Assembly: GCA_034336665.1 (NCBI GenBank)
Contig: CM067589.1
Span: 6,448,044-6,512,043, forward strand
From: Luscinia megarhynchos
Lineage: Eukaryota; Chordata; Aves; Passeriformes; Turdidae
Length of the DNA: 64,000 nt
Direction: 5' to 3'
Both the position numbers and the translations under genes were made by a program. Of the stretch, positions 1-64,000 are shown piece after piece. Below the pieces are notes generated by a model, which had not been told where the DNA came from, made no database searches, and was given only the letters and a program-made list of their open reading frames with translations. Each line of letters begins with the position of its first letter. Position 1 is the first letter of the stretch.

Positions 1-708
1 CTCTCATGTCAAACATCCAGGTGGAACCTGAACGGGAGAAGAATCAGAACTTTTCGGAGAGTGTTCCCCCCAGACTACTTTAGATTGCCAGTCCGCGAGT
101 CTGCCCAGCAAAATACGTCTACTTCTGAAAGAGAAGAGTCCTCCAGTAGCTCAGGGGAGCAGCAGCCCTCCTGCTGATGCACAGCCTGTAGAGAAATGGG
201 TCAGTATCCCAAATGTGTGCTTTGGAAATCAGAGTTGGGTTCCTAAATGCTGTCGGAACTCTCTCTAATACAGCTGTGGTGGCTGAGGGATGTACGTGGG
301 AACGGTTTGCCTGCCATGACCTGGACTTGTTGATCATCTGAGCTCTGTTCAGGGGCAGTCTGGGAGCCTGTTCCTTTTCCCTTCCCCAAGGGCAGAGTGT
401 TGGTGAGGCTGGAGTTGGAGGCTGTGTCTGCCCTGACAGCCGGTACAGTGGGGCTGCGGATGCTCCTGCCAGCGTGAGCTTGTCTGAGCCGGGCCTTGTG
501 CCTCTTCCAGGTGTCCCTGCTGCAGTCACAGCTGGCCTGGGCCTGCCAGGATAACCTGGAGATCTGCGCAGGGAGCAGGCTGGAGACACTCCCACTGAGT
601 CACAAGGAGCAGAAAGGACCACCTTGCTTCCTAAACTTCTCAGAGAGGAGCCAGGGAGCAGCTGGATGCAGTCTTAGACTTAGTCAATAGTTGATGTTTA
701 TAGGATAG
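1..708. other. No gene recognised
   Basis: Unique-looking sequence upstream of a solo LTR. Open frames here are short and overlap on both strands, and I see no splice structure or protein family in them. Confidence 0.5.
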
Positions 709-1226
709 TGTCCTGGGGTGACGTCGCAGTGCTCTGTATCCCCAAATCGTGTGTGGAGGGTTTGTTTTGTCCAGCCCGGCAAGCTCCGCCCCCTGGCTGC
801 TGCTGGCTTGCTGCTCGCTGCTTAGCTGCTTGCATTTTTCCCCCCGCTGCTTCTGCACTTTTTCTGCCACTTTTGCTTTATTTTTCCTTCCCTTATTAGC
901 AAGGAACACCTGATCCTGCTGCGCCATCGTGACAAGAAATACGCGTTTAGCATCCCCCCCCCAAAATCGGAGAGAATCTGAGATTGTACACCTACTCGGA
1001 CGGGTGACAAATTCTTTTGGCATTTGTGTTTGGTTTTTTTTTCCCTTGTGTTGGGGGGTGTGTTTTTGTGTGTTTGTTAAAATAAACAAGTTTTTTCCAC
1101 TTTTTTCCCTCGGAGGAAGTTCTTCCCGAACCCGGTAGTGGGAGGGGGGAGGAGTTCTGGGGGTTTGTTTTCCTAGGGGGACTCCTTTGGGAGATATCTC
1201 CCGTAAGTTTGTCTGAAACCAGGACA
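709..1226 (+). mobile_element. Solo LTR with 5-bp target duplication
   Basis: The segment starts TGTCCTGG and ends CCAGGACA, the inverted termini expected of an LTR. It is flanked by the same five bases on each side, GATAG at 704-708 and at 1227-1231. An AATAAA signal lies at 1081-1086 next to a T/G-rich tract. No internal region is present, so this is a solo LTR left by recombination. A relative in the opposite orientation lies at 17107-17792; they share the TTTTTTCCAC region and the motif near the 3' end. The family is probably an ERVK-type avian LTR, which is inference. Confidence 0.9.
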
Positions 1227-1640
1227 GATAGTATAGGTGTCATTGAACCTTTATACAGCTGTGTTCCATAGGATGAGGGATATATTTATAGACAAATAAA
1301 GTGTTTGTTATGATCACAATTAAACATCTTTATCAGAATTACTACTCGGTACAGAAAACTATAACTTCTGGTATAGTGCATTACATTTCAAGCAACACTG
1401 AAGCAATTCTATCCAAAACAATTCTTAATGAAAGATTGATGCTACTCAACCAAACCAATGACCATGGGCAAACATTTCTCTCAGTTTCAAGGAGTGACCT
1501 TGAGGGGCATCCTCACTCCAGGGAGGAATCTCCAGAAGGGAAACACGTGACATGAACCACTTTGGTGATGGCAGGAGAAGCCTGCCATGTGTGGAGCTTT
1601 TTCATCTGTCCTTAGGAAACTGCAACTTGTTTTTTCTCAG
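1227..1640. other. No gene recognised
   Basis: AT-rich unique sequence between the solo LTR and a CR1 tail. One 84-codon open frame shows no recognisable family. Confidence 0.4.
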
Positions 1641-2530
1641 AGTCACAGAATGACGGGGTGAGGCTGGAGGCACCTCAGGAGGTCACCTTGCCCAGCCCCT
1701 GCTCCACCAGGGCCACCCAACTGCCAGGATGCCCAGCCAGCTGCCCAGGATGTGTCCACTTGGCTTTTGAGCCTCTCCAGCTGTGGCGACTCCACCACCT
1801 CCCTGGGCAGCTGCCCCAGTTCTCGGCCACCCTCCCAGTGCAGAAGTGTCTCCTGAGCTCGCAGGGCCCCTGCTGTGTGTCACTTAGTGCCTGTGGCCCC
1901 TGGGGCTGTCCCTGGCCCCGTCCCCTCTTCAGCCTCCCACTGGGTATTTATCCCCAGGGATGTGTTCCCCTGAGCCTCCTCTGCTCCAGGCTGGGCAGTC
2001 CCAGCTCTCTCAGGTTCTCCTCATGGCAGAGATGCTCCAATTCCTCCATCACCTTCCTGGCCCAGTGCTGGACTCTGTCCAGTCTGTCCCTGTCTCTTGT
2101 ACTGGGCAGCCCAGCTCTGGGCCCAGCACTCCAGGGCCGGCCTCACTGGTGTGGGGCAGAGGAGAAAGAGGGAAGGATCCCCTCCCTCATCGGCTGTGAC
2201 ACAGCTCCCAGTGCAGCCCAGGATGCTGTTCTGCATTGCTGCAGGAGCACATTGCTGGCCTGTGGGCATCCTGGTGTCCAGCAGGACCCTGCCAAATTTT
2301 TGTTTTCCAGCTGGCTGGCCCCCAGCAGATACTGGTGTCTGTGGTTGCTCCCTCACAAGGAGAGGACTCAGCACTTGTCATTGAACTGTCACCCTTGTTA
2401 AAATGTCATCCCTGTGGATGGCAGCACTTCTCTCTGGCAGATCAGCCACTCCTCCTGGTTTTGTGGGAGGGTACACTCTGCCCCAGCACTCAGTTACTAA
2501 AAAGGGTGAGAAAGGACTGGACTTAGCATT
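1641..2530 (-). mobile_element. CR1 LINE 3' part
   Basis: Reading the minus strand gives the 3' end of a CR1 element, with its end at about 1641 (AGTCACAGAATGA on the plus strand). The plus strand shows the usual reversed CR1 tail phrases, such as GACTCCACCACCTCCCTGGG near 1788 and the 'CTCCAGGCTGGGCAGTCCCA' region near 1985. The open frames across it are shadows of this non-coding or decayed tail. Confidence 0.8.
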
Positions 2531-3270
2531 GTCCTGCAGGGCACACTGCTGGACTTGGTGCCATTGATCACCAGGGATCCAAGAAGGCAGATTTGGTGCA
2601 AGGCATCTTTGCTTGTGTGTACATATTCAGAAAGAATTGGTAGGATTCACAGCAGGGATTTCTGTTCCATATCTTATGTGGGAAAAATGTAATGATCCAT
2701 GCTCCCTCTCACTAGTGGTGGGTAAAGTGGTCCTGTTGTTGGTGACAATGGATGTCAGCTGCATAGGAACTGTGCCAGTCTGGTGTGACATACTGTGGGA
2801 AGGAGCCCTCTGAGGGAGGTAAAAGCTGGGATGTAGAGATCCTTCAAAGACTGTTCTTCAAACCACAGAAGCTCCTGTTTTGTGAGGATCAGGAACAATT
2901 CCTAGGCAAGGGCTGAAACTTTGCTTCTGTGAGTTCCTTTACCTCCAAGGTCAATTTTTCCATTAAGGGTGACAGATTGTCCTGGTTTATTGACAATTGA
3001 GAGAGAGACAGGGACTACTGATTTGTGATCAGAATCTCAATTAACTGTGAGCTACATATGCTTATATACCATTTTTAGGAAGGCTAGTATTTTTTATTAC
3101 ATTCATTGAGTTAAACATCACACAGTCAAACTTTACATTTCTACTTAGTTAAATCATCTTTCCTGTTGCCAGTCTTGATCCAATCTTCTTGTAATCTTCA
3201 AAGCTCTTTTTGCTCTTGCCAAGGCATCTTGGTTATCAAACTGCATATGCTAATTAAATCCACAGTACTC
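2531..3270. other. No gene recognised
   Basis: No gene, repeat array or known element could be supported here. Confidence 0.4.
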
Positions 3271-3272
3271 TC

Positions 3273-3960
3273 TGTCTTAGCTTCCACACTAGTTTAAAAG
3301 ACATGTCTGCCAAGAAGGCCGGGAATCTTCCTGGAATGGAAAGCCCCCTCCCTCCAAATTATTGTAACTTGAAATTACAGGGCTTCCAGGTAAAGATATG
3401 GGAAAAGGAATAACAGCTCTTTACTGGACTATATATATATATGTAACAAGAGAGAACAAACAACAAAAACAAGGGCAACAACCCCCCAAAGCAGTAAGAG
3501 ACTCGTCCCACCCATTAAGCAGTTTCTCCCGTTGCTGTTATGGCCACAACCGGCAGAGGGCGCTGCAGGCTCATGTCGAGGCAGAGTGGCTGCAGCGACT
3601 CTGCCATGGCTCCAGGGGGTGCTGTTGGCTCAGGCAGCTTCAGGGGCCGCCTTTTGAGCTCTGAGCCAGCCCTGGGGCTAACGGCATCCTTGGGGAGAAA
3701 GAGAACATGGGGCTCTGCTTTTCCTAGGTTCTCACCTGTCTATTGCAGTATCCTGGTGATAGCAGCTTTGCTGAGGTTTCAGTCAAACAGCAGCTCAGGA
3801 TCCCTCTCTCCAGAGAGAAAGATAATATAATAAGTGGAGTGGTCCAGTTTCCCCTGAAGTACTGACACAGATCGTGAGGGTCTTCTTGGCAATGGAGAGT
3901 TGAAAGGTCTCTGTCAACCAGCAGCTGCCACAAACACTGGGCTCACCCATGGGTGGCAAG
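3273..3960 (+). mobile_element. Decayed LTR-like segment
   Basis: From about 3290 the sequence aligns by eye with the LTR at 27475-28162 and the element at 19530. All share AAAGACA-GTGTCTGCCAAG-type wording, a 'TCCAAATTATTGTAACTTGAAATTA' type block and the phrase about AACAGCTC/TTTACT. Termini and target duplication are not clear, so the limits are approximate. It could be the LTR of the neighbouring pol remnant, but I cannot show this. Confidence 0.5.
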
Positions 3961-4734
3961 GAGAATTCTGAAGCCGTGCCAGGTCCAGCACCAAAAACTG
4001 CCTAAACTGCCCTGCTCCTAGCATAGCCAGCTGGTTCTTCCCTCAGCAAGCCAATGCCCAATCCAGCCCTCCCTCCCTGGAAGCTTCCAGTGGAATGGGA
4101 GGGTCACTGGCCAAGTCTTTTGTATCTCAACTGCCCATCATTTCTTCCCCACAGCCGTCAACTGCCCTCTCCTCTCCACATTCCCCTTTTCAGGTAACAA
4201 ATGGGAGAAAATTCACCAAAAAGCCCTCCCAAACCCACAACATTTTCCACCTTGAATTTCTTCCTATACCAACACATTACATCAAACTTAAACTTTTAAA
4301 CTATATACATACATGTATTATCCTATATCATATACATACATACATGCAGATACAGATACAGGCACAGTGTCTTGAGCAATTCACCCCCGAACCAGGTCCT
4401 CTTGAGATACACATCTTCTTTCTCCATCTTTCTGCATCACCCACCAAGTGCAACCCAGTCCCTGACAAAGACAACCCCACAGATGTGTTTGTCTTTGCTC
4501 GAGGCAGAATTAATCCAAACAGTCTTTTCTAGCATACTTCTCATGCACCACCAGAACCTTGTCTCCATCTGCTGTACACAGGGGTTTGGACTGGGCATGG
4601 CCAGCTTGGTTGGTGAAACCTCTGGTATTAACTAACCATGCAGCCCTTGCTAAATGCAGCTCCTGCTGCTTGAAATTCCGCACTTCCCCCCCCCCCCAAT
4701 GCCTTCAATGTTGTTTTTAAGAGTTCATTGCACT
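3961..4734. other. No gene; possible retroviral 3' remnant
   Basis: This lies downstream (minus strand) of the ERV integrase remnant and may be its decayed 3' portion. It has a poly-C run at 4686-4698 and an AT-rich patch near 4290-4350. No reading frame is recognisable. Confidence 0.3.
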
Positions 4735-7060
4735 GCTAAACTTTCCTGGCCGCTAGTGCATGGTAGGGAATGTGATACACCCACTCAATGCCATGTTCTT
4801 TCGCCCAGGTGTTTATAAGGCTGCCTTGAAATGAGTCCCGTTGTCGGACTCAATTCTCTCAGGGGTACCGTGCCTCTAAAGAACCTACTTTTCAAGGCCC
4901 AGGTGTTATGGGCTTTAGCATGAGGCACAGGGGAGATCTCCAACCATCCTGTGGTGGCTTCCACCATTGTGAGCATGCAGCGCTTGCCTTGGCGGGTTTG
5001 AGGCAGCGTGATGTAGTCAATCTTCCAGGCCTCCCCATACCCATATTTGGACCACCGCCCCCCATCCCAGAGGGGCTTCACCTGCTTGGCCTGTTTGATT
5101 TCAGCACGTCTCACAGTCATGGATAACCTGAGAGATACTGTCCATGGTTAAATCCACTCCTTGGTCTCGTGCCCACTTATAGTTGGCATCTCTGCCCTGA
5201 TGACTTGAGGCATCATGGCCCCATCAAGCCAGGAACAACTGTCCCTTGTGTTGCCAATCCAAATCTATCTGTAACACCTCGATTTTTGCATCCTGATCCA
5301 CCTGTTCATTGTTCTCATGCTCAGCTTTCGGGGACATGGGCATCTACATGACACACTTTCACAAGGAGCTTCTCTTCTTTACCCAAGCGCCATCCATCAG
5401 CAGCCAGATTGGTCTTCCCCTATGTTGCCAGTTGGCCTTTTCCCACCCTTCCAGCCAGGTAACACCTTGACAGAGCATTGTCTGCCATCCATGAGTTAGT
5501 GTAGAGGGAGAGTTCTGGCCACTTCTCTTGCTCAGCAATGTCCAGGGCCAACTGGATGGCTTTTGAGTTCAGCAAGTTGGCTCGATTCATCTTCTCCTTT
5601 GGTAGGTTCTGCAACCTGTCACATGGGGCTCCATACAGCTGCTTTCCACTTCCAGTTCATCCTTACAATGTGACAGGAGCTGTCAGTGAAGAGCATAACG
5701 TGTTTCTTCTTGTGGCAGTTGGTTGTAAGGTGGAGCTTCCTCAGCACACGACAGGAGCTCCTGCTCCTCCTTTTCTGGTAGACCAAAGTTCTCAGGTCAA
5801 ATCAGAATTATCTCCAAGATCCCAGAGTAATTTGGGTTTCCAATACTGGCATGCTGTGTGATGACAACAATCCATTTGCTCCATGTGGCATCAGTGGCAT
5901 GGTGGGTTGAGGGAACCTTTCCTTTAAACATCTACCCCAGCACCAGCAGTCACAGTTCCAGGAAGAGTTGTGCCTCTGTACCAGTGACCTCTGAGCTTGA
6001 ACTCCTCCATAGGCAGCCAAGATTTCCTTCTCTGTTGGAGTGTAGTTGGCTTCAGACCCTCTGTAACTTTGGCTCCAGAATCCCAGAAGTCGGCCTCGGG
6101 TCTGACCAGGCACCTTCTGCCAAAGGCTCCAGGACAAACCATTATTTCTGGCTGCAGGATCTCTGGTCCTGTCCTGACTGGGCCAAGAGCTACCTTATGA
6201 GCGATCTCTTGTTTGGTCTGGGCAAAGACTTGCTTGCTCTTCAGGGCCCCAGTGGAAATAATTCTTCTAGTGGGTTACCAGGTAGAGAGGGCTCACAATC
6301 TGGCTCTACTCAGGAATGTGCATTCTCCAAAAGCCTATGGTGCCTAGGAAAGCTTGTTTCCTTCTTGCTGGCCAGTGGAGACATTGCTGTGAGCTTGTTG
6401 ATTACCTCAGTGGTATCTGGCATTGTCTGTCTTGCCACTTTACCCCCAGGAACTGGATCTCTCGGGCAGGTCTCTTGACTTTGCTCTCCTTGATGGTGAA
6501 GCAAGCTTCCAGCAGAATTTGGATGATTGTCTCTCCTTTCTCAAATACTTGCATTGCCATTTTTCCCCACACAATGATGTCATCGATGTATTGTAAATGT
6601 TCTGGAGCCTCACCCTTTTCCAGTGCAGCCTGGATCAGTCCGTGGCAGATGGTGGGGCTGTGTTTCCACCTCTGGAGCAGTCGGTTCCAGGTGTACTGCA
6701 CGTCCCTCCAGGTGAAAGCAAACTGGGGCCCGCACTCTGCTGCCAGAGGAATGGAGAAAAATGCATTGGCAATGTCAGTGGTGCCGCCTTGGACTCCAGC
6801 TCGTACTGGAGTTCCAGCATGTCCGGCACAGCAGCGCTCAGCGGTGGAGTCACTTCATTCAAGGCACGATAGTCCACAGTCAATCTCCATTCTCTGTCAG
6901 ACTTGTGCACAGGCCAGATGGGGCTGTTGAAGGGTGAGTGGACCTTACTGACCACCCCTTGGCTCTCCAGCTCATGGATCATCTTGTGGATGGGTATTGT
7001 GGCGTCTCAATTCGTCTGATACTGCCAGCTGTGCACCGTTGAGGTGGCAATTGGTACTTG
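4735..7060 (-). pseudogene. Decayed ERV-L-like pol (reverse transcriptase, RNase H, integrase)
   Basis: On the minus strand, in order, there are a reverse transcriptase portion (about 7000-6400), an RNase H portion (about 6140-5420) and an integrase portion (about 5120-4735). The RT part shows a DYRALNE-type palm motif near 6860 and the YIDD catalytic box near 6580. The integrase part shows the D-Y-I-T-L start of the catalytic core. The pieces lie in different frames with stops between them, and no gag, env or intact LTR pair is visible, so this copy cannot encode a polymerase. The wording is closest to the class III (ERV-L) copies common in birds; class is from family knowledge. Confidence 0.85.
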
Positions 7061-7104
7061 TTGTTCCTCCACCTTCAAGAATCCAACAGCAGAAGTATTT
7101 TTGG

Positions 7105-7475
7105 ACAGCCCAGGCAAGGTTCCCACAGTGTCACAACGGTCCCTTGGTCACAATGCACTTCTGATTCCATGAGTTTTCATACTCTCAGCAACAGTTCTGC
7201 AATGTCACCATGGACCCTTTGTCCCACAAGGTTCTGTAGTATAACATGGTGACCTTGGTTCCGTGAAGTTCTGCAGTGTCACAATGCACCCATGGCTGCA
7301 GGAGATTCCACAGTCTCACCATGGCCTCCTTGGATCTGCAGTATAACAATGGACCATTGGTTCCATGAGCCCGCACTCTGACAAAATGGATTTTGGTTCC
7401 ACAGTGTCAAAATGCCCCTTTGTTCCTTGAGGTTCCATAGTATTGCAGTTGACTCCTTGGTTTTGTGAGGCTCTG
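7105..7475. repeat. Tandem repeat array 1 (CACAGTGTCAC unit)
   Basis: Imperfect units of roughly 38-42 bp containing 'GTCACAATGG', 'CCTTGGTTCCATGAG' and 'CACAGTGTCAC' variants follow one another. The same unit forms the longer array at 11195-12010. Frames across it encode low-complexity repeats only. Confidence 0.75.
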
Positions 7476-8466
7476 CTGTCACCAGATCTCCAAAATATCA
7501 GACTAAGACTTCTTAACACTAATTTGGTGTTAAAGTGGGCATCATTTTTATACAAATCTCAGGTCCAATGTGGGAAAACTCCTAAGCTTACATGGACATG
7601 GCATTATACACATCTAGGTTTGCTTAGCATCAGAGGCACCTTTCCCTCGTTTCTCTCCTACTGTGGTCACTGCCTCCAGTGTTCTACTCCCACTGGAACA
7701 TGGGGACACTTTCTCAATTATATCCCTCAGTGGATATACAACTTCATTAAAACTTCAAGAAACTTTGGACTTTAAATTTTACTTTGAGCTCTTGAGAATT
7801 TTTTTGAGCACACTCTCTCAGGGACTGAGTCTAATGTAAACAGCACCAAAGCTGTTTTTTAATGACCTGAGAGGTTCATTAAATTCCTTGTGCTGTGTCT
7901 GTGCTGCTCAGCTGGGCTGAGCTTATGGCACAGAGGGCGATCCTGACAACCAAGAAGAGCTTCAAAAATACATTTCTGCTGAGAATCAGCTTTTCTCCCA
8001 GCCCACCGGAGCTGGGGCACTGCCTGCAGCCACCCCAGGCACAGTGCAGAGGCACAGAGAGCTTCAATCAGTTGGAGCTGGGAAGATGCTCACAAGTGAC
8101 TGGGGCAGAATCACTCGCAGCCCTTGACACACAAAGCCTCTGATTGCAGGACAAGGCAGCTGCAGCTCCTGGAGCAATCTCCTAATGCTGGAAGATCCTA
8201 ATGCCTACAGACTCTCTGAGTACATTCTCTGATTATCTCTTGTGTAGAACATCCAGGGCTGCTCAGGACTGTTCTGGCAGCACTGGCAGGGCCCAGCCTT
8301 GGGAACAGGTAAGCAGCTGCTGGCAGGGATAGCTCCAGGCAGCAGAGCCCTGGGCAGGCAGTGGAGGGAAAGTGCCACCAAGCTGAGCTGGGATATTTAA
8401 TTCCTCTCCAAACAAAACTATTCCATGATTCCTTTTTTTACAGATCCCCATGCCAAGACACGGCAA
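7476..8466. other. Upstream of the olfactory receptor
   Basis: No separate gene is seen. The last 450 bases include the probable 5' untranslated region of the receptor; a T-rich tract followed by CAG ends at 8443, which could be a 3' splice site just before the coding exon. Confidence 0.4.
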
Positions 8467-9399
8467 ATGTCCAACAGCAGCTCCATCAGCCACTTCCTCC
8501 TGCTGCCATTGGCAGACACATGGCAGCTGCAGCTCCTGCACTTCTGCCTCTTCCTGGGCATCTCCCTGGCTGCCCTCCTGGCCAACAGCCTCATCATCAG
8601 CACCGTAGCCTGTGGCCACCACCTACACACCCCCATGTTCTTCTTCCTGCTCAACCTGGCCCTCAGCGACCTGGGCTGCATCTGCACCACTGTCCCCAAA
8701 GCCATGCACAATTCCGTCTGGGACACCAGGACCATCTCCTATGCAGGATGTGCTGCTCAGCTCTTTTTCTTTCTGGTTTTCATTGAAACAGAGGATTCCC
8801 TCCTGACCATCATGTGCTACGACTGCTACGTGTCCATCTGCAAACCCCTGCACTACGGGACCCTCCTGGGCAGCAGAGCTTGTGCCCACATGGCAGCAGC
8901 TGCCTGGGCCAGTGGCTTTCTCGATTCACTGCTGCACACAGCCAATACTTTTTCCCTGTCCCTGTGCCATGGCAATGCCCTGGGCCAGTTCTTCTGTGAA
9001 ATCCCCCACATCCTCAAACTCTCCTGCTCACACTTCTACTTCAGGGAACTTGGGCTTCTTGATGTTTCTGGCTGTTTGGTATTTGGTTGTTTTGTGTTCA
9101 TGGTTTACTCCTATGTGCACATCTTCAGGGCTGTGCTGAGGATCTCCTCTGAGCAGGGACGGCACAAAGCCTTTTCCACCTGCCTCCCTCACCTGGCTGT
9201 GCTCTCCATGTTTCTCAGCACTGGCACATTTGCCTACCTGAAGCCGCCCTCCATCTCCTCCCCATCTCTGGATCTGTCACTGTTAGTTCTGTACTCGGTG
9301 GTGCCTCCAGCCCTGAACCCCCTCCTCTACAGCCTGAGGAACCAGGAGCTCAAGGATGGCCTGAGGAAAATTATTATTAATATTTTTCAGAAAGAATAA
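8467..9399 (+). CDS. Olfactory receptor, OR14-like (avian gamma-c type)
   Basis: An intronless 310-residue seven-transmembrane odorant receptor, the usual length for the family. I chose the ATG at 8467 (MSNSSS) because it gives the standard short N-terminus with an NSS glycosylation site; an upstream in-frame ATG at 8425 would add 14 untypical residues. Family motifs seen: LHTPMFFFLLNLALSDLG after TM1, KAFSTCLPHL at TM6 and PALNPLLYSLRN at TM7. The TM3 end reads MCYDCYVSICKPLHY: the Arg of the DRY motif is Cys, and the usual Ala after Met is Cys. This weakens the case for a functional receptor, although the frame is fully open. It acts in the plasma membrane of sensory neurons through Golf if functional. 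Confidence 0.93.
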   Translation: MSNSSSISHFLLLPLADTWQLQLLHFCLFLGISLAALLANSLIISTVACGHHLHTPMFFFLLNLALSDLGCICTTVPKAMHNSVWDTRTISYAGCAAQLFFFLVFIETEDSLLTIMCYDCYVSICKPLHYGTLLGSRACAHMAAAAWASGFLDSLLHTANTFSLSLCHGNALGQFFCEIPHILKLSCSHFYFRELGLLDVSGCLVFGCFVFMVYSYVHIFRAVLRISSEQGRHKAFSTCLPHLAVLSMFLSTGTFAYLKPPSISSPSLDLSLLVLYSVVPPALNPLLYSLRNQELKDGLRKIIINIFQKE

Positions 9400-10599
9400 A
9401 CTTTGATTCTCCTGTGTAGCTGTCACAATGTTACTCATTAATGCTACTCTGTGTCCTGTATTTTTTGCTGTTCACATAGGTGTTATGCTTCTATGAATTT
9501 GTTCACACAAAACTTTTTGACACTACTCTTTTTTACTTTAGTATTTGTTATTTTAGTGATCCCCAGATACTGTAAAAACAAAGTGCTGTACTACACATGT
9601 GTTTAAACAAAATAAAAATGCAGCATTTTCTTGTTGCCCTGACATATTTATTCCCTGGCTTTTCTGGGGCTGTAGGTTTGGTGCCACTGGGCAGAGCTGG
9701 GGTGAAAAGGGAATCCCAGTGCTCCTCACTGCCAGGGAATCCCAGGGCTTCTGCTCTATAATCTGCCCTTCCTTCACTTCCACACTCCCCTTCAGAGCCC
9801 CGGTGTTGGTTTAAGGCCTCATGGCTTTCTCGTTCCCTCCCAGTCCTGCTGTGTGACTGTCCAGGCACTGCAGGCAGGGACAGGCCTTGGGCACTGCTGG
9901 GACAGAGCTGGGCTCTGCAACAGCGTTTCCATCATGCAGAGGCATCTCCTCAGTGCAGGGCCTGAAAGCTTCAATCTCCTTCCCAGTTTGCTCTCAAGGA
10001 TGTTCCCAACACAGCGCCCTGGAGAGGAGAACAGCAGTGACCAGCAAAAGTGTGGCAGTGTTCAGGGTGGGGCTGTCCCAGCAGTGCCCTTGCAAAGCCA
10101 GTGCCGCTCCCAGCAGGGGCCTCTCACCCCAGGCCACAGAGGTTGTTCTTCCCTCCTTGGAGGGACATCAAGTGACCTGGTCAGGAGTCTGTGTTTGCAG
10201 TGCAGGGACATTCCACAGCCCTGAACATCCGGTGTGTGTGTGAGGGGACATAAACCCAGTGAGCACAAACACCTTCAGCTGTTGCTGGAGTTTCCAGAGA
10301 ACAATGTCCCCTTGGAACCCCTGGATGCAGGGCTGGGATGAGCTCCTGTGCCCAGAGCTCCCCGTGTCCATCCCTCTGGCCCTGGGGCACCTTGGGCAGG
10401 GGCAGGGGCAGGGCAGGGCAACACCCGCAGGGCTGATGTCCCTGCCAGGCTCTGGCAGTGGCAACAGAGCCCAGCCCCTGTCTTGGGTTTTTCTTTTGTC
10501 TTAGAGTCTCTGAGAACTTTGTGCAATCAGGGCCTTCCATTCTCTCCTCCAAGAAGTTCAGGAGGAGCCTGTGTTGGTGATGGACCTCAGTGGAACTGA
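9400..10599. other. Olfactory receptor 3' flank, no gene
   Basis: AATAAA-type signals near 9610 could end the receptor transcript. The rest is G/C-rich unique-looking sequence; overlapping open frames on both strands show no family. Confidence 0.4.
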
Positions 10600-11170
10600 C
10601 ACTGAAACTGCATGAAAAACAGAAACTCCCCAACAACATCTTCTCAGTGTTAGAGAATTTAGGCATTACTTTTTTCTAGCCAGATATTATTGTGGCCAGC
10701 ATGTGCAATAAAAATCATTCCACCCACAAATGCCTGAGTTTCATGCAGTGAAAATCATTCCATTACACGTGGTTCTTTACTAGGCTTTTCACATATTTAT
10801 ACAGACAAAACCCAAAGAAATTCAGGTTTCATTGAAGAAATTAATTGATCTAAATTGCACAGTTCTTAGTATTCAATCTCCTGTTCGTTATTGATCCCTT
10901 TCTCTTTGATGTGAATTAGGCCCTCATTCTTTGATTCTCTTACCAATCTTTTCCCAGACCAGGTGTCTCCAACCACACTGATGTGTGTGGGAGATGTTCA
11001 TTAATGTTCGTTTACGTCCTCTGTACCTTCTGGTTACTCCCAATCTGTAGATGTTAAACTCACCAGGCCTCACTCAACCTCAGTGAACAGAGTCTTTTGA
11101 AGAGAAACTTCAATTTCCCTCCTCCTGGGCAAAGGTGAACTAACCCTGGAGTGAAGTTACATTAAAAAAA
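10600..11170. repeat. Dispersed repeat, copy 1
   Basis: This stretch aligns by eye with 28850-29390. Shared landmarks are CAACA(A)CATCTT near the start, GGCCAG.ATGTGCA, 'ATTGATCCCTT' and a final block about AGTCTTTTGAA and 'CCCCTGGGCAAAGGTGAAC' variants. I cannot name the family; no coding capacity is visible. Confidence 0.6.
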
Positions 11171-11194
11171 TTCAAATTTGTATCATGTCCACCA

Positions 11195-12010
11195 ATTCTA
11201 TTAGGTTCAGTGTCACAATGATCACCTTGGCTCCATGCGGCCACGCAGTGTCACATCAATCCCTGGGCTCCACAAAGCCCTTCAGTGTCACAATTACCTT
11301 TTTTGTTCCACAGGGCCCCACAGTGTCACCATGCTCTCCTTGGATCCATGAGGCCCCACAGTGTCACAACTGTCCCTACATTCCTTGAAGCTCTGCAGTG
11401 TCACAAAGGTCTCTATAATCCCATGAGTCCCCATAGTATGACAATGGCCACTCGGTTCCATGTGTCCCACACTGTTACATGAATCCTTAGTTCCATGGGG
11501 TCCAGTATTGTCACAATAGTCTTCTTGGTTCCATAGTGACACAGTTGCCACAATTTCCATGGTACCACAAATGCCCCTTGGACCCATGAGGCTCCACAGT
11601 GTCACAATGGCTCCTTGTTTCCATGATACTGTGTAGTGTCACAATGATCTTTTTGAATCCATACTGCCCTGCAGTGTCACAATGGACCATTGGTCAATGA
11701 GGTTCCACAGTGCCACCATGGCCCCTTGGTTCCATGGACCCCACAGTGTCACTGTTGTCCCCTTGGTCTACAAGTCTCTGAGGTTCCACAAGGGCCCTTT
11801 GGTTCCATGAGGTTTGGTAGAGTCACAGTTCACTCCTTGGGTCTGTAAGTCCCTGCTGTGTCACAATGTCCATGGTTCCATGAGTTTCCACAGAGTTACC
11901 ATGGTCTCCTCGGATCTGCAGTATCACAGTGGTCTCCTTGGTACCATCCCACCCCAATTTCTCAACAGCTTTTTGGTTCCATGAGCCCCTGCTGTGCCAC
12001 AAAGGTCTCC
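11195..12010. repeat. Tandem repeat array 2 (CACAGTGTCAC unit)
   Basis: About twenty imperfect units of roughly 38-42 bp. A typical unit reads CCCCACAGTGTCACAATGG followed by CCTTGGTTCCATGAGG. CACAGTG occurs again and again, which is the consensus V(D)J heptamer, but the units lack a paired A-rich nonamer at 12 or 23 bp. It shares its unit with 7105-7475. Confidence 0.85.
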
Positions 12011-12189
12011 TTTGTTCCATAAGGATACAAAAGCTCCACATAAACATTGAGCAACACCTGCTTAACACACCTGGGAACATCTGTCTGCATTTAAAAGAGG
12101 AGATAAAGGTGAGAATGGAACCACCAGCTTCCACCTGCAACATAGATCCAGGGAAAAGACAGGGACAGAGAGTTCAGCTGAAAGTCTCA

Positions 12190-14260
12190 GAGAATTCACA
12201 GAATCACTAGGTTAGAAGAGACCTTCAAGACCATCAGGTCCAACCCCTTCTTAACACCTCCATATGGCACTGCATGCCATATCCAGTCTTTTTTAAACAC
12301 ATCCAGGGATGGTATCTCCATCAATCCCTGGACAGATCATTCCAGTACGTTACCACCCATTCTGTAAAAAACTTTTTCCTAATATCCAATCTATATGTCC
12401 TTGGCGCAGCTTAAGACTGTATCCTCTCATTCTGTCAATTGCTGCCTGGTAAAAGAGACCAACCCCCACTTGACTACAGCCAACTTTCAGGATTTGTAGA
12501 AAGTGATAAGGTTACCCCTGAGTCTACTTTTGTCAAGGATGAACAATCCAAGCTCCCCGAGTCATTCCTCACAGGACTTGTGTTCCTAACCCCTCACCAG
12601 CCTTGCTGCCCTTCTCTGGACATGCTCCTTCCTAAATTGGGGGGACCAGAACTGGACACAGCACTTGAGGTGCTCCCCAACCAGTATCAAGCACAGGGGG
12701 AGAATCACTGCCCTGCTCCTGCTGACCACGCTATTCCTGGTCCAGGCCAGGTTCCATTTGCCTTCTTGGCCACCTGGGCACCCTGCTGGCTCATGTCCAG
12801 CCTGCTGTCCATCAGTGCCACCAGGTCCCTTTCTGCCTGGCCGCTGTCCAGCCACTCTGTCCCCAGTCTGTAGCACTGCAGGGTTGTTGTGGCCAAAGTG
12901 CATGAACCGCACTTGGTCTTGTTAAATCTCACCTTGTTGGATTTGGGCCCTGGATCCAGGCTGTACAGGTCCCTCTGCAGAGCCCTCCTACCCTCCAGCA
13001 GTTCCACACTCACATCCAGCTTGGTGTCATCTGCAAATTTGCTGATGGTGGACTCAATCCCCTCATCCAGATCATCAATGCAGGTATTGAAATCCACGCT
13101 GGCTGGCTTTGATCCCTCAGCCATCCTGTAGTGTAAGAGTCTGTCTAAAAGCCTCTCGTTTGTTCTGCCCAACGACCTTCGTTGCTCCCAGAAACAGGTG
13201 TGAGAACAACGGACTGGTCACAAGGACTGTTGGTGTACCTGGAGCTTGCTGTAGTGTGCTGCCCTCGAGCAGGCTACCTGCTGTAGCGTCCTGTTTACAC
13301 CTGTTTCTGGGAGCAACAATCTCCACAGACAATAGTCCATAAATCTTCCCACCTTTTGGCCAGAAGCCACTCGCTTTGGAAAAGACTATAAAAACATGCT
13401 CGGAAAAAGACCCCCCGAGATCTCCCCGGATGGCAACGGACATCTATTGGCTGGTACCATGAGGATCGTCTGCCTGTCTTGGTAGCTATAATCCCAACCC
13501 CTCTCTCTCTCCCTCTCTCTCTCTTTTATTTCCTGTCCCTCTATCGCGTTTGGTTGGCACTAAATAAAGTGCATTTTTTGCAAAAGTAAATGGTTTTGTC
13601 CCTTGCTGTATCTTTTGCGCTTTGAGATCCCTAAAAAGAACCTATCAGGACTCTGCACGTAGTGTGGACCCTGACATGTAGGTGCCCTGTGATGGCGCTC
13701 AAGGTGATCTGTTTCATCACCTCGCCGGGCACTGAGGTCAGGCTGACAGGCCTGGAGTTCCCCTGATCCTCCTTCCAGCCCTTCTTGGGGATGGGCTCGC
13801 ATTGGCACCTCCAGTCCTCTGGAACCTCCCTGGTGAACCAGGACTGGTGGTAAATGATGGAGAGCAGCTTGGGGAGCTCATCCAGCAGCTCCCTCATCCC
13901 CTTAGGATGGATCCCATCTGGTTCCAGAGACATCTGTGAGCATCTGTATGGATCAGCAGGTCCCCAGCTATTTCCTCCTGGATTACAGGGAGTCTGTTCT
14001 GCTCCCTGTCCCCATCTACCAGCTCAGGAGAACACTTGTCCTGAGGACAACCTGTTTTATTGTTGAAAAGAGAGGCAAAGAAGGGGTTAAGCATGTAATC
14101 CTTTTCCTCATCTTTGGTAACCATTTCCCCCCAATAAGAAATTGAGATTTTCCTTTTCTGTCTTTTTGCCAATAATGCATTGATAAAAATCTCTTGATTG
14201 TCCTTCACAGAAGTGGCCTGGTTAAGTCCTAATTGAGCTTTCACCTATCTAATTTATTTT
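12190..14260 (-). mobile_element. CR1 LINE, interrupted by an LTR
   Basis: The 3' end of the element is at about 12190 (minus-strand element). The 3' part of the reverse transcriptase frame lies at about 13100-12600, with the F-A-D-D-T-K-L catalytic box and the RRA-type end of ORF2 near 12590. An earlier part of ORF2 (from the linker before the RT core to about the E-V-P-E-D-W motif and the PVSLTS motif) lies at about 14250-13660. Between them is a foreign LTR-like insert at 13130-13650. About 300 bases of RT core expected between the two parts are missing. Stops and frame changes make it inactive. Confidence 0.85.
13130..13650 (+). mobile_element. LTR inserted in the CR1 element
   Basis: The insert begins TGTAAGAGTC and shows an LTR promoter layout: ACTATAAAAAC (TATA box) at about 13386, a CT-rich run at 13500-13527 and AATAAA at 13563. 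It carries a perfect 20-bp inverted repeat, 13181-13200 against 13298-13317. The 3' limit (around 13649) and target duplication are uncertain because the flanking CR1 has lost sequence. Confidence 0.7.
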
Positions 14261-17106
14261 CTGCATGACCTAATAACATCCTTAACCATTTCCTGAGTTG
14301 CCTACCCCTCTCTCCAAAGGTGATACAGCCTCTTTTTTCCACTGAGTTCCTGGATAAAATACTTATGCCTTGCCAGGCCACCCATTTCCCTTACTATTTC
14401 ACATTTTGGCACAGAGGAACATTTTGTTTCTTCTCTATGAAGATTTCTTTCTTGAAGTGTCTCCATCCTTCCTGGAAAACTTTGTTTTTAAGGGCTGTTT
14501 CCCATAAGAAAACCAGTACCTGATTCAGTTATCCCCAAATCTGCATCCTGAATAGGCCGAAGGCTGTTCTCTCTAAGTCCAGTGTAGGAGTTTTGTTGAT
14601 GCCCCTCTTTCTTTCACAGAATATGGAAAAACTCGATAATTTCGTGGTCACTGTACCCCAGGCAGCCTCTGACTACCACATCTCCCACCCGCCGCTCTCT
14701 GCTTGTGAACAGCAGGAGACAGAGATTTCCTTGATAGTGGGAAGAGAAGGAAACTTCCCCCAAGTGCAGCCTGGAAGGTTCAGCCTGGAGGTGAGGAAAC
14801 AGAAGTCTCTCCAAGGGCAGAATGTTGGTGGCCGAGGTGCCCCAGCGTGAGGCTGGGCCATGCCATGGCTCTGTGTGCCAGGAGCCGGCAGCACTGGATG
14901 CAGGGAGCCCAGGGAGGGCACAGCAATGCTGGCTGAGAAATGCTGGGGGGACAGCGAGATGGGTGTGTGCAGCCGGTCAGGGCAGAGGAGCAGCATGCAG
15001 TGGGGGCACAGGCTGCAGGAGAGATGGCCAAGGGCTGGGCAGGGCTGGCAGGGCCAGAGGCACCCAGGCCTTTGTGCCCTGGGCTGGGCAGTGCCGCTGG
15101 AGCTCCACAGAAGGAACTTTCCTTGCAGGGGCTGCACTTCGCTTCTGCCTCAGCCCTCCCTGAGCAGGCTGGCAGGGCTTGCAGTGTGATGACATTTGTC
15201 TTTGCTGCCCCTCCCATCCCAGTGCCCCAGGAACAGCCCCGAGCCATCTGTGAGGGACAGGCCCTGCTGGGCCAGGCCTGGGCTCAGGCCTTGGCCTTTC
15301 TGCTGCCTCCAACCAGCCCAGGCCTTGCTCAGCATTGCAGTTCCCTGCTCACAGCCTTTGGCTCCTGCAATACTGGCCTCAAGGATCTGCTCTCACCAGT
15401 CCCTGGGGAACCTTTGGCAGTCCTTGCCTTCACTGGGGCCAGTGATGTTCCAAGGGACTTGGAGTTTTGCTTCTGACTCTTTGAGCAGCTTCTTCAACCT
15501 TCTCTCAGTGCCTGAGGGTCTTGGACTCAGCCCCAAATCCACTGTGGGGATCATTAAAATACAGAAAGGTTTCAGGAGCTCTTTGTCTTCCTTCAATTGT
15601 CTTCAAGTCTGCAGGGCTTGTGCAGCTGGTTGGAGTCAGTTTGGAATTCTGATAAGGAGGAAGATTTGAAAGTGACTTTATTTTACTCAAAGGAATGTTT
15701 TTCTATTTTTCAGTTCAGAGAGAAAGTCTTAGAAGCATTCTCCCAAAGTGATCTTAATGCTAAATGGCTCCTTTGTAGCTCTGGGCACATTGAAGAAAGA
15801 GCACCCTGCAGGTGGACCCTGTTTGAAGAACCTGCTCCTCAACCCCATCATAACCATGTCATGATATCTCCTACCTGGGACTGACTTTTTGTTATTTAAA
15901 ATATTACTGTTCTATATTTTTATAAACCAATTTTTATATGTATATTAAAAAACTTTACATTATTAGCAACGAAAACAATTATTGATAATTGGTTCTAAGT
16001 AGCACAATTCCCTTCATTAATTAGTTAAGCTCTATTGGTTATTTATTTCTCCCTCTTTAAGATAATTAGTAATATTTGTATTCATTTTGTCATCTTTTTT
16101 CTATGATCTTTTTCTCAGACAGGGTCAAGGTGGTACATTTGGGTCCACGGAGACATTTCTGGGGCACATTTGGGCAATTTTATGCCTGGGCAAAAAATTT
16201 AGAAGGAAATTGAAAGACAGGAGAAAATTTAGTGTTATAAAGAAAGCAGGGCCGAGGCCTTTAGGGTCACAGGGAGGCCCTACGCCTGCTGCTGCTGCCA
16301 GGTCAAAGCGTGGAGAAGGTCCTCTAGCAGTCCCATCGAAGGGCAGGATTGGGAGTTCCATCCTCGCAAGCATGCTGAGAACTCTCTAGTGGCTCGTTGG
16401 TCTGGGGATGTCACTCTTCTCAACTGCTCCTTAGATTGTGGTGATTAAACAGTTACAAAGGGCACATTGCAGGTGACTTAGCTTGTTGGTGGATGTGGTC
16501 TCTGGACTTGGGTTCAGTGTTGGTTGACTACTTTCGTGAATTTTCTCTCTAGAGATAACTTCCGGTAATGGTGGTACTGGGTAACTTCTGGTGATTTACA
16601 TATGAGGTGTTGCTAGCTTGACAGACAGGCAGGCAGCAGCAGGCCGGAAATAAGGTAAGGGAAAGGGCAGAAGTGGTAAGGGGAAAGGGCAGAAATGGGA
16701 GGTAACTGGGATAGGGAAATACAATAAACTGGGGTTTAAAGTACATAAGGACTGCACATTTAACTGGGAAAGAACATAGCAACTTGATCAAAGAACTAGC
16801 AAACAAGCAAGTGGATAAAATGATAAAGTAAAGCAACAATCTTTTTAACTCTTCTAGGAACTCTTGTTTTATGGCTTTTAGCCAAGGCCTTTTACTACAT
16901 TTAGGGTTGTCAAGTGGGCACCAAGAAAGAACTTAGGGATTCTGAGGGGAAGTCTGGGCTTCAAAGTAGCACTTCGGGGTGCAGTTGCGCACTTGGAGGT
17001 CACGGAGGGGAATCTGGGGCCCTTCGTGGTCCCGGCGGGCACTTGGGGGCCTCTAAAGGGGCTCTCTGGGGCGCGTGAGATGATGAGAATTGTAGGCGTG
17101 GGTATA
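14261..17106. other. No gene recognised
   Basis: Nothing that I can assign. 14780-15480 is G/C-rich with overlapping open frames on both strands and no family match. 15890-16130 is AT-rich. Around 16940-17090 there is wording related to the repeats at 17793-18393 (cacttggggg..., ...gatgagaattgtagg). Confidence 0.4.
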
Positions 17107-17792
17107 TGTTCAAGTTTGGACAAACTTAGGGAAAAAAAACCCCCAGAAGAGCTTCCCAGGAAATAAACCCCGCCAATTCTTTATCCCACTGGACTTAAGG
17201 AAAAAAAAAAAAATTCACTCAGGGGGAAAAGTGGAAAAAACCTATTTATTAACACATACAAGAAAAACACTTCCCAGCACAGACCCAGATGACAAAAAAA
17301 GTTTTCACCGAGAGAGAGAGAAACTTGGACACTTCGATCTTCACTAGAAGGGCGAAACGCTTCTCTGGGCGGTGTCCAGAGGCAGGCCGCAGGGTTCCTC
17401 CGGAGCTGGTGCTGAATCCTCAGGAGGTGAGGGGAAGAAGGGAGAGGGGGAGAGAGAGAAAGAAAAAAACAGCCGGAATAGCCAGCAAGCCTTAAACAGC
17501 AGCGAGCTAAACCAAATAATTCAAGCAATATAGAGTAAAAAAAAAAATCAAGCAAAAAACAGCTAACTAACAAACCAGGCCACGAGCCACCACCACAGCA
17601 GCGATAGCCACACGCAGCAGCAGCCAGAGCCAAGCGCGCAGCCGCGCGAGCCTCCCCCCCACCAAGCCAAGCCCGCGGCAAACCAAGGCCATTCCGCAGA
17701 GCAGAGCCCAGGCGGCCCCTCCCCCGGGAGCAGACAGCTTCATGGCCAAGGGGGGCAGGGTGAGGAGTCAGTCAAAACATCAACCCAGGACA
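17107..17792 (-). mobile_element. Solo LTR with 5-bp target duplication
   Basis: The segment runs from TGTTCAAG to CCAGGACA and is flanked by GTATA at 17102-17106 and again at 17793-17797. It is the reverse-orientation relative of the LTR at 709-1226, sharing the TTTATTAACA/TTTTTTCCAC region. The minus-strand polyadenylation signal (AATAAA) lies near 17247. It is longer than the first copy, with a G/C-rich part at 17580-17750. The long minus-strand frame through it is an LTR artefact. Confidence 0.88.
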
Positions 17793-18393
17793 GTATAATA
17801 TGCTTTAATTGGGCCGTGGAGCATCATTGGAGTTCCAGTCGCAGCTGCAATGTCTCTCTGTGTGACGCGGTGCATGACAGGAAATGAAGTCAAGGCTGGA
17901 ATAGCACTATACAGGAACCGCAAAGCACGATGGTAGTTGTAGTCCCGGAAGTGGTTCAGACAGCGTGTTTGTGGGTCGGAGAAGGCACTTGGGGGACCAT
18001 TTTGACTCTCAAGGGTGACTTCAGGTCCTCAGGATGTAGTGTATACACTTCGGGAGCCCTTGGGGGTGCTTAGGGAGTTCTAACTGGGCTGTTTAGAGTG
18101 CGGGGAATGACAGGAATTTTAGGCATGGAACTGGGTTATGAGGTGCTCTGAGTTTGCGGGGGATGGCAGGAGATGAATTACGAGAAGTGTCTGTAACGGG
18201 CATCTATGTGGTTGGGAGCATCCAGGAGATCTAGGGACATTTTTGGGGGACCCCAAATGGGCACTTGAGAGGGCACTTATTTAACATATGAGGGGGTGGA
18301 TTCTGGGGTACTGCGGAGCGGAAGGCATGACGGGCATTGTAGTCCCAGCCCTAACTGGGCTCTGTGGGGCTGCGGGGCATGATGGGAATTATA
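17793..18393. repeat. Region of ZNF143/THAP11-like motifs
   Basis: Minus-strand reading gives repeated ACTACAAT.CCC.TCATGC-type motifs: around 17918-17946, 18318-18344 and 18374-18393, with weaker copies at about 17866, 18104 and 18160, and one before the LTR at about 17085. They sit in loosely repeated text ('cacttggg', 'gggctgtgggg'). The motif resembles the ZNF143/THAP11 site (SBS) of promoters. No gene is seen. Confidence 0.5.
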
Positions 18394-18493
18394 NNNNNNN
18401 NNNNNNNNNNNNNNNNNNNNNNNNNNNNNNNNNNNNNNNNNNNNNNNNNNNNNNNNNNNNNNNNNNNNNNNNNNNNNNNNNNNNNNNNNNNNN
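18394..18493. other. Assembly gap (100 N)
   Basis: Exactly 100 N, the usual placeholder for a gap of unknown size. The first real bases on its right side are the middle of a J recombination signal (see 18494-18505). Confidence 0.98.
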
Positions 18494-18505
18494 ATTCCAA
18501 TAACT
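18494..18505 (-). promoter_or_regulatory. Truncated J-delta recombination signal at the gap edge
   Basis: Bases 18497-18505 (minus strand AGTTATTGG) equal the nonamer of the J1 signal at 35347-35355, and 18494-18496 equal the first three spacer bases. The other nine spacer bases, the heptamer and the J itself would fall in the gap. The downstream sequence to about 19175 matches 35343-36020, so this is the same place in a duplicated D-J unit. Confidence 0.8.
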
Positions 18506-18840
18506 CACTCTTTGCTTCAGAGTGCTCAAAAGTGTTGTAAAGCAGGAGATGAAAAGCCAAATATGAGTCCTAATTATCCATGGGTTCAAGTCCATGAGAT
18601 TATCCAGAGGCAGACTTACTTTCAAAACTGGAAAGGAAAAAAAGTTAATAGAATAGTTCCATGATTTCAAATAGCTTGATTGAGTACAGAATTTTCAACT
18701 TCTCCCTTTCTTCTACCCATGAGCTCTTTTATATGTCCAGGATAAAAGGCAATATAGAAATAATTTCTATTTCTCTTCTTAATCATTACAGTCACCGTTC
18801 TCCTTTCTTTCCCAAAATATCTTACCCTTTTCCTCTCTTT

Positions 18841-18923
18841 TGTTTTTGTACAGGTCCCTATGCTGTTCATATCATTGTGGTATCCCAGCCCCAAACACAG
18901 TGATATATTTCATAGCAAAAACT
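18841..18923 (-). other. TRD diversity (D) segment, copy 2, with both recombination signals
   Basis: Read on the minus strand: nonamer AGTTTTTGC (18915-18923), 12-bp spacer, heptamer CACTGTG (18896-18902), D coding TTTGGGGCTGGGATAC (18880-18895, 16 nt), heptamer CACAATG (18873-18879), 23-bp spacer and nonamer ACAAAAACA (18841-18849). A 5' 12-signal with a 3' 23-signal is the arrangement known for TRDD genes, permitting V(23)-D-J(12) joining and D-D joining. The copy at 35691-35774 has the same layout. The three frames give Gly/Trp-rich residues, typical of D segments. Confidence 0.92.
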
Positions 18924-19531
18924 GTCTCTACTTCATGACACAGAATTTTGGATTGTACAGGCAGTCACATGACTTCTTCAGTGGTTTTACACCCAACGTA
19001 CCACCTGAAGAAGCACCATATGGCTTTCAAGGAAGGATCTCAAATAATATCAGAAAAGTTGAGTTGTAAACGAGAACATGGGGATGACATGACACCTCTG
19101 GAAAGTCTGAGGGAGTTAAGCTGGACAGAAAGCAGGAAAATAACCAGTACTTCTTGTGTTATTTCAAAGCATTTCTTTCAATGCAGTCTATTCCCTTCTT
19201 CTCTTCCTGTGGGCATTAGTGGTAGTGTGACAGGGGTCCTGGAATGCGGCAGTCTGTGTCTGGGGGTGCTGGGAGGAATGAATTAAAAGCTGAGGAATCA
19301 GGAGGATTGGAACTGCTCAAATGACCTCCCAACAGGGAAGGTCAGGTGACCTTCCAGCCCAGGGTCGACTGCACCCAGGGATCCTCTAGCATTGGCCTAT
19401 TTTAGATGCCAGTGTCTTTCTTTGCCTCTGTGTGGCTGTTGCTCAGGAATTCGCCCAGGTTAGCAAGGAAATAAATGTACTCTTGGTGAGTTTGTGGCTG
19501 CTCCAGCTGTTGTCTCACCCATGGGGTGGTG

Positions 19532-20350
19532 GCTATCCTAATTTGAAAGACAGGTGTTTGCCAAGGAAGGTGCAAACCTCCCTTGGAATGGAAAACATGA
19601 TCTCCTTCAATCTGAATTATTATAACTTTGAAATTAAGGGGTTTTCAGGCAAAGAGATAGGAAAAGGAACCCATTCTTTACCAGTATGTGTGTGCATAAC
19701 AAGGCAATCAAACAGCAGCACCAGCAGCAGCAGCAAACAGCAGCAGACCCCAGTCCCAGCTGCTCTGGGCTGCAGGCACTTTTCCTTGGGTGCAGTTCCG
19801 GGCACAGCCAGCAGGGGCGCTGCTGGCTCCCGGCCGGGCAGGGCGGGTGTGATGATTGCCCAGCAGGGGGCGCTGTGGCGCGAGCTCAGCCGCGTCTCCC
19901 TCACGCGGTAATGGCGGCTCAGGCGGGGGAGGAGAGAGATGGAGAGATGGAGAACGGCCTTCCTTTTTAAACCCACAGGAGCAGCTGATCCCAGTGACCC
20001 CTGCCATTCCAGCAGCTGCTTCAAAGTTCCTGGTACAGCTCATTTTGCAATCCAGAGGGACACCGGGATCAGCTGCTCCTATGGGCCTGTAAAGGGAGCC
20101 ACTTCTCCATCCCTTTCCCCCAACTCAGCCCCCATCAACAGCGTGAAAAGGCGGCCGAGCTCGACCACAGCGCCCCCTGCTGGGCAATCATCACACCCTG
20201 CCCTGCCCGGCCGGGAGCCAGCAGCGCCCCTGCTGGCTGTGCCCAGAACTGCACCCAAGGGGAAAGTGCTTGCAGCCCAGAGCAGCTGGGACTGGTGTCA
20301 GAGTCTGTTTCATGCCAATGATGGTGGGGTTTTTTGTTTGAGTTTGTGAG
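19532..20350. mobile_element. LTR-derived element with long inverted arms
   Basis: It begins with text related to other LTRs here (TTTGAAAGACAGGTGTTTGCCAAGG near 19537, 'TTATTATAACTTTGAAATTA' near 19615). The later part is a hairpin: 19750-19992 is nearly the reverse complement of 20065-20295, with a 72-bp centre. Outer limits are approximate and no target duplication was found. It may be two LTR fragments in opposite directions. Confidence 0.6.
20065..20295. repeat. Right arm of a ~240-bp inverted repeat (left arm 19750-19992)
   Basis: Matching landmarks: GGAGCAGCTGATCCC at 19978-19992 against its reverse complement at 20065-20079; CCAGCAGGGGCGCTGCTGGC in the left arm against its reverse complement near 20218; and CCAGTCCCAGCTG at 19750 against CAGCTGGGACTGG ending 20295. 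The arms differ by small changes only. Confidence 0.85.
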
Positions 20351-21857
20351 AAAAAAACGCTCATTTTAACATTTTCAAAGGTTTATTAAACTTTAACCAA
20401 TACAACCAAGGACTGAGTAAGAATAAAAGGTATGGGGCCAGGAGAGGATGGAGCACACAATATCTACCCTTCCACAGTCCATGTAACTGAGCTGTTTTGT
20501 AGTCCATAACAAAGCACTTTGCCCAGAGGGTTCCCAGGGAAGTCAGTGCTGTGAGCACAACTGAATGAAGAATGCACAACATCCACCTTCTTACCCACTC
20601 AGACCCTCTGTCTCACTGTAGAACGCTGTAAATGTGGCTAAGCAAGATTCCCACTTCCCACAGCTGTGCTCAGTGTCCCTGAGGAAGGAGGGCTGGGAGG
20701 TGCTGCAGAGGCCAGAGCAGAGATAACCCTGTTGTCCACGCTGAAGGTCAGGGTGATGCAGGAGATGTCAAGTGATGGTGGAGCAGATATTGACCCTACA
20801 GCCCATAGGGTTCCCCAGAAAGAAGTAACTGGACATGTCCTGAGCAGATCTCAGACTCCATGCAGAGTCATGTTGGAGCTGGCTCCTGACAGGAGCTGTG
20901 GTCTCATGGAATAAGTAGCCCATGTCAGAGCAGCTTTTCTGGGACAACCTGCAGGTACCCACACTGAAGCATTCTGTTCCTGAAGGATTGCACTGTGAAC
21001 TACAGACCCACACTGCAGGAGTTTGTGAAGAACTGCAGACAATTCAATGAAACCAAAGTTGAAAAATTCCTGGAGAAATGTCTTCTGTGGGGGGGACTCC
21101 ACACTCAGGCAGGGGAAGAGAATGGGAGGGCAGAAGTGGCAGACAAAATGTGTTACGAACTGACAGTTTCATTCCCCATCCCTGTGCAATGACTGGTTAG
21201 ATACTTCTAGATTTGTCCCTTTTTATCTCATTATCCAACTCTGATTTCATTCACAAAAACCTTAAATTAATTTCTCCAAGTCCATGTTTTTCTCCATGGT
21301 GGCACTGCACAGGCACACCTCTCTGTCCTCATCTCAATGCACAATCCTTGCATGTTTTCCCCATTTCCTCGAGGACGGGCACTGAGACAGCAGCTTCCTG
21401 AGCCCCTGGAGGACAACCACAGCCAACTCATCACACCTTCTGGACTCCTTCTTCCTCATCAGGTGCTCTGTAGCAGCCACCCAGAGCAATGTCATCCCTG
21501 CTGATCTGCCTTTGCTAAACAGCCTGGCTCCATCCACCACAGTGCTCTGGCAGCTACAGCAACACATCCCCATCATCCCATGGCTCTGCAGCCAAGGCCC
21601 AGAGGAAAAATGAGGCTGTGCTGGACAGGAGCCAGGCAATGTGCACTAAAGCTGCACTTGCCCAAACAGCCTGGGCAGTTCCCAGAACAGATCCTCCTGC
21701 ACCATCAATGGCAGCAGCCCTTCTCCCAGCCCTCCCCCACTGCCTTTTAGTGCCACCAAGCCAGAGGGATGTTTCTGGCACCTGCCATTGCCTGACAAGA
21801 GCCCTGAGGAGCAGCTGCTAGAAAGAAATACTGAGATATCTGTCTTCCCCATCTGGC

Positions 21858-21896
21858 AGTTTTTGATCCATTCTGGTACAGAGCTGCTCCAGGGTG
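21858..21896 (-). promoter_or_regulatory. V recombination signal, 23-bp spacer (V at 22 kb)
   Basis: Heptamer CACCCTG at 21890-21896, 23-bp spacer, nonamer TCAAAAACT at 21858-21866. The heptamer keeps the essential CAC. The copy at 46916-46954 has the same heptamer and nonamer. Confidence 0.85.
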
Positions 21897-22954
21897 ATTC
21901 TTGCTCCACAGAAATACGTTGCTATATCCTCTTGCTTTGCTGCCAGGATCTGCAGTGTGAAGATGTTCTCGGAGCTCTCCACTGTTCCCTTAAAGCGATC
22001 TTGGAAACCTTCTCCATAATGATCACCCTGCCTATAAATCCATTCCAGAGAGCTCTGTGGGCCCTGGCGGTACCAGTACATCCAGTACCTGCCCATGGAA
22101 GCCCCCTTCATGCTGCACTGGAAGGTGCCTGGATCTCCCTCTCGCACAGTCAGTTCCCTGGGGAGCTGCTCCAAGACCACCTGGCCAGTGACAGCTGCAG
22201 AGAGCAAGAACAAGCCACAGTCACTGCAAGATTCAGCAAAGGTCAGGGCAATGCTGGTGAGGCTTTGGACTGGCACTGCACCAGTGGGAGGACAAAATCC
22301 TCCTCTTTGAAGCCTGCTGACACTGATGGGCAGAGCTGGTAGCAGCTATCAAGGCTCACAAGGAAGGACATTCCACATTTCCCTCCCTCCTTTTCACAGT
22401 CAGACAAGAAGCCTTTTCTGATTTTCCCCAAAGAAGCACAAAGCATTTGCACCATGTCTTGACAAATCCCTTTATCCTTGCCAAGTCAGGGTGGTGAGGA
22501 GCCCACTCTGCTGTCCCTGAAAGTGCTCTAGGTGAGCCCAGCAGAGACACAGGCCTGTCCCAGGCCATGGGGCTTGTGCCCTGTGCTGCCATCCTGCAGC
22601 TGGTGTGTGCCAGAGGGGCCGCAGTGCCCCAGGAGCAGAGTGTCCAGTGCCAGGGCAAAGCGCTGGGCCCCCAGCTCTGAGTGCAGCAGGGAGGTGCCCT
22701 GCGTGTGCCCAGGCTGCAGAGGAGGCAGCTTGGATGGAGGTGACGAGCTGACAGGCACAAGAGGAGCAGGGCTGCTCTCAGCGTGCTCCACAGGCACGGC
22801 TGGGCAGCTGGAGCCGGGGAACAGGTGCGGCTGCAAGCGCCCAGCACAGCTCCCCAGAGCCCTGCAGGGCACAGGGCTCAGCTCCTGGGGCCAGCAGCCC
22901 TTCCCTGCACTTACCCACAATGGGCAATAAGCCCACGCACAGGGCACTCCACAT
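21897..22954 (-). CDS. TRDV/TRAV-type T-cell receptor variable gene (copy A)
   Basis: Two exons. The leader exon 22915-22954 begins MWSALCVGLLPIV and ends at a GTAAGTG donor; the V exon 21897-22194 follows an acceptor TTGCTCTCTGCAG. The domain has the first cysteine in TFQCS, the FR2 core MYWYRQGPQ, a DRF start of FR3 and YFCGAR at the recombination end. No stop or frameshift is seen, so it looks usable. The V joins D or J by V(D)J recombination to make the antigen-binding domain of a gamma-delta (or alpha-beta) receptor. The paralogue at 46955-48010 has the same leader. FR1 reads LEQ-PRELTVREGD, a conventional V, unlike the VH-type neighbours. Assignment to TRDV rather than TRAV rests on the nearby D-J-C. 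Confidence 0.88.
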
Positions 22955-25003
22955 GGCCAGGCCGCTCTGGCTCGCCTCTCTCCACCTTCTCTCTGCCTGC
23001 ACAACAGCTCTGCCCACACCTGCCCTGCCTGCGCCTCTGGCACTGCTCTCAGGGCCACTCCCTCCTGCTCCCTCCCTCTGCCGGTGACAGCACTGAGGGG
23101 AGAGGTGGGGCACGACGAGAACAACTTGAAGCTCTCGGTGCCCTCCTGGCTGTCTCTCATTCTGCATGCTGCAAGAACAGACTGTTTGTTGGGCAGGAAA
23201 TGCTGTGCTGGCCTAAAGGGGACGTGTTTTCAGGGGCCAGCCCTGCCCTTTCTCTCAGCAAGTCTTGCAGGCTGCTGCTGCTGCTGCTGGGACTTTGGAG
23301 CTGAGCAGGGTGGCTGTCGGCTTGTCCTTCCCCTGGTTCCCTGGCCCTGGCTCTGCTGAGCTGCTGCTCCCACATGGGACACCCCAGGATCCCAGCTGGG
23401 CTTGGCCAGGGCACCCCTAAGCCAAAGTGCTCCTCACCTGCTCCCTGCACTCTGGCCCAGCCCCTACTCCCTCCCAGTGATGACACTTCTCCAGCTGCCT
23501 CCTCCTGCCAAAGCCCTCCCGAGCCCTGCCCATCAGCAAAGGCAGCCCAGGACTCTGCAGGGACCAGGCTGCTCAGCAGAGCCAGGACACTCCCTGCCCT
23601 GTGTCCTCCTCCTCCTCCTCAGCAGGAACCCAGGGCTCTCCCTGTGACCCCAGACTGGGACAGCTCTGAGCCCTGGCAGTGTCATTGTCCTGCCTGCCAC
23701 CACTCTTCTGGCAGCATTGCCCACTCCACAGACTGTCTGCATCCTCACCCTCCTCCCTCTTTCCATGGGTACTTGGACATGGTGCCTTGTGCTGGGGATC
23801 GTGAGGATAGGGGGTGAAAATGGAGATGGAGAGGGTAGAGAAGCCCACTGAGAATGGGGGCTTGAGGCTGGGAATGGGAGCTGTTGGGTGCATGGCCAGG
23901 GAGGATTTGTTTAGTCTGGGAGTGCCTGGTGTGGGCAATAAGCTGGGATGGGACACGGCAGCTGCACTACTGCCAGCTGAGCAAAGGAGTATTCCACACT
24001 GGAATACACAGCTCTCAGAAATAAAGCTCAGGGAAAGGAGGAAACGGGACACTGGGAGTGAAGGACTTTGTCCTCCAGGGAAGCATCCTGTGACAGAAAT
24101 ATATTTTTCCTACAAACAGCTAAAAAGCTGCCTATTGATGGACAAGTGGGGTCTAAATTTATTTGTCTTGTCTTGTGGACTCTGCTTTCTTTGTTTTTTC
24201 ATCTGGTTAAGTGGAACATCTTTCCAAGTTAAAAATCTGTCATATGTGGACCTGTTTTCCATGAAAATGCAGAATATGCTTGGGGTTCTCTGATGTGTTG
24301 GGGGTTCCCATAAATGCATAGAAATGCAAGGATGTGGCCAGGGCCTTGTCAGGATAAAGATCAATGAACACAAACAAAAAAATCACAAGTGGTTCTCAGA
24401 GAACATGAGAGAAATGCTTTTTCACAGTGTGACTGTGCCCAACCACTGGCACAGGCTGCTCAGGCACCTTCTGCAGTCTCCACACTTGGAGATAATCACA
24501 AACTGTTTGGTCATGACACCGGGGAAGTGCAGCCTGTGGAGAACTCAGGCAGGAGAGGACTGATTCTGAAGGACAGCAGCTCCTGTGAAGGAGCCATGGT
24601 GCAGCCATTTGACTGCAGACTGAGGCAGGAAGGGAACAAGAAGCAGTAGAGATGACGACCAGTGATTAATTGCTAAGAAATGATCCCACACATGATTTTC
24701 TGTTGTGCCTTTACTTTTTGGAGAGAAGAGGCAGAGAATTCAGGACTGCTGCTTTGAGGATAAGCCTGGGAGAAAACAGGGATAAAGTGGAAGCAAGGCA
24801 TTTTTTAATTGCTCACAATTCCACTTTTCATTAAACTGTCAATAAATCAGAATTCCTGCAGTGCCCAATAAATGCCATGAATACCTGTGGTGCACAGTGA
24901 TGGAACCCGACTTCTTGCAAACAGCCTTGAGACCCATCAGCTCCCGGCCCCCGGCAACTCTCACCTTCCCCACATCGAACACAACCTCTGCCAGAGCCCG
25001 GAA

Positions 25004-25042
25004 GGTTTGTGTTAAAGCTCATCTGCATTTCCTGCTCCCGTG
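25004..25042 (-). promoter_or_regulatory. VH-delta 1 recombination signal, 23-bp spacer
   Basis: Heptamer CACGGGA (25036-25042), 23-bp spacer, nonamer ACACAAACC (25004-25012). All four VH-delta genes share this nonamer; the heptamer is 4/7 to consensus with CAC intact. Confidence 0.85.
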
Positions 25043-26224
<1,182 letters not shown>

Positions 26225-26250
26225 TCAGTACCAGGAGCACGTCTTGACTC

Positions 26251-27474
26251 CCCAATTTCCCATCCCTGTCATTGGTTTGTCACCTGAGCTGGGAAACAAG
26301 GACGCTGAGCAAAGAATCACAGAAGGAACTGAATTGTTTTTATTCTTTTATACTTTATCTAAGCACACGGCTGTTCCCTCGCCGAGTCCATGGCAGATGC
26401 AGCTGCAGAGAAAAGCAGCTCAGATCTGTGCCTGATCAGCGACTCTTGCTCACACAATTCCTGAGTGCTTGTCCTGGGCTGGATCCAAACGCCCTGGGCC
26501 CACACAGGTGCTGCAGGCAAGTGATCAGTGGTGCAGGAAAGTTCATTGTTCAGAACCCAGGCCTCTTCCAGGGAGTGGAATTTCTCCTGGATTCTGCCTG
26601 ATTGCACCACTGGCCATGGGTCGTTGCCTGGTGTCATTGAAGGATAAATCATTGAATCTATTTTCTCTTCTTATGGGGAATTTCTGCCTTAAATATAAGG
26701 GAGAGAGCGAAAGAGAATTTGCCCTTACAGTCAGATAATTAACCATCCTCCTAACGAGTTTCTGTGATGGATATGCTCTGTGTTGCCTCTCATGATTTGT
26801 TCTGCACATGTTTAAGGGGATGACTTGCTTATGGGAGGATTTCCAAAATGCACTAATGGAGATGTCCTGAATGCAACCCCACGTAGTTCTCCCTCCTGCA
26901 CCCACTCAGGGCACATATCACTCACTGCATCCTGAATGAGATCCACATCAAACCAAGTCTGGAGCTGAATTAACCTGCACATTGTGGTGCTCACTTGCGT
27001 GTGCCTTGGCTTTCCTCCTCTCATTTTCTACACACCACTTTTCATTACCAGCATTCTTCTCCCCTGCAGGGAGTATTTCCTGACATTTGGAAAAGAGAAG
27101 TTCTTCCCACAGAATTCAGCAACACCACAGCTTCTCACCTGTGAATCCAAAGCACAATCTGACACAAAACACCATTCTGATCCCAAGTCAGCAATGGGGA
27201 CTCACTAATATATTGAGCCTGATCTCGACATAACACAGGGAAGAAGCCCAAGTGTGAGACTGCTGCAGTATTTGAAGATGAGATTCCTAAGGAATTCTGA
27301 AAGCAGTGCTGCAAGGGCTTCCCATATTGCACTCCATTTCTTCTGTTACAAATAATTTCCAGCTCTAAGCCTGCTTTAGTCTGAATTTTCAAATGAGGCT
27401 TCTCTGAATCTCACTGGAGTTTTTCAGCTCTTTCAGCATCTTGATCTATGACTTTCTAAAGCCTCTGCATCACT
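26251..27474. other. VH-delta 5' flank, no further gene
   Basis: 26270-26420 is related to 44885-45020 (ACACGGCTGT...GCAGAGAAAAGCAG), the flank of VH-delta 2. The remainder shows no family. I looked for the ATTTGCAT octamer of immune V promoters and did not find an exact one close upstream of the leader. Confidence 0.5.
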
Positions 27475-28162
27475 GTCCTGGTTTGAAGGACAGGTGTCTG
27501 CCGATAAAGGCAGAAGTTTTCCTTTGAAGTAGAGACCTTAATTCCACTCCTCCCAAGTATTATAAATGTCTGAATCCAAGACTCAGAGACAGAGAAAAGG
27601 GGGTAGGAATAACAGCTCCTTTACTAATATATTTAACCGTACAAACAGAAACCACAGCAGTTGTTAAAACTACCAACAACACAGAACAGGTAACTCGGTC
27701 CCAGTCCTTTCTTTAGCTGTGGGCACACTCTCTCTGCCCTCGGTCCCGGTGCTGCAGCCAGAACAAAGCCCGGCGGCCGCAGAGAGGCGGGAGCGCGGGC
27801 GGGAGGGGCGGCAGCGGCCACGCCGGTCTCGGGTGGGAGCGGCTGGAGCGGCAGCTCCTCGCTCACCGCTGTGTCCGGGTGATCAGCTGTGCCTGCAGAG
27901 GCAGGAGCTGCAGCGGGGCGGATCAGGGCAGGTGATCGCAGAGGGTCTGGCTCTCCTGCCTTCGGCCGCGGGGCTGCAGACGGGGCGTCCTCCTCCGAGC
28001 TCCAGGAAACACGAGAGCCCCTCCGGCAGCCCAGCTCCCACCTACCCCTTTTGTCCAGAGTCGTCAAAGGTCCTGGGTGTGACCTGGCCAGCTCCATTGG
28101 CATGATAATGGGAAAAATTCTTTAAATTGACACAGTAATAGAAAACCACTCAACCCCCAACA
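27475..28162 (+). mobile_element. Solo LTR with 5-bp target duplication
   Basis: It starts TGTCCTGGTTTGAAGGACAGG and ends CCCAACA, flanked by ATCAC at 27470-27474 and at 28163-28167. A G/C-rich, CpG-rich centre (27740-28020) accounts for the overlapping open frames. It belongs to the same loose family as the remnants at 3273 and 19532. Orientation is that of the TGTCCTGGTTTGAA end and is not proven. Confidence 0.88.
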
Positions 28163-28167
28163 ATCAC

Positions 28168-28849
28168 TTAGCAAGAGTTTCCACCTGCCCCTGCTGGCAA
28201 GGCCAGAATGCAAAGGAAGAGCAAAAAGTTTAATTTGTGGCATGTGCAGACACAAAACTTCTTGTGGGGTTTGGGTTGTTTCTTTGGCTGTCATGTTTTT
28301 TGTGTTTTTTCTCCTGTTTGATCTATTTCCTGGATTTCATGAAACTGAAAGTGTTGTGAGAACAATGAACACTTTGACCAGAAGGTAGCAGGAGAGATCA
28401 GAGAAGAAGTTCCGTTCACATCAATAGATCTAATTTTACCAGGAGCAATATTGGTATTTCAGGACACAAAACAGACACGTCAGATTATACCCAGCAGATG
28501 CAGCAATAAGGTTACTGCATTGCATTTTTAATGCTGTATAAGAGAGGAGAAGGATTCAGTGGTACAAAAAGCTATTGAATATTGCCCATTCTCATGGAGT
28601 TCCTCACAATGCTTTCCCTTGTAACGTCTTGGAGAGATTTTTATTCTTTCAGGATGCTTTTAATGTTCTCTGCCACAGGAGAGAGCTCTCACCATTTTGA
28701 CTTGCTCAACAGGGCAGATGTCAGATACCAGACTCTGTGTGTGAGACTCACCAGGGGGAGGAGAACTAAATGTGAGAGGTGAAAATTTGCCTGAATCCAC
28801 ATGAGAAGTTTTATTGAAGCTCACCTTGTGAGTGGTCTGGTCACTGAAA
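28168..28849. other. No gene recognised
   Basis: Sequence between a solo LTR and a dispersed repeat. No coding frame with a recognisable family. Confidence 0.4.
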
Positions 28850-29390
28850 CTGCGGGAAAAAACCAAACAGTCTCCAACAGCATCTTTCAGTGCCAGGGAA
28901 TGAAGACATTACTTTATTTTGGCCAGGATGTGCACCAGAAATAATTTCATCCACATACTGCACGGGTTGTGCAGAGAAAATCCTTCAATCACACAAGGTA
29001 TTCACAGGATTTTTCTCGTGCTTATACAGTGAAAACCTGGGGAAATTCATTGGTTCAATGTTCCCTGGTCCTCAGTAACACAGTTTGTGGTATTTGGTTC
29101 TCTATTGATCCCTTCACTATCGATATTATTTGAGTTCTCATTCTTGGTTCTCTCCTCTCACTTTTCCCACACCAAGTGTCTCTGACCATGCCAGGGGTGA
29201 TGGTTGTTATCTTTTGTTTATCTTCTGTGCTGCTCCCAGTCTGCTGAGATGTTCAGCTCATGTCTGCAGTGCTGAAAGAGTCCTTTGAAAAGAAACTTCA
29301 GTTCCTTTCCCCCTGGGCAAAGGTGAACAAAACCCCTGACTGAAGGTATATAAAGGAATTTTAACGTTCTTCTCATTTCCCTCAGTTTGA
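28850..29390. repeat. Dispersed repeat, copy 2
   Basis: Partner of 10600-11170; shared landmarks are listed there. Both end near 'GGGCAAAGGTGAAC' followed by 'CTGACTGAAGGT' or 'CTGGAGTGAAGT'. Family unknown to me. Confidence 0.6.
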
Positions 29391-29397
29391 GAAAGGT

Positions 29398-29545
29398 ATC
29401 ACAGAAATGCAGAATGACTGAGGTTGGAAGGGACCTCTGGAGGTGATTGGGTCTCCCCTGCTCTGGCAGGAGTGTCTGGAGCTCTTTGCCAAGGACCATG
29501 TCCAGGTGGCTTTTGAATATCTCCAGGGACAGTGGCTCAGCCTGT
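29398..29545 (-). mobile_element. CR1 3' fragment
   Basis: The plus strand reads ATCACAGAAATGCAGAATGACTG then GGTTGGAAGGGACCTCTGG and GTCCAGGTGGCTTTTGAATA, the reversed tail of a CR1. Only about 150 bases remain. Confidence 0.8.
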
Positions 29546-31030
29546 GCAGATTTTCAAAGGCTGTCTGAGCACAATCACACATGGACACAAATGAATCTGC
29601 AGGAGAATAGATATAGTAATGTAAAAATATGTGGTGCCAGAGAGTTCTGCTTTTAATCATCCTCCATTATTTTGGTATCATGGGATTCCTTAAAGGACAA
29701 TATTGTTTTTTCTGATGTCAGGATAATTCCACATGCAAATGTGCTTCTTTGAACAGTGGAGATTTTGATGTGGAGCACAGTATCTCTACAAAACTCTCCT
29801 CAGCTGGTATCAGCTGGGAGAGCTGCAGATTCTGTCCTCTTCTATGGAATTACCCACACTAACACAATATCACTATTGCACTGGAAACAATTCTGTTCTC
29901 CGGTTTCCTTCAGCTGCATGTTGTGCATGGCAAATGCCAAGTGAAAAGCCACTGCTTAGTGGGGCAATCTGGGACCCTGCCATGAGAGGAGGGCTTTAGG
30001 TCAATGAAACACTCAGTGTCAGAGGTGTCAGCAAAAGCAGCTTTAATACAAATGTACCAAAGTGTGGCACAGTGCAACAGCAACGCTCACTCTGCAGCTC
30101 TGATACATGGATGAAACTGGGACAGGAACATCGAATTAGAATTGATTTGGAATGATTCATGTGGAGGCTGGGGACAGGAAAGCACTGAGCTGTAAAAGGA
30201 AATCCCTCCCACTGAGTGATGAGGTACAGAAAAGACCCCCCTGCTTTCTAAACTCCTCCTCAGAGGAGGTGTGGATGGATCCAACCTTGCTCCAGGACTT
30301 CATCAGGCCTTTATGACTATGGGATTATAACAGCACTTAATCATTGACCTTTCCCTCCTGTCCATCTGATTCCACTGTTTTTGTCTAACGGAGTATCCTA
30401 AAAATAGAAATCTACCTGAGAGAGTGGGAAAAGCTGTGTAATGCTTGAGAAAATGGTTCTGGGCGTCACTGGAAAATCAGGATAAAAATCCTGGTGAACA
30501 GCTCCTCCTGAATCGTGTTATGGTGGCAGAATGCACTAAATGAGCATTTCACTGGATTTGGATTTGCCATGCACATTTCCCGCAGCTGCTGCAAGGGCTG
30601 AGGGTCTTCTCTGGGTGTGTGCAGGGCCTGAGGCTCTGACCTGAGCAAGCTGAATGCAGCACATCTTGCTGTGTGCTGTGCAGAGGCTCTCTTGAAGGCA
30701 GCAGGATGTCAGCCAGGGGCAGAAAAGCCTTATTTCCCCTGCAGGATGTGGTTAACTTGTTTTCTGAAAAGCAGGGGAGGGTTAATGCTGCCTGCTGTGA
30801 GTGAGTCACAAATGGTGACCACAGCATCCTGCCTGTAGCTTGTGAGAGGGGGATGAGCTGGGGAAGGTGTGAGCTGGGCTCTGTTAGGTCAGAACCAAGT
30901 TGCCAAGGAAACTATCACTCCATCAAACCATCCGAAATTTCTTCCTGGTGACCCCTTGCTAGAACCAGCAGGATTTCAGCAATCTCTGTCCCAGGTAGAG
31001 AAGAAAAAGCACAGAAAATCCACAGTATTC
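29546..31030. other. No gene recognised; 3' of the delta constant gene
   Basis: No V, J or other coding segment was found by scanning for cysteine-tryptophan-cysteine or F-G-x-G patterns on either strand. Confidence 0.4.
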
Positions 31031-31044
31031 TGGTCTAGTAAAAC

Positions 31045-31050
31045 TTTATT
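31045..31050 (-). terminator. Candidate polyadenylation signal of TRDC
   Basis: TTTATT on the plus strand gives AATAAA in the direction of transcription, about 700 bases past the stop codon. A GTGAGG donor directly after the stop (31747-31752) suggests, as in mammalian TRDC, a separate 3' untranslated exon between the two; its acceptor was not placed. Confidence 0.5.
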
Positions 31051-31751
31051 TTTGTCACTGCTACAGGAGTATAAAATGCACATGAGATATTTTTGGCATA
31101 AGAAATACCAGGCCAAATAAAGAAATGAACATTATCTGGTTGAATGACATCACTTCAGTCCCTACACAGCTCTTCTCATCTGCAATACACACTTATTAAA
31201 TTGATCTAAAGCACAAAGTTAAAAATGGCAACTACTGGGCTTGAATTCCCTCAGCAGCACTACTGCAGTGGCACAAGCAGTAACACAACATGCCTGGCAA
31301 AGGTGCTTTTAAAAGCCCAGATATCTTGAGTGAGCATTGGAGTTTTCAAAGCTATTGAAGCAGCTTGGACACTTGTGTGCAAATGCCACAAGAGTGGGGA
31401 GATTGCTTAGCAGGAGGATGAGGATAAATCCACTCCCCTCAGTTCTCAGAGGAGAGCAAACAGCAAAAGCATTTAAAACTGTTCAGTGTAAACCAGCTGG
31501 CCAGGCAGGAGTGAACAGTGTTCAGTGTCTTCAGGGGAAGCTGCTGCCTTGTGTCCTGGCTGGTCTCTGTCGCTGCTCTGGCCCTGCTTGTTCAAGCCCC
31601 TTGTGCTGCTGGTTCACGTTCTTTCCAGCTCTTCCCTGGGCTCCTCTTGCCTTCATTCCCCATGACTGGAAGAGCAAAGGTGGGGGTTTAAATGACATTT
31701 AATGAAATTTGGCCTAGGAACCAGAGTTTGATAGCTGTGAGCTCCCTCACC

Positions 31752-31867
31752 TCAGAGAAGAAACAGCTTGATACTCATGAGGGTGTTGATGGCGATGCTC
31801 TTTGCCAGCAGGACTCTCAAACCCAGCACAGCCATGGACAGCATGTTCACTCTCTGCCCTTCAGCAT
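31752..31867 (-). CDS. TRDC exon 3: transmembrane segment and stop
   Basis: The exon follows acceptor CTGAGCAG and encodes a short linker, then VNMLSMAVLGLRVLLAKSI, then a short tail ending KLFLL and TGA. The Arg and Lys inside the membrane span are the charged residues that pair TCR delta with CD3. The split codon with exon 2 (G + AT) is in phase. A GGTGAGG sequence follows the stop at once, which fits splicing to a UTR exon. Confidence 0.93.
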
Positions 31868-32207
31868 CTGCTCAGGGACCAGAAAAGAGCAGAGACATCA
31901 TGGTCTAGGTGTTGCTGGTGTGACCTTGGCAGAAAGTGGGCCAATGCCCAGGGGATGGTGTCAGGGAAAGGAAGAGCAGCAAAGGAACAGAGGATAGAGA
32001 ACATGGCAACAACAGGGGAGCCCAGGGTCTGTCTCTGCTGCTTTTGGCTTCCTGGGGTTGTGTGTAACTGCAGGAGCAGCCTTGCAACAGCAGCTTGTGT
32101 CTGGTGAAGGTGTTGTGTTCTGCCTGCTGTGGGCTGGAGCAAATCCATTTCCATGCCTTTATCCCCCAAACAGCAATGTACCTTCACCACCTGTTTGGGG
32201 AACTCAC

Positions 32208-32279
32208 CTTGTGCTGAGGGCTCTGTGCTGTTGCAAACCCTCTCACTGGGCTCTGCCACTGGTTCTTCAGCCTCCTCTT
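32208..32279 (-). CDS. TRDC exon 2: connecting peptide
   Basis: The 72-bp exon lies between an acceptor TCATGCTGCAG and a donor GTGAGTT. It encodes an acidic stretch EEEAEEPVAEP followed by SERVCNSTEPSAQ. The single cysteine is the expected partner for the interchain disulfide, and NST is a glycosylation site. Phases at both ends are 1, matching exons 1 and 3. Confidence 0.9.
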
Positions 32280-32913
32280 CTGCAGCATGATAAAGAAAAG
32301 GCATTTTAAACTATATCCACATTTTATACAGGAATACAAGAAATGTTCATGTGACATTTCCTGTAGGAACTTGTGGAAAGTTTGGGGCTGATCAGATGAT
32401 CAGTCATTAATTCCAAGATTAATTTTGAGGTGACAATTTAACCATGCAACTGCAGGAAACAGAAGAATTCCTGCATTGTTTTGGTTTTAGTATTTGAATC
32501 ACCTTCAGGACTGCAAAACCAATTCCCTGAAAACATAGCAATTTACTTAGTTTAAAAACCCTCACAGCAAACCCAATCTTTGACTTTTGCAGGATTTAGA
32601 AAGGCTGTTCCAGCTTGTGCTGCTGCAGATTTGTTGCTACAGGCTGAAATATTTAGTCATAAGGAAATTCACATTTGGAACAAATAGATTGTGTCTTCCC
32701 TCTTCTCCCCCAAAAAGGTATCTCCAAACAATGAAATATTTGAAACCATTTCTTTCAGATGCTTTGAAACATCTTTCAGCTCTCCCTGCTGACATCCCCA
32801 ATGCCTTTCTCATTTCTGCTGGCTGCCCAGGGCAATGCTGTCAGAAGGAGAACACAAAGCCCCACAGGCCACTGTCTCCAGAAACAAGTGACAGCTGTGC
32901 CACCAAACTGTAC

Positions 32914-33190
32914 CTGGCTGTGCTGTCATCGTGCTGTTGTCGAATTTGGCCGTGCAGGTCACCTCTGTGTCGTTTTGTCACACTGACCACTTTAATTGCA
33001 TTGTACAGCCCCTCTGGTGTCAAAATGGATGTGCTCTGTTCATATACGACCTCCTTAGAGGGCATCTCCAAGCTGATGCTCTTTGTAAGGAAGTTCCTTG
33101 CCAAACAAGCTGCTTTCCCATGGCTGCCACCTTCTTCCAGTTTCTTTGATTTCATCACAATGACTTGAGGGATGGAAGTTTTTGGAATAT
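32914..33190 (-). pseudogene. TRDC exon 1: delta constant Ig domain, with a one-base frameshift
   Basis: After acceptor CTTTATAG the exon reads IPKTSIPQVIVMKSKK, then KAACLARNF (first Ig cysteine), SILTPEGLYNAIKVVSVT, and, one frame later, DTEVTCTAKFDNSTM (second Ig cysteine), to donor GTACAG. The frame change falls in a run of four A (minus strand; 32973-32976). The exon has 277 nt; 276 would fit the 2+3n+1 phase needed by J1 and exon 2, so one base is extra. The rest of the exon looks conserved, which suggests either an assembly indel in a homopolymer or a recent break. The domain family (TCR delta constant) is clear. Confidence 0.93.
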
Positions 33191-34803
33191 CTATAAAGAA
33201 AAGCATTGTATGGAAAGGATTGATTTTATTGCAGGCCTGCCGAGTGCTGAACATCTGAAAATTCACATGTGCTCCAGCTGTGACTAATTTGTTACTTTCT
33301 CATTAAATGTCTTTTATGCCATTATTCCTTGCCAATAGAGGTGCAAGTCACAAAAGATAAGTGCTTTAACTAGCAGCCAACTGTCTTACAAGAAAAGTAT
33401 TAGAGTCAAAGGAATCTAGGAGCCACCAAATAATTGTGGTATCATGATTACTTTTTTAACCAAAATAACGTTGCCTCTAGTTCAGGACATATGTGGAAAA
33501 TCAGAGGTGATCTCAAAAACCAGTATCAGCACTTAAATCAAATTAATGACTTGAATTAGAGTAAAAACATGGAACTGGCAGGGATCCTCCTGTGGCCTCC
33601 CTTGTAAGAAAGGGCTCAGCTTATGAAAGGCTGTCAGAAACATCCACAAAGGATTTACATGTTTGCTTTGAGAGGAGCACCCTGAGGGGTCTCTTGGGTA
33701 AAGAGAGGTGCTTGAGGCTTTTCATTTTCCATGGTGTCTGCCTTGCAGGTGGGTTAATATATCCCACAGGTCTAATATTTTGTTCATCCTGGGGTACTGA
33801 TGGAAGTTTGATCAAGGGGCTCTGATTTTAACTCCCTTTCCCCATCAGCCCTGTGGCACTGCTGAGGAGCTGAGGTGAAAGGCAAATCGTGCTCTGCCAC
33901 AACTTCATGGGTCAGCTCTCCTGACCAAACAGGCAGAACTACACACTTGTCCACACCTACAGCAACCAGACACCCAAGAGAAACCAAACATTTCCTTGCA
34001 GGTGTTGTACCACGGCTGGCCAGAGCCTGTCAGTCCTGTGCATTCTGTGTTCTCTGAGAAGACCTTGCAAGGCTTTTCATGTGGTCTCCTCTCCAGGCTT
34101 TCCAAACAGCCACAATACAAACAAGCTGCTTCTCTGCAATAACTTTTGGGGCTAGATCTTCAGCAAGAAATACTGTACACAATGAAATTATATTTCAGAG
34201 AGAATAGATTTGTTTTATCTGACCACAGAAGCCTCATTTGAGTCCCAGTACTTTGCATTTTTTGTCAAATCAGCCATAAATTCCTACTGCGCGCTGGCTT
34301 CTGGAAGGGATTTGTGTTTTCTAGGTTCTGAAAATTTTTTTGAACAAAAAGTTGTACTTCTCCTTCACTTTAGTCTAATAAAGCCACAGGAGGAGTCCTG
34401 AATTCTAAAATGTAATTGGCCTAAAATAATATGAGATGTTCATGCAGTACATTAAAGACCTCTGAAAGAGCAGCCACAATTTCTGAGCGATGCACCTGAA
34501 TCCTTAGGACAACAGAGATAAACATCAGAAACCCTTCTGCCAGCCAACATTCACATTCCTGTAAAAAACCTCAGGGAGACATCAGCATTTACTGTATATC
34601 ATGGAATTCCAAATAATGATAGGAACAACTAAGGCTTCCTATAATCCTTACTCCACACATTGGTCTTTTCAGAGCCCACACAACTTGGCAGCCAATTGCC
34701 TTTCATGCCAGGAGCTCTTGGATATGAGGCACTTGTGAGAATTTAAGCCCAAGGCTGTTTTACCTCCTTCCTCCTCTGTCCCCAGGGCAGTGGAATTACT
34801 TAC
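33191..34803. other. J-C intron
   Basis: No exon was found between the J segments and TRDC exon 1. I scanned the minus strand for F-G-x-G J cores and found only the two J entries given here. Confidence 0.5.
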
Positions 34804-34855
34804 CTGGGGACACTGCCAGTGTGGTGCCCGTGTCAAACCAGATCTGCTCAAAGCA
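34804..34855 (-). pseudogene. TRD joining segment J2 (probably defective)
   Basis: The minus strand gives FEQIWFDTGTTLAVSP followed by a proper donor G|GTAAGT at 34799-34803. The layout matches a J, but the invariant F-G-x-G reads F-D-T-G, and upstream only a poor 12-spacer signal can be drawn (AGTTTTGAG, 12 bases, CTGCCTG). It lies 420 bp 3' of J1 and 1.6 kb 5' of TRDC exon 1. It may be a decayed J or one that is rarely used. The upper limit is approximate. Confidence 0.65.
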
Positions 34856-35275
34856 GGCAGTTACAGACCTGTCTCAAAACTCCTCAGCACTGTGAGCTCT
34901 TCTCTGAGCTCTGCAGTCCTGCCCCAAGTCAGTCAGTGGAAGTGCACTGGAGAATTGGACACTTGGCAGAAGATTTGAGCCAGAGTGCTGCCCAAACAGG
35001 GGAATAAGTTATCCCGATCTACGTAGTGCCCTGCTGGTGTTTGGGGATCATGGAATAATGGTGCTATGCAGAGTCAGCCCAGTTGTTCCTGGGAAACCTT
35101 TCTGAGCAGATCCAAGCTGCTGATGATTTGGCTTGAAAGCCTGGCTGGAATGAGAGTGCACTCATGGGATTATTGCAGATGAAAATCCATACAGTTAGCC
35201 CAAACCATTAAATTCCTTTTTTCACGTCCACCTCAATTTTAAATGAAATTTTAGAAATAAAGAAATGTCACTTAC

Positions 35276-35327
35276 TTGGTAGAACTGTGAGAGTCGTCCC
35301 CGGTCCAAATATAAGCTTCTCTGTGCT
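35276..35327 (-). CDS. TRD joining segment J1
   Basis: It encodes STEKLIFGPGTTLTVLP, with the F-G-P-G bulge, then one base and the donor GTAAGTG. Length 52 nt, phase 1, compatible with TRDC exon 1. The preceding 12-spacer signal is at 35328-35355. It joins to D (23-signal) during V(D)J recombination and supplies the last strand of the V domain. Confidence 0.94.
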
Positions 35328-35355
35328 CACATTGCTAAGCCATATTCCAATAACT
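35328..35355 (-). promoter_or_regulatory. J1 recombination signal, 12-bp spacer
   Basis: Nonamer AGTTATTGG (35347-35355), 12-bp spacer, heptamer CAATGTG (35328-35334). The heptamer is 6/7 to consensus in the J orientation (CACTGTG). Confidence 0.88.
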
Positions 35356-35690
35356 CACTCTTGCTTCAGAGTGCTCAAAAGTGTTGTAAAGCAGGAGATG
35401 AAAAGCCAAATATGAGTCCTAATTATCCATGGGTGCAAGTCCATGAGATTATCCAGAGGGAGACTTACTTTCAAAACTGGAAAGGAAAAAAGTTAATTGA
35501 ATACTTAAATGATTTCAAATAGCTTTAATGACTACAGAATTTTCAACTTCTCCCTTTCTTCTACCCATGAGCTCTTTTATATGTCCAGGATAAAAGGCAA
35601 TATAGAAATAATTTTCTATTTCTTTTCTTAATCATTACAGTCACCGTTCTCCTTTCTTTCCCAAAATATCTTACCCTTTTCCTCTCTTTT

Positions 35691-35774
35691 TGTTTTTGTA
35701 CAGGTCCCTATGCTGTTCATATCATTGTGGTACTCCAGGCCCCAAACACAGTGATATATTTCATAGCAAAAACT
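35691..35774 (-). other. TRD diversity (D) segment, copy 1, with both recombination signals
   Basis: Minus strand: nonamer AGTTTTTGC (35766-35774), 12-bp spacer, heptamer CACTGTG (35747-35753), D coding TTTGGGGCCTGGAGTAC (35730-35746, 17 nt), heptamer CACAATG (35723-35729), 23-bp spacer, nonamer ACAAAAACA (35691-35699). It lies about 400 bp 5' of J1. The flank to 36020 is duplicated at 18494-19175. The D differs from copy 2 by one indel and substitutions, so the two loci add different D sequence. Confidence 0.94.
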
Positions 35775-37654
35775 GTCTCTACTTCATGACACAGAATTTT
35801 GGATTGTACAGGCAGTCACATGACTTCTTCAGTGGTTTTACACCCAACGTACCACCTGAAGAAGCACCATATGGCTTTCAAGGAAGGATCTAAAATAGTA
35901 TCTGAAATCTTGAGCTGCGACTGAGAACTTGGGGATTACATGACACTTCTGAAAAGTTGGATGGAGTTAAGCTGGATAGAAAGCTGGAAAATTATCAGTT
36001 TGTCATTTCAAAGCATTTCTGAAAGTTCTTCTGACTTGCAGGAACCTGTCTGCTTTTTGCCCTTTGTTTCTGCGCTCAGAAGCAGGAGGAACGTGCCCTC
36101 TGGGCTCTTAGAATTGGTGTCTGAGGATCATTTAGTACATTAGAAAGTCTTTATGTTGTTTTAGGTAAGAGGAGAAAGTTGGCAAAATGATTGTTGTGTA
36201 GAGGCACAGAAACCTTGGGAGTGAGGATCAAAGAATAAAGGAGGTGTTGCACATTGACCAAATCCTTTATGTATTCAACTTCTGTATCATAAACCCTTGA
36301 TGGCCAGCATCAGACTCAACTTCTGAGACTCTGCAGTTTCAAGAGCCCATCCTGGTCTTCTGTAGCAAAGAATGGGCTTGTTGAGTCTTTGCCCATCAGG
36401 AATGTTGGTACAAAACAAGTGAGGAATAATAAGAACAGGACAGGCTTCAAAAAATGAAAAAGCAAAGGGCTGAAAGGGATGCACTGTGAGAGTGTGCATG
36501 CACATGAGGAATATCTGTGGGGTAAAAGAAAATTGGTTGCATCTAAGGTGTTGCTTGGGGTGAAATCAGCAGGAAAGGCCTTTGCAGGGTTTACAGGAAG
36601 GTTTATTTCAGCCACGCATGAATTCAGAGTTAAGGGAACAAAGGCGAGGGCTTTTTGGGTGGGTCCAGGTTTAGCACATGGGATGAGCAGGAGGGAAAAG
36701 CCTCAGGGACCAATTACTAAGGGACATGGGGCTGCTACAAGGGAAGGGCCAAGGCAAAGGACCAACAGGAAATTAGGGTGGAAGTGAGGGAAAGGTTAAC
36801 AGACAGGGAAAGGGTACGGGGTTTGTTTTAACTGGGAACTGGGTCTCCACAACCCCCCTTTTCTTTATTAATTAAGAAGGCTTTTTCAAGAATATTAAAA
36901 TTAAATTATTAAGGTAACTAAAAAGCACAAAATAAAACAATTTTTAAAATGCAAGCTATTTTTTTGAGTCCTTAGTGTAAAAAGAAATTTTTTAAGCATC
37001 TTGGAACTGGTAGGAAAAGGCATGAAGTTTTTCAGCAGGGCTTGTCAGGAAACTGAGGCAGGAAAGGGATTCTTCAGCATGGACTGGCACTCTGGTAGCT
37101 GTTAGTAATGTGGTTAGCAAAATGGAAGTGCTGTATCTGTTGAGATTCTAAATAGAAATCATTAATTTTGAAGAAAAAACAAAGATTGTTACTTTGAGAA
37201 ATTTTTCTTTTTTCTTTCCCCACCCCCCAAATTATTCCCCAATTTGTATTAAAAAGAAATTTTGGGAAAACAGATTGGTGGCTGGGTAGCAAAGGCAGGG
37301 AGAAGCATGGCAGTGGGAGAGAAACTTTGGAAGGGAAAGGGGGTTAGGAATTTGAGGAAACATAAGAAATGAGTAATTGGATTTGGGGAAATTTTGAAAG
37401 GACTTATTTTGTGGATGGATAAACGGAAAAGAGGGAGGGAAGTAGGGAAACAATAGGGATTGGGGGAAGGCACTTATTTGTTTGGCAGGTTTTGCAGATG
37501 GAGGATTAGACTTTTTGTTGTAGGACAGGTGAATGGTCTTTGCTGCTGGTTTTTCTTTCGGGTTTGTGCTGTAACTTAAAGGCTGTTGGCTTTGGTTGTT
37601 GTGTAAAGGACAAGGTTTTTTAGTAGCTAAAAAATAACTGCAGTTTGGTGCATA

Positions 37655-37975
37655 GATGCTTCCTTTCACTGGAGATTTATTAGATCCAGTAACATTTTTT
37701 GCTTGGAGACCCCTTTTTCCCTGTACTATATCAAATTCCACTAATTCTTTATCTTTGAAAATGTGGAGACATTTTTTAGGGTAATTTTTTTATTGCAGTT
37801 TGCTGAACAAACACACCTTCTTTGGTATCATTTTGGGTGATAAATCCCTATTTGTTTTTTACATTGAACCATTTCACAGTTCCTAAGACTTTTTTAGCAA
37901 TGATGTTTTAATTTTTGCTGGTGAGTTTGTGTTTGTGGCTGTGCTGCTGGAGGTGCTGGTGCTGGCAGGGCTGTT
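37655..37975 (-). pseudogene. Captured Y-box cold-shock domain, decayed
   Basis: The minus strand shows GTVKWFNVKN, a stop codon where the RNP1 Tyr is expected, GFITQNDTKEGVFVQQTAIKK (RNP1 end and RNP2-like part, 37848-37790), two more stops, a frame change, then VEFDIVQGKRG and KNVTG (about 37740-37690). An Ala/Pro-rich stretch precedes it (about 37985-37920), as in Y-box proteins. These are the hallmarks of YBX-type cold-shock domains, which bind RNA and DNA. At least three stops and one frame shift make it non-coding now. There are no introns, so it came through RNA. Confidence 0.85.
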
Positions 37976-38001
37976 TTTGTTGCCGGCAGGCAGCGGCAGG
38001 G

Positions 38002-38307
38002 CTAGAAGAGTGCGGAACGTAGAGTTTTTACTACTGGAAAGACTTCACTTTGCAATTTTCCCGCAGCTTCATTTAAAAAGTTATTATTTAGAAATAATTT
38101 TTGTGAAACATCAGGAAAATTTTCACACAGCCAGCGAACTAAAAGCTTCAGATCCCCTTTAAAAACTGAAAATTGCTGCAACGAAGAATGTTTCTCAATT
38201 GAAGGCAAATTTCCTGCTGTGAGCAGATGTATCTTACTGGCATTTTTCACTTCAAGTTTGTTCCCAGCACGTGAGAGTAAAAGGAGAAAAAACAAAGAGT
38301 GCTGCAA
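38002..38307 (-). pseudogene. Gag-like leader segment of the LTR element
   Basis: An open frame of about 100 codons directly 3' of the primer site ends in a TAG just before the Ala/Pro-rich part of the Y-box remnant. Part of it (DLKLLVRWLCENFPD) looks like a helical matrix domain. The position fits a truncated Gag fused to captured host sequence. Assignment to Gag is inference from position and helix-like pattern. Confidence 0.45.
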
Positions 38308-38960
38308 AGTTTGAAACTCACCACAGTAAGATTAAAAACAGTCTTGGGCTGGTTAATGTAGATGCATTTACGGAAAAGAGTCCCGATTCGAAGCGCCATT
38401 TGTTGCATCAAAGGTGTTGCTTGGGGTGAAATCAGCAGGAAAGGCCTTTGCAGGGTTTACAGAAAGGTTTATTTCAGCCACGCATGAATTCAGAGTTCAG
38501 GGAACAAAGGTGAGGGCTTTTTGGGTGGGTCCAGGTTTAGCACATGGGATGAGCAGGCGGGAAAAGCCTCAGGACCAATTACTAAGGGACACGGGGGTGC
38601 TACAAGGGAAGGGCCAAGGCAAAGGACCAACAGGAAATTAGGGTGGGAGTGAGGGAAAGGTTGACAGACAGGGAAAGGGTACGGGGTTTGTTTTAATTGG
38701 GAACTGGGTCTCCACAAAAATCATCTGGGCTTCTGGGAAATGACCATGGCTGAGTGCCTTTACAGTGCCTGTGCAGAAACACATGGAGTAGAGGAGAAAA
38801 CACGAGACGTCAGAGCTCCACCAGTCAGTGCAGGGCAATGGAGATGCTGAAGGAGAGCAGAGAGAAATGGTGGGACAGCTCACGTGAGGCAAGAAGGGAA
38901 ATGTGTGGTGCAGTGCAGATCAGGGCACATGGGCAGAGCTCCTCTCCAAGGGAAGATCCT

Positions 38961-39415
38961 GGGTTGGGTTGGGTTGGCATGGATTGGCTTGCCTTGGCTT
39001 GGCTTGGCTTGGGCTGGGTTGGGTTGGGTTGGGTCGGGCTGGGCTGGGCTGGGCTGGGTTGGGCTGAGCTGGGCTGGGCTGGGTTGGGCTGGGCTGGGCT
39101 GGGTCTGGGGTGGGTTGGGTTGGGCTGAGTGGGCTGGGCTGGGCTGGGATTGGGCTGGGTTGGGTTGATTTGGGCTGGGCTAGCTGGGCTGGGTTGGGCT
39201 GGGCTGGGTTGGGCTGGGCTGGGCTGGGTGGGCTGGGTTGGGTCGGGCTGGGCTGGGTTGGGTTGGATTGGGTTGGGTTGGGTTGGATTGGGTTTGATTG
39301 GGCTGGGCTGCGTTGATTTGGGTTGGGTTGGGTTGGGTTGGGTTGGGTTGGGTTGGGTTGAGTTGGGATGGGTTGGGATGGGTTGGGTTGGGTTGGGCTG
39401 GGTTAGGTTGGGTTG
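38961..39415 (+). repeat. GGGTT/GGGCT pentamer array
   Basis: About 90 copies of GGGTT or GGGCT with minor variants, ending in GGGTTGGAAGGGTCC, which is the CR1 end wording. The plus strand is very G-rich with triple G every five bases. The long frames through it, of W-V-G-L-G type, are artefacts. Confidence 0.95.
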
Positions 39416-39790
39416 GAAGGGTCCATAAAGATCATCCAGTTCCAATCACCCTGACATGGGCAGGACCACCTTCCACTATCCCAGGTTGCTCCAAGCACAG
39501 TCCATCTTGGCCTTGGACACTTCAGGGATGGAGAGGTTGCAGCTGCTCTGGGAAACCTGTGCCAGAGCATCACGAGCCTCACAGCCAAAAATTCCTTCCC
39601 TAATATCCCATCTAACCCTGCCCTCTGGCAGTGAGAAGCCATTCTGCCATGTCCTGTCACTCGAGGCACTCTTCCAAACTCTGTCTCCAGCTCTCTTGGA
39701 GCCCCTTAGGCACTGGAAGGGGCTCTGAGGTCTCCCCAGAATCTCCTCTGCAAGCTGGGCACCTCCATCTCTCTCAGCCTTTGAGTTCTA
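39416..39790 (-). mobile_element. CR1 3' fragment
   Basis: The plus strand starts GGAAGGGTCCATAAAGATCATC and continues TCCAATCACCCTGACATGGG, TTCCACTATCCCAGGTTGCTCC, and so on, the reversed CR1 tail. It abuts the pentamer array without a gap. Confidence 0.9.
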
Positions 39791-42217
39791 AATCTGTGGG
39801 CTGGAGGCAGAGCTGTGGGATCATGGAGATGTGGTGGGAGACCTTCCAGGAGCACTGCAGTGACTGAAGCCAGGCTTCAGGGAAGACAGGCTGGGAAGGC
39901 AAGGGGTGGGCATTGTCCTTTCTCTGAGAGAACAGCTGGAATTTGTGCTTTGGGGTGTGCAATGAGCCAGGATGGGTCAGGATTAGAGGCCACATCAGCA
40001 ACACTCTGGTGGGTGGCTGCTACACATCACCTGATGGGGAAGAAAAAGGCAAGTTTGAATGGGACATTCCCTTGCTCTGCTCCTCACGGGTGCATTTGAG
40101 TACCCACTTGTTCAACTGGAGCTGGTGGTCAAACATCTAAAATTATCTGTTTGCAAGAGCCAAAATCTCAGGTTGAACGGTAAAGAAATTGGTCTTGGTA
40201 AAAATGTTTTTTCTGATGTTTGAGTAATTCTGGGAACCAAATTCATGCATGTGCACAGAGTTGTCTGAGGAAGAGCAAACGAGGTGGGGCCAGCATGTTT
40301 CCTCCTTCAAGAGAAGGGAGGGACTCAGTTTGTGTGTGGTGGTTCAGTTGTTTTCACTCACTGTGGTACGTAGTTCACACTGTGCTAGACAGTTCTACAA
40401 AATCATTTGGGGTTTTTTTTTCAGTGTCAGGTGATGTCTTCTCTTTCATGCCTTTGAAGTGCTGGCTCTTCCTCTACATTGCTCTACCTCTGAACATTTA
40501 ACACTGCTCCAGAGGATGCTTTACACAAAAAATAACACCTGGTTATGGATGCCTTGGAGACAGTACAGGTGATCATAGAAAATCAGATACTGAAAGTGAA
40601 ACAGTAAGTCACTGTCCATCCACTATGGACAGGATAGCTAAAAGCAGTGATTTGAAGAGAGCTGGAATATCTCCCTGGGGAAATCCCTGGGCTGCTGACA
40701 CCTACAGAAAAATAGGGAGGTGACAGAAGAAAGCAAGTGGTATTATCTTTGTATTTGTCACTTTTGGCAGTGTTGTGTTCAATGGCTCTGACATCAACCC
40801 ACTGCAGTAATTCTTCCATCAAGCCAAAGTTGGGAATTGAGGCAAAGCCTGGGGACAACTGCCTGACCCTCTGGCATCTGTAGCTCCTGTGTGGGATGCC
40901 TTGGGCACTGTGCTCAGGAACACAAGCCCAGGGATGCATTTGCACAGGTCTCCTTATGTCTTTCATGAAAGCCTACACTACTAAAGAAAGAAATGAATGC
41001 TCAGTGCTTAGAAGAAGAACAACTGTATTTATTTACATGGAGCCAGTGCAGATGCTATAAGTGCATATTATATTATTGGCTTTTCACAGATACTAAAATG
41101 AATGCTATATGTGTAATGTTAGAAAAATTTGCTGTATTAATATAGTTTCTTTTATTTCTGCTATTAAAAAACCTTGGAAATAGTAGTGTGATAAATATAT
41201 TTTTCCTGGACTATAGCACGATGATGTAAAAAGCTCTTGTTTATGAAACTAACTCAAAAAAAAATGGTAACATATAATCAGGAAATCCTTCACCTGCTAG
41301 GATTATCCTATCTGGATGAAGAGAGTGGTGACAGACACCAGAACCCCCAGAGAAGGAATTTATTGATCATCTGGGACAAGACAGAGCCAAAAAGAGAAAT
41401 AAAAAATGTTGATTTACAGGATGGAAGGGGGGGGATGTTGGGGAACTCAAAAGGAATATTTTTGAATAATACATGAAAGTCTATGAATATGCAACATGTT
41501 GACGCATTTAAAGAAGTGTTTCCTGAGTTAGGGGGTGCTCTTGGCTGAATGCCAAGCATCGAGTTGTATTGACCCTTTGCTTTATTGTCTTTCTCTCCTA
41601 TCTGTCATTTTATTAAACCTTTTAAAATTTACCAGGAAAGTGAACCTCATTTTTCACAGCAGAGGAGTTTTTCATTGTGTCCTGGGAAAGTCCATCTTAA
41701 CAGTGCAGTTCCTTGTGCAGTGCCACTCTTTCCTCCGATACAATTAATTGACTATTGGTTTGTATTCCTGCAATGTTATTGTGAGACTCCCTAAACATCA
41801 TGAAATATCCAAATGCAGATGAGTTCCATGTAAAAATTGTGGCTCTTTCAGGGCTCATTTTGTTTCCTTGTCACAATTTAATCACCAATGGTAACTAAGC
41901 ATCAGACAGCTGCTTGCTCTTTTCCACCTGTCTTAGATGGGACAGAGAATTAGAAAGGTAAAAGTGACAAAATAACTTGAGAGCTTAATTCCACCCTCTT
42001 TCCCTGGTTCTTTCTGCCTGTGGGAGATATTGAGAAGGAAGGAGTTAACAACACATTAATGGTTTGGGGTTTGCTTGTGGAAGACTGCCGTTGTTATTGC
42101 TGTAGCACCTCTGCATCTGTTTCTGCAAAAGACAGCTCAGACTACTCTTGACAAGTCTGGGAAGAGCCTTGCCTTGCAGCAACCACAAAAGATCTGGCTA
42201 GATTAAAGCCCCTCCTT
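39791..42217. other. No gene recognised between D1 side and the nearest V
   Basis: Mostly AT-rich; scanning both strands gave no V, J or constant-like exon and no clear LTR ends. Confidence 0.4.
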
Positions 42218-42256
42218 CCATTCTGTGCCGGCCCTGCCTGCGTTTCAAGCACTGTG
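42218..42256 (-). promoter_or_regulatory. V recombination signal, perfect heptamer, 23-bp spacer
   Basis: Heptamer CACAGTG (42250-42256), 23-bp spacer, nonamer ACAGAATGG (42218-42226). It is the best heptamer but the weakest nonamer of the V signals here. Confidence 0.8.
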
Positions 42257-42584
42257 CCCTTTTCAAGTTCTCTCATGCTGCAGAAATAGGTGGCTGTGTC
42301 TGCAGCTGCTGGCGAGAGCAGTTGCAGCCACAGCTGGTTCCTGGAGGGGTCTGCAGAGCTGTTGACCCGGGTCTGGAAGGGTGCAGCGATGTGCTGGAGC
42401 TGTGTGAAAGGATACTGCATCACCAAGTGCTGCAGCTCTTTGCCAGGAGTCTGCCGGATCCAGTCCCACGCGTAGCTGCTGTCGGTGATGGCTACACCAG
42501 AGATGTGACAGGTGAGCGAGACAGACTCCGAGATCTTCCCTACTGCAGGGCCTGAGGCCTCCGTCCTCACCCGAGAAAGGCCAC
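42257..42584 (-). CDS. Second-type VH-like TRD variable exon
   Basis: The V exon follows acceptor CCTGGGGCTGCAG. It reads SESVSLTCHISG (first cysteine), YAWDWIRQTPGKELQHL in FR2 and TATYFCSMRELEKG before the heptamer. W-I-R-Q-T-P-G-K-E-L is a heavy-chain-like FR2 of another clan than the four VH-delta genes (W-Y-R-Q-A-P-G-G). The frame is open. The leader exon was not placed with confidence: a GGTGAGC donor lies near 42818, but no hydrophobic ATG-led exon ends there. It is the nearest V 5' of D1 (6.5 kb). Whether it is transcribed cannot be seen. Confidence 0.85.
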
Positions 42585-43173
42585 CTGCAGCCCCAGGAGA
42601 CAAGGATAACAAACAGCAGCAGTTTAAGCAATCAATCTGCTCCACCATGTCCCCGTGGTTCTGCTTGTGATGTCCAGGATCCAGCAGCTGCAAACCCATC
42701 TGCTCAAAAACCCTTGCTCCCTGTAGCTTCTCATATCTGGGAGAGACACACACAGCCTTCCCCATTCTCCCACTGAGCTCCCAAATGACCCTCTAGAATT
42801 CCCCATTTCCACTGCTCACCCCTCAGGCAGCAAAACCCAAGGGCTGGACTGAGTGGACATGAGTTGTGCCCAAAACCATAGCAGGACTATGCACAAACCA
42901 AACCATTTGGACTGGGTACCCATAATACTGCAAACCAAGGGCAACAGGAAAATTGCTGCAAAGCTGAAGCAGTGAGAAGTGAATTGGCATGAAACATGGG
43001 AAGAAGACAGTCATAAAGATTAGAGCTTATATGGGGACAGCAAAAGATAGGATGTCTCTGTTCAAATCAAACATTGTAAAATTCTGTGCTGTGTCTACAC
43101 AACTCTTTCAGAGCAACTCTGAACATCTGGGAAACTTCCAGCTTCAAGGCAGGGAGCTGGAAAGCTGACAGGA

Positions 43174-43212
43174 GGTTTGTGTTCAACCTCAGCTGGATTT
43201 TGTGTCTCTGTG
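43174..43212 (-). promoter_or_regulatory. VH-delta 2 recombination signal, 23-bp spacer
   Basis: Heptamer CACAGAG (43206-43212; 6/7), 23-bp spacer, nonamer ACACAAACC (43174-43182). Confidence 0.9.
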
Positions 43213-43885
43213 CGAACAGCACAGAAGTAGCGGGCACAGTCCCCAGCATGGAGGAGGTGCAGGCTGAGAGATGCCAGAGAGTGTGAATTGTCCCTGGACG
43301 CTGTGGCTCGACCTTTCACTGCTGACCCAAACTGAATCTGAGATGAGTAATGGCTTATCCAGGACACCCATTCGAATCTGCCTCTGGGTGCCTGACGGTA
43401 CCACCGAACATAATGATTCTCGAAGGTGAATCCGGACCCGCGGCAGGAGAGGGTCACGGAGTCCCCGGGCGCTCGCAGCCCTCCGCCGGCCTCCTGCAGC
43501 CTCGGCTGTGCCCAGAGCCCTGCGGAGGGAGAGCGCAGCAATCGGGCAGGGGCGAGCACGGCCCGAGGCCGCTGTCCCGGGGTCCCGCTGCCCTCGGCCC
43601 GGCACAGCCTCAGCCGCACCTCGCTTCTCCGGGAAACCTCCCGTGCCCGGGGTGATGCCCTGCGAGCGCTCCCGGGGCTGGGCCGCTCCTGCTTCAGCTC
43701 TTGCGGCCGAACCCGCGGGCAGAGCCGGAGCCTGTCCCTGTCCCTGTCCCTGTCCCCGTCCCTGTCCCTCTCCCGTCCCCGTCCCTCCCTCCCCGCCCCG
43801 CTCGCTGCCTCCCCGCCCGGCTCTCACCTGCCGGCCACAAGGCCAAGGCCAAGGCCAGCAGCCCCGGCCCCAGCCCGGCCGCCAT
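43213..43885 (-). CDS. VH-delta 2: antibody-like TRD variable gene
   Basis: Leader exon 43828-43885 is identical in protein start to VH-delta 1; V exon 43213-43519. FR1 matches the others; FR2 is VRWYRQAPRGRFEWVSW, and the end is GDCARYFCAVR. The extra cysteine three residues before the second Ig cysteine replaces a Ser that the paralogues have. The frame is open and the signal is good. The leader intron has the shortest hexamer run of the four. It lies 5' of D1-J1-C and can join by deletion. Confidence 0.92.
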
Positions 43886-44299
43886 CGTGCCCGGCCCCGG
43901 CTCTGCGGAAGCCGCACAGGAGCCGAGCGGAGCCGCGCTCGGGCCGCTGCCGCCCGGCCCCGCCTCGCCGGGGCAGCGCCGGCGCCTCTGCCCGCCCCGA
44001 CACACCCGGCCCGGGCCCCGGGCCCTGCCCCGGGCAGGAGCAGTGCCGGCCACGGCCGGGCCGCGGGCAGCGAGCGGCGCTGCGCCCTCGGAGAGCGCCT
44101 GGTGCCCGAGGGAGCCGAGCGCTCCGTGCCCGACGCGCCCAGAAATTCACCCTCGCAGCACAGAAGGTCGCTGCCCTCCGGGGCTGCCTTGGGCAAAATG
44201 CTGCCGGCAGCTGAGGGAGCTGATGGTTCCTCTCTCCTCGGCACTGCTGAGGCCACGCTTGAGAACCGGGGGCACGTCTTGAATTCCCGTAGAAGGAGT

Positions 44300-45029
44300 T
44301 AGATCTGTTGGAGAGAGGCCACTGGAGGTCCATGAAGATGATAATGGCGCTGGAGGAACCTCTTGTATGAGGAAAGAGTTTAGACTCTTCCGTGGAGAAG
44401 AGAAAGCCTGAGTTGAGGGAGGGGAAGATATTCCCTTATCAATGTCCAGAAATACAGAAAGTTTTAAACCGCAAAATAGATTGGATTGGAAGTGAAATTT
44501 AAAGGATATGTAGTCACCCTTCCTGCTATGATCATGGATATCTGCAATTGATGAGGCTGCTCAAGCCCTGCCCAATCTCTTTTCAGGTTTGGAGCAAATA
44601 CAATTTCTCAGGGCCATCCTTTCCATCACTCTAAATTGAAACAATTTCTTCCCTTGTCTTTTTCTGCATCAACCTTCTTTCTGGGTTACATTCTTACCAT
44701 TTGTCCAATCTCTGCAGGCTCTGTAAAAAAGTCTGTCCCCATGTTGCTCTGAATTCCTCTTTGTATAAGTGAGGCATCTTCAAAACTCAGCCCTTCTGTG
44801 ATCCTGTGAAAGGCTCTCAGGCACACTCATGTCTGTGCAGCTGATACGGGCTAGGGAAAAATCTGACTCTGCCACCTCAGTCAGTTGTTTGTCACCTGAG
44901 CATGGACACAAGGACCCTGAGCAGAGAATCACAAAGGCAATTTATTATTTGATACTTTAGCTAAGCACACGGCTGTGCCTTCGCCTAGTCTATGGCAGAT
45001 CCTGCTGCAGAGAAAAGCAGGGAAATCAG
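44300..45029. other. VH-delta 2 5' flank, no gene
   Basis: 44885-45020 is related to 26270-26420. Nothing else is recognised. Confidence 0.4.
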
Positions 45030-45696
45030 TGCTGCAAGCACAACTGAATGAAGAATGCACAACATCCACTCTTTCCTCACCCACCAAGACCCTTTGTCTC
45101 ACTGTAGGAGGCTGTAAATGTGGCTAAGCACAATTCTCACTTGCCAAAGCTGTGCTGACTGTCCCTGAGGAAGGAGGGCTGGGAGGTGCTCCAGGTGCCG
45201 AGCAGAGATTCTCCCTGATGAAGAGTGTGCAAGTTGTCCCTCTGCAGACCATGGGAATAGGTGGAGGAGCAGACACTGACCCTGCAGACAGTGCAGGAGC
45301 CCACACAAGAGCAAGTGGATATGGCCTGAAAAAACCTGTGACCCCACGGAGAGCTCTCATTGGAGCAGGCTCCTGACAGGAGCTGTGCTCCCATGCAGAG
45401 TAGCCCAGAACAGAGGTTTTCTGGCAGAGCCTGTGTCCCACAGAGGCGCCACAGTGCCACAGCCTGTTCCTGAAGGGCTGCACCCCATGGAAAGGACCCA
45501 CTGGGCTGGAGGAGTTTGTACAGAACTACAGCCAAGGGGAAGAACCTGCAATGAAGAAGTTCCTGGGAGAAAGGGTTTGGACTGCACACTGAATAAGGGG
45601 AAGAGATTGAGAAGGAAGAAACGACAGAGAAAACATGTTTTGAATGGACTGTGCATCACATTGCCCACTCCTGTGCAGTGATCAGGTGAAGGAAAT

Positions 45697-46250
45697 TGTT
45701 GCAACGGCCGGAGCTGCACTCACTTTGCCACTATGGTGCCCAGAGTGAGTTCCACTCTGGGAACAGGAGGCCTTAGATGTGACTCAAGCTATTGCTCCAC
45801 GGCCTTTTGGCTGTCAGATTGTGTTCCAAGGAGCCAAGGAAGAGGATGATGTCTTTTGCATAGGATAAAAAGGATTTATTACTTTGGGAAATCTGGGAGG
45901 CAAAATACAAAGATGGCCAAACTGCAACAACTTAAATAGGGGGGAGGTTCAAGGGGAAGGTACAAATTCTTAGCAAATTGGAGAAATCATGAGGAGGGAT
46001 AAAGGGTAGGGTTTACGAAGGCATTATCCAAAGAGGGAGGTAGGGGGGAAAACTGGGTCACATGGACTAGTGAGACCTCAAGTTTTAGAGGATTTCCAAA
46101 GGGGAATTCCAAGCAGGGGGCTGGCACAAAGCAGGATTAGCAGGTAGTTTAGGATAGATTGACAAGATGGGTGGGAGGGTATAATTTTGGACTGAACCAT
46201 TCGCTTGGGCAATAACAGAACATAACATTAACAAGAAACACACTGTAACA
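45697..46250. mobile_element. LTR present only in duplication copy B
   Basis: The segment starts TGTTGCAACGG and ends CACTGTAACA. The flanks are GAAAT (45692-45696) and GAAAA (46251-46255), a 4/5 target duplication. The matching place in copy A (about 21190) has no such insert. AGGATTTATTACTTTGGG near 45885 suggests a minus-strand AATAAA. Confidence 0.75.
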
Positions 46251-46915
46251 GAAAATGTTTCATAATTTGTACATATTTCACATTCACTTACTCTGATTTG
46301 ATCAGAAATGACTTAAATTCATTTCCCCGAGTCTGTGTGTTTGCCCATGGCATCACTGCATGGACAGCTCCTGGTACTTATCTCAACCCAAAAGCCTCAA
46401 TTGCATATTTTTCCCCCTGTCCAGTAGAAAAGGGGCACTGAGAGAGCAGCTTGCTGAGCCCCTTGAGGACAACCAAAGTCAACTCACCACAACTTCTCAA
46501 CTCCTCCTTCCTCATCAGGTGCTCTGCAGCAGCCACCCAGAGCAATGTCACCCCTGCTGATCTGCCTTTGCTAAACAGCCTGGCTCCATCCACCACAGCG
46601 CTCTGGCAGCTACAGCAACACATCCCCATCATCGCATGGCTCTGCAGCCAAGGCCCAGAGGAAAAATGAGGCCGTGCTGAACAGGAGCCCAAGAAACATG
46701 CACTAAAGCTGCACTTGCCCAAACAGCCTGGGCAGTTCCCAGAACAGATCCTCCTGCACCATCAATGGCAGCAGCCCTTCTCCCAGGCCTCCCCCCACTG
46801 CCTTTGAGTGCCACCAAGCCAGAGGGATGTTTCCTGCACCTGCCATTGCCTGAAAGGAGCCATGGGGAGCAGCTGCTAGAAAGAAATACTCAGATATCTG
46901 TCTTCCCCATCTGGC

Positions 46916-46954
46916 AGTTTTTGATCCATTCTGCTACAGAGCTGCTCCAGGGTG
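46916..46954 (-). promoter_or_regulatory. V recombination signal, 23-bp spacer (V at 47 kb)
   Basis: Heptamer CACCCTG (46948-46954), 23-bp spacer, nonamer TCAAAAACT (46916-46924), as in the copy at 21858-21896. Confidence 0.85.
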
Positions 46955-48010
46955 ATTCTTCCTCCACAGTAATATGTGGCTGAATCCCCTTGCTTTGCTG
47001 CCAGGATCTGCAGTGTGGTGCGAAAGCTCTCCACTGATCCCACAAAGCGTTCGTGGAAACCTTCTCCGTAGATATCACCCTCCATATAAATGCATTTGAG
47101 AGAGCCCTGTGGGCCCTGACGGTACCAGTACATGAAATATATCCACATGCCAAGTCCCTCCTTAACACCGCACGGGAAGGTGACTGCATCTCCCTCTCGC
47201 ACGGTCAGTTCCCTGGGGTGCTGCTCCAACTGGCCAGTGACAGCTGCAGAGAGCAAGAACAAGCCACAGTCACTGCAAGATTCAGTAAAGAACAGGGCAA
47301 TGCTTTTTATGCTTTGGACTGGCACTGCACCAGTGGGAGGACAAAATCCTCCTCTTTGAAGCCTGCTGACACAGATGGGCAGAGCTGGTAGCAGCTATCA
47401 AGGCTGACAAGGAAGGACATTCCACATTTCTCTCTCTCCCTCCTTTTCCCTGTCAGACAAGAAGCCTTTTCTGATTTTCCCCAAAGAAGCACAAAGCATT
47501 TGCACCATGGGTTGACAAACCCCTTTATCCTTGCCAAGTCAGGGTGGTGAGGAACCCACTCTGCTGTCCCTGAAAGTGCTCCAGGTGAGCCCAGCAGAGA
47601 CACAGGCCTGTCCCAGGCCATGGAGCTTGTGCCCTGTGCTGCCATCCTGCAGCTGGTGTGTGTGCCAGAGGGGCCGCGAGTGCCCCAGGAGCAGAGTGTC
47701 CCGTGCCAGGGCAAAGCTGGGCCCCCCAGCTCTGAGTGCAGCAGGGAGGTGCCCTGCGTGTGCCCAGGCTGCAGAGGAGGCAGCTTGGATGGAGGTGACG
47801 AGCTGACAGGCACAAGAGGAGCAGGGCTGCTCTCAGCGTGCTCCACAGGCACGGCTGGGCAGCTGGAGCCGGGGGAACAGGTGCGGCTGCAAGCTCAGCA
47901 CAGCTCCCCCAGAGCCCTGCAGGGCACAGGGGCTCAGCTCCTGGGGCCAGCAGCCCTTCCCTGCACTTACCCACAATGGGCAATAAGCCCACGCACAGGG
48001 CACTCCACAT
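46955..48010 (-). CDS. TRDV/TRAV-type variable gene (copy B)
   Basis: Leader exon 47971-48010 (MWSALCVGLLPIV), V exon 46955-47243 after a CTCTCTGCAG acceptor. Domain landmarks: TFPCGV (first cysteine), FMYWYRQGPQG in FR2, ATYYCGGR at the end. It is open and differs from copy A in the CDR1/CDR2 loops (YMEGDIYGEGF for YRQGDHYGEGF), as expected for selection or drift in binding loops. It also has two residues fewer at the FR1 start and Cys (SLKC) in place of Trp (SLEW) after FR2. Confidence 0.88.
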
Positions 48011-49030
48011 GGCCAGGCCGCTCTGGCTCGCCTCTCTCCACCTTCTCTCTGCCTGCACAACAGCTCTGCCCACACCTGCCCTGCCTGCGCCTCTGGCACT
48101 GCTCTCAGGGCCACTCCCTCCTGCTCCCCTCCCTCTGCCGGTGACAGCACTGAGGGGAGAGGTGGGGAACGACGAGCACAACTTGAAGCTCTCGGTGCCC
48201 TCCTGGCTGTCTCTCATTCTGCATGCTGCAAGAACAGACTGTTTGTTGGGCAGGAAATGCTGTGCTGGCCTAAAGGGGACATGTTTCTCAGGGGCCAGCC
48301 CTGCCCTTTCTCTCAGCAAGTCTTGCAGGCTGCTGCTGCTGCTGCTGGGACTTTGGAGCTGAGCAGGGTGGCTGTCGGCTTGTCCTTCCCCTGGTTCCCC
48401 GGCCCTGGCTCTGCTGAGCTGCTGCTCCCACATGGGACACCCCAGGATCCCAGCTGGGCTTGGCCATGGCACCTCTAAGCCAAAATGCTCCTCACCTGCT
48501 CCCTGCACTCCGGCCCAGCCCCTACTCCCTCCCAGTGATGACACTTCTCCAGCTGCCTCCTCCTGCCAAAGCCCTCCCGGAGCCCTGCCCATCAGCAAAG
48601 GCAGCCCAGGACTCTGCAGGGACCAGGCTGCTCAGCAGAGCCAGGACACTCCCTGCCCTGTGTCCTCCTCCTCCTCCTCAGCAGGAACCCAGGGCTCTCC
48701 CTGTGACCCCAGACTGGGACAGCTCTGAGCCTTGGCAGTGTCATTGTCCTGCCTGCCACCACTCTTCTGGCAGCACTGCCCACTTAGGGGGGCATAGTGG
48801 GATATAGTCCCACCACAGACTGAATCCATTAATTCCTCTCTCGTTTTCTGGGTATTTGGATACAGGCTCTTGTGGAAGAGATCTCCAAGGCAGGGGTAGG
48901 AAAGAGGAGTTGGAGAGGGTAGAAGAGCCCACTGAGAGTGCAGGCTTGAGGCTGGGGAAAGATGCAGTGGGATGCAGGCCCAGGGGGAAGCAGGTTGTCC
49001 TGGGACACATGGGGCTGCTCCAGCATGTCA

Positions 49031-49782
49031 GGGGTTAGCCTGAGATTAACTCAGTTGTTTAGAGCATGGCATCATTAGTGCCAGGACCACTGGTTTGGTC
49101 CCTGTACATGGTTCATGCACTTAGGAGCTGGATTCAGTGATCCCTGTGGGTGCCTTCCAACTCCCAATATTCTTTGGTTCTGTGATATGCCAGGCTCCCT
49201 AGAGACACAAGCCAATTGAATATTGGTCTGGTTTGTAGAAAAAGGGACTGAGGGGCTGCTTCATCCTTCTCTCATCTTGGTAAGGAGGGAAATAGAGTGG
49301 GATGTTCTCCTTGGCATGAAGTGAGAGGTTGTGTTACAGTGGTCAAGAGTTGCACCAGAGGAGGTTAATGGGGGTATATAGGAAGCGTTTTTTTACTGAG
49401 AGTTGTCAAACATTGGAACAGGCATCCTGAACAGGTGATCAATGCCCACATCCTGACAGTATGTAAAAGAAATTTAAACAACACCCATGCAGTACAACAA
49501 GAAACTTTATTCGTTTGAGGCCTGGAATGGGCAGGCAGTCAGACTATGTGGTTGCTGTAGCTTTCTTCCAAGTGAAACAATCTTTTTTCTGTTCTCTCCC
49601 AACACTCCTCCTCTTCTCTGCAAGCCCCAGGAGCAGTGAGATCCCATTTCCCTGACCCCAGGCACAGCCCACTCACTGACTGTCCCTTGCATGGGCTGGA
49701 ACCCACGTGAACATGCAGGAGGGGAAGAAGCTGATGGAGTTCAGGCACACCCCAAATGTCTCTCTCTGGACCCTCCAGGGTG
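49031..49782. other. No gene recognised
   Basis: Sequence between the duplication block and a V remnant. 49036-49180 has a tRNA-like look (AACTCAGTTGTTTAGAGCATGGC... CACTGGTTTGGTCCCTGTA) and may be a tRNA-derived remnant, but no cloverleaf could be closed. Confidence 0.35.
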
Positions 49783-50072
49783 CAGTAATAGAGTGCCCTG
49801 TCTCCCAGCTCCAGCCTGCTGATGGTCAGTGTCCCAAAGTTCTGGACAGCACAGCAGGAAAACCTCCTGTGGGCCAAAGGGGCTGTGTGGCTGCAGGAGC
49901 CTCCACAGCCCTGGCACTGCAGCACTGCAGGGCTTCACCAGGACACTGCTGGCACCAGGCCATGTAAATATAGGAGGCTTTGGGGCTGTAATTGCAACAG
50001 AGGGCCCCAGTCTTCCCTGCTGGGACCACACTGCAGAGCTGGTTGCTTGCATCTCATCACCTTGAAATACAC
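49783..50072 (-). pseudogene. Broken TRAV/TRDV-type V exon
   Basis: After acceptor TTTCTTTCAG (at 50073) the three frames give in turn VFQGDEMQA, then ALCCNYSPKASYIYMAWCQQ, then NFGTLTISRLELGDRALYYC. These are the FR1, first cysteine to FR2, and FR3 parts of one V. At least two frame changes separate them, and no acceptable signal follows the last cysteine, so it is a pseudogene. The wording differs from every other V here. Confidence 0.8.
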
Positions 50073-50483
50073 CTGAAAGAAAATCAGGCCCTTTGCATCT
50101 CTGCTTTGCTCTCTGTGGTGCAAGGAGATGGCCCCAAAAGGGTCAAAGGAAGCAGCAAAGGTGTTGCCAAAGCCCAGGTGCTTTGTGTGTTCCACTTAAG
50201 AATGGGACCAAGGAAGGCAGAGTGGGACTGGAGCCAGGCAGTCACCAGGCTGGTTGGATAACAGAAAAAACTTTGAACCTCCTCTACTGAATAGAACATT
50301 GCAACCGGAACTCAAGAGAAGTTCAGGAGAAGAAAAGCTTCAGTGTTGGGAAAGGAGCTCTTGATGAAAGGCCAGGATCACTTGTGCTGCATGGAGATTA
50401 TTCCTGATTTCATAGGAACAGCTGTGAACCAATTTGGAATTCACCATTTCCAAATTTTATGGGTGCTGAGCCAGACCCGGGCT

Positions 50484-50522
50484 GGTTTGTGTTAAAGCTC
50501 AGCTGGGTTTCCTGTCCCCGTG
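50484..50522 (-). promoter_or_regulatory. VH-delta 3 recombination signal, 23-bp spacer
   Basis: Heptamer CACGGGG (50516-50522; 5/7), 23-bp spacer, nonamer ACACAAACC (50484-50492). Confidence 0.87.
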
Positions 50523-51039
50523 TGAACAGCACAGAAATACCGAGCAGAGTCGTCGGGGTGCAGGGTGAGCAGGGAGAGATATGCCTGGGACAGGGAATTG
50601 TCCCGGGACATCTTTGCCCGACCCTGCACTGACTGGTCAAAATGAAGAATTGTCGGATCATAACCAATATAGGACACCCACTTCAAGCTGCCTCCAGGTG
50701 CCTGGCGGTACCAAAAAATTGCGAAATTCCTAAAGGTGAATCCGGATCCGCGGCAGGAGAGGGTCACGGAGTCCCCGGGCGCTCGCAGCCCTCCGCCGGC
50801 CTCCTGCAGCCTCGGCTGTGCCCAGAGCCCTGCGGAGGGAGAGCGCAGCAATCGGGCAGGGGCGAGCACGGCCCGAGGCCGCTGTCCCGGGCTCCCGGTG
50901 CCTCCGGTCCGGCACAGCCACAGTCACAGCCCCTGTCCCTGTGCCTTCCCCGGGCTTTGCCCGTGTTCCCTACCCTGTCTCTGCCCCTGTCCTTTCCCCA
51001 GTCTTTGCCCTTGTCCTCGTCCCTGTTCGTGCTCCTCAA

Positions 51040-51070
<31 letters not shown>

Positions 51071-51169
51071 CCCTCCCCGCCCCGCTCGCTGCCTCCCCGC
51101 CCGGCTCTCACCTGCCGGCCACAAGGCCAAGGCCAAGGCCAGCAGCCCCGGCCCCAGCCCGGCCGCCAT
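50523..51169 (-). CDS. VH-delta 3: antibody-like TRD variable gene
   Basis: Leader exon 51112-51169, V exon 50523-50829. FR2 reads AIFWYRQAPGGSLKWVSY, FR3 MSRDNSLSQ, end SARYFCAVH. Open frame. The leader intron shares with VH-delta 4 a segment not found in genes 1 and 2 (near 50995-51040, 'CCTCGTCCCTGTTCGTGCTCC'), so 3 and 4 are the closest pair in the intron. The 5' flank diverges from genes 1 and 2 beyond about 51330. Confidence 0.92.
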
Positions 51170-51439
51170 CGTGCCCGGCCCCGGCTCCGCGGCAGCCGCA
51201 CAGGAGCCGAGCGGAGCCGCGCTCGGGCCGCTGCCGCCCGGCCCCGCCTCGCCGGGGCAGCGCCGGCGCCTCTGCCCGCCCCGACACACCCGACCCGGGC
51301 CCCGGGCCCTGCCCCGGGCAGGAGCAGGACAAGGGACGGGAGACAGCGGCGTCTGAGGCTTGATTTTCTCTTTGGGAGCAAAGCGTGTTATGGGCACGGG
51401 GCTCTTTAACCTCTTGCTCAACAGTGCTTAGAGGCCTTT

Positions 51440-52400
51440 TCTGTTTTTCCCACTGATTAGTCTGCGAGTGCCTGGGGTTGGGCAATAAACTGAGATAGGA
51501 CGCAGCAGCAGCACTACTGCCAACTGAGTAAAGTAATATTCCTCACTGCAATACATGACTCTCAGAAATAAAGCTCAGTGAAAGGAGGAAAGGGGACATT
51601 TGAAGTGATGGCCTTTGTCTTCCCAAAGAATCTTTCAGTGAGGGAAAGATCATTTTTCCCAGAAATGGCTAAAAAGCTGATGGACAAGTAGGGCGGAAGT
51701 TTATTTCTCTTGTCTTGTGGACTCTGCTTTCTTTGTTTTTCATCTGTTCAAGTGGAACAGCTGTCTAAGCTATGAAAGTTTCACAGTTGGCCCTGTTTAA
51801 TATGAAGAAGTAGAAGCTGCTTGGGGGTATCCTAAGAGTTGAGGTTGTCATAAATGTACACGAATACGAGGACACGCCCAGGCTCTTCTCAGTGATGCCT
51901 ATCGGCAGGACAATGATCAATGAGCACCAACAAAAAATCACAAGAGGTTCTCAGAGAACATGAGAGAAATGCTTTTTCACAGTGTGACCGTGCCCAACCA
52001 CTGGCATAGGCTGCTTAGGCACCTTCTGCAGTCTCCATACTTGGAGATAATCACAAACTGTTTGGTCATTACACTGGGGAAGTGCAGCCTGTGGAGAACT
52101 GAGGCAGGAGAGGGCTGATTCTGAAGGACAGCAGCTCCTGTGAAGGAGCCATGGTGCAGCCATTTGACTGCAGACTGAGGCAGGAAGGGAACAAGAAGCA
52201 GTAGAGATGACGACCAGTGATCAATTGCTAACAAATGATCCCACACGATTTCCTGTTGTCCTCTTGCTTTTTGGACAGAAGAGGCAGAGAATTCAGGACT
52301 GCTGCTTTGAGAATGAGCCTGGGAGCAAACAGGGATAAAGAGGGAGCAAGGCATTTTGTAATTGCTCACAATTCTACTCTTAATCAAACTGGAAAGAAAT
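51440..52400. repeat. Segmental duplication block, copy C
   Basis: Paralogous to 23920-24840: the same GTGCCTGG.GTTGGGCAATAA, ACTACTGCCA, 'AGAGAACATGAGAGAAATGC' and final 'GGCATTTT.TAATTGCTCACAATT' landmarks in order. A weaker copy lies at about 54720-55140. Confidence 0.85.
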
Positions 52401-52557
52401 CATAAGTCCTGCAGTGTGCAGCAAGCGCCAGGAATGTCTGTGGTGCACAGTGATGGCACCTGACTTGTTGCAAACAGCCTTGAGACCCATCAGCTCCCGG
52501 CCCCGGCAACTCTCACCTCCCTGACACATCGAACACAACCTCTGCCAGAGCCCGGAA

Positions 52558-52596
52558 GGTTTGTGTTAAAGCTCATCTGCATTTCCTGCTCCCGTG
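52558..52596 (-). promoter_or_regulatory. VH-delta 4 recombination signal, 23-bp spacer
   Basis: Heptamer CACGGGA (52590-52596), 23-bp spacer, nonamer ACACAAACC (52558-52566), the same as VH-delta 1. Confidence 0.85.
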
Positions 52597-53115
52597 GGAT
52601 GGCACAAAAGTACCGGGCAGAGTCCTGAGCTTGCAGGGACCTCAATGAGAGATCAGCCTCGGACCGGGAATCGTCCCGGGAGATCTTGGCCCGACCCTCC
52701 ACTGCTGACCCGTAGTCCTCTATAGTGCCCTTGGGGGAACTGATCAAGGACACCCACTCCAGGCTGCCCCCGGGTGCCTGGCGGTACCAGTAAACAAAAT
52801 AATCCCTAAAGATGAATCCAGATCCGCGGCAGGAGAGGGTCACGGAGTCCCCGGGCGCTCGCAGCCCTCCGCCGGCCTCCTGCAGCCTCGGCTGTGCCCA
52901 GAGCCCTGCGGAGGGAGAGCGCAGCAATCGGGCAGGGGCGAGCACGGCCCGAGGCCGCTGTCCCGGGGTCCCGCTGCCCCCGGCCCGGCACAGCCACAGT
53001 CACAGCCCCAGTCCCTGTGCCTGCCCCGGGCTTTGCCCGTGTTCCCTACCCTGTCTCTGCTCCCGTCCTTTCCCCAGTCTTTGCCCTTGTCCTCGTCCCT
53101 GTTCGTGCTCCTCAA

Positions 53116-53157
<42 letters not shown>

Positions 53158-53276
53158 CGTCCTTGTCCCCGTCCCTCCCTCCCCCGCCCCGCTCGCTGCC
53201 TCCCCGCCCGGCTCTCACCTGCCGGCCACAAGGCCAAGGCCAAGGCCAGCAGCCCCGGCCCCAGCCCGGCCGCCAT
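52597..53276 (-). CDS. VH-delta 4: antibody-like TRD variable gene
   Basis: Leader exon 53219-53276, V exon 52597-52905. FR2 reads FVYWYRQAPGGSLEWVSL, FR3 KISRDDSRSEADLSL, end SARYFCAIP. Open frame. The 3' end, signal and 3' flank are nearly the same as VH-delta 1 (25.0 kb), while CDR1 and CDR2 differ, which suggests duplication or conversion with loop divergence. The leader intron is like that of VH-delta 3. Confidence 0.92.
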
Positions 53277-53639
53277 CGTGCCCGGCCCCGGCTCCGCGGC
53301 AGCCGCACAGGAGCCGAGCGGAGCCGCGCTCGGGCCGCTGCCGCCCGGCCCCGCCTCGCCGGGGCAGCGCCGGCGCCTCTGCCCGCCCCGACACACCCGG
53401 CCCGGGCCCCGGGCCCTGCCCCGGGCAGGAGCAGGACAAGGCGGGGGTCAGGAGAGCGGGGGTTCGGCGACAGACCCTGGCAGATGCGTGGGCAGAGGAG
53501 CACCGGCGCCTTGGAGATGATGACTGCTGTCCCACGGCTACCAGTGCGCCCCCATTCCCGGTTTCATGCTCTGTGAACCTTTTCAGAAGTGTTAACGCCA
53601 CAGTAGTTCTAAAAAAGCCGTGCCAAAATTCTAAATAAT

Positions 53640-53990
53640 GCAACAGTATAGAACATCATATGGCTGAGGACCATCTGTGCAGTCTGCATCACCTCTGCAG
53701 TCTGCATCATCTGTGCAGTCTTGTGTGTCCTGAGTAAAGTCCCACCTGTGGCTACGGCATTGTGGGGTTTCCAGCATCACCCCGCATGTAAGATTTCCTA
53801 ACTTCCTATCATCTTTCCTGGGATGTTAATGAAACAGTTCTCTATTCTGAGAGGCTCATGCAATACCTTCTAGCTTTAGAGAGATCCAGCACCTCCTGGG
53901 GCAAAATGCCATGCATCAGGGAAGGTCTTCAGGAATTAAAATAAGGGAAATAGTATGGAGAATGGAGGCTCTCTGTAAACTTTGAATGAT
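53640..53990. other. No gene recognised
   Basis: A short run with three near-repeats of TCTGTGCAGTCTGCATCA (53669-53720). No coding content. Confidence 0.4.
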
Positions 53991-54545
53991 CATGGTGTTT
54001 TGGGGAGGTACCTGAGGACTGCTGGAGGAAAGCGAATGTCACTGCTTTCTTCAAGAAGGGCAAGAAAGAGGACCCAGAGAGCTTCCCTCAAGCCCTGAGA
54101 TGCTGTTTGAGCACCTAATCCTGGAAATCATTTCCAGGCACATGAAGGACAAGAATGTTTGCAGGACTCACCAAGGGGAACTCACACTTGACAGACTTGA
54201 TAATGAACTTCTATGCTGAAATGATTGACTTTGTAGATGAGGGGAGAGCAGTGTGTATTGTTTACCTTGACTTCAGGAAGGCTTTCAACATTGTCCTTCA
54301 AAACAAGGTCCTCCTAAGAGAAACTGATGAAGTCTCAACTGAACGAGTAGATGGTGAACTGGACAGAGCAGTGGACAGACAGAGGATCCCTAAGAGTTGT
54401 GATCAGTGGCATGAGGTCTAGTTGGAAGTCAATTTCTAGCAAGGCACCCCAGGGCTCAGTCTTGGGTCTAGCCCTCTTTAGCACCTTTAGCCATGATCTG
54501 GAAGATGAAAATAAAAATGAACCCCAGCAAATTCTTTAATGAAAC
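53991..54545 (+). mobile_element. CR1 LINE internal fragment
   Basis: The plus strand carries decayed RT: a V-P-E-D-C-W-R-K-A-N-V-like start near 54005, a YLDFRKAFN catalytic motif near 54260 and QGSVLG near 54450, in changing frames. Both ends of the element are missing. This is the only CR1 in plus orientation here. Confidence 0.85.
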
Positions 54546-56699
54546 ATGAAAGGCAAGGCTGCTACACAACGGGGTTGTGCTGCCACCCAGAGGAACCTCG
54601 GCAGGCTGGAGAAATGGAACTGTTCACAAAAGGCAGTTCACAAAGCTGCACTAATTTTCAGGGGGATAAACTCAATATTTTTTTTTCACAGTAGTGCTGA
54701 TGACACAGACAGGGGAATGTTTTAGCTGTTGCTCAATAGTGCTCACAGAATGGTAAGACCTTCTCTGATTTGCATACTGCCCCAAAAATGAAGCTTGGGA
54801 AAGAGAAGATGCTGAGAGGAGAAACAGCCAGGATAGGTGACGCCAAAATAGCAAAGGATTATTCCACACAGTAATACATCATTTTCAGAGCTAAGACTCA
54901 GAGCAAGAAGGAGGAAAGGGGCTTTTGGGGTTTTGGCATATGGCACCCACAGTGCAGCCTGACAGAGTGAGGATAACCAAGTATTGGTGCAGGTTGTCCA
55001 GGCACCTTGTGGAGTCTCCATGCTTGCAGATACTCACGAACTGTTTAACTGTGGCCTGAGGGAAATGGAGATTGTGGAGAAGCCAGGCTAGAGCAGGTTG
55101 TTTCTGAAGGACTTATATGAGAAGTGTAGGAATTGACCCAACACCCCTTTCCCATGGGCCCTGTGCCTTTTTGACAGAAGAGGTAGAGAAATCAGGAATG
55201 CATGATCCTGCAGGATCTTGGAACCTATTATTGCCAGTTTTTCCTGGGCTGTACGACTGTCCTGTGGGTGACTAGTGACATTGGACTATGTCTGCTGTGA
55301 CTTCCACTAAGAGAAAACACCAGAGGAACAGTGGGACATTTTGGGAGGGAGATACTGGGGATGCACAGACCAGCTTGAGCTCTCAGGAACAAAGTCTCAT
55401 TGTCATCCTTCCCACCCTTCCCAGGGTGGGAAATAATTCCAGAAACAAGAGTCTGCATAATCAGAACTGCTGTGAATTCACAACCCTCAGCTTTCCACAC
55501 ATTTTCCTGCCTGTAGCCTTGTTGCCCCTGACTCACCTTCTCACCATGCTATGCTGCAGCCGGAGTCCTGTTACCCCTTTGACATTCATCTGATTTGTGA
55601 ACTAAAAGCTAAGGGTTGATAAAGAGAAAACAGTCAATTTTCCCAGGCACCCTTGGTGTCTTTTCCTGTTGTTCTAGCCAGGACACAAGAAGGAGTCCTT
55701 CAGGTCCTGCCAGTATGGTGATGCCCAGTGTACTGCAGTTAAGGTTTCCTAGTGGTAAAACTTCTTTTGAGCAACAGGACCAATGTGGCTCCAGGAGTTC
55801 TCCTCATAGAATAAGCCAAGCTGAGTTCTACTTGGGCTCTGGGTTGCTTAAACCAACTGGCTTTTGAGTTTCCAACTCTACCAAACAAGGGAATAGTGTC
55901 ATTATGATAATCATCTGATCTTTGTCTTCAATCAGTTTTCATTATCTGATGATCTCAAAGCACTGTATTAAATATACAGAATCTCTTGCTACATGGACTG
56001 CAGTGCTACTGGTTGCTTAGGTGTTTCATTGTTTTACTAGGCTTTCCTTGCTTCATTAGTATTTTTCAAAGTAGCAGAGTTCATGCTGGCTGGGTGTGGG
56101 AGGATCTATTCATTTAACCATGTTCAGCACAGAGAAGGTTACCCTACCCAGTGCTGAAGGCATTAAGGTAAAAGCTGCTTTTGTCTTCTTTGGCTGCTCT
56201 GCAAAGAGGAGGAAAATGACCCAGTGGTCTGTGGTCCATTTGGCTCCTGTGGCAAGGGCTAGGACTGGCCAGGAGGAGAGCAGAGACATGGATCTCCTGG
56301 CTCTGCCAACAACTTGGTCAAGCCTTTGGACAGGACACTCCAGCAGCACTGGATTCTGCAGTGTCAGCTCCCTGGAAGTGCAGGTAAGGATTGACACTGC
56401 AATTGCATGTTATGTCCAGGTATGCTGATTGTTTTCTTGAGGGATGTTTGTTTCTACATGAGGAAGTAAGAAAAAGTCATGTTTCAGCTCATCTGCAGAG
56501 AGTGCCATGGTCCTGCCTAAGTCACTGCTCTGAATACCTCTGCATAGACGGGACTGTGAGAAAAATAGGGAGGAGCTGGGATGGAGAAGTTGGAAAGGCC
56601 AATACGAGAATATAAAAAGGAGAGGATCATTTCAGACATGAAAGCACAGCTGAGGCTGGAGGATGTAAGGCCTCACCCCTCCTGTGCTGTTGGTGACAC
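54546..56699. other. No gene; weak paralogy to the duplication block
   Basis: 54820-55110 shows faint similarity to 23940-24540 (CACACAGTAATACATCATTTTCAGAGC, then the CACCTTGTGGAGTCTCCATGCTTG stretch). No V or other exon was found in the rest. Confidence 0.45.
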
Positions 56700-56738
56700 A
56701 GATTTTGTACGAACGGAAATTTAGCTTCTCTCAAGGTG
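56700..56738 (-). promoter_or_regulatory. V recombination signal, 23-bp spacer (V at 57 kb)
   Basis: Heptamer CACCTTG (56732-56738), 23-bp spacer, nonamer ACAAAATCT (56700-56708). Confidence 0.82.
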
Positions 56739-57315
56739 GTGCCTCAGAGCACAGTAGTAAATGGCCGTGTCCTGAAGAGAGACTCTTGCTATTTCTAAGG
56801 GGGCTGTTTTATTTTTGTAGACCACCATCGAGAATCGGCCACTGCGGTATTTGTCATTCTCTGTATGTGCTTGCAAGAGATATAGCAAAGTTCTTCCCGG
56901 GGGCTGGCGGTACCAGAAGAAGTTCAATTTGGTGAGACTCTCCTTAGTGCTGGACTGGCAAGGAAGAACCACTTGCTGTCCAACTCTGGCTAGCACCTCA
57001 GGGAAGGATTGCTTCAGATCACCTCCAACAAGACCTGCAACACAGGCATAAATGTGTCTGCAGAGAAGTTTGCTTCCTTTTCTCACTTGCTCTGTGTTTG
57101 AGACTGCCCCCATCTTTGCTGTCTTTCCAAAGAAATGGAAAGTTCAGATATCTACATCCATCCCCCTTCTACATTTCTCCCTGACCTCATGCTCTTGTTT
57201 TCAGACACTTACAAATAACTTGCTAAAAACCATGAGAGACAACGGGAAGGACATGAATGCACCCACCTGACTGGATTAGCAGGATGCACGCTGGCACAGC
57301 CGTGGTGAAGATCAT
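56739..57315 (-). CDS. TRDV/TRAV-type variable gene (57 kb)
   Basis: Leader exon 57267-57315 (MIFTTAVPACILLIQS, donor GTGGGTG), V exon 56739-57034 after CTGTGTTGCAG. Domain: LARVGQQVVLPCQ with the first cysteine, NFFWYRQPPGRTLLYLL in FR2, RFSMVVYKNKTAPLEI in FR3, TAIYYCALRH at the end. Open frame, so apparently functional. The CALR ending is typical of conventional alpha/delta V genes. No close paralogue in the window. Confidence 0.9.
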
Positions 57316-60300
57316 TTTTCCCAGCTCAAGAATCCTTTTTCTTGGTGAGACTCTGAGCACACAGCAGAGCACTCTTGGTAGCACAATGAAAGAGAGAGTG
57401 CAGTGCACGTGTGGCACACTCACAGGAGGGCTGGAATGAGGCTCACACACCTTTTGCCTTTTCTGGTCTCCACAGCAGTGAGTGGACAGTCTCAGTGGCT
57501 TCCTGTACTTTTCCTTGGTCTTCCTTTTCTGTTCATAACATTTACCCTGCAAGGAAATGTCTCTGCCTCGCTCCAGAGTGTGTTTGTTTTGTGTGCTCCT
57601 TGATGGTGGGCGGGCTTCTGAAAGCACAGCCGCTCCTCAGAGCATCCTCAGAGCATTCAGGGCTCTGGGAAATGCAGGTGTCATGCTCTGTTCAAAGAGT
57701 TTTGGGCTTCTCTTAGTTTAGCCTCTGATATTTTGGAAGCAGCTGCTCAGTCCTTCTCCACACATGACAGCTCAGGAGATAAGGGAGGAAGTTTATTGGT
57801 GGGGAAAGGGTGTTTTAATGGGTGGGCACATAAATTTCTAAAATAGGGTGATGGAGTCCTGGTTGCCTTAGTGCTGGCTGGGGGAGAGCAAACTAAGGGC
57901 ATGGTGAGGAAGAGGAATCTGCAGCCCCATCCACAGGGCAGTTCTATTGAAGCTTTCCAGCCACTGTTGGGCACAGTGAAAAGGAAAGAGACTGAGGTGG
58001 GGACAGAGACAGGAGACAAAACCCTGGTGTGTGAATCTGGTGAGCAGAGAAGCGCCAAAGAGCAGCTCCTGAGCAGCACCTCTCTCCCTCTCCAGCCTCC
58101 TGGCAAATCCTGAGCTTTTGCTCTTTCTCATTTTCGTGCATACTCTGGCTAAAATAGAGAGAGAGAGATCTTCACTGCTGTGCATCTGATTCTTGAGCAT
58201 TGCACTTTTTATCAGCCAAGGCTGCAAGGTGAGGGTGGCCCTGTAAATCAGAGACCCTCAGCTGAAATCTGCCCAGGTGATAAACATCCCCTGGCCAAAG
58301 CAGCCACGGTTCTTTGAGGACCCAGAAGCTACCTGGGCTCTGACTGATGACCCATAGCACCAGTGATTTCAGTGCAAGGTGCAGATGTTTGTGCCACACT
58401 GCCCAGCCAATGTGAGCACTTTGAAAGCTACAGTGGGAGGCAGCTGGTTTGGTGCAATGCCTGTGGGAGGGCAGTAAGGTACTGATATTTCACCCTTTGG
58501 ACACAAGGGCAATATCCTGCACCTGGGGAAGAACAACCCCGTGCACCAGTAAGTGCTGGGAACTGCCCAGTTGTTAGGCAGATTTGCAGAAAACAGCCTG
58601 AGGGGTTCTGATGAGACCACGCTGCCAATGAGCCAGCAATGCTCCCTTGCCTCAAAGAAGGAGGTCATAAGGCAAACTCCATCCTGCTGTGCTCCCTGGC
58701 ACTTGGGACAACAGCTGTGTCTTGTGCTGGTGAGGAACAGAGACAAGACTTCCAGCTATGGGGATGCACTCCAAATACTCTCACACCAAATTAAGCTAAG
58801 AATCCAAACTCTTATGAAGACATCCTTGTTGGGGCCTGAAATCAGCAGGAAAACTGAGCTTTGCAGGTGCAGAATAGAGATGGCTGAAGATACAGAAGAT
58901 TGTATTTCAGTGCCTCTGTTGTGGGTGGATCTCTGCCAGGTTTGATCTGTTGCTGTTCAGCTGCACTGAATCTCCTTCTGGTCCTGGCTGCTTTGTGGAG
59001 CTTCTGGGCAGAGCAGCAGAGGGAGTCCCTGCTGTGAGCTGCACATTTTCTTGTGAGGAGGGACACACATGCTCATGTGACTCATGTCACTCGTGCAAAA
59101 ATCAGCGCCCAAAACCACTTGCAGAAATCTGTTGCATTTCAGCTATCAGAGAGCAGCGAAAAGGATAATGCAACAAAGTTTTTCATGTAATGGAGAAGCA
59201 AAAGAGAGCTTTATTTAAAGAAACACTATAGTTATATATAGGCTAGTGTGTGCAATACAAAATAGAAAAGGTTCATTGGTCTAAGAAGGTAACACCTCTT
59301 TGAAAACATGCTTTTTGCAAAACATTACTTAGGACACATACCCTGTAGGTGCATAATCATTGTTATAATTCCTTGCCCTTGAGCAGCCTGAGAAAGGCAC
59401 TTTCCTGTTTCCCAGCAGTATCCTACAAGAGAAATCTAGCATGCAGAGAAGTCCAGGCAAGAGAACACAGGAAGAAAAGTGGCAAACTGTGCACTCCATG
59501 GGGGTTGCCCCAGAGACAGCCCCATCAGGGATGCTGGAGCATTCTGGAGAAGGGCAAGGCCCCACATGGGTAAATGGTGTTGTTTGAAGACTGCACAGAT
59601 GGGAGCTAAGTTGGAAGCTTTGAAGAAAACATTGTATTCAAGGAATCAGTGAGCATGGACAATACATGCCTGCTCTGAGGGGCCTTTCACTGAAGATTTG
59701 GGAAGCCCCCCAGTGCCCTGTGCCAGCCTGTGTGTGGGTTTCATGGCAGAAATAACCCTACAGCATGTAAGGAGAAAATGCATGATTGATTGTTTGTTTG
59801 TGTTTTTTTGTTATACAAAATATAAGGCACCTGGCTGTGGGAGGCAAGCAGAAGTTCCTTCTGGTTGGGGTCTGTGAGAGTATCTGGAAATTCACCAGGG
59901 TCTGTATAATGCTGTATGAATGAAGGATTCCTAGCATCTGAAAGAATGCAAGCTTTAATTACTCTCTATACTCCTGTGTTTATTCTGTGTTACTGATACA
60001 GCCCTTTTATAATGACATTTGCTACCAGACCTGTTTTTCTGAGATCAGGGAAGGACCTTGCACCCCTTCTTCCCCCATGACACCTCCCTGATACAGAAGA
60101 GGAACAGACAAAACAAGTCAGCAGAATTTTCCTGATATAGTGTTAGGTGGGATACAGTCAAACCCAGGAACCAGCCACTTCTTACCAACAGGGCCATAAA
60201 GACCCCAAAGGAGTGGCCCAGACTGATATAATTTGCCTTTCCTGAGTCCTCTGCCCACGCTGATGTGTTTTGATCCAGAAATGCTTGGGCCTCTCATCCG

Positions 60301-60440
60301 GTCACATTAAAAAATAAATGGTCTTCATACAGGAAGCCAAACCCCAGTCCATGGTATCAGCTAGAATGTTTTGCATTCAAGATGAATTTGTCAGAAATTA
60401 TCACCTTCACAAGGGATGCCTCTGGCATCCTGAGGCAGTA
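57316..60440. other. No gene recognised
   Basis: About 3 kb with no V, J or other family in any frame; overlapping frames at 57750-58230 and 58370-58950 show none of the expected motifs. Confidence 0.4.
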
Positions 60441-60450
60441 AAAGTCCATG

Positions 60451-60516
60451 ATAAAAGCCAGCCCAGCTCTTTGCTCTCTCATCCTCTTCTGTTGCCTCCT
60501 TCTCCTTGGGAGTCAG
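60451..60516 (+). promoter_or_regulatory. Probable beta-keratin promoter and first untranslated exon
   Basis: ATAAAAGCCAGCCCAGCTC (60451 onward) is a TATA-type start as in feather keratin genes, followed by a short CT-rich leader (CTCTTCTGTTGCCTCC...) ending at a donor CAG|GTGAGTC at 60516/60517. Beta-keratin genes usually have one 5' untranslated exon and an intron before the coding exon. The link to the coding exon 1.3 kb away is inference. Confidence 0.55.
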
Positions 60517-60889
60517 GTGAGTCTGAAACCCTTTCTCCTTCTCTACTTTCTCTAAAAGGAGGTCTCAACTCAATGGATTTCTCAGTTGAGACCAGCTTTT
60601 TCCTGTGACATGGGGTTTCTTATCATGGTGATGCCTTGGGTTTTAGATTTTATATTTTTCAGATTCTGTGCTGCTTGGTGTGTAACCCTGAAACTTCATA
60701 TTAGGTGTTAGTAAGGTCTCTTCACAGGGTAGTTAGGCAAAACAGTCCCTTCCTAGCAAGAGAATCAAGGACAACCATACCCAAAAGCAGAAACAATGGG
60801 AAGGGAAGGGGGCAAGCCAGGGGGCTGAGACATCAAAGCCTTGGGCTATGGTTGGATAATCGACCCCAAGGTGTAGATGTGGTAGCATA

Positions 60890-61545
60890 GGGTTAAAATG
60901 TTTCTAAAACATGGTAATTGTATACAATAGATTCAGTGGGTAGAAAGAAATGTTGGGTCTGGTAGGCCTGGGAAAGGGAACTGGGCCCTGGGAATGAATG
61001 TTGAGCTTTGTCTGCACCTGTGTAATCATCATATGATAAATAATACGACTGTTAAATATAATGATTGTTTGGTAATTGAGTGGAATTATTGTTTAATAGT
61101 AATAAAAATAATGAGAAATGATATAATCATAACAAGAATCATGAGAAAGGATGTTTGGGGGGTCCTGATGAAAATTACAAGACAACATGCTTGGATAAGA
61201 TTGATGTATACAAGAGAACAATATGGGCTTAATAATTAACATACAATTATATAAAGAGAAGGGTATAAAACATGTCCATCTCGAATCCATGTCGGAGTCA
61301 GAGTTGGGTTTGCACCCCGATTCCCAGAGCTCTTCAGTAAAAGCAACTGCCTATAATCATCCTGTGATTATCTGTATCCACACTATCAGATGAACCAAAA
61401 CTTATAAAAGTGCAAAACTCGTGACCAGGATCCACCTTGGATTTGATTTGGGTGTAGCCCCAGCCGGGCTCTTGCACTGCCCAAGTTGGATCCTTTCAAT
61501 AAATACAAATTTTATTCCTTTTGCTCTGTCTAGTCTGTGTTCAAT
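60890..61545 (+). mobile_element. LTR-like insert in the keratin 5' intron
   Basis: The stretch shows retroviral promoter and 3' signals: GTATAAAAC at about 61262, a CAGAGCTCTTCAGTAAAAGC-type segment, then AATAAATAC at about 61498 and a CTAGTCTGTGTTCA end. An AT-rich part lies at 61020-61250. No clear target duplication was found, so limits are approximate. Confidence 0.55.
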
Positions 61546-61810
61546 GGGAGGGGGAGAAGGTTCTAAGTGCAGGGAGGCTGGGACTGTGATCAGTTGTCAT
61601 CTGGACTGGGAACCTGGGCAGCAGCTGCACAGGAGCTGGTGGCTCTCTTTGATCCCTGGCAAGATCAGGCCAACAAATCCCCACACATCTCTGCAGAGGT
61701 TCCACCTCCTGGCCCTGCATGTTTTTTGACTCACTCCTGATGTGGCAACAGGCCACTCATCATGTATCCCTGTGTTTTCTTCCCTCCTGCCCTCTCTCCA
61801 CGTGCCACTC

Positions 61811-62140
61811 ATGCCCCAAGACATGCCCTGCATAGAAAAGCGCCAGCCCTGCAACCCTTGCTGCCAGCCCTGCGGCCCCTGCCCGCTGGCCAACAGCTGC
61901 AATGAGTGCTGTGTCAGGCAGTGCCAGAGCTCCCACGTGGCCATCCAGCCGCCTGCTGTGCTGGTGACCCTGCCCGGCCCCGTCCTCAGCTCCTTCCCAC
62001 AGAACACCGTGGTGGGATCCTCCACCTCCGCTGCCGTTGGCAGCATCCTCAGCTCTGAGGGAGTGCCCATCAGCTCCGGGGGCTTTGACCTCTCCTGCAT
62101 CACCAGCTGCTATGGGGGCAAAAGGTGTCCTCCATGCTAA
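61811..62140 (+). CDS. Feather-type corneous beta-protein (beta-keratin)
   Basis: An intronless coding exon for 109 residues. The core matches the avian beta-keratin filament region: [41 protein letters not shown] and [20 protein letters not shown]. Cysteine-rich ends are seen ([12 protein letters not shown] at the start; [10 protein letters not shown] at the end). It lacks the long Gly/Tyr repeats of claw and scale types. The N-terminus [11 protein letters not shown] differs from the usual Met-Ser-Cys or Met-Ala-Cys start. It is a structural protein of feather or skin corneocytes. It stands alone among T-cell receptor V genes and on the opposite strand to them. Confidence 0.92.
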
Positions 62141-62967
62141 AGCCACTGGTGCAGCCCTCACCAAGACCCCCAGGAACCCAGAAGTTGATGCTGGACCAAG
62201 GACAGAGCTCCTGGCCATGGAATTCAGAGGTGCTGAGTATCCAATGCTGCCCTTCCAAAGGAGGGCAGCTGAGAGTCTCTGAAACTCTGAATGCCCAGTG
62301 TTTGACTTCCCTCACCCTCTCTCCCACCTCTCTCGTCTTCTGTACTTTTGTATTGGAGGAACCCTAAGCCAGAGCTACCAAGCCCAGACAAGAACAGGGA
62401 GTGGGAGTAATCCTTCATTCTCTTCCTAGGAATCCTCTGACCATGGGCTTTAAACTGTTCTGACAGCTACTGAAGCCACACAGAATTCCTTGGAGACCTG
62501 CTGGAGCCCACAGCCCCTTCCCATGGGCACACAAACCCTGCAGACCTCTAGCTCTTTAGGGCAACCTTGAAAACTGATGCTCAACCACTCAACAAGAAGG
62601 AACCTCGCAGCCTTTGAGGCTGAGTGTCAGTGGGTCCAGCTTTCACACTGTCTCCTGGAGTGAACTCCAAGGATTCTGAGTTCCATAAAACAAGTTTGTG
62701 GTCTCAACACTGAGACATTGTGAGGAGCGCTTGAAGATGTCAGGACCCTGCATTCCCATCGATTATGAGTGGTGAGCTTGTAGTTGATTGTTGTTGCCAA
62801 TGAGTGGTTGATGCCAGTAGTGAGATGGTGCCGGTATCGGTGTCGGGATCGCCCCCTGCTGGTCGGGGCCGAGCGGGGCGAGGCGGCCCCGGCGGGCGGA
62901 GCGGCAGCGCCCCCTGCTGGCCGCGGGCGGCGCTGTGCCCCCGGCCCCGCCCGGCCCCGCCCGCGGC
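62141..62967. other. Keratin 3' flank, no gene
   Basis: The probable 3' untranslated region of the beta-keratin gene and spacer to the last V. No exact AATAAA was noticed directly after the coding region. Confidence 0.4.
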
Positions 62968-63006
62968 GGTTCGTGCCCGGCCGCAGCCCCGGCTCCTCTG
63001 CCCGTG
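62968..63006 (-). promoter_or_regulatory. V recombination signal, weak, 23-bp spacer (V at 63 kb)
   Basis: Heptamer CACGGGC (63000-63006; 4/7), 23-bp spacer, nonamer GCACGAACC (62968-62976; 6/9). The spacing is exact but the match is poor. Confidence 0.6.
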
Positions 63007-63814
63007 GCCCAGCGCGCAGTAATACACGGCCGCGTCCCCGCGCCGGGGCCGCCCGAGCCACAGCGCGCTCCAGCGCCGATCTGCCGACACCAACAGCCTT
63101 CCTGCAACGGCCGGAACATCCTTGGACGTTCCGGCAGCGTATGTGAGCAATTCGGGGCTTTGTCCCGGGAGCTGACGGTAGAAAAATGTTAATTCCAGCA
63201 TCTGTATGCTTGGATGTGAGCAGTTGATTCTGATGCCGGTGCCCTCGGTGGTCTCCAGGAATGGCTCCTGCTGCACCCGAGCTCCGCCTGAAGCCACTGC
63301 CGGGAACAGAAAAAGGACAAACCTGAAATCCCACATTGCACAGCTACAAAGAAAAAAGCCCGCATGCACAGAGACGGTGAGGAAAACAATTCCCAGAAGA
63401 TTTCAAGACACGCAGGAGTGGAAGTGTCCATTAGTCGTTTGTGGAAAGATGAATGGCCGAATAACATGACAGTCACTGGACACCGGCGGGAGGTGGGAGA
63501 AAGCATGAAAAGACGGAAAAGTTAGAAGGGGTAAGGACTGACTTTGTAAGTTATAAAGAAGGAATGCTTGTGCAGGGATGACCAGGGAATAGAATTCGGG
63601 GACTTCTGTGGGAGAGTAAGATGAAGAAGAAGGAGGGATGAAGAGGAGAACAGTTGGAAGGGAGAGGTGTGTGTGAAGCAGGCAGGCAGGACGGCAGCCT
63701 GGAGGGACGTGCGGGATGAGCCCAGCCCCGGCCGCGGCCCCTTGGCCGCCCCCCCCGCGCACCGAGCAGCAGCGCGGCCAGCGCCGCCAGCCCCGCGCCC
63801 CGACACCGCCGCAT
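63007..63814 (-). CDS. TRDV/TRAV-type variable gene (63 kb)
   Basis: Leader exon 63763-63814 (MRRCRGAGLAALAALLL, donor GTGCGCG); V exon 63007-63296 after TTTCTGTTCCCGGCAG. Domain: TGIRINCSHP with the first cysteine, LTFFYRQLPGQSPELL in FR2 and DAAVYYCALG at the end. The usual core Trp of W-Y-R-Q is Phe (F-F-Y-R-Q). An alternative start inside the V exon frame (MWDFRFVLFLFPA) would also give a signal peptide without splicing. The region is very G/C-rich. The weak signal and the missing Trp make full function uncertain. Confidence 0.85.
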
Positions 63815-64000
63815 GGCGCCGCTCCGCCGGCCGAGCAGCGCTGTGCCCCTCAGCCCCGGCTCTCTGCTGCGGCCCTGCCGCCTCCTCTGCCACGCCTCCA
63901 ATTCTCTTCTTTTCTCTCCACCGCCCCCAGCTCCGCCCCAGGGCAGAGCCGTGCGCCGCCGCTGCTCGGCGAGTCCGGGCAGAGAAAGGAGGAGAGAGCG

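What the first reader, a model, noticed from the sequence alone, without database searches (positions are those of the whole stretch)
18494..63814. Two tandem V-D-J(-C) units of a T-cell receptor delta locus with mixed V types
In transcription order the minus strand holds V genes, D1, J1, J2 and C-delta (63.8-31.7 kb), then more V genes (VH-delta 1 and a conventional V), then D2 and a gap-truncated J signal. V genes between a C-delta and a further D are not the canonical alpha/delta layout, where J-alpha follow C-delta; I saw no J-alpha. This suggests duplicated TRD clusters, with antibody-like and conventional V genes in each. Separate VH-delta clusters are known in galliform birds; a tandem mixed form is, as far as I know, not standard.
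Basis: partly seen in the sequence, partly recalled or inferred. Interest (0 to 1): 0.9.

Follow-up and report, generated by a model that had tools for sequence, protein, structure and literature searches.

The report
Duplicated songbird T-cell receptor delta cluster
In what looks like a songbird genome, the genes for one chain of a T-cell receptor, including antibody-like pieces, appear to have been copied as a block, so that a second set of pieces begins after the first set ends; similar repeated blocks are known in other animals, but I found no description of this one in birds.

Summary
The three D segments score above anything in 400 random sequences. "J2" lacks a recombination signal. The C-delta is a bird-type TRDC, grouping with Sturnus and Catharus, but carries one extra base that shifts its frame.

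Unit 2 is a diverged copy of parts of unit 1 and probably not a haplotype copy. Its J body and C are unseen. Public records of other passerines support the layout: Nesospiza has three TRDC on what appears to be one contig, Melospiza has V genes apparently on both sides of J-C-delta, and a Hirundo prediction runs from C-delta exons into such a V.

Most likely this is a tandemly expanded TRD region, each unit carrying a VH-delta/V-delta pair. Multi-C-delta loci with VH-delta are reported for alligator (recalled abstract), and tandem clusters for marsupial TRM. I call it a new variant of a known kind; the second C-delta and the surroundings remain unproven.

The parts
62743..63402 (-). V63: open frame with a conventional TCR V exon; best PDB match a TCR alpha chain; weak 23-RSS at 63006
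   Evidence: Pfam V-set 17.9 bits, below cut-off 26; PDB 6lir TCR alpha 108 bits; RSS heptamer 4/7, nonamer 6/9
56724..57044 (-). V56: V exon, TCR or antibody type not settled, 23-RSS at 56738; leader candidates doubtful
52568..52897 (-). VH-delta 52: antibody-like V exon, leader ATG at 53276, 23-RSS (CACGGGA-23-ACACAAACC)
50495..50824 (-). VH-delta 50, leader ATG at 51169, 23-RSS at 50522
46930..47259 (-). V46: conventional V-delta-type exon, leader ATG at 48010, 23-RSS (CACCCTG-23-TCAAAAACT)
   Evidence: paralogue of V21
43185..43514 (-). VH-delta 43, leader ATG at 43885, 23-RSS (CACAGAG-23-ACACAAACC)
42244..42573 (-). V42: second kind of antibody-like V (listed best PDB matches are antibody heavy chains and constructs, two named IGHV4), 23-RSS at 42256 with a perfect heptamer; no leader found by my scan
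   Evidence: a Sturnus prediction P0008 joins this V type with a J and C-delta
40366..40377 (-).
35730..35746 (-). D1 (TTTGGGGCCTGGAGTAC) with 5' 12-RSS and 3' 23-RSS
35276..35327 (-). J1 (STEKLIFGPGTTLTVLP) with 12-RSS and splice donor
34800..34887 (-).
   Evidence: bounds approximate
32914..33190 (-). C-delta exon 1 (Ig domain); one extra base near 32971 shifts the frame as assembled
32208..32279 (-). C-delta exon 2 (connecting peptide)
31752..31867 (-). C-delta exon 3 (transmembrane segment, stop directly after it)
25014..25343 (-). VH-delta 25: antibody-like V downstream of C-delta; leader ATG at 25850; mosaic of VH-delta 43 (5') and VH-delta 52 (3')
21872..22201 (-). V21: conventional V-delta-type exon downstream of C-delta; leader ATG at 22954; 23-RSS
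18880..18895 (-). D2 (TTTGGGGCTGGGATAC), a diverged copy of D1, with both RSS
18494..18505 (-). Start of the J 12-RSS of unit 2 (nonamer plus three bases), cut by the gap
   Evidence: D/J block 93.3% identical to 36020-35344
18394..18493 (.). Gap of 100 N; the J body and any C of unit 2 would lie here

Best explanation
This is part of a passerine T-cell receptor delta region that has grown by tandem duplication of whole blocks. Unit 1 reads V...V-D0-D1-J1-C-delta, and a second unit starts right after it with a VH-delta/V-delta pair, D2 and a J. Signals follow the 12/23 rule of TRD: V with 23-RSS, D with 12-RSS then 23-RSS, J with 12-RSS. So V-D-J joining by deletion is possible within each unit (read from anatomy, not from transcripts). 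Inferred: V genes of unit 1 can join D/J of unit 1 and be spliced to C-delta 1, or join D2/J of unit 2 and delete C-delta 1. V genes of unit 2 can, by deletional joining, use only D2 and the J/C of unit 2. If the frameshift in C-delta 1 is real, the C of unit 2 would be the one that yields a complete chain. Antibody-like and conventional V genes travel together as a pair, so each copied unit offers both kinds of binding domain.
For: All elements lie on one strand of one contig without N from 18494 to 64000. C-delta is TRDC by sequence: all 22 PDB matches listed are TCR chains, nearly all named delta or TRA@ (weak, E 0.02-0.05), 89 of 99 candidate proteins match at E up to 0.01, the named ones mostly bird TRDC, and the transmembrane exon is conserved. 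D2 and D1 have identical RSS and related cores; the D/J block is 93.3% identical over 686 aligned positions, the V46/V21 block 92.9% over 2517, the VH-delta 52/25 block 86.8% over 1565. D scores exceed all of 400 random sequences. Melospiza melodia: V (EK904_011301), J-C-delta (011302) and V (011304) all list contig length 21,085. The Hirundo rustica prediction P0010 runs from C-delta exons 1-2 into a V of the V21 type. VH-delta followed by a V21-type V in one prediction: Oenanthe P0141, Mycteria P0140.
Against: No J body and no C of unit 2 are visible. The two contigs flanking the gap may not belong together. C-delta 1 is frameshifted as assembled. No transcript was seen. 'One contig' for Nesospiza and Melospiza is inferred from equal contig lengths, and position from tag numbers. 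The Hirundo, Oenanthe and Mycteria rows are gene predictions, which may mis-splice. Among the 120 rows listed, four other birds with two TRDC rows (Pitta, Herpetotheres, Rhynochetos, Sakesphorus) have them on contigs of different length, so they may be alleles or fragments; most named species there show one row.
Confidence: 0.8

Rival explanations
1. Assembly artefact: 26.2-18.5 kb is the other haplotype of 53-35 kb, placed in tandem by mistake.
For: A gap follows directly; the 1.3 kb upstream of V21 is about 98% identical to that of V46, and the 5' part of VH-delta 25 about 99% identical to VH-delta 43. V loci can be very polymorphic.
Against: No N between unit 1 and unit 2; 7-13% divergence in long blocks; the gene content differs (no counterpart of VH-delta 50, V42 or D0 found in unit 2); Nesospiza, Melospiza and Hirundo records point to the same kind of layout.
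Confidence: 0.1
2. Ordinary TRA/TRD locus with one C-delta: some V genes, a D and a J relic simply lie 3' of C-delta, and J-alpha follow in the gap.
For: No C of unit 2 seen; the J of unit 2 is unseen apart from its nonamer; 'J2' suggests that J relics occur here.
Against: V21 and VH-delta 25 are not inverted and lie upstream of a D with two good RSS; a passerine relative appears to have three TRDC in one contig.
Confidence: 0.08
3. A separate second TRD locus like that of galliforms and duck (TCR delta 2), outside TRA/TRD.
For: VH-delta genes joined to a C-delta are the mark of that locus; the duck paper mentions a second TCR delta locus in zebra finch.
Against: Several V genes of mixed type instead of one VH-delta; the stop lies directly after the transmembrane segment, while duck C-delta 2 has a 62-residue tail; V63 is TCR-alpha-like.
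Confidence: 0.1

Closest known systems
TRA/TRD locus of chicken and duck
   Same: Conventional V genes, C-delta of three exons (duck), TRD-type RSS
   Different: Passages read: duck has C-delta inside the TRA locus and VH-delta in a separate locus; chicken has delta genes nested between V-alpha and J-alpha plus a separate VH-delta cassette. Here V genes of both kinds lie in the TRD array, and further V and D follow C-delta
Galliform/duck TCR delta 2 locus (VH-delta cassette)
   Same: Antibody-like V with 23-RSS, D with 12/23-RSS, J with 12-RSS, C-delta
   Different: Single cassette with a long-tailed C-delta 2 there; several V of mixed types and a C-delta without such a tail here
Chinese alligator TRA/TRD loci (Wang et al. 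2020)
   Same: From a recalled abstract: many VH-delta, eight D, five C-delta in two TRA/TRD loci
   Different: The paper was not held, so gene order could not be compared
Marsupial and monotreme TCR mu (TRM)
   Same: Tandem V-D-J-C clusters with antibody-like V in the opossum
   Different: Different constant gene, and a further V (Vj or V2) within each cluster; here a C-delta and, as J1 splices directly to it, one V per chain
Xenopus TRD with VH-delta
   Same: VH-delta and conventional V-delta in one TRD locus
   Different: The VH-delta-using part is inverted relative to the rest in frogs; here all on one strand

Membership tests
TRD (T-cell receptor delta) locus | TRDC constant gene | tested here: met
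   frameshift by one base as assembled
TRD (T-cell receptor delta) locus | V 23-RSS, D 12/23-RSS, J 12-RSS | tested here: met
   9 of 9 V have a 23-spaced best candidate (many heptamers poor, V63 weakest; no null model for the V search); 3 D; J1
TRD (T-cell receptor delta) locus | Rearranged transcripts | not testable with these tools
   no transcript data
Antibody-like VH-delta genes | V closer to antibody heavy-chain V than to TCR V, linked to C-delta | tested here: met
   VH-delta 25: of 60 listed of 11850 PDB matches nearly all are antibody-derived, one is a TCR mu chain. V42: the 60 listed of 7727 are antibody chains and constructs. Top scores are inflated by multi-domain constructs. VH-delta 52, 50 and 43 were judged by similarity to VH-delta 25
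Canonical TRA/TRD layout | J-alpha directly after C-delta | tested here: not met
   C-delta is followed by VH-delta 25, V21, D2 and a J signal; no J-alpha found in the window
Galliform/duck TCR delta 2 | Single VH-delta cassette | tested here: not met
   nine V of mixed types
Galliform/duck TCR delta 2 | Long cytoplasmic tail | tested here: not met
   stop directly after the transmembrane segment against 62 residues in duck
Galliform/duck TCR delta 2 | Unlinked to TRA | not tested
   own-genome search did not complete
Tandem V-D-J-C cluster organisation | Two or more complete V-D-J-C units in the same orientation | tested here: inconclusive
   unit 1 has all parts; unit 2 is cut at its J; Nesospiza suggests several TRDC in one contig
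TCR mu (TRM) | C-mu and a further V within the cluster, before C | tested here: not met
   the constant gene is TRDC; J1 splices directly to C-delta in frame

The most novel reading that the evidence does not exclude
Songbirds carry a true cluster-type TCR delta array: repeated, self-sufficient V-D-J-C-delta units, each with a paired antibody-like and conventional V, so that one chromosome can rearrange more than one delta chain and a failed or frameshifted unit can be bypassed by using the next. Units recombine with each other (VH-delta 25 is a mosaic; the V21/V46 exon is 84% identical inside a block otherwise 95%), which keeps making new V genes.
Probability: 0.4. Interest if true: 0.7.

Novelty: new variant of a known kind. 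Interest (0 to 1): 0.5.

Why it matters
Songbirds make up a large share of bird species, and I found little in print on their T-cell receptor loci. A delta locus that is copied as whole units with both V types would show how antibody-like V genes spread and persist in T-cell receptors, a step proposed for the origin of TCR mu. It would also raise a testable question: whether one songbird T cell can keep two usable delta rearrangements on one chromosome. For genome annotators it may explain odd predicted proteins that fuse C-delta exons with a downstream V, or VH-delta with a conventional V.

Tried and rejected
Haplotype copy: weighed and held unlikely (see rivals). J2: rejected as a functional J. 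Stork (Mycteria) tags as proof of V downstream of C-delta: not used, because the direction of the numbering is unknown. Olfactory receptor next to TCR as evidence of locus ends: not used, because it lies beyond the gap; [quoted passage not shown] Left contig against right contig: five short matches of 55-128 bases, none recognised as a TCR piece. Rfam: no match. Pfam on ten further open frames, seven of them in the left contig: four matches, all below cut-off. dN/dS: VH52/VH25 dN 0.129, dS 0.114; V46/V21 dN 0.172, dS 0.210. In V46/V21 dS is raised too, which fits conversion from diverged V genes as well as selection, so no selection claim is made. VH-delta 25/52 shows no exon-versus-flank contrast (88.5% against 87.2%, p 0.57), and in the V46/V21 block the last 100 bases outside the exon are also only 79% identical, so the exon is not the only divergent place. 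First random controls printed zeros that looked too good; a rerun with a planted control gave some random hits, and its numbers are the ones used.

Literature: nine answered searches listed no paper whose title or abstract start describes a tandem TRD array in passerines. Several lists were capped (20 of 2,397; 15 of 656; 20 of 25; 20 of 430), and the library is open-access only. Passages, not whole texts, were read in PMC5278385, PMC12529555, PMC7615758, PMC10972964, PMC12698447, PMC13128417, PMC8559430, PMC11754216. Not held: PMC3402333, the DOI 10.4049/jimmunol.2000257, and a DOI that I recalled for the galliform second-locus paper. So what those papers say about zebra finch or alligator gene order is recall or second-hand.


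Full report
Observation. The window has a single run of N, 100 bases at 18394-18493, so 18494-64000 is one contig. On its minus strand nine V exons are readable, and a short V fragment lies at 49776-49865. Eight of the nine pass the Pfam V-set cut-off; V63 does not, but matches a TCR alpha chain in the PDB with 108 bits. For each of the nine the best recombination signal candidate is 23-spaced and starts 7-23 bases after the second cysteine. The heptamers are often poor (for example CACGGGA, CACCCTG), and I have no null model for this particular search. Leader candidates were found for seven of the nine (those of V56 doubtful), none for V63 and V42.

In 400 random sequences (200 mononucleotide shuffles, 200 first-order Markov) composites of 23 or more arose in 10, none above 24. 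The controls had printed zeros; one search replaces them. D1 and D2 share identical signals and differ in the core. J1 (35327-35276) has a 12-RSS, an FGPGT motif and a splice donor. After D2 the sequence continues like unit 1 up to the nonamer of the J signal and three more bases, and then the gap begins.

C-delta. The 22 PDB matches of exon 1 are all TCR chains, nearly all named delta or TRA@, but weak (E 0.02-0.05). The large protein search gives 89 matches among 99 candidates, the named ones mostly bird TRDC. A human TRDC transmembrane segment finds one strong place in the window, 31856-31755. Exon borders with splice signals are 33190-32914, 32279-32208 and 31867-31752. J1 splices in frame into exon 1. 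As assembled, one extra base near 32971 shifts the frame and gives an early stop in exon 2; whether this is a sequencing error or a lesion is open. In a tree of 46 TRDC rows the window groups with Sturnus, Catharus and two unnamed rows (97/95 support), while the highest pairwise identity is 88% to Sterrhoptilus. The bird is therefore most likely a passerine near starlings and thrushes (family names from my own knowledge).

Relation of the units. Downstream of C-delta follow VH-delta 25, V21 and D2. Blocks of unit 2 match unit 1: V21 region to V46 region 92.9%, VH-delta 25 region to VH-delta 52 region 86.8%, D/J block 93.3%. No counterparts of VH-delta 50, V42 or D0 were seen in unit 2. VH-delta 25 is a mosaic: its 5' part to the end of framework 1 is about 99% identical to VH-delta 43, the rest follows VH-delta 52. 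In the V46/V21 block the V exon is 84% identical and the rest 95% (p 2e-11), with about 98% over the first 1.3 kb but only 79% in one 100-base window after the exon. The VH-delta 25/52 pair shows no exon-flank contrast. I read this as exchange between units and among V genes. The high identity upstream of V21 also keeps a small chance for an allelic copy.

Other birds. A Hirundo prediction reads C-delta exon 1, exon 2 and then the start of a V21-type V. Oenanthe and Mycteria predictions read VH-delta followed by a V21-type V; as Mycteria is a stork, the VH-delta/V-delta pair is not confined to passerines. A connecting-peptide insert (GFGEPNRTRTES) is shared by one Nesospiza TRDC, an Agelaius one and an unnamed one, which suggests C-delta copies older than these species. 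Among the rows listed four other birds (Pitta, Herpetotheres, Rhynochetos, Sakesphorus) have two TRDC rows each on contigs of different length, which is no evidence for tandem copies, and most named species show a single row.

Mechanism. The signals allow ordinary deletional V-D-J joining. V genes of unit 1 can reach the D/J/C of either unit, V genes of unit 2 only those of unit 2. This is inferred from anatomy. D0 and D1 would allow joins with two D segments. The antibody-like V genes and the conventional ones would feed the same C-delta. If the frameshift of C-delta 1 is real, complete chains would need the C of unit 2, which I could not see.

Comparison. The duck paper describes C-delta within TRA and a separate VH-delta cassette, the chicken paper delta genes nested in TRA and a separate VH-delta cassette (passages). 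The window differs in V content, in lacking the long C-delta 2 tail, and in the V-V-D series after C-delta. The alligator has several C-delta and many VH-delta (abstract recalled, paper not held); TRM has tandem clusters (passages). Nine literature searches, several with capped lists and all in an open-access library, gave no description of this layout in passerines. I therefore rate it a new variant of a known kind, with the second C-delta and the linkage to TRA as the open points. The own-genome search that might have settled both did not answer.

Noticed in passing
8401-9396 (+): Intact olfactory receptor-like open frame (Pfam 7tm_4, 136 bits) on the contig left of the gap; no second copy in the window by tblastn.
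   Followed up: partly
49776-49865 (-): Short V fragment resembling V56 (26.9 bits), probably a relic.
   Followed up: no
19705-20340: Long imperfect palindrome between V21 and D2; paired arms of 34-86 bases, 77-100% complementary.
   Followed up: partly
38960-39416 and 25557-25751: Tandem arrays: TGGGT, about 92 copies, upstream of D1, and CCTGTC, about 32 copies, between leader and V exon of VH-delta 25.
   Followed up: no
36532-36852 and 38398-38717: A 320-base direct repeat, 96% identical, upstream of D1.
   Followed up: no
near 32971: One extra base in C-delta exon 1 breaks the frame, while the nine V exons and the olfactory receptor are open frames.
   Followed up: partly
42244-42573 (-): V42 resembles antibody IGHV4-type heavy-chain V, a different kind from the four VH-delta genes; a Sturnus prediction joins this type to a J and C-delta (P0008).
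   Followed up: partly
VH-delta 52, 50, 43, 25: Leader and framework 1 are almost identical in all four genes, while the rest of the V exon differs strongly.
   Followed up: partly
proteins P0048, P0185, P0017: A shared insert in the connecting peptide of C-delta marks a C-delta subtype in several records.
   Followed up: no
12708-13217 (-): Very weak reverse-transcriptase match below Pfam's cut-off (14.5 against 29.6 bits).
   Followed up: no
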